The translations under genes were made by a program, and so were the position numbers. A DNA stretch of 37,799 nucleotides from Saccoglossus kowalevskii (Eukaryota > Hemichordata > Enteropneusta > Harrimaniidae), in assembly GCF_000003605.2 (NCBI RefSeq), contig NW_003150975.1, forward strand, positions 1 to 37,799, given 5' to 3'. Of this stretch, positions 1 through 37,799 are shown piece by piece. How positions within the stretch are numbered: the first letter of the stretch is position 1; the number at the start of each line of letters is the position of its first letter. The notes beneath the pieces were generated by a model. It was not told the DNA's origin. It saw only the letters and a list, made by a program, of their open reading frames with translations, and did no database searches.

Positions 1-239
1 AAAGTTTGTGTATATGTTTAGGTGTACTCTATATATGCCAATAAATCAATGAATGCAGTGCCATGAATTATATTAGGTATGTTTATATGTTATTATCCAC
101 GCAATTACTTTACGTTATAATTAGTGTTATTATGCAACTACCAAAACGTCTTTCATGTTGGGCTGCAAAAACAAACATTATTTTAAAAATTGCATGTGCA
201 TAGTTTCCCAACGTTATTTTATTTTATTTCATTTTGCAG

Positions 240-491
240 AAAAAGCAGGGACTTCAAATGGGATGATGAGTATTGTAATGACATCAGAACAAAAGGTTAT
301 ATTTGTGAAAAACAAGGTACGTTTCCGTCATATAAATAACCACAACAAATTATCTACTTAAAACTTAATCTGTAACTGAAAAGACTTGTCAACATGAACT
401 ATTTTAGACAATATTTTAAGCAATAAGCTGTTGTTATATGTACAATTTTTCATTTTTTTTTTCAGTTTGCAACTTCTGTGATACTTGTTAG
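240..491 (+). CDS. Lectin gene A0, 3' end only (last two coding exons)
   Basis: Exon 5 is 240-316 and the last coding exon is 466-491 (TAG at 489-491). The rest lies upstream of the window. Exon 5 encodes the C-terminal part of a C-type lectin domain: KWDD, then EYC, then GYICE, with the last two conserved cysteines of the fold. It follows a TTTTGCAG acceptor and ends at CAAG|GTACGT. Entry is phase 2 and exit phase 1, as in A1. The micro-exon completes a Val codon and adds CNFCDTC before the stop. AATAAA is at 591-596. Sequence matches A1-A4, so the gene is probably intact upstream, but that cannot be seen. Confidence 0.85.
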
Positions 492-596
492 ATCGTCAAC
501 ACCAATTACACAACCAACGTATTGTGACAACCCGATGACCATAGGTCTACATTAATTAGAATATATCATTCTGTATCTGCATGCTGTACTAATAAA

Positions 597-3291
597 ACAG
601 ATCATCCTATAGACATAAAGTGTGTTTATTTAATACTCGCTATAAAACTCATCGCCACATCATCTTCCATCTTCCATTTTGATTAGGGTATCGTTAACTA
701 TAATATATGACATCATTTTCATGCAGTGTGGGAAGTAGATGACACATACCACAAACTCCAAAACCACAAAACCGATTTCTGAAAGTGCCAGTATTGAGGC
801 CAATACTGAATTAATTTTCCATTTACTTAGTCTGCCAAGAGTTATATGATCTTCGCCACTGAACTGCGTGAGTTGCTTTTAAGCAATGTAAATTGTTTGA
901 CTCACACTGATAATAAGATGGAACAATAAGACAGCACATACAGAATTCTTATGAACTCCTAACAAATACCACTCACAATTAGGTTGGCTTAAAAAATAAG
1001 CAAGGTATTTTCCAAATTAATTGAACAAAGTATAAATGATACAGGTTATGGTGTATCCACAAAATTTTTTAAAGCAGACTTGTGGACTTACAGATGAAAA
1101 TGTATTTGTTGACGTGGCAAAGACTTGATCATTTGAGCCGCGTAACGTACATATGATGTTGAGAATGATAATTTATGGCTGTAGATATGATTGACCATCA
1201 TCCATTCGAGTGTTTTATCTACTGATTTCTATTACTATGGGAGTGAAAGTATCAAGTGTTACTGTGGTGTTCCAAATGAAAATATCAGTCACGTGAATGG
1301 TGTTATTTTATATTCCCACTCTGCGACCAGCATTACTTTTACGATTGTTATAAAGCATAACTGTTGGGCATTTTAAATAAACATAAATAAATGAGAACAA
1401 GAATAGTGTTTCCCAATTTCGTGTTGTAATACTTCCCATGTATTTCATATGGGTTTTTTTCATAAAAACTATGTATTTGTATGTAATTTATGCGACTGTG
1501 TCAATGTCGGTTAGCTCTTGTAAAGCTCTTCCCTGTGACTCTCACTTCAGACGATTACAATGAAAAATAAAATATGAAAAACAATAAGCAAAAGATGTTG
1601 GCCAGTTTGAATATTTTGTCAATCTACAAGCAGTAATGTACCCCATACAGAGACGTATATGTATGAAAAGTAGTGTCTGAATAATATGACATCACCAAAT
1701 TAACATATTACAATTAAGAAGCAGAACAGCACAATTATCTCAGAATTGACATTGAGATAAGTCAACAGAAATAAGCAGTCACTGTATACAACCAAAAAGC
1801 ATATTCATTGAACTGATTTGAACGTTACTAGCTCTAAACATTATAGAATGGGACGTGAATGAAAATTGTAAATACAAGTAATTGCCTGCGTACTTGAAAG
1901 CATGCATAGCTTGGAAATCTTATGTAAGGTGGCACTATACAAGTGAAAACTAACTATTGGAAACAACAATACAACTCTTATATAGGAGGTTGCCATGTTT
2001 TTCTGTCGAAAAGTACCATCCCAAAAGATCCATGACAAAGTAAAAAAGAAGCCTGATAACAAAGAATGAGAACTTGATGGACCAATCAGAATGCCGGAAC
2101 CATTACTAGTTACCGGCCTCTTGTAGCTTGGTGCGCCATAACACTTTAGGCGGTAACCTACCGAAGACGTAACCCTCACGATGAAAACGAAAGTACACAC
2201 CATGGACAATGATAAAACATAGAGGGCAGATTGCAACGAAATTGTATTTATTTATTTATGAAATAAACAAATCTGATTGGTCCTTGAACGCAATTTGATA
2301 TTGCGACACCACCAACAATTCAACCAATAAACATATCTATTTTAATGACGAGACAAAACATTTTTGTGGAAACTTTTATGATCAATCTTAATGTTCTACC
2401 GATACTTTTACTCATTCACCAATACACCAATTGTTTTAAATTTAATTTTAAGATTCCTCTCCAAGCTCCCTCCTCTGAACTGCCACTACTGTTTGTCAAT
2501 TTACTGTTACGATGTGTGAAGAAGACTAATATAACTAGCACACAGTTTAGTTCTAATGTGTCTCTAATACATTAAATGTATCGATAATTTGTTTAACTTC
2601 AGCCGATAAACTGGCCGTAATTACGTAATGCGTTGATGCGTAATGACTTGCAGAGAAGTTGCCGGAAACACTGCAGCAAACTCCAACGTTTACTTACGCA
2701 ACTCTTTATGAAGGTTATAGCATCATACATCCTAGAAGATTGTGTCATGACCTCCGCCCTCTATAGTTGAACTAGCTTATTACATGGTAATGATTAAATT
2801 TGTATATTGAGCTGACTGACACTTACTTAAACATTATTAATAGTACACGATGTCACTTCTAGGGTTTGTTTGTATATGAAACACAGTCACAATAATTCAC
2901 CTAATACATGTGTAAAATTAAATACTTTTGTGTCTTTTTTTCACTTTTTGAATGTTTTTAATTTATTTTTCATGTCTGGGATATCATCTTTGTGTAATTG
3001 CTTGTTCTATTGCAACACATTGTAAAATAATTTAACTCTTGTTTGAGTCCCGTAATAGACAATACTTCGTGTGTTTACGCTATAGTCATTGATTACGGCA
3101 GGTGAATATCGGTACCTTTCAAAAATTTATACTGTAATATTTCACCCACTTGTGCTATACTAATGAAGTAAATAATGATGATGAGTCTACATCAGATAAC
3201 ACAGGTGTACATCTTTAAGACAGTAGTATATATTGTGATGAGTGTACTACTTAGATATGAAATAAGACACACATTATACGTCCATATCAGC
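597..3291. other. Tail-to-tail spacer of unit 1 (A0 to B1)
   Basis: No supported gene. It has an 8-bp perfect hairpin (789-808). It lacks the 434-bp segment seen in other units (junction 1129/1130). A 12-bp inverted repeat GGACCAATCAGA is at 2079-2090 and 2272-2283. An overlapping palindrome cluster at 2616-2628 includes TTACGTAA at 2621-2628. Open frames here (1191-1376 +, 1841-2236 -, 2345-2575 +) differ between units mainly by amino-acid-changing substitutions, so they are not treated as genes. Confidence 0.7.
789..808. other. Short perfect hairpin downstream of gene A
   Basis: CAGTATTG and its reverse complement CAATACTG are separated by AGGC, about 190 nt past the A0 poly(A) signal. It is retained in the other units (for example 8375-8394). 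It might act in termination or be chance; the stem is only 8 bp. Confidence 0.4.
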
Positions 3292-3387
3292 TTTATTGTA
3301 TTAGTTTAGCATGCAAATACAGAAATTAGATCTACAAAAAATATGTAGCCCCATGGCCACCGAACTACAACAATGCGTCGATTGTAT

Positions 3388-4948
3388 TCATGGTTCTGGG
3401 CATTTAGAACAGCTGCAAGCTGAAATAAAACAACAACGAAAATTTAACGTCATTTTCAAAAAATAAAAACGCATAATACGAACAATGACGTCATATTAGT
3501 ATTAGTATGCCAATTCTACGATAATTGCCAGTTTTAATGTTTAATATTATATAAATACAAAACAGTGCTAGTCATGCCTGCCATCAAAACCGCACATGAG
3601 CACACATACTTGTACTTGCCTGTACCTCTCTCAATACCCTTCTCTCAAGTTGAATCTTACATGTTGTTATGACCCACATAAGATTGCGTTTTAATTGAAT
3701 AAAAATGCAACAAAGTAGAAACAACATTATACATGTTGTAACTTAAGATAGAAATGTTAGTAAAAGGTGTAAACATCAGTGTCGCATTATTACACACTAA
3801 CATACCTTGTACTTCACAAATGAAACCCTTCTCTCTGATATCAACACCAGTGCAATATTCATCATCCCATTTAAAGTCTGTTGTTTTTCTACAAAGACAA
3901 CAAATTACAATATAATTTACCTATCTGTATAAACAGTAAACACTAGATGTGACCGCCATCGTGAAATAAAAAGTAAATAATGTGCATACGTTGTACATAC
4001 AATAACAAACACATATATTTGGTCGTACAACCGAATATGGGCGAATACAACTTTCATTTGTTTATATCGGACATAGTAGCATTGTAATGAAAGCAGGAAA
4101 ATATATACTAATATGATTGGCATAAGAATACCACACCGTATATACAGGCAGTATTGGATCGCATCGATTACGCTCCTGTCATCAAAATAACTGTTGTTGA
4201 TACCTGTGGTATTCTTACAATAATCTTATATTTAGGGATGGATGAAAGATGGCCAAATATTTTGTCTATGGCTATCATACTCACCTCAGTTGACCACAGT
4301 CCTGACCCTGCGGGTTTTTATTAGTGTTGTTATCTGGTTCCCCTTCACCCCAGTTTGTGTAACACACCTCTCCACCATTAATCCATTTAAAGTTGTCCTC
4401 TTCATTTCTATCGTTCAGGCCAATCCAAAATCCAGTATCAACCTGATCACCTAAGCCACTGTCTCTTATGTATTGTGTGATAAAATCATCTGTGCGTTTG
4501 TCGGGAATTCGTGCCAAGGTTCCTCCAAGACTAGCACATTCAGCTATTGCTTCATCCCAAGTATAGCTTCCAGCGACAATATGGTACTCCACAGCTACGT
4601 GGTTACTAATTGTGTATGCTGTAATTGAATAAAACATGTATTTTTAATTGTGTTTAGATTGTTTTGTTAACGTGTAAAGTAAACAGAACCTAGTTGCAGT
4701 AACAACAATATGTTTAGCTACATTTCAAAAATATGTCTTACTTACATTTCAAAAATATGTATTAACTACATTAAAAAAATATGTATTAACTACATTACAA
4801 AAATATGTCTTAGCTACATTTCAATAATATGTATTAACTACTTTTCATTGGTATATTAAAGGTATACTTGTATAATAAAGGCTTACATACCATGAGTAGA
4901 GAACACACATGATACCAGGACGAATAGGGTAATGTTAATAATCTTCAT
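3388..4948 (-). CDS. Secreted C-type lectin, gene B1 (168 aa)
   Basis: Coding exons in transcript order are 4948-4891 (ATG at 4948), 4618-4285, 3888-3806 and 3419-3388 (TGA at 3390-3388). A non-coding leader exon lies at 5139-5106. All introns are GT-AG and coding phases are 1, 2, 1. AATAAA is at 3297-3292. The protein starts MKIINITLFVLV, a typical secretion signal. Next comes a short-form CTLD: TWDEAI helix and first cysteine, ARIPDKRTDD, FWIGLNDR, VCYTNW, the calcium-loop motif EPD, GQDC, KWDD, EYC and FICE. A separate exon adds the tail CSCSKCPEP. In CTLDs the EPN/EPD and WND positions bind calcium and sugar. Here EPD replaces EPN, QDC replaces EDC and WDD replaces WND, so sugar specificity is uncertain. 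An extra cysteine sits in VCYTNW. It diverges from A1 across an 844-bp gap between start sites. Confidence 0.87.
4715..4858. repeat. 24-bp minisatellite, about 6 copies, in B1 intron
   Basis: Six diverged 24-bp copies of roughly TARCTACATTWCAAAAATAT plus GTMT, with copies starting at 4715, 4739, 4763, 4787, 4811 and 4835. It fills most of the B1 intron between the signal-peptide exon and the CTLD exon, where gene A carries its cassette exon. Counterparts start at 12702, 20727, 28756 and 36746 with the same copy number and small indels, so the repeat predates the array. Confidence 0.85.
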
Positions 4949-5138
4949 CTTGATACCAGAACTGAAAAATATCTAAATGTTCGGGAAGTTCAATAACTAA
5001 GTTAAATAACATTTAAGTGAATGTTTAATGTGTGTTGAATTGAATAACGATATTTGTAGACGGTTTATGCAGTATTCGAGAGTGACAAGTCAGATTTATA
5101 CTTACCTGATGACTTCTTCTCTGTCGGACAGTGCAGTG

Positions 5139-5170
5139 TGGCCTAGCATGAACACTAAGGCGAATTTATA
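5139..5170 (-). promoter_or_regulatory. Core promoter of B1 (TATA box and start motif)
   Basis: On the minus strand TATAAAT (5170-5164) lies 31 nt upstream of an initiator-like CCACACT with its A at 5139. The predicted leader exon 5139-5106 begins ACACTGC, contains GAGAAGAAG and ends ATCAG|GTAAGT. It joins 4961 through a TTTTTCAG acceptor, giving a short leader without an upstream ATG. An ATG at about 5152 lies upstream of the predicted start site. Confidence 0.72.
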
Positions 5171-5983
5171 GAACTTCCAGTGTACAAAACAACAAATACA
5201 TCTATAATCTACTTGAGGCGAGATTCTTTTATTCGTGAATTCAGAATTTTTACGAAATGGCTATGCTAATAGGTTCGTGTCACTGATGATACTAGAAAGC
5301 GCGTTTGGAAGCGCGAGATGAACACGTGTTTGTTATCAGTGGGCCTTGTGAGTGCACGTTCGTGGGAGAAAAACTTCTGAAAACATGACCTGTCTATACT
5401 GCCTCAAAAAGCGTGATGACGATTATAGTTTAGTTCATTTGTATAGGTCTTTTTATCTCAGGAATTTTGTTTTTGGTAACGAATTGCAATGTTCAAATAA
5501 TTTTATATTCTACACTGAGATGTTGGCAAAATATTTTAGATGTCTTGTTATAATAATGTTATGTCACATAATATGCAAGTTGTGTAAAAATGTAACAGTA
5601 ATGATTAGTATGTGAAATCTGCCTGCAAAAATGTCCACGAATTATCCTGGCATTCCTTTATGGAAACACACAGATGATGAAGACGATATTTGGTAATTCT
5701 AAAATTTGCTTTACCAAACAATTATTATCACGCTTTTAAAAGAGATGCTCATTTTGCAAAATCGTTTTCCTGCTTAATTATGATTCATTTGTTTTGAATA
5801 TATGCTTTCAATGTACAATAATGACAAACATGTGTTTCAATAGACTATTTAAACACAATAACTGACACGAATTCTTGCAAAAAAAAACATATTTTTAATA
5901 TTTGCATATTCTCTGATACTCAATCATTGTAACAAGTAGATTTTTGATAGCAAATAGTTGTGCGGTTTGCACGATTAAACATT
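5171..5983. promoter_or_regulatory. Shared divergent promoter region, B1/A1
   Basis: About 813 bp between the two TATA boxes. The clearest cluster is 5281-5341: inverted arms CACTGAT (5281-5287) and ATCAGTG (5335-5341), two AAGCGCG repeats spaced 12 bp (5297, 5309), and a palindromic E-box AACACGTGTT (5321-5330). The right arm includes a GATA-type TGATAA on the minus strand. An open frame at 5352-5615 runs through here, but it starts at GTG and is broken in unit 5, so it is not called. The rest is AT-rich with no recognised element. Confidence 0.55.
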
Positions 5984-6015
5984 TATAAATACGCTGATGT
6001 GTTCGCGTTAAGTCA
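5984..6015 (+). promoter_or_regulatory. Core promoter of A1 (TATA box and start motif)
   Basis: TATAAAT at 5984-5990 lies exactly 31 nt before the A of TCACACT (6015). The leader exon 6015-6052 begins ACACTGC, contains GAAGAAGAAG and ends ATAC|GTAAGT. Its 775-bp intron (6053-6827) ends TTTTTATAG, with a second possible AG at 6837. Motif, spacing and leader composition match B1, so promoter and leader were probably duplicated together with the gene. Confidence 0.75.
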
Positions 6016-6052
6016 CACTGCGTGAACTAAGAGGAAGAAGAAGCACTCATAC

Positions 6053-6827
6053 GTAAGTATATCTCTATTCATTTGGTTTGAATCCTGTGATATATTTGTT
6101 TCTTTCTGTCATTTATATTAACACTATGAATATGATCACATTGATGCTGCACAGTATTGTCCCTAAGAAACCAGTAACTGAATTATCAGCTCATGTATTC
6201 CTTTATATGCACAATTTACTTGGAGTATATTACTTAAAAAACAGGCCGATTTTACACATGGCGCCAATGAAACCATTAAACAAATTAAAATCTCTAAACA
6301 AACAGTTTCATAACTGTGTTGAAATTTCCAAAAAAATGAAGTCGCTTCATTTACAGTATTGGCAGTCCGCTATTTGGCTTTAGCTTAAATTAAACTGACA
6401 AACCTGTTTTGTTGTCAAGTTAATTAGAACAGTTTGGATTAGAAATTAAACCGGACTCATAAGACTGTGAAACATATACCGTCCCGTATGTATTCTGTTC
6501 TTGACGCATTTCTATTTTGCAATGCAATAAACTTGTTAGTCAGTCCAGAAGACAGTGTGACGCGCCTCGAGCGAGGGAGAGTCCTGCTAATGATGATATG
6601 AAAATGTGTTTGTATTTTTCTGTTTCATGTCATTTGTGTTTCAAATATAAAACCCTCGTGTTGATATATCCATTTAGAATTCATTAAATCTATTTTAAAT
6701 TCATATTACAGCGGAGAAAGCATATCTTAAATGTTATGTAGTGATTCTTTGTTTAACACATACTCTACTAATCACGTCTTTTACATTCCTTCATGTTCAT
6801 AATTTGACTGTACATATATTTTTATAG
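6053..6827 (+). other. Leader intron of A1
   Basis: Runs from GTAAGT at 6053 to TTTTTATAG at 6827. It contains a 98-101-codon open frame (6078-6383) whose five differences between units all change the amino acid and whose start is not ATG; it is judged non-coding. A 12-bp hairpin CCTCG-AG-CGAGG lies near 6565 and is mutated in unit 3. Nothing else was recognised. Confidence 0.6.
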
Positions 6828-6850
6828 CGCCGCTCAGTTCTTTTATCACC

Positions 6851-8076
6851 ATGAAGTGTACAATCTTTACCCTCATTTTGGTCAGCACGATATCCTGCAT
6901 ATATTCTGTTCATGGTATGTATAGAAATTGAAATTATTATTGTATAATTTACCTACTGGGTTTGTGTGCAACCTATAGTCATTAGAACAATGATAGTTTT
7001 TCGTCTTGTATGGACAACTATAATGCAACTACATTAACCACAGTACCTTACTGAATAATATTATTGTTCCCATTGCAGCAAAGATGTTTCATCGACTGAC
7101 TTTATATATCCCGTCCCGGTCGTTTTCTGCCTATGACAGACCAGTTTCAAATAATTGTGATTACGGTAAATAACACATTCAACAACGTTCGAAACAATTA
7201 TATATTTTCTCCATTGCAGGACATGTGCTTCTAAATCACGTTGTCGTGGAGTATGAAATCTACACTGATGCAGTTACTTGGGATGAAGCAATACAAAGAT
7301 GTGAAAGTGAGAATGGACAATTGGCCAGGATTCCCGATAAACGCACAGACGATCTTCTCAGAGATTATATATACTACTCTGGGGCTAACAATTCGGTTGA
7401 AACTGGGTTTTGGATTGGTCTGAACGACAGAGCTACCGAAAATACATTTGTGTGGCTCAATGGTGGACCCGTTTGTTACACAAACTGGGCTAAAGACGAA
7501 CCAAACAATAACACCAAGCGTAACGCAGCTGAGGGCCAAGATTGTGCACAACTGAGGTGAGTTTACAAATGATAACCTGAAAGTTTGTGTATATGTTTAG
7601 GTGTTACTCTAATATATGCCAATAAATCAATGAATGCAGTGCCATGAATTATATTAGGTATGTTTATATGTTATTATCCACGCAATTACTTTACGTTATA
7701 ATTAGTGTTATTATGCAACTACCAAAACGTCTTTCATGTTGGGCTGCAAAAACAAACATTATTTTAAAAATTGCATGTGCATAGTTTCCCAACGTTATTT
7801 TATTTTGTTTTATTTCATTTTGCAGAAAAAGCAGGGACTTCAAATGGGATGATGAGTATTGTAATGACATCAGAACAAAAGGTTATATTTGTGAAAAACA
7901 AGGTACGTTTCCGTCATATAAATAACCACAACAAATTATCTACTTAAAACTTAATCTGTAACTGAAAAGACTTGTCAACATGAACTATTTTAGACAATAT
8001 TTTAAGCAATAAGCTGTTGTTATATGTACAATTTTTCATTTTTTTTTCAGTTTGCAACTTCTGTGATACTTGTTAG
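6851..8076 (+). CDS. Secreted C-type lectin, gene A1 (196 aa, or 167 with exon 3 skipped)
   Basis: Coding exons are 6851-6914 (signal peptide), 7079-7165 (cassette), 7220-7556, 7826-7902 and 8051-8076 (TAG 8074-8076). A leader exon is at 6015-6052 and AATAAA at 8176-8181. Phases are 1, 1, 2, 1 and the joined frame has no internal stop. The ATG has A at -3 (ATCACCATG). The protein has a signal peptide (MKCTIFTLILVSTISC), a cassette ending SNNCDYG, then a CTLD: TWDEAI, ARIPDKRTDD, FWIGLNDR, VCYTNW, EPN, EGQDC, KWDD, EYC and GYICE, and the tail VCNFCDTC. The cassette cysteine fits the first cysteine of long-form CTLDs, but the usual partner position is Val. EPN suggests mannose-type calcium and sugar binding; QDC and WDD depart from the usual EDC and WND. 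A sequon NNT overlaps the calcium loop. Confidence 0.88.
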
Positions 8077-8181
8077 ACCGTCAACACCAATTACACAACC
8101 AACGCATTGTGACAACCCGATGACCATAGGTCTACATTAATTAGAATATATCATTCTGTATCTGCATGCTGTACTAATAAA

Positions 8182-11100
8182 ACAGATCATCCTATAGACA
8201 TTAAAGTGTGTTTATTTAATACTCGCTATAAAACTCATCGCCACATCATCTTCCATCTTCCATTTTGATTAGGGTATCGTTAACTATAATATATGACATC
8301 ATTTTTATGCAGTGTGGGAAGTAGATGACACATACCACAAACTCCAAAACCACAAAACCGATTTCTGAAAGTGCCAGTATTGAGGCCAATACTGAATTAA
8401 TTTTTCATTTACTTAGTCTGCCAAGAGTTATATGATCTTCGCCACTGAACTGCGTGAGTTGCTTTTAAGCAATATAAATTGTTTGACTCACACAGATAAT
8501 AAGACGGAACAATAAGACAGCACATACAGAATTCTTATGAACTCCTAACAAATACCACTCACAATTAGATTGGCTTAAAAAATAAGCAAGGTATTTTCCA
8601 AATTAATTGAATAAAGTATGAATGATACAGGTTATGGTGTATCCACAAAAGCACCTGAATTTTTTAAAGCAGACTTGTGGACTTACAGATGAAAATGTAT
8701 TTGTTGACGTGGCAAAGACTTGATTTTTTCAGTGATTTTCTTGTTTTGTCTGGTTTTTCTTTGCCACTTCTGCAACACTCGGAAAACTGATTTCCGTCTT
8801 TCTCTCTCTCCCAGCATACAGCTCAAGATGCTTTCAATATGTTGCTCACCAATGACTACCCAAGTTTTAACAATATCCAGCAGTTACCAATTCAAATTTA
8901 TCACAGTCATCACAGACTGTTCACACTGTGTGCAAGTGCGAATTGAAGCACATAACGGAGATTTTTCTCTTTATGAGTTAGACTGACCTTCTCATCGAAG
9001 GTACTATATGCATTACAGCCTTGTTCAGAACAAAAAATGTCTACAAATATAGAATACGTCGTGATATATTAGAAAGGGTGACACGTGTTGGAAGTAGTCA
9101 AATACAAGTTAATCGCTAGATGTGTGAAAAAAACCTGGCTTCCGCTTATGGATACAATCATTTGAGCCGCGTAACGTACATATGATGTTGAGAATGATAA
9201 TTTATGGCTGTAGATATGATTGACCATCATCCATTCGAGTGTTTTATCTACTGATTTCTATTACTATGGGAGTGAAAGTATCAAGTGTTACTGTGGTGTT
9301 CCAAATGAAAATATCAGTCACGTGAATGGTGTTATTTTATATTCCCACTCTGCGACCAGCATTACTTTTACGATTGTTATAAAGCATAACTGTTGGGCAT
9401 TTTAAATAAACATAAATAAATGAGAACAAGAATAGTGTTTCCCAATTTCGTGTTGTAATACTTCCCATGTATTTCATATGTTTTTTTTTCATAAAAACTA
9501 TGTATTTGTATGTAATTTATGCGACTGTGTCAATGTCGGTTAGCTCTTGTAAAGCTCTTCCCTGTGACTCTCACTTCAGACGATTACAATGAAAAATAAA
9601 ATATGAAAAACAATAAGCAAAAGATGTTGGCCAGTTTGAATATTTTGTCAATCTACAAGCAGTAATGTACCCCATACAGAGACGTATATGTATGAAAAGT
9701 AGTGTCTGAATAATATGACATCACCAAATTAACATATTACAATTAAGAAGCAGAACAGCACAATTATCTCAGAATTGACATTGAGATAAGTCAACAGAAA
9801 TAAGCAGTCACTGTATACAATCAAAAAGCATATTCATTGAACTGATTTGAACGTTACTAGCTCTAAACATTATAGAATGGGACGTGAATGAAAATTGTAA
9901 ATACAAGTAATTGCCTGCGTACTTGAAAGCATGCATAGCTTGGAAATCTTATGTAAGGTGGCACTATACAAGTGAAAACTAACTATTGGGAACAACAATA
10001 CAACTCTTATATAGGAGGTTGCCATGTTTTTCTGTCGAAAAGTACCATCCCAAAAGATCCATGACAAAGTAAAAAAGAAGCCTGATAACAAAGAATGAGA
10101 ACTTGATGGACCAATCAGAATGCCGGACCCATTACTAGTTACCGGCCTCTTGTAGCTTGTGCGCCATAACACTTTAGGCGGTAACCTACCGAAGACGTAA
10201 CCCTCACGATGAAACGAAAGTACACACCATGGACATGATAAACATAGAGGGCAAGATTGCACGAAATTGTATTTATTTATTTATGAAATAAACAAATCTG
10301 ATTGGTCCTTGAACGCAATTTGATATTGCGACATCACCAACAATTCAAACCAATAAACATACTATTTTAATGACGAGACAAAACATTTTTGTTGAAACTT
10401 TTATGATCAATCTTAATGTTCTACCGATACTTTTACTCATTCACCAATACACCAATTGTTTTAAATTTAATTTTAAGACTCCTCTCCAAGCTCCCTCGTC
10501 TGAACTGCCACTACTGTTTGTCAATTTACTGTTACGATGTGTGAAGAAGACTAATATAACTAACACACAGTTTAGTTCTAATGTGTCTCTAATACATTAA
10601 ATGTATCGATAATTTGTTTAACTTCAGCCGATAAACTGGCCGTAATTACGTAATGCGTTGATGCGTAATGACTTGCAGAGAAGTTGCCGGAAACACTGCA
10701 GCAAACTCCAACGTTTACTTACGCAACTCTTTATGAAGGTTATAGCATCATACATCCTAGAAGATTGTGTCATGACCTCCGCCCTCTATAGTTGAACTAG
10801 CTTATTACATGGTAATGATTAAATTTGTATATTGAGCTGACTGACACTTACTTAAACATTATTAATAGTACACGATATCACTTCACCTAATACATGTGTA
10901 AAATTAAATACTTTTGTGTCTTTTTTTTCACTTTTTGAATGTTTTTAATTTATTTGTCATGTCTGGGATATCATCTTTGTGTAATTGCTTGTTCTATTGC
11001 AACACCTTGTAAAATAATTTAACTCTTTTTTGAGTCCCGTAATAGACAATACTTCGTGTGTTTACGATAGGGTCATTGATTACGGCAGGTGAATATCGGT

Positions 11101-11278
11101 ACCTTTCAAAAATTTATACTGTAATATTTCACCCACTTGTGCTATACTAATGAAGTAAATAATGATGATGAGTCTACATCAGATAACACAGGTGTACATC
11201 TTTAAGACAGTAGTATATATTGTGATGAGTGTACTACTTAGATATGAAATAAGACACACATTATACGTCTATATCAGC
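8182..11278. other. Tail-to-tail spacer of unit 2 (A1 to B2)
   Basis: No supported gene. It includes the 434-bp segment (8725-9158) absent from unit 1, in the type shared with unit 3: a 9-bp GCACCTGAA insertion near 8651 and an extra stretch of about 20 bp near 8742. A frame at 8720-8986 spans it but is not kept in units 4 and 5. Single-base gains and losses cluster at 10150-10360. A 39-bp deletion lies near 10881. Confidence 0.7.
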
Positions 11279-11375
11279 TTTATTGTATTAGTTTAGCATG
11301 CAAATACAGAAATTAGATCTACAAAAAAATATGTAGCCCCATGGCCACCGAACTACAACAATGCGTCGATTGTAT

Positions 11376-12935
11376 TCATGGTTCTGGGCATTTAGAACAG
11401 CTGCAAGCTGAAATAAAACAACAACGAAAATTTAACGTCATTTTCAAAAATAAAAACGCATAATACGAACAATGACGTCATATTAGTATTATTATGCCAA
11501 TTCTACGATAATTGCCAGTTTTAATGTTTAATATTATATAAATACAAAACAGTGCTAGTCATGCCTGCCTTCAAAACCGCACATGAGCACACATACTTGT
11601 ACTTGCTTGTACCTCTCTCAATACCCTTCTCTCAAGTTGAATCTTACATGTAGTTATGACCCACATAAGATTGCGTTTTAGTTGAATAAAAATGCAACAA
11701 AGTAGAAACAACATTATACATGAAGTAACTTAAGATAGAAATGTTAGTAAAAGGTGTAAACATCAGTGTCGCATTATTACACACTAACATACCTTGTACT
11801 TCACAAATGAAACCCTTCTCTCTGATATCAACACCAGTGCAATATTCATCATCCCATTTAAAGTCTGTTGTTTTTCTACAAAGACAACAAATTACAATAT
11901 AATTTACCTATCTGTATAAACAGTAAACACTAGATGTGACCGCCATCGTGAAATAAAAAGTAAATAATGTGCATACGTTGTACATACAATAACAAACACA
12001 TATATTTGGTCGTACAACCGAATATGGGCGAATACAACTTTCATTTGTTTATATCGGACATAGTAGCATTGTAATGAAAGCAGGAAAATATATACTAATA
12101 TGATTGGCATAAGAATACCACACCGTATATACAGGCAGTATTGGATCGCATCGATTACGCTCCTGTCATCAAAATAACTGTTGTTGATACCTGTGGTATT
12201 CTTACAATAATCTTATATTTAGGGATGGATAAAAGATGGCCAAATATTTTGTCTATGGCTATCATACTCACCTCAGTTGACCACAGTCCTGACCCTGCGG
12301 GTTTTTATTAGTGTTGTTATCTGGTTCCCCTTCACCCCAGTTTGTGTAACACACCTCTCCACCATTAATCCATTTAAAGTTGTCCTCTTCATTTCTATCG
12401 TTCAGGCCAATCCAAAATCCAGTATCAACCTGATCACCTAAGCCACTGTCTCTTATGTATTGTGTGATAAAATCATCTGTGCGTTTGTCGGGAATTCGTG
12501 CCAAGGTTCCTCCATGACTAGCACATTCAGCTATTGCTTCATCCCAAGTATAGCTTCCAGCGACAATATGGTACTCCACAGCTACGTGGTTACTAATTGT
12601 GTATGCTGTAATTGAATAAAACATGTATTTTTAATTGTGTTTAGATTGTTTTGTTAACGTGTAAAGTAAACAGAACCTAGTTGCAGTAACAACAATATGT
12701 TTAGCTACATTTCAAAAATATGTCTTACTTACATTTCAAAAATATGTATTAACTACATTAAAAAAATATGTATTAACTACATTACAAAAATATGTCTTAG
12801 CTACATTTCAATAATATGTATTAACTACTTTTCATTGGTATATTAAAGGTATACTTGTATAATAAAGGCTTACATACCATGAGTAGAGAACACACATGAT
12901 ACCAGGACGAATAGGGTAATGTTAATAATCTTCAT
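11376..12935 (-). CDS. Secreted C-type lectin, gene B2
   Basis: Exons are 12935-12878, 12605-12272, 11875-11793 and 11407-11376. The leader exon is 13126-13093, with its far side joined at 12948, and the poly(A) signal is at 11284-11279. All splice sites and the frame match B1. The one protein change seen is Leu to His just after the first CTLD cysteine (CASLGG to CASHGG, + strand base 12515). This lies in the turn after the first helix, away from the calcium site, so the effect is unknown. The tail CSCSKCPEP is intact. It is divergent with A2, whose TATA box is altered; the B2 TATA box is normal. Confidence 0.86.
12702..12845. repeat. 24-bp minisatellite in B2 intron
   Basis: Same six-copy array as in B1, in the same intron, with no change in copy number. 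Confidence 0.8.
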
Positions 12936-13125
12936 CTTGATACCAGAACTGAAAAATATCTAAATGTTCGGGAAGTCCAATAACTAAGTTAAATAACATT
13001 TAAGTGAATGTTTAATGTGTGTTGAATTGAATAACGATATTTGTAGACGGTTTATGCAGTATTCGAGAGTGACAAGTCAGATTTATACTTACCTGATGAC
13101 TTCTTCTCTGTCGGACAGTGCAGTG

Positions 13126-13157
13126 TGGCCTAGCATGAACACTAAGGCGAATTTATA
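13126..13157 (-). promoter_or_regulatory. Core promoter of B2
   Basis: TATAAAT on the minus strand (13157-13151) lies 31 nt from the predicted start A at 13126, unchanged from B1. Confidence 0.7.
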
Positions 13158-13969
13158 GAACTTCCAGTGTACAAAACAACAAATACATCTATAATCTACT
13201 TGAGGCGAGATTCTTTTATTCGTGAATTCAGAATTTTTACGAAATGGCTATGCTAATAGGTTCGTGTCACTGATGATACTAGAAAGCGCGTTTGGAAGCG
13301 CGAGATGAACACGTGTTTGTTATCAGTGGGCCTTGTGCGTGCACGTTCGTGGGAGAAAAACTTCTGAAAACATGACCTGTCTATACTGCCTCAAAAAGCG
13401 TGATGACGATTATAGTTTAGTTCATTTGTATAGGTCTTTTTATCTCAGGAATTTTGTTTTTGGTAACGAATTGCAATGTTCAAATAATTTTATATTCTAC
13501 ACTGAGATGTTGGCAAAATATTTTAGATGTCTTGTTATAATAATGTTATGTCACATAATATGCAAGTTGTGTAAAAATGTAACAGTAATGATTAGTATGT
13601 GAAATCTGCCTGCAAAAATGTCCACGAATTATCCTGGCATTCCTTTATGGAAACACACAGATGATGAAGACGATATTTGGTAATTCTAAAATTTGCTTTA
13701 ACAAACAATTATTATCACGCTTTTAAAAGAGATGCTCATTTTGCAAAATCGTTTTCCTGCTTAATTATGATTCATTTGTTTTGAATATATGCTTTCAATG
13801 TACAATAATGACAAACATGTGTTTCAATAGACTATTTAAACACAATAACTGACACGAATTCTTGCAAAAAAAACATATTTTTAATATTTGCATATTCTCT
13901 GATACTCAATCATTGTAACAAGTAGATTTTTGATAGCAAATAGTTGTGCGGTTTGCACGATTAAACATT
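13158..13969. promoter_or_regulatory. Shared divergent promoter region, B2/A2
   Basis: Same elements as unit 1, with CACGTG at 13310-13315 inside the CACTGAT/ATCAGTG arms. GAGTGCACG of unit 1 reads GCGTGCACG here (about 13336-13344). Confidence 0.5.
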
Positions 13970-14001
13970 TACAAATACGCTGATGTGTTCGCGTTAAGTC
14001 A
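13970..14001 (+). promoter_or_regulatory. Core promoter of A2 with a mutated TATA box
   Basis: The TATA position reads TACAAAT (13970-13976) where A1, A3 and A4 read TATAAAT. The start motif (A at 14001) and 31-nt spacing are kept. The change hits the second T of TATA, which usually weakens TBP binding. A2 may be expressed less, or start less precisely, than its sisters. Confidence 0.7.
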
Positions 14002-14835
14002 CACTGCGTGAACTAAGAGGAAGAAGAAGCACTCATACGTAAGTATATCTCTATTCATTTGGTTTGAATCCTGTGATATATTTGTTTCTTTCTGTCATTT
14101 ATATTAACACTATGAATATGATCACATTGATGCTGCACAGTATTGTCCCTAAGAAACCAGTAACTGAATTATCAGCTCATGTATTCCTTTATATGCACAA
14201 TTTACTTGGAGTATATTACTTAAAAAACAGGCCGATTTTACACATGGCGCCAATGAAACCATTAAACAAATTAAAATCTCTAAACAAACAGTTTCATAAC
14301 TGTGTTGAAATTTCCAAAAAAATGAAGTCGCTTCATTTACAGTATTGGCAGTCCGCTATTTGGCTTTAGCTTAAATTAAACTGACAAACCTGTTTTGTTG
14401 TCAAGTTAATTAGAACAGTTTGGATTAGAAATTAAACCGGACTCATAAGACTGTGAAACATATACCGTCCCGTATGTATTCTGTTCTTGACGCATTTCTA
14501 TTTTGCAATGCAATAAACTTGTTAGTCAGTCCAGAAGACAGTGTGACGCGCCTCGAGCGAGGGAGAGTCCTGCTAATGATGATATGAAAATGTGTTTGTA
14601 TTTTCTGTTTCATGTCATTTGTGTTTCAAATATAAAACCCTCGTGTTGATATATCCATTTAGAATTCATTAAATCTATTTTAAATTCATATTACAGCGGA
14701 GAAAGCATATCTTAAATGTTATGTAGTGATTCTTTGTTTAACACATACTCTACTAATCACGTCTTTTACATTCCTTCATGTTCATAATTTGACTGTACAT
14801 ATATTTTTATAGCGCCGCTCAGTTCTTTTATCACC

Positions 14836-16060
14836 ATGAAGTGTACAATCTTTACCCTCATTTTGGTCAGCACGATATCCTGCATATATTCTGTTCATGG
14901 TATGTATAGAAATTGAAATTATTATTGTATAATTTACCTACTGGGTTTGTGTGCAACCTATAGTCATTAGAACAATGATAGTTTTTCGTCTTGTATGGAC
15001 AACTATAATGCAACTACATTAACCACAGTACCTTACTGAATAATATTATTGTTCCCATTGCAGCAAAGATGTTTCATCGACTGACTTTATATAACCCGTC
15101 CCGGTCGTTTTCTGCCTATGACAGACCAGTTTCAAATAATTGTGATTACGGTAAATAACACATTCAACAACGTTCGAAACAATTATATATTTTCTCCATT
15201 GCAGGACATGTGCTTCTAAATCACGTTGTCGTGGAGTATGAAATCTACACTGATGCAGTTACTTGGGATGAAGCAATACAAAGATGTGAAAGTGAGAATG
15301 GACAATTGGCCAGGATTCCCGATAAACGCACAGACGATCTTCTCAGAGATTATATATACTACTCTGGTGCTAACAATTCGGTTGAAACTGGGTTTTGGAT
15401 TGGTCTGAACGACAGAGCTACCGAAAATACATTTGTGTGGCTCAATGGTGGACCCGTTTGTTACACAAACTGGGCTAAAGACGAACCAAACAATAACACC
15501 AAGCGTAACGCAGCTGAGGGCCAAGATTGTGCACAACTGAGGTGAGTTTACAAATGATAACCTGAAAGTTTGTGTATATGTTTAGGTGTTACTCTAATAT
15601 ATGCCAATAAATCAATGAATGCAGTGCCATGAATTATATTAGGTATGTTTATATGTTATTATCCACGCAATTACTTTACGTTATAATTAGTGTTATTATG
15701 CAACTACCAAAACGTCTTTCATGTTGGGCTGCAAAAACAAACATTATTTTAAAAATTGCATGTGCATAGTTTCCCAACGTTATTTTATTTTGTTTTATTT
15801 CATTTTGCAGAAAAAGCAGGGACTTCAAATGGGATGATGAGTATTGTAATGACATCAGAACAAAAGGTTATATTTGTGAAAAACAAGGTACGTTTCCGTC
15901 ATATAAATAACCACAACAAATTATCTACTTAAAACTTAATCTGTAACTGAAAAGACTTGTCAACATGAACTATTTTAGACAATATTTTAAACAATAAGCT
16001 GTTGTTATATGTACAATTTTTCATTTTTTTTCAGTTTGCAACTTCTGTGATACTTGTTAG
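14836..16060 (+). CDS. Secreted C-type lectin, gene A2
   Basis: Exons are 14836-14899, 15064-15150, 15205-15541, 15811-15887 and 16035-16060. The leader exon is 14001-14038, the acceptor before the ATG exon is at 14812, and AATAAA is at 16160-16165. The frame is open throughout. The main CTLD exon encodes the same protein as A1, differing by a silent base (GGG to GGT). The cassette exon has one change, Ile to Asn (TAT AAC CCG, about 15093). The signal peptide is identical to A1. Coding sequence is intact, so the altered TATA box is the only visible threat to function. Confidence 0.87.
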
Positions 16061-16165
16061 ACCGTCAACACCAATTACACAACCAACGCATTGTGACAAC
16101 CCGATGACCATAGGTCTACATTAATTAGAATATATCATTCTGTATCTGCATGCTGTACTAATAAA

Positions 16166-19100
16166 ACAGATCATCCTATAGACATAAAGTGTGTTTATTT
16201 AATACTCGCTATAAAACTCATCGCCACATCATCTTCCATCTTCCATTTTGATTAGGGTATCGTTAACTATAATATATGACATCATTTTTATGCAGTGTGG
16301 GAAGTAGATGACACATACCACAAACTCCAAAACCACAAAACCGATTTCTGAAAGTGCCAGTATTGAGGCCAATACTGAATTAATTTTTCATTTACTTAGT
16401 CTGCCAAGAGTTATATGATCTTCGCCACTGAACTGCGTGAGTTGCTTTTAAGCAATATAAATTGTTTGACTCACACTGATAATAAGATGGAACAATAAGA
16501 CAGCACATACAGAATTCTTATGAACTCCTAACAAATACCACTCACAATTAGATTGGCTTAAAAAATAAGCAAGGTATTTTCCAAATTAATTGAATAAAGT
16601 ATGAATGATACAGGTTATGGTGTATCCACAAAAGCACCTGAATTTTTTAAAGCAGACTTGTGGACTTACAGATGAAAATGTATTTGTTGACGTGGCAAAG
16701 ACTTGATTTTTTCAGTGATTTTCTTGTTTTGTCTGGTTTTTTCTTTGCCACTTCTGCAACACTCGGAAAACTGATTTCCGTCTTTCTCTCTCTCTCAGCA
16801 TACAGCTCAAGATGCTTTCAATATGTTGCTCACCAATGACTACCCAAGTTTTAACAATATCCAGCAGTTACCAATTCAAATTTATCACAGTCATCACAGA
16901 CTGTTCACACTGTGTGCAAGTGCGAATTGAAGCACATAACGGAGATTTTTCCCTTTATGAGTTAGACTGACCTTCTCATCGAAGGTACTATATGCATTAC
17001 AGCCTTGTTCAGAACAAAAAATGTCTACAAATATAGAATACGTCGTGATATATTAGAAAGGGTGACACGTGTTGGAAGTAGTCAAATACAAGTTAATCGC
17101 TAGATGTGTGAAAGAAACCTGGCTTCCGCTTATGGATACAATCATTTGAGCCGCGTAACGTACATATGATGTTGAGAATGATAATTTATGGCTGTAGATA
17201 TGATTGACCATCATCCATTCGAGTGTTTTATCTACTGATTTCTATTACTATGGGAGTGAAAGTATCAAGTGTTACTGTGGTGTTCCAAATGAAAATATCA
17301 GTCACGTGAATGGTGTTATTTTATATTCCCACTCTGCGACCAGCATTACTTTTACGATTGTTATAAAGCATAACTGTTGGGCATTTTAAATAAACATAAA
17401 TAAATGAGAACAAGAATAGTGTTTCCCAATTTCGTGTTGTAATACTTCCCATGTATTTCATATGGGTTTTTTTCATAAAAACTATGTATTTGTATGTAAT
17501 TTATGCGACTGTGTCAATGTCGGTTAGCTCTTGTAAAGCTCTTCCCTGTGACTCTCACTTCAGACGATTACAATGAAAAATAAAATATGAAAAACAATAA
17601 GCAAAAGATGTTGGCCAGTTTGAATATTTTGTCAATCTACAAGCAGTAATGTACCCCATACAGAGACGTATATGTATGAAAAGTAGTGTCTGAATAATAT
17701 GACATCACCAAATTAACATATTACAATTAAGAAGCAGAACAGCACAATTATCTCAGAATTGACATTGAGATAAGTCAACAGAAATAAGCAGTCACTGTAT
17801 ACAACCAAAAAGCATATTCATTGAACTGATTTGAACGTTACTAGCTCTAAACATTATAGAATTTGACGTGAATGAAAATTGTAAATACAAGTAATTGCCT
17901 GCGTACTTGAAAGCATGCATAGCTTGGAAATCTTATGTAAGGTGGCACTATACAAGTGAAAACTAACTATTGGGAACAACAATACAACTCTTATATAGGA
18001 GGTTGCCATGTTTTTCTGTCGAAAAGTACCATCCCAAAAGATCCATGACAAAGTAAAAAAGAAGCCTGATAACAAAGAATGAGAACATGATGGACCAATC
18101 AGAATGCCGGAACCATTACTAGTTACCGGCCTCTTGTAGCTTGGTGCGCCATAACACTTTAGGCGGTAACCTACCGAAGACGTAACCCTCACGATGAAAA
18201 CGAAAGTACACACCATGGACAATGATAAAACATAGAAGGCAGATTGCAACGAAATTGTATTTATTTATTTATGAAATAAACAAATCTGATTGTTCCTTGA
18301 ACGCAATTTGATATTGCGACATCACCAATAATTCAACCAATAAATATATCTATTTTAATGACGAGACAAAACATTTTTGTGGAAACTTTTATGATCAATC
18401 TTAATATTCTACCGATACTTTTACTCATTCACCAATACACCAATTGTTTTAAATTTAATTTTAAGATTCCTCTCCAAGCTCCCTCGTCTGAACTGCCACT
18501 ACTGTTTGTCAATTTACTGTTACGATGTGTGAAGAAGACTAATATAACTAACACACAGTTTAGTTCTAATGTGTCTCTAATACATTAAATGTATCGATAA
18601 TTTGTTTAACTTCAGCCGATAAACTGGCCGTAATTACGTAATGCGTTGATGCGTAATGACTTGCAGAGAAGTTGCCGGAAAAACTGCAGCAAACTCCAAC
18701 GTTTACTTACGCAACTCTTTATGAAGGTTATAGCATCATACATCCTAGAAGATTGTGTCATGACCTCCGCCCTCTATAGTTGAACTAGCTTATTACATGG
18801 TAATGATTAAATTTGTATATTGAGCTGACTGACACTTACTTAAACATTATTAATAGTACACGATGTCACTTCTAGGGTTTGTTTGTATATGAAACACAGT
18901 CACAATAATTCACCTAATACATGTGTAAAATTAAATACTTTTGTGTCTTTTTTTCACTTTTTGAATGTTTTTAATTTATTTGTCATGTCTGGGATATCAT
19001 CTTTGTGTAATTGCTTGTTCTATTGCAACACCTTGTAAAATAATTTAACTCTTGTTTGAGTCCCGTAATAGACAATACTTCGTGTGTTTACGCTAGAGTC

Positions 19101-19304
19101 ATTGATTACGGCAGGTGAATATCGGTACCTTTCAAAAATTTATACTGTAATATTTCACCCACTTGTGCTATACTAATGAAGTAAATAATGATGATGAGTC
19201 TACATCTGATAACACAGGTGTACATCTTTAAGACAGTAGTATATATTGTGATGAGTGTACTACTTAGATATGAAATAAGACACACATTATACGTCCATAT
19301 CAGC
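16166..19304. other. Tail-to-tail spacer of unit 3 (A2 to B3)
   Basis: No supported gene. It has the unit-2 type of the 434-bp segment, but further right carries the unit-5 type of several variants (AACATGATGG near 18085, GTTCC near 18293, CATCTGATAAC near 19203). The hairpin and palindromes of unit 1 are present. Confidence 0.68.
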
Positions 19305-19400
19305 TTTATTGTATTAGTTTAGCATGCAAATACAGAAATTAGATCTACAAAAAATATGTAGCCCCATGGCCACCGAACTACAACAATGCGTCGATTGTAT

Positions 19401-20959
19401 TCATGGTTCTGGGCATTTAGAACAGCTGCAAGTTGAAATAAAACAACAACGAAAATTTAACGTCATTTTCAAAAATAAAAACGCATAATACGAACAATGA
19501 CGTCATATTAGTATTATTATGCCAATTCTACGATAATTGCCAGTTTTAATGTTTAATATTATATAAATACAAAACAGTGCTAGTCATGCCTGCCATCAAA
19601 ACCGCACATGAGCACACATACTTGTACTTGCCTGTACCTCTCTCAATACCCTTCTCTCAAGTTGAATCTTACATGTTGTTATGACCCACATAAGATTGCG
19701 TTTTAATTGAATAAAAATGCAACAAAGTAGAAACAACATTATACATGTTGTAACTTAAGATAGAAATGTTAGTAAAAGGTGTAAACATCAGTGTCGCATT
19801 ATTACACACTAACATACCTTGTACTTCACAAATGAAACCCTTCTCTCTGATATCAACACCAGTGCAATATTCATCATCCCATTTAAAGTCTGTTGTTTTT
19901 CTACAAAGACAACAAATTACAATATAATTTACCTATCTGTATAAACAGTAAACACTAGATGTGACCGCCATCGTGAAATAAAAAGTAAATAATGTGCATA
20001 CGTTGTACATACAATAACAAACACATATATTTGGTCGTACAACCGAATATGGGCGAATACAACTTTCATTTGTTTATATCGGACATAGTAGCATTGTAAT
20101 GAAAGCAGGAAAATATATACTAATATGATTGGCATAAGAATACCACACCGTATATACAGGCAGTATTGGATCGCATCGATTACGCTCCTGTCATCAAAAT
20201 AACTGTTGTTGATACCTGTGGTATTCTTACAATAATCTTATATTTAGGGATGGATGAAAGATGGCCAAATATTTTGTCTATGGCTATCATACTCACCTCA
20301 GTTGACCACAGTCCTGACCCTGCGGGTTTTTATTAGTGTTGTTATCTGGTTCCCCTTCACCCCAGTTTGTGTAACACACCTCTCCACCATTAATCCATTT
20401 AAAGTTGTCCTCTTCATTTCTATCGTTCAGGCCAATCCAAAATCCAGTATCAACCTGATCACCTAAGCCACTGTCTCTTATGTATTGTGTGATAAAATCA
20501 TCTGTGCGTTTGTCGGGAATTCGTGCCAAGGTTCCTCCAAGACTAGCACATTCAGCTATTGCTTCATCCCAAGTATAGCTTCCAGCGACAATATGGTACT
20601 CCACAGCTACGTGGTTACTAATTGTGTATGCTGTAATTGAATAAAACATGTATTTTTAATTGTGTTTAGATTGTTTTGTTAACGTGTAAAGTAAACAGAA
20701 CCTAGTTGCAGTAACAACAATATGTTTAGCTACATTTCAAAAATATGTCTTACTTACATTTCAAAAATATGTATTAACAACATTAAAAAATATGTATTAA
20801 CTACATTACAAAAATATGTCTTAGCTACATTTCAATAATATGTATTAACTACTTTTCATTGGTATATTAAAGGTATACTTGTATAATAAAGGCTTACATA
20901 CCATGAGTAGAGAACACACATGATACCAGGACGAATAGGGTAATGTTAATAATCTTCAT
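19401..20959 (-). CDS. C-type lectin gene B3 with a destroyed last splice acceptor
   Basis: Exons are 20959-20902, 20630-20297 and 19900-19818, and the usual last exon would be 19432-19401. The leader exon is 21150-21117. The signal peptide, CTLD and splice sites match B1 up to the last intron. There the acceptor TTTCAG is TTTCAA (+ strand base 19433 is T where the others have C). The next AG is 7 nt downstream, so an exon starting at 19425 would change frame. The CSCSKC tail would be lost and replaced by about 35 residues beginning AVLNAQNHEYNRR and stopping at 19321-19319, before the poly(A) signal at 19310-19305. The CTLD itself would be complete. Intron retention is the other possible outcome. 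Confidence 0.78.
20727..20868. repeat. 24-bp minisatellite in B3 intron
   Basis: Same array as in B1; one copy lacks a base in its A-run. Confidence 0.78.
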
Positions 20960-21149
20960 CTTGATACCAGAACTGAAAAATATCTAAATGTTCGGGAAGT
21001 CCAATAACTAAGTTAAATAACATTTAAGTGAATGTTTAATGTGTGTTGAATTGAATAACGATATTTGTAGACGGTTTATGCAGTATTCGAGAGTGACAAG
21101 TCAGATTTATACTTACCTGATGACTTCTTCTCTGTCGGACAGTGCAGTG

Positions 21150-21181
21150 TGGCCTAGCATGAACACTAAGGCGAATTTATA
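21150..21181 (-). promoter_or_regulatory. Core promoter of B3
   Basis: Minus-strand TATAAAT (21181-21175) and start A at 21150, 31 nt apart; intact. Confidence 0.7.
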
Positions 21182-21992
21182 GAACTTCCAGTGTACAAAA
21201 CAACAAATACATCTATAATCTACTTGAGGCGAGATTCTTTTATTCGTGAATTCAGAATTTTTACGAAATGGCTATGCTAATAGGTTCGTGTCACTGATGA
21301 TACTAGAAAGCGCGTTTGGAAGCGCGAGATGAACACGTGTTTGTTATCAGTGGGCCTTGTGAGTGCACGTTCGTGGGAGAAAAACTTCTGAAAACATGAC
21401 CTGTCTATACTGCCTCAAAAAGCGTGATGACGATTATAGTTTAGTTCATTTGTATAGGTCTTTTTATCTCAGGAATTTTGTTTTTGGTAACGAATTGCAA
21501 TGTTCAAATAATTTTATATTCTACACTGAGATGTTGGCAAAATATTTTAGATGTCTTGTTATAATAATGTTATGTCACATAATATGCAAGTTGTGTAAAA
21601 ATGTAACAGTAATGATTAGTATGTGAAATCTGCCTGCAAAAATGTCCACGAATTATCCTGGCATTCCTTTATGGAAACACACAGATGATGAAGACGATAT
21701 TTGGTAATTCTAAAATTTGCTTTAACAAACAATTATTATCACGCTTTTAAAAGAGATGCTCATTTTGCAAAATCGTTTTCCTGCTTAATTATGATTCATT
21801 TGTTTTGAATATATGCTTTCAATGTACAATAATGACAAACATGTGTTTCAATAGACTATTTAAACACAATAACTGACACGAATTCTTGTAAAAAAATATA
21901 TTTTTAATATTTGCATATTCTCTGATACTCAATCATTGTAACAAGTAGATTTTTGATAGCAAATAGTTGTGCGGTTTGCACGATTAAACATT
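21182..21992. promoter_or_regulatory. Shared divergent promoter region, B3/A3
   Basis: Has the E-box and inverted-arm cluster of unit 1. Near 21888 it reads CTTGTAAAAAAATATA, the type shared with unit 4, where units 1 and 2 have CTTGC, a longer A-run and CATA. Confidence 0.5.
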
Positions 21993-22024
21993 TATAAATA
22001 CGCTGATGTGTTCGCGTTAAGTCA
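21993..22024 (+). promoter_or_regulatory. Core promoter of A3
   Basis: TATAAAT at 21993-21999 and start A at 22024, intact. The leader exon runs 22024-22061. Confidence 0.72.
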
Positions 22025-22859
22025 CACTGCGTGAACTAAGAGGAAGAAGAAGCACTCATACGTAAGTATATCTCTATTCATTTGGTTTGAATCCTGTGAT
22101 ATATTTGCTTCTTTCTGTCATTTATATTAACACTATAAATATGATCACATTGATGCTGCACAGTATTGTCCCTAAGAAACCAGTAACTGAATTATCAGCT
22201 CATGTATTCCTTTATATGCACAATTTACTTGGAGTATATTACTTAAAAAACAGGCCGATTTTACACATGGCGCCAATGAAACCATTAAACAAATTAAAAT
22301 GTCTAAACAAACAGTTTCATAACTGTGTTGAAATTTCCAAAAAAATGAAGTCGCTTCATTTACAGTATTGGCAGTCCGCTATTTGGCTTTAGCTTAAATT
22401 AAACTGACAAACCTGTTTTGTTGTCAAGTTAATTAGAACAGTTTGGATTAGAAATTAAACCGGACTCATAAGACTATGAAACATATACCGTCCCGTATGT
22501 ATTCTGTTCTTGACGCATTTCTATTTTGCAACGCAATAAACTTGTTAGTCAGTCCAGAAGACAGTGTGACGCGCCTTGAGCTAGGGAGAGTCCTGCTAAT
22601 GATGATATGAAAATGTGTTTGTATTTTTCTGTTTCATGTCATTTGTGTTTCAAATATAAAACCCTCGTGTTGATATATCCATTTAGAATTCATTAAATCT
22701 ATTTTAAATTCATATTACAGCGGAGAAAGCATATCTTAAATGTTATGTAGTGATTCTTTGTTTAACACATACTCTACTAATCACGTCTTTTACATTCCTT
22801 CATGTTCATAATTTGACTGTACATATATTTTCATAGCGTCGCTCAGTTCTTTTATCACC

Positions 22860-24109
22860 ATGAAGTGTACAATCTTTACCCTCATTTTGGTCAGCACGAT
22901 ATCCTGCCTATATTCTGTTCATGGTATGTATAGAAATTGAAATTATGATTGTATAATTTACCTACTGGGTTTGTGTGCAACCTATAGTCATTAGAACAAT
23001 GATAGTTGTTCGTCTTGTATGGACAACTATAATGCAACTACATTAACCACAGTACCTTACTGAATAATATTATTGTTCCCATTGCAGCAAAGATGTTTCA
23101 TCGACTGACTTTATATATCCCGTCCCGGTCGTTTTCTGCCTATGACAGACCAGTTTCAAATAATTGTGATTACGGTAAATAACACATTCAACAACGTTCG
23201 AAACAATTATATATTTTCTCCATTGCAGGACATGTGCTTCTAAATCACGTTGTCGTGGAATATGAAATCTACACTGATGCAGTTACTTGGGATGAAGCAA
23301 TACAAAGATGTGAAAGTGAGAATGGACAATTGGCCAGGATTCCCGATAAACGCACAGACGATCTTCTCAGAGATTATATATACTACTCTGGTGCTAACAA
23401 TTCGGTTGAAACTGGGTTTTGGATTGGTCTGAACGACAGAGCTACCGAAAATACATTTGTGTGGCTCAATGGTGGACCCGTTTGTTACACAAACTGGGCT
23501 AAAGACGAACCAAACAATAACACCAAGCGTAACGCAGCTGAGGGCCAAGATTGTGCACAACTGAGGTGAGTTTACAAATGATAACCTGAAAGTTTGTGTA
23601 TATGTTTAGGTGTTACTCTAATATATGCCAATAAATCAATGAATGCAGTGCCATGAATTATATTAGGTATGTTTATATGTTATTATCCACGCAATTACTT
23701 TACGTTATAATTAGTGTTATTATGCAACTACCAAAACGTCTTTCATGTTGGGCTGCAAAAACAAACATTATTTTAAAAATTGCATGTGCATAGTTTCCCA
23801 ACGTTATTTTATTTTATTTTATTTCATTTTGCAGAAAAAGCAGGGACTTCAAATGGGATGATGAGTATTGTAATGACATCAGAACAAAAGGTTATATTTG
23901 TGAAAAACAAGGTACGTTTCTGTCATATAAATAACCACAACAAATTATCTACTTAAAACTTAATCTGTAACTGAAAAGACTTGTCAACATGAACTATTTT
24001 AGACAATATTTTAAGCAATAAGCTGGAGTTTTGCTTCTACTAGTGCAAATATGTTATATGTACAATTTTTCATTTTTTTTCAGTTTGCAACTTCTGTGAT
24101 ACTTGTTAG
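22860..24109 (+). CDS. Secreted C-type lectin, gene A3
   Basis: Exons are 22860-22923, 23088-23174, 23229-23565, 23835-23911 and 24084-24109. The acceptor before the ATG exon is at 22836 and AATAAA is at 24209-24214. Compared with A1, the signal peptide has Ile to Leu (TGC CTA), shared with A4. The main CTLD exon has silent changes only (GAG to GAA at about 23260, GGG to GGT). The last intron contains about 27 inserted bases near 24025-24051, which do not touch the splice sites. Tail CNFCDTC is intact. It appears fully functional. Confidence 0.88.
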
Positions 24110-24214
24110 ATCGTCAACACCAATTACACAACCAACGTATTGTGACAACCCGATGACCATAGGTCTACATTAATTAGAATATATCATTCTGTATCTGCAT
24201 GCTGTACTAATAAA

Positions 24215-27200
24215 ACAGATCATCCTATAGACATAAAGTGTGTTTATTTAATACTCGCTATAAAACTCATCGCCACATCATCTTCCATCTTCCATTTTGA
24301 TTAGGGTATCGTTAACTATAATATATGACATCATTTTCATGCAGTGTGGGAAGTAGATGACACATACCACAAACTCCAAAACCACAAAACCGATTTCTGA
24401 AAGTGCCAGTATTGAGGCCAATACTGAATTAATTTTCCATTTACTTAGTCTGCCAAGAGTTATATGATCTTCGCCACTGAACTGCGTGAGTTGCTTTTAA
24501 GCAATGTAAATTGTTTGACTCACACTGATAATAAGATGGAACAATAAGACAGCACATACAGAATTCTTATGAACTCCTAACAAATACCACTCACAATTAG
24601 GTTGGCTTAAAAAATAAGCAAGGTATTTTCCAAATTAATTGAACAAAGTATAAATGATACAGGTTATGGTGTATCCACAAAATTTTTTAAAGCAGACTTG
24701 TGGACTTACAGATGAAAATGTATTTGTTGACGTGGCAAAGACTTGATTTTTTCAGTGATTTTCTTTGCCACTTCTGCAACACTCGGAAAACTGATTTCCG
24801 TCTTCCACTCTCTCAGCAAACAGTTCAAGATGCTTTCAACATGTTTGCTCACCGATGACTACCTAAGTTTTAACAATATCCAGCAGTCACCAATTCAAAT
24901 TTATCACAGTCATCACAGACTGTTCACACTGTGTGCAAGTGCGAATTGAAGCACATAACGGAGATTTTTCCCTTTATGAGTTAGACTGACCTTCTCATCG
25001 AAGGTACTATATGCATTACAGCCTTGTTCAGAACAAAAAATGTCTACAAATATAGAACACGTCGTGATATATATTAGAAAGGGTGTCTCGTGTTGGAAGT
25101 AGTCAAATACAAGTTAATCGCTAGATGTGTGAAAGAAACCTGGCTTCCGCTTATGGATACAATCATTTTAGCCGCGTAACGTACATATGATGTTGAGAAT
25201 GATAATTTTCTGGCTGTAGATATGATTGACCATCATCCATTCGAGTGTTTTATCTACTGATTTCTATTACTATGGGAGTGAAAGTATCAAGTGTTACTGT
25301 GGTGTTCCAAATGAAAATATCAGTCACGTGAATGGTGTTATTTTATATTCCCACTCTGTGACCAGCATTACTTTTACGATTGTTATAAAGCAGAACTGTT
25401 GGGCATTTTAAATAAACATAAATAAATGAGAACAAGAATAGTGTTTCCCAATTTCGTGTTGTAATACTTCCCATGTATTTCATATGTTTTTTTTTTCATA
25501 AAAACTATGTACTTGTATGTAATTTATGCGACTGTGTCAATGTCGGTTAGCTCTTGTAAAGCTCTTCCCTGTGACTCTCACTTCAGACGATTACAATGAA
25601 AAATAAAATATGAAAAACAATAAGCAAAATATGTTGGCCAGTTTGAATATTTTGTCAATCTACGAGCAGTAATGTACCCCATACAGAGACGTATATGTAT
25701 GAAAAGTAGTGTCTGAATAATATGACATCACCAAATTAACATATTACAATTAAGAAGCAGAACAGCACAATTATCTCAGAATTGACATTGAGATAAGTCA
25801 ACAGAAATAAGCAGTCACTGTATACAATCAAAAAGCATATTCATTGAACTGATTTGAACGTTACTAGCTAGCTCTAAACATTATAGAATGGGACGTGAAT
25901 GAAAATTGTAAATACAAGTAATTGCCTGCGTACTTGAAAGCATGCATAGCTTGGAAATCTTATGTAAGGTGGCACTATACAAGTGAAAACTAACTATTGG
26001 GAACAACAATACAACTCTTATATAGGAGGTTGCCATGTTTTTCTGTCGAAAAGTACCATCCCAAAAGATCCATGACAAAGTAAAGAAGAAGCGTGATAAC
26101 AAAGAATGAGAACTTGATGGACCAATCAGAATGCCGGAACCATTACTAGTTACCGGCCTCTTGTAGCTTGGTGCGCCATAACACTTTAGGCGGTAACCTA
26201 CCGAAGACGTAACCCTCACGATGAAAACGAAAGTACACACCATGGACAATGATAAAACATAGAGGGCAGATTGCAACGAAATTGTATTTATTTATTTATG
26301 AAATAAACAAATCTGATTGGTCCTTGAACGCAATTTGATATTGCGACATCACCAACAATTCAACCAATAAACATATCTATTTTAATGACGAGACAAAACA
26401 TTTTTGTGGAAACTTTTATGATCAATCTTAATGTTCTACCGATACTTTTACTCATTCACCAATACACCAATTGTTTTAAATTTAATTTTAAGATTCCTCT
26501 CCAAGCTCCCTCGTCTGAACTGCCACTACTGTTTGTCAATTTACTGTTACGATGTGTGAAGAAGACTAATATAACTAGCACACAGTTTAGTTCTAATGTG
26601 TCTCTAATACATTAAATGTATCGATAATTTGTTTAACTTCAGCCGATAAACTGGCCGTAATTACGTAATGCGTTGATGCGTAATGACTTGCAGAGAAGTT
26701 GCCGGAAACACTGCAGCAAACTCCAACGTTTACTTACGCAACTCTTTATGAAGGTTATAGCATCATACATCCTAGAAGATTGTGTCATGACCTCCGCCCT
26801 CTATAGTTGAACTAGCTTATTACATGGTAATGATTAAATTTGTATATTGAGCTGACTGACACTTACTTAAACATTATTAATAGTACACGATGTCACTTCT
26901 AGGGTTTGTTTGTATATGAAACACAGTCACAATAATTCACCTAATACATGTGTAAAATTAAATACTTTTGTGTCTTTTTTTCACTTTTTGAATGTTTTTA
27001 ATTTATTTTTCATGTCTGGGATATCATCTTTGTGTAATTGCTTGTTCTATTGCAACACATTGTAAAATAATTTAACTCTTGTTTGAGTCCCGTAATAGAC
27101 AATACTTCGTGTGTTTACGCTATAGTCATTGATTACGGCAGGTGAATATCGGTACCTTTCAAAAATTTATACTGTAATATTTCACCCACTTGTGCTATAC

Positions 27201-27331
27201 TAATGAAGTAAATAATGATGATGAGTCTACATCAGATAACACAGGTGTACATCTTTAAGACAGTAGTATATATTGTGATGAGTGTACTACTTAGATATGA
27301 AATAAGACACACATTATACGTCTATATCAGC
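24215..27331. other. Tail-to-tail spacer of unit 4 (A3 to B4)
   Basis: No supported gene. The 434-bp segment is of the unit-5 type, clearly diverged from units 2 and 3 around 24785-24890. The frame at 24743-24949 is specific to this type and starts at TTG. Right-hand variants resemble unit 1. Confidence 0.68.
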
Positions 27332-27428
27332 TTTATTGTATTAGTTTAGCATGCAAATACAGAAATTAGATCTACAAAAAAATATGTAGCCCCATGGCCA
27401 CCGAACTACAACAATGCGTCGATTGTAT

Positions 27429-28990
27429 TCATGGTTCTGGGCATTTAGAACAGCTGCAAGCTGAAATAAAACAACAACGAAAATTTAACGTCATTTTCAA
27501 AAAATAAAAACGCATAATACGAACAATGACGTCATATTAGTATTAGTATGCCAATTCTACGATAATTGCCAGTTTTAATGTTTAATATTATATAAATACA
27601 AAACAGTGCTAGTCATGCCTGCCATCAAAACCGCACATGAGCACACATACTTGTACTTGCCTGTACCTCTCTCAATACCCTTCTCTCAAGTTGAATCTTA
27701 CATGTTGTTATGACCCACATAAGATTGCGTTTTAATTGAATAAAAATGCAACAAAGTAGAAACAACATTATACATGTTGTAACTTAAGATAGAAATGTTA
27801 GTAAAAGGTGTAAACATCAGTGTCGCATTATTACACACTAACATACCTTGTACTTCACAAATGAAACCCTTCTCTCTGATATCAACACCAGTGCAATATT
27901 CATCATCCCATTTAAAGTCTGTTGTTTTTCTACAAAGACAACAAATTACAATATCATTTACCTATCTGTGTAAACAATAAACACTGGATGTGACCGCCAT
28001 CGTGAAATAAAAAGTAAATAATGTGCATACGTTGTACATACAATAACAAACACATATATTTGGTCGTACAACCGAATATGGGCGAATACAACTTTCATTT
28101 GTTTATATCGGACATAGTAGCATTGTAATGAAAGCAGGAAAATATATACTAATATGATTGGCATAAGAATACCACACCGTATATACAGGCAGTATTGGAT
28201 CGCATCGATTACGCTCCTGTCATCAAAATAACTGTTGTTGATACCTGTGGTATTCTTACAATAATCTTATATTTAGGGATGGATAAAAGATGGCCAAATA
28301 TTTTATCTATGGCTATCATACTCACCTCAGTTGACCACAGTCCTGACCCTGCGGGTTTTTATTAGTGTTGTTATCTGGTTCCCCTTCACCCCAGTTTGTG
28401 TAACACACCTCTCCACCATTAATCCATTTAAAGTTGTCCTCTTCATTTCTATCGTTCAGGCCAATCCAAAATCCAGTATCAACCTGATCACCTAAGCCAC
28501 TGTCTCTTATGTATTGTGTGATAAAATCATCTGTGCGTTTGTCGGGAATTCGTGCCAAGGTTCCTCCAAGACTAGCACATTCAGCTATTGCTTCATCCCA
28601 AGTATAGCTTCCAGCGACAATATGGTACTCCACAGCTACGTGGTTACTAATTGTGTATGCTGTAATTGAATAAAACATGTATTTTTAATTGTGTTTAGAT
28701 TGTTTTGTTAACGTGTAAAGTAAACAGAACCTAGTTGCAGTAACAACAATATGTTTAGCTACATTTCAAAAATATGTCTTACTTACATTTCAAAAATATG
28801 TATTAACTACATTAAAAAAATATGTATTAACTACATTACAAAAATATGTCTTAGCTACATTTCAATAATATGTATTAACTACTTTTCATTGGTATATTAA
28901 AGGTATACTTGTATAATAAAAGGCTTACATACCATGAGTAGAGAACACACATGATACCAGGACGAATAGGGTAATGTTAATAATCTTCAT
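27429..28990 (-). CDS. Secreted C-type lectin, gene B4
   Basis: Exons are 28990-28933, 28659-28326, 27929-27847 and 27460-27429. The leader exon is 29181-29148, joined at 29003, and the poly(A) signal is at 27337-27332. Coding sequence matches B1 with no amino-acid change seen in the CTLD or tail. The intron next to exon 4 has a small cluster of substitutions near 27956-27988. With B1 it is the most intact of the B genes. Confidence 0.87.
28756..28899. repeat. 24-bp minisatellite in B4 intron
   Basis: Same six-copy array as in B1, no change in copy number. Confidence 0.8.
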
Positions 28991-29180
28991 CTTGATACCA
29001 GAACTGAAAAATATCTAATGTTCGGGAAGTCCAATAACTAAGTTAAATAACATTTAAGTGAATGTTTTAATGTGTGTTGAATTGAATAACGATATTTGTA
29101 GACGGTTTATGCAGTATTCGAGAGTGACAAGTCAGATTTATACTTACCTGATGACTTCTTCTCTGTCGGACAGTGCAGTG

Positions 29181-29212
29181 TGGCCTAGCATGAACACTAA
29201 GGCGAATTTATA
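29181..29212 (-). promoter_or_regulatory. Core promoter of B4
   Basis: Minus-strand TATAAAT (29212-29206), start A at 29181, intact. Confidence 0.7.
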
Positions 29213-30023
29213 GAACTTCCAGTGTACAAAACAACAAATACATCTATAATCTACTTGAGGCGAGATTCTTTTATTCGTGAATTCAGAATTTTTACGAAAT
29301 GGCTATGCTAATAGGTTCGTGTCACTGATGATACTAGAAAGCGCGTTTGGAAGCGCGAGATGAACACGTGTTTGTTATCAGTGGGCCTTGTGAGTGCACG
29401 TTCGTGGGAGAAAAACTTCTGAAAACATGACCTGTCTATACTGCCTCAAAAAGCGTGATGACGATTATAGTTTAGTTCATTTGAATAGGTCTTTTTATCA
29501 CAGGAATTTTGTTTTTGGTAACGAATTGCAATGTTCAAATAATTTTATATTCTACACTGAGATGTTGGCAAAATATTTTAGATGTCTTGTTATAATAATG
29601 TTATGTCACATAATATGCAAGTTGTGTAAAAATGTAACAGTAATGATTAGTATGTGAAATCTGCCTGCAAAAATGTCCACGAATTATCCTGGTATTCTAT
29701 TATGGAAACACACAGATGATGAAGACGATATTTGGTAATTCTAAAATTTGCTTTAACAAACAATTATTATCACGCTTTTAAAAGAGATGCTCATTTTGCA
29801 AAATCGTTTTCCTGCTTAATTATGATTCATTTGTTTTGAATATATGCTTTCAATGTACAATAATGACAAACATGTGTTTCAATAGACTATTTAAACACAA
29901 TAACTGACACGAATTCTTGTAAAAAAATATATTTTTAATATTTGCATATTCTCTGATACTCAATCATTGTAACAAGTAGATTTTTGATAGCAAATAGTTG
30001 TGCGGTTTGCACGATTAAACATT
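29213..30023. promoter_or_regulatory. Shared divergent promoter region, B4/A4
   Basis: Same layout as unit 1. Private changes lie at 29484 (GAATAGG for GTATAGG) and near 29692-29700. Confidence 0.5.
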
Positions 30024-30055
30024 TATAAATACGCTGATGTGTTCGCGTTAAGTCA
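30024..30055 (+). promoter_or_regulatory. Core promoter of A4
   Basis: TATAAAT at 30024-30030 and start A at 30055, intact. The leader exon runs 30055-30092. Confidence 0.72.
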
Positions 30056-30890
30056 CACTGCGTGAACTAAGAGGAAGAAGAAGCACTCATACGTAAGTAT
30101 ATCTCTATTCATTTGGTTTAAATCCTGTGATATATTTGTTTCTTTCTGTCATTTATATTAACACTATGAATATGATCACATTGATGCTGCACAGTATTGT
30201 CCCTAAGAAACCAGTAACTGAATTATCAGCTCATGTATTCCTTTATGTGCACAATTTACTTGGAGTATATTACTTAAAAAACAGGCCGATTTTACACATG
30301 GCGCCAATGAAATCATTAAACAAATTAAAATCTCTAAACAAACAGTTTCATAACTGTGTTGAAATTTCCAAAAAAATGAAGTCGCTTCATTTACAGTATT
30401 GGCAGTCCGCTATTTGGCTTTAGCTTAAATTAAACTGACAAACCTGTTTTGTTGTCAAGTTAATTAGAACAGTTTGGATTAGAAATTAAACCGGACTCAT
30501 AAGACTGTGAAACATATACTGTCCCGTATGTATTCTGTTCTTGACGCATTTCTATTTTGCAACGCAATAAACTTGTCAGTCAGTCCAGAAGACAGTGTGA
30601 CGCGCCTCGAGCGAGGGAGAGTCCTGCTAATGATGATATGAAAATGTGTTTGTATTTTTCTGTTTCATATCATTTGTGTTTCAAATATAAAACCCTCGTG
30701 TTGATATATCCATTTAGAATTCATTAAATCTATTTTAAATTCATATTACAGCGGAGAAAGCATATCTTAAATGTTATGTAGTGATTCTTTGTTTAACACA
30801 TACTTTACTAATCACGTCTTTTACATTCTTTCATGTTCATAATTTGACTGTACATATATTTTTATAGCGTCGCTCAGTTCTTTTATCACC

Positions 30891-32111
30891 ATGAAGTGTA
30901 CTATCTTTACCCTCATTTTGGTCAGCACGATATCCTGCCTATATTCTGTTCATGGTATGTATAGAAATTGAAATTATTATTGTATAATTTACCTACTGGG
31001 TTTGTGTGCAACCTATAGTCATTAGAACAATGATAGTTGTTCGTCTTGTATGGACAACTATAATGCAACTACATTAACCACAGTACCTTACTGAATAATA
31101 TTATTGTTCCCATTGCAGCAAAGATGTTTCATCGACTGACTTTATATATCCCGTCCCGGTCGTTTTCTGCCTATGACAGACCAGTTTCAAATAATTGTGA
31201 TTACGGTAAATAACACATTCAACAACGTTCGAAACAATTATATACTTTCTTCAATTCAGGACATGTGCTTCTAAATCACGTTGTCGTGGAGTATGAAATC
31301 TACACTGATGCAGTTACTTGGGATGAAGCAATACAAAGATGTGAAAGTGAGAATGGACAATTGGCCAGGATTCCCGATAAACGCACAGACGATCTTCTCA
31401 GAGATTATATATACTACTCTGGTGCTAACAATTCGGTTGAAACTGGGTTTTGGATTGGTCTGAACGACAGAGCTACCGAAAATACATTTGTGTGGCTCAA
31501 TGGTGGACCCGTTTGTTACACAAACTGGGCTAAAGACGAACCAAACAATAACACCAAGCGTAACGCAGCTGAGGGCCAAGATTGTGCACAACTGAGGTGA
31601 GTTTACAAATGATAACCTGAAAGTTTGTGTATATGTTTAGGTGTTACTCTAATATATGCCAATAAATCAATGAATGCAGTGCCATGAATTATATTAGGTA
31701 TGTTTATATGTTATTATCCACGCAATTACTTTACGTTATAATTAGTGTTATTATGCAACTACCAAAACGTCTTTCATGTTGGGCTGCAAAAACAAACATT
31801 ATTTTAAAAATTGCATGTGGATAGTTTCCCAACGTTATTTTATTTTATTTCATTTTGCAGAAAAAGCAGGGACTTCAAATGGGATGATGAGTATTGTAAT
31901 GACATCAGAACAAAAGGTTATATTTGTGAAAAACAAGGTACGTTTCCGTCATATAAATAACCACCACAAATTATCTACTTAAAACTTAATCTGTAACTGA
32001 AAAGACTTGTCAACATGAACTATTTTAGACAATATTTTAAGCAATAAGCTGTTGTTATATGTACAATTTTTCATTTTTTTTTCAGTTTGCAACTTCTGTG
32101 ATACTTGTTAG
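30891..32111 (+). CDS. Secreted C-type lectin, gene A4
   Basis: Exons are 30891-30954, 31119-31205, 31260-31596, 31861-31937 and 32086-32111. The acceptor before the ATG exon is at 30867 and AATAAA is at 32211-32216. The encoded protein equals A3, with the Ile to Leu signal-peptide change and a silent ACA to ACT. The acceptor of the main CTLD exon reads TTTCTTCAATTCAG instead of TTTTCTCCATTGCAG. It still ends in CAG after a pyrimidine-rich stretch, so it should work, but the four clustered changes may alter cassette inclusion. It appears intact. Confidence 0.88.
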
Positions 32112-32216
32112 AACGTCAACACCAATTACACAACCAACGTATTGTGACAACCCGATGACCATAGGTCTACATTAATTAGAATATATCATTCTGTATCTGC
32201 ATGCTGTACTAATAAA

Positions 32217-35200
32217 ACAGATCATCCTATAGACATAAAGTGTGTTTATTTAATACTCGCTATAAAACTCATCGCCACATCATCTTCCATCTTCCATTTT
32301 GATTAGGGTATCGTTAACTATAATATATGACATCATGTTCATGCAGTGTGGGAAGTAGATGACACATACCACAAACTACAAAACCACAAAACCGATTTCT
32401 GAAAGTGCCAGTATTGAGGCCAATACTGAATTAATTTTCCATTTACTTAGTCTGCCAAGAGTTATATGATCTTCGCCACTGAACTGCGTGAGTTGCTTTT
32501 AAGCAATGTAAATTGTTTGACTCACACTGATAATAAGATGGAACAATAAGACAGCACATACAGAATTCTTATGAACTCCTAACAAATACCACTCACAATT
32601 AGGTTGGCTTAAAAAATAAGCAAGGTATTTTCCAAATTAATTGAACAAAGTATAAATGATACAGGTTATGGTGTATCCACAAAATTTTTTAAAGCAGACT
32701 TGTGGACTTACAGATGAAAATGTATTTGTTGACGTGGCAAAGACTTGATTTTTTCAGTGATTTTCTTTGCCACTTCTGCAACACTCGGAAAACTGATTTC
32801 CGTCTTCCACTCTCTCAGCAAACAGTTCAAGATGCTTTCAACATGTTTGCTCACCGATGACTACCTAAGTTTTAACAATATCCAGCAGTCACCAATTCAA
32901 ATTTATCACAGTCATCACAGACTGTTCACACTGTGTGCAAGTGCGAATTGAAGCACATAACGGAGATTTTTCCCTTTATAAGTTAGACTGACCTTCTCAT
33001 CGAAGGTACTATATGCATTACAGCCTTGTTCAGAACAAAAAATGTCTACAAATATAGAACACGTCGTGATATATATTAGAAAGGGTGACTCGTGTTGGAA
33101 GTAGTCAAATACAAGTTAATCGCTAGATGTGTGAAAGAAACCTGGCTTCTGCTTATGGATACAATCATTTTAGCCGCGTAACGTACATATGATGTTGAGA
33201 ATGATAATTTATGGCTGTAGATATGATTGACCATCATCCATTCGAGTGTTTTATCTACTGATTTCTATTACTATGGGAGTGAAAGTATCAAGTGTTACTG
33301 TGGTGTTCCAAATGAAAATATCAGTCACGTGAATGGTGTTATTTTATATTCCCACTCTGTGACCAGCATTACTTTTACGATTGTTATAAAGCAGAACTGT
33401 TGGGCATTTTAAATAAACATAAATAAATGAGAACAAGAATAGTGTTTCCCAATTTCGTGTTGTAATACTTCCCATGTATTTCATATGGGTTTTTTTCATA
33501 AAAACTATGTATTTGAATGTAATTTATGCGACTGTGTCAATGTCGGTTTGCTCTTGTAAAGCTCTTCCCTGTGACTCTCACTTCAGACGATTACAATGAA
33601 AAATTAAATATGAAAAACAATAAGCAAAAGATGTTGGCCAGTTTGAATATTTTGTCAATCTACGAGCAGTAATGTACCCCATACAGAGACGTATATGTAT
33701 GAAAAGTAGTGTCTGAATAATATGACATCACCAAATTAACATATTACAATTAAGAAGCAGAACAGCACAATTATCTCAGAATTGACATTGAGATAAGTCA
33801 ACAGAAATAAACAGTCACTGTATACAATCAAAAAGCATATTCATTGAACTGATTTGAACGTTACTAGCTCTAAACATTATAGAATGGGACGTGAATGAAA
33901 ATTGTAAATACAAGTAATTGCCTGCGTACTTGAAAGCATGCATAGCTTGGAAATCTTATGTAAGGTGGCACTATACAAGTGAAAACTAACTATTGGGAAC
34001 AACAATACAACTCTTATATAGGAGGTTGCCATGTTTTTCTGTCGAAAAGTACCATCCCAAAAGATCCATGACAAAGTAAAAAAGAAGCCTGATAACAAAG
34101 AATGAGAACATGATGGACCAATCAGAATGCCGGAACCATTACTAGTTACCGGCCTCTTGTAGCTTGGTGCGCCATAACACTTTAGGCGGTAACCTACCGA
34201 AGACGCAACCCTCACGATGAAAACGAAAGTACACACCATGGACAATGATAAAACATAGAGGGCAGATTGCAACGAAATTGTATTTATTTATTTATGAAAT
34301 AAACAAATCTGATTGTTCCTTGAACGCAATTTGATATTGCGACATCACCAACAATTCAACCAATAAATATATCTATTTTAATGACGAGACAAAACATTTT
34401 TGTGGAAACTTTTATGATCAATCTTAATATTCTACCGATACTTTTACTCATTCACCAATACACCAATTGTTTTAAATTTAATTTTAAGATTCCTCTCCAA
34501 GCTCCCTTGTCTGAACTGCCACTACTGTTTGTCAATTTCCTGTTACGATGTGTGAAGAAGACTAATATAACTAACACACAGTTTAGTTCTAATGTGTCTC
34601 TAATACATTAAATGTATCGATAATTTGTTTAACTTCAGCCGATAAACTGGCCGTAATTACGTAATGCGTTGATGCGTAATGACTTGCAGAGAAGTTGCCG
34701 GAAACACTGCAGCAAACTCCAACGTTTACTTACGCAACTCTTTATGAAGGTTATAGCATCATACATCCTAGAAGATTGTGTCATGACCTCCGCCCTCTAT
34801 AGTTGAACTAGCTTATTACATGGTAATGATTAAATTTGTATATTGAGCTGACTGACACTTAAACATTATTAATAGTACACGATGTCACTTCTAGGGTTTG
34901 TTTGTATATGAAACACAGTCACAATAATTCACCTAATACATGTGTAAAATTAAATACTTTTGTGTCTTTTTTTCACTTTTTGAATGTTTTTAATTTATTT
35001 GTCATGTCTGGGATATCATCTTTGTGTAATTGCTTGTTCTATTGCAACACCTTGTAAAATAATTTAACTCTTGTTTGAGTCCCGTAATAGACAATACTTC
35101 GTGTGTTTACGCTAGAGTCATTGATTACGGCAGGTGAATATCGGTACCTTTCAAAAATTTATACTGTAATATTTCACCCACTTGTGCTATACTAATGAAG

Positions 35201-35323
35201 TAAATAATGATGATGAGTCTACATCTGATAACACAGGTGTACATCTTTAAGACAGTAGTATATATTGTGATGAGTGTACTACTTAGATATGAAATAAGAC
35301 ACACATTATACGTCCATATCAGC
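32217..35323. other. Tail-to-tail spacer of unit 5 (A4 to B5)
   Basis: No supported gene. Its left part resembles units 1 and 4 (no GCACCTGAA insertion). Its right part resembles unit 3 (GTTCC near 34315, CATCTGATAAC near 35223). TACTTAC is shortened near 34857. Confidence 0.68.
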
Positions 35324-35419
35324 TTTATTGTATTAGTTTAGCATGCAAATACAGAAATTAGATCTACAAAAAATATGTAGCCCCATGGCCACCGAACTAC
35401 AACAATGCGTCGATTGTAT

Positions 35420-36978
35420 TCATGGTTCTGGGCATTTAGAACAGCTGCAAGCTGAAATAAAACAACAACGAAAATTTAACGTCATTTTCAAAAATAAAAA
35501 CACATAATACGAACAATGACGTCATATTAGTATTATTATGCCAATTCTACGATAATTGCCAGTTTTAATGTTTAATATTATATAAATACAAAACAGTGCT
35601 AGTCATGCCTGCCATCAAAACCGCACATGAGCACACATACTTGTACTTGCCTGTACCTCTCTCAATACCCTTCTCTCAAGTTGAATCTTACATGTTGTTA
35701 TGACCCACATAAGATTGCGTTTTAATTGAATAAAAATGCAACAAAGTAGAAACAACATTATACATGTTGTAACTTAAGATAGAAATGTTAGTAAAAGGTG
35801 TAAACATCAGTGTCGCATTATTACACACTAACATACCTTGTACTTCACAAATGAAACCCTTCTCTCTGATATCAACACCAGTGCAATATTCATCATCCCA
35901 TTTAAAGTCTGTTGTTTTTCTACAAAGACAACAAATTACAATATAATTTACCTATCTGTATAAACAGTAAACACTAGATGTGACCGCCATCGTGAAATAA
36001 AAAGTAAATAATGTGCATACGTTGTACATACAATAACAAACACATATATTTGGTCGTACAACCGAATATGGGCGAATACAACTTTCATTTGTTTATATCG
36101 GACATAGTAGCATTGTAATGAAAGCAGGAAAATATATACTAATATGATTGGCATAAGAATACCACACCGTATATACAGGCAGTATTGGATCGCATCGATT
36201 ACGCTCCTGTCATCAAAATAACTGTTGTTGATACCTGTGGTATTCTTACAATAATCTTATATTTAGGGATGGATAAAAGATGGCCAAATATTTTGTCTAT
36301 GGCTATCATACTCACCTCAGTTGACCACAGTCCTGACCCTGCGGGTTTTTATTAGTGTTGTTATCTGGTTCCCCTTCACCCCAGTTTGTGTAACACACCT
36401 CTCCACCATTAATCCATTTAAAGTTGTCTTCTTCATTTCTATCGTTCAGGCCAATCCAAAATCCAGTATCAACCTGATCACCTAAGCCACTGTCTCTTAT
36501 GTATTGTGTGATAAAATCATCTGTGCGTTTGTCGGGAATTCGTGCCAAGGTTCCTCCAAGACTAGCACATTCAGCTATTGCTTCATCCCAAGTATAGCTT
36601 CCAGCGACAATATGGTACTCCACAGCTACGTGGTTACTAATTGTGTATGCTGTAATTGAATAAAACATGTATTTTTAATTGTGTTTAGATTGTTTTGTTA
36701 ACGTGTAAAGTAAACAGAACCTAGTTGCAGTAACAACAATATGTTTAGCTACATTTCAAAAATATGTCTTACTTACATTTCAAAAATATGTATTAACTAC
36801 ATTAAAAGAATATGTATTAACTACATTACAAAAATATGTCTTAGCTACATTTCAATAATATGTATTAACTACTTTTCATTGGTATATTAAAGGTATACTT
36901 GTATAATAAAGGCTTACATACCATGAGTAGAGAACACAATGATACCAGGACAAATAGGGTAATGTTAATAATCTTCAT
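35420..36978 (-). pseudogene. C-type lectin gene B5 with a 1-nt deletion in the signal-peptide exon
   Basis: Exons are 36978-36922 (57 nt, against 58 in B1-B4), 36649-36316, 35919-35837 and 35451-35420. The leader exon is 37169-37136 and the poly(A) signal is at 35329-35324. On the + strand GAACACACATGA of the others reads GAACACAATGA (about 36931-36941). With the normal donor the frame shifts and a TAG appears eight codons into the next exon. A second donor, GTAAGC, lies 4 nt downstream (GTAT|GTAAGC); using it would give 61 nt and restore the frame with a changed end to the signal peptide. The CTLD exons are intact, with one silent GAG to GAA. A consensus error in CACACA is possible, so pseudogene status is provisional. 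Confidence 0.6.
36746..36889. repeat. 24-bp minisatellite in B5 intron
   Basis: Same array as in B1, with an A to G change in the third copy. Confidence 0.78.
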
Positions 36979-37168
36979 CTTGATACCAGAACTGAAAAAT
37001 ATCTAAATGTTCGGGAAGTTCAACAACTAAGTTAAATAACATTTAAGTGAATGTTTAATGTGTGTTGAATTGAATAACGATATTTGTAGACGGTTTATGC
37101 AGTATTCGAGAGTGACAAGTCAGATTTATACTTACCTGATGACTTCTTCTCTGTCGGACAGTGCAGTG

Positions 37169-37200
37169 TGGCCTAGCATGAACACTAAGGCGAATTTATA
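37169..37200 (-). promoter_or_regulatory. Core promoter of B5
   Basis: Minus-strand TATAAAT (37200-37194), start A at 37169, intact despite the coding lesion in the gene. Confidence 0.68.
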
Positions 37201-37799
37201 GAACTTCCAGTGTACAAAACAACAAATACATCTATAATCTACTTGAGGCGAGATTATTTTATTCGTGAATTCAGAATTTTTACGAAATGGCAATGCTAAT
37301 AGGTTCGTGTCACTGATGATACTAGAAAGAGCGTTTGGAAGCGCGAGATGAACACGTGTTTGTTATCAGTGGGCCTTGTGAGTGCACGTTCGTGGGAGAA
37401 AAACTTCTGAAAACATGACCTGTCTATACTGCCTCAAAAAACGTGATGACGATTATAGTTTAGTTCATTTGTATAAGTCTTTCTATCTCACGATTTTTTT
37501 TCCGGAACGAATCTACACAGAGATGTTACGTAATATTTTAGATGTCTTGCTGTAATAATGTTATGTCACATAATATGCAAGTTGTGTAAAAATGTAACAA
37601 TAATGATTAGTTTGTGAAATCTGACTGACAAAATGTTCACGAATCATCCTTGGCATTCCTTTTGTGGAAACACATAGATGATGAAGACGATATTTGGTAA
37701 TTCTAAAATTTGTTTTAACACACAATTATTATCATGCTTTTAAAAGAGATACTCATTTTGCAAATCGTTTTCCTGCTCAATTTTGATTCAGTTTGTTTT
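37201..37799. promoter_or_regulatory. Upstream region of B5, diverging towards the window end
   Basis: Similar to unit 1 until about 37440, with early changes at 37257, 37292 and 37330 (one GCGC repeat broken). Beyond that there are dozens of differences and a loss of about 26 bp near 37515 relative to the other units. The A5 promoter is not reached. Confidence 0.6.

Follow-up and report, generated by a model that had tools for sequence, protein, structure and literature searches.

What selects for, and preserves, a tandem array in which two divergently transcribed lectin genes are multiplied as one cassette is the question raised by this locus of Saccoglossus kowalevskii. The window, the whole stretch of 37,799 bases analysed here, corresponds to contig C4110 and is array throughout, comprising 4.77 tandem copies of a unit of about 8 kb, with both contig ends falling inside units. 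The reading favoured here, at a probability of roughly 0.65, is a two-gene cassette under concerted evolution, in which duplication, amplification and exchange between units would combine with a two-way promoter and disulfide-linked lectin dimers.

The units measure 7,579, 7,985, 8,024 and 8,031 bp, followed by a unit truncated at 6,180 bp where the contig stops. Each full unit carries one minus-strand gene (B) and one plus-strand gene (A), arranged head to head. C4110 thus contains five B genes, four complete A genes and the tail of another A, of which exon 4 and the exon 5 coding sequence remain (240-491, plus strand), the left end of the contig lying inside that gene and its CTLD exon being absent from the contig; the right end is the promoter of a fifth A. 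The original prediction placed a pair in each of five units of about 8 kb; the tandem units are real, but complete pairs number four and the fifth B stands alone.

In unit 1 a tail-to-tail spacer (620-3280) is followed by gene B1 (3388-5138, minus strand; exons 5106-5138, 4891-4961, 4285-4618, 3806-3888 and 3388-3419), a head-to-head promoter region (5139-6012) with the TATA of B at 5170 (minus) and that of A at 5984 (plus), and gene A1 (6013-8076, plus strand; exons 6013-6052, 6838-6914, 7220-7556, 7826-7902 and 8051-8076). Unit 2 comprises B2 (11376-13125, minus), whose frame is open and whose CTLD has one residue change, Leu to His, the promoter region (13126-13998) and A2 (13999-16060, plus; frame open). 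Unit 3 presents B3 (19401-21149, minus), in which the exon-5 acceptor AG is changed to AA at 19433, the promoter region (21150-22021) and A3 (22022-24109, plus), while unit 4 presents B4 (27429-29180, minus; frame open), the promoter region (29181-30052) and A4 (30053-32111, plus); A3 and A4 are both open and share an Ile to Leu change in the signal peptide. The last unit holds B5 (35420-37168, minus), with a 1-bp deletion near 36938 in the signal-peptide exon, and a promoter region cut by the contig end (37169-37799). An extra gene between the lectin genes is unsupported: two reading frames in the unit-1 spacer and two in introns (4 of 95 frames) gave Pfam matches below the cut-off or none, and an Rfam search of the window gave no match.

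A second contig, C3820, represents the left array edge and carries another B (B0), an A that the end of the contig truncates and a broken edge A, bringing the B genes over the two contigs to at least six. The consensus is noisy in places, with several 1-bp indels in the last part of C3820, and consensus error may account for some of the differences seen between units.

The A1 product (167 residues) displays a CTLD with an EPN motif and ends in the tail CNFCDTC, while the B1 product (168 residues, frame open) has an EPD motif and the tail CSCSKCPEP. Both match Lectin_C (PF00059) well above the cut-off of 22.6 bits, at 70.1 bits for A and 74.7 bits for B. With hydrophobic N termini, taken as putative signal peptides, a single Lectin_C domain each and opposite strands, the anticipated head-to-head pair of secreted single-CTLD lectin genes was recovered. 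The segment FWIGLNDR (WIGL motif) is present in both proteins, as are four cysteines (49, 130, 146 and 156 in A; 47, 127, 143 and 155 in B), which we take to be the core cysteines of the CTLD. The WND position reads WDD, and the residue before the third core cysteine is Gln, where Glu would presumably be expected by comparison with mannose-binding protein. The cysteine-rich C-terminal tails follow the patterns CxxCxxC in A (CNFCDTC) and CxCxxC in B (CSCSKC). Such tails may belong to the family at large, as a solitary B-like paralogue on C3472 possibly has a similar one, the likeness being weak. EPD is able to support mannose binding, according to PMC12842671.

The A and B 3' UTRs gave no support for a structured RNA (fold z-scores of 0.17 and 0.50). 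An 87-nt in-frame stretch between A exons 2 and 3 is open in all four copies, and with 1 of 87 sites variable its constraint is not evident and an optional exon is not established. Peptides of the lectins themselves found no match in a literature text search.

A and B are identical at 97 of 163 aligned residues (60%), with dS of 1.08 and dN of 0.33, and none of the four aligned A/B introns outscores the best of its 100 shuffles. Aligned from upstream of the TATA through exon 1, the two genes score 74, versus 44 for the best of 300 single-base shuffles. The genome listing gives at least 147 Lectin_C matches, in which divergent neighbours no more than 6 kb apart number four, all in the array; outside it, the matches listed include 25 same-strand neighbours, one convergent and no divergent pair. 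A and B are evidently the products of an old inverted duplication, promoter included. One secreted C-type lectin gene was duplicated head to head long ago, giving A with EPN and B with EPD, and tandem amplification of the resulting cassette then produced the units of about 8 kb.

The first exons of A and B lie about 870 bp apart and, in unit 1, TATA to TATA measures 814 bp. Six 9-mers in three blocks are shared between the promoter arms; they keep their order, and their distances from each TATA agree to within 10 bp; by chance the count averages 0.14 with a maximum of 4 in 2,000 shuffles, the count having been made after the blocks were already seen in the promoter-exon 1 alignment. When the two 380-bp upstream arms are compared by plain local alignment, the score beats shuffled sequence only mildly, 17 of 500 shuffles reaching it. 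The head-to-head region varies at 10 of 872 sites and introns and spacers at 102 of 5,310, a modest difference. A few matching elements thus appear in mirror order, suggesting one two-way control region common to A and B, and they predict co-expression, which is likely. On the favoured reading this stretch of about 0.87 kb would act as a promoter in both directions, with matching elements oriented towards each gene, the two lectins would be made in the same cells, and copy number would multiply the output of both.

How well are the copies preserved? The claim that the main CTLD exon of A differs only silently among units held, since 2 of 337 columns vary across four copies that encode the same protein. 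The B coding sequence shows 3 substitutions in about 505 bases across five copies, two of them silent. Over units 1-4, 5 of 1,007 coding sites vary, versus 102 of 5,310 intron and spacer sites (Fisher p 4.6e-4). Indels, foreseen for the spacers, measure 438, 39, 25, 25 and 20 bp and lie outside coding exons; the 438-bp stretch is absent from the unit 1 spacer and present in units 2-5. Lesions in the window affect 2 of 5 B genes versus 0 of 4 complete A genes. For the lost acceptor of B3 two alternatives were read, splicing at a cryptic AG that lies 5 nt further and retention of the intron, and each loses the CSCSKC tail; the B5 frameshift brings a stop after 26 residues. Together with the broken edge A, these lesions show that some copies escape upkeep by selection or exchange.

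It is possible, if doubtful, that the array amplifies the dose of A, selection acting mainly on the amount of A while B is carried as a passenger and slowly lost. The damage to B3 and B5, with every complete A in the window intact, would fit such a history. However, B still looks constrained, B0 on C3820 is identical to B1 across all five exons, the edge A on C3820 is itself broken, and consensus error may lie behind 1-bp indels.

Another possibility is that A and B form an obligate heterodimer, the pair staying together because each product depends on its partner for stability or activity, and we regard it with similar doubt. Its precedent is the Anopheles CTL4/CTLMA2 pair, described in PMC6811590 as a disulfide heterodimer of secreted single-CTLD lectins encoded by closely linked back-to-back genes, with an N-terminal CXCXC in each and CTL4 without calcium binding. 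Both systems comprise two secreted single-CTLD lectins, back-to-back genes and a tri-cysteine motif outside each CTLD. The mirrored promoter elements also favor obligate pairing. In contrast, the mosquito has one pair and a proven heterodimer, while S. kowalevskii has an array, a putative dimer and both EPN and EPD; an N-terminal CXCXC of the CTL4/CTLMA2 type is absent from A and B, whose motifs are C-terminal. The net charge of both mature proteins is negative (-9 and -14 at pH 7), a comparison of whole proteins rather than of the charged loops that matter in CTL4/CTLMA2, and two of five B copies in the window are damaged, which is ill suited to a strict 1:1 need.

Small secreted single-CTLD lectins of bivalves (codakine, SPL-1/SPL-2) likewise occur in large expanded repertoires with EPN and EPD motifs, and both homo- and heterodimers linked by disulfides are known (PMC12842671 and PMC10140915). 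Clam SPL-1, an A/B disulfide heterodimer, favors obligate pairing, but codakine and SPL-2 are homodimers (PMC12842671). They resemble A and B in size, secretion, single CTLD and motifs; their kinship with A and B is not established, and the passages covered mention no divergent-pair array.

The original prediction suggested that the two products are needed together, for example as a mixed oligomer, or else that dose matters, which it may. The mirrored elements, the cysteine tails in both proteins and the Anopheles precedent speak for joint need, and the B lesions and the shared negative charge against it. Co-amplification by itself is no proof of joint function, and is weak evidence of joint need, as a cassette carries its partner along whether needed or not. 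What survives is that a mixed A/B oligomer is possible. In the favoured reading, as its least certain step, small acidic secreted A and B would be disulfide-linked through their tails into homo- or heterodimers that bind two sugar patterns, somewhat unlike each other, in a setting such as mucus or body fluid.

For the array itself the closest parallel is the late chorion HcA/HcB locus of the silkmoth Bombyx mori, for which PMC4639761 describes tandem head-to-head divergent pairs of eggshell protein genes (in one strain, 21 pairs whose genes lie about 330 nt apart), a common promoter region, gene conversion, highly conserved coding and flanking DNA, and interspersed pseudogenes. The lectin array likewise displays tandem head-to-head paralogous pairs, a shared promoter region of predicted activity and, as site patterns suggest, conversion between units; it differs in its product, its spacing of about 870 bp and its at least six B genes over two contigs. 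Its architecture is a chorion-type homogenised divergent-pair array, while the proteins do not belong to the chorion family, the Pfam listing at E up to 1 giving no family other than Lectin_C for either. The full combination, an obligate heterodimeric immune or mucus lectin with EPN and EPD sites joined by C-terminal tri-cysteine motifs, its genes amplified, co-regulated and homogenised in chorion style, is unlikely.

Divergence between units is 0.7-1.9%, and its patchy distribution, with patterns in conflict, fits exchange between copies. At 27 informative sites, neighbours share the same split 15 times, versus a mean of 3.8 and a maximum of 11 in 10,000 shuffles, and of 351 site pairs 173 cannot be placed on one tree. 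With the C3820 unit added, 35 sites give 8 like neighbours versus a mean of 2.9 (reached in 37 of 10,000), and 299 of 595 pairs are incompatible. It is improbable that recent serial tandem duplication alone, without later exchange, produced these units: their low divergence is compatible with youth and the longest shared-tract test is weak (p < 0.05 in 2 of 10 unit pairs, uncorrected), but about half of the informative site pairs fit no single tree, recurrent mutation is a poor excuse with only one triallelic column, the splits cluster along units, and divergence changes abruptly at both array edges. At the right edge the final ~360 bp of C4110 (from about 37,440) are ~9% divergent from other units. 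Among the matches listed, the last 370 bases hit C4110, C3820 and C3286, and no contig joining the right end was found. C3286 holds two older cassette copies that look broken; stretches of C2133, C1613, C4071 and C1270, considered as edges or relatives, are without DNA match to the array and contain distant lectins only.

That mis-assembly or haplotype joining multiplied one or two real pairs is highly improbable. In its favor, C4110 is all array with both ends inside units, and some 1-bp homopolymer indels resemble consensus noise; against it, every unit has private substitutions and indels of up to 438 bp and a further unit on C3820 adjoins a flank (88,000-111,200 searched) that has no match to the array and holds a P450 gene. 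The array is real, and its predicted homogenisation is upheld by the clustered conflicts, abrupt edges and decayed outer copies: the copies are apparently kept alike by exchange. In the two-gene cassette reading, unequal crossing-over and gene conversion would keep inner units alike to within about 1%, while edge copies and copies elsewhere would drift and break.

When a lectin family has expanded, the usual interpretation is a diverse repertoire for recognising many microbes. Here, conversely, several copies of one A and one B are kept alike, a pattern that points to quantity and a constant pairing and not to variety, and with edge, inner and decayed copies comparable in one genome it offers a natural test of exchange preserving a two-gene unit.

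A single tandem repeat of ~8 kb fills the window, which corresponds to the complete contig C4110 (37,799 bp) of a genome of 572 Mb and 4,830 contigs. Self-comparison reveals 4.77 units, at positions 1-7579, 7580-15564, 15565-23588, 23589-31619 and 31620-37799, the last cut by the contig end. Pairwise substitution differences between units range from 0.69 to 1.86%, or from 0.55 to 1.41% once the divergent terminal part of unit 5 is excluded together with all columns that follow it. The G+C content of the window is ~34%. B genes are encoded by the minus strand and A genes by the plus strand. Head-to-head lectin pairs in ~8-kb units, as originally predicted, are thus present, although there are four complete pairs rather than five, the contig starting within one A gene and stopping in the promoter of another.

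The models of A and B, which are predicted from uninterrupted reading frames, splice sites and the resemblance of A to B, display the same order of exons: a noncoding exon, a signal-peptide exon, two CTLD exons (the main one, then a second with the stretch KWDDEYC...ICE) and a short last exon for a cysteine-rich tail. The predicted A protein has 167 residues with the tail CNFCDTC, and the predicted B protein has 168 residues with the tail CSCSKCPEP. Lectin_C is the sole Pfam family listed for either protein, and matches to solved CTLDs in the PDB (E <= 0.001) comprise 105 distinct sequences for A and 117 for B. The tripeptide EPN is found in A and EPD in B, while WDD replaces the usual WND in both. 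Since the N terminus is hydrophobic in both proteins and no other stretch is strongly hydrophobic, secretion is the natural reading of the predicted sequences. A candidate optional A exon of 87 nt is located at 7079-7165, 15064-15150, 23088-23174 and 31119-31205 in units 1-4. It runs from phase 1 to phase 1, has AG and GT ends, is open in all four copies and would add 29 residues, including a cysteine, ahead of the CTLD; constraint on it was not evident in the four copies and no B counterpart was noticed. Intron 2 of B contains a 24-bp tandem repeat of ~6 copies, at 4703-4847 and at the equivalent place in all five units.

The main CTLD exon of A was proposed to vary only at silent bases, and this holds in the four copies, in which 2 of 337 columns are variable and the protein is identical. 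Complete A coding sequences have four variable sites with one amino-acid change, located in the signal peptide, and the five B copies present three substitutions, one of which replaces Leu by His in B2. In units 1-4, 5 of 1,007 coding sites vary against 102 of 5,310 in introns and spacers (Fisher p 4.6e-4), and 2 of 7 coding substitutions are nonsynonymous (binomial p 0.013 for an assumed proportion of 0.75). Coding DNA is therefore under constraint, yet B carries lesions in two of its five copies: B5 has a 1-bp deletion, and B3 no longer has an acceptor site for exon 5. A consensus error may explain the B5 deletion, since the consensus appears noisy in two other places: five indels of 1-2 bp, private to unit 2 and probably noise, cluster at 10158-10361, and three 1-bp differences occur in the CTLD exon of A0, in the final part of contig C3820. 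The B3 lesion, being a substitution, appears harder to explain in this way.

Comparison of the five units yields 27 informative sites in 7 splits, and 173 of the 351 site pairs are incompatible with one tree. Equal splits cluster, with 15 neighbours alike against a shuffled mean of 3.8 and a maximum of 11 (10,000 shuffles). Inclusion of the C3820 unit gives 35 sites, 14 splits, 299 incompatible pairs of 595 and 8 neighbours alike against a mean of 2.9, a value reached in 37 of 10,000 shuffles. A test of the longest shared tract gives a weak result, with two of the ten unit pairs below 0.05. Combined, these results suggest that gene conversion or unequal crossing-over fits the unit patterns better than a simple duplication tree.

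We infer that C3820 (121,420 bp, examined from 88,000 to its end) and C4110 are parts of one array, the left part of which starts at ~113,590 and occupies the right end of C3820. There, the edge A copy has an in-frame stop and a 3-bp deletion in its CTLD exon, the five exons of B are all identical to those of B1, and the last A is truncated by the contig end. Left of 113,590, similarity to the array persists in scattered pieces of 77-80% identity, down from ~97%, apart from one 89-bp piece at 95%; within the examined region no match was found left of 111,217, and a cytochrome P450 gene, recognised by matches to two exons, lies still further left. At the right end of C4110, near 37,440, divergence rises abruptly from ~1% to ~9%. 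The first 40 kb of contig C3286 (186 kb) contain two older A/B cassettes in opposite orientation, ~10 kb apart, at 5.4-10.9 kb and 21.0-25.5 kb, in pieces of 75-94% identity. All four of their genes are apparently damaged (tblastn, blastn): one B lacks the first part of the CTLD, and the other B and both A genes carry stops or frameshifts. Abrupt edges and decay outside are as expected if exchange keeps the inner copies alike.

The A and B proteins are identical at 97 of 163 aligned positions (dS ~1.08, dN ~0.33). None of the four introns aligns above the best of 100 shuffles, intron 3 coming near (49 versus 53), but the stretch from upstream of the TATA to just beyond the first splice site scores 74 against a shuffle maximum of 44 (300 shuffles), and the 3' UTRs (A, 8077-8230; B, 3271-3387) score 80 against 34 (200 shuffles); no stable RNA fold was found in these UTRs. 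Further upstream, the short blocks ATCACGCTTTT, TGACACGAA and CAAGTAGATT occur in the same order and at nearly the same distance from the TATA in both genes. Their count was reached by none of 2,000 shuffles in a test devised after the blocks had been noticed. Plain local alignment of the two 380-bp upstream arms is only mildly above chance (17 of 500 shuffles). These likenesses, with unlike introns, indicate that the A/B duplication took in the promoter and that some elements were retained on both sides, so that co-expression of A and B is likely.

A genome search for Lectin_C, with 150 of 480 candidates scored, returned at least 147 matches. Among the matches listed, divergent neighbours that lie on one contig and no more than 6 kb apart number four, all in this array, while outside C4110 and C3820 neighbours are same-strand in 25 cases, some of which may be domains of one gene, convergent in one and divergent in none. 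Seven same-strand matches, among those listed, form a run at 116-162 kb of contig C1416, possibly a second lectin array of the ordinary direct type. At 195-200 kb of C1613, two A-like lectins, 4.5 kb apart, are oriented towards one another, and a KWDDDYC or QWDDEYC exon is present in both. A lone B-like lectin lies at ~161.9 kb of C3472, and its possible last exon, with a weak acceptor, ends in FYCKCPQCK. This candidate tail is tri-cysteine, like that of B, and such tails may therefore be common to the family.

An A/B mixed oligomer is a fair hypothesis by analogy, because two precedents exist. Anopheles CTL4 and CTLMA2 are described as products of back-to-back genes joined via tri-cysteine motifs (PMC6811590), and clam SPL-1 as a disulfide-linked A/B heterodimer (PMC12842671). 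Lesions in B and a net charge that is negative in both A and B count against a strict 1:1 need of the CTL4/CTLMA2 kind. Large lectin expansions are described in bivalves (PMC10140915), and among the open-access papers listed by the literature searches, no title or displayed abstract mentions a lectin array with divergent pairs or concerted evolution. The silkmoth chorion HcA/HcB arrays, as outlined in PMC4639761, display the same architecture, with conversion and pseudogenes. The best-supported mechanism for the hemichordate locus is a copy-number array that would produce A and B jointly from two-way promoters, with exchange maintaining its uniformity.
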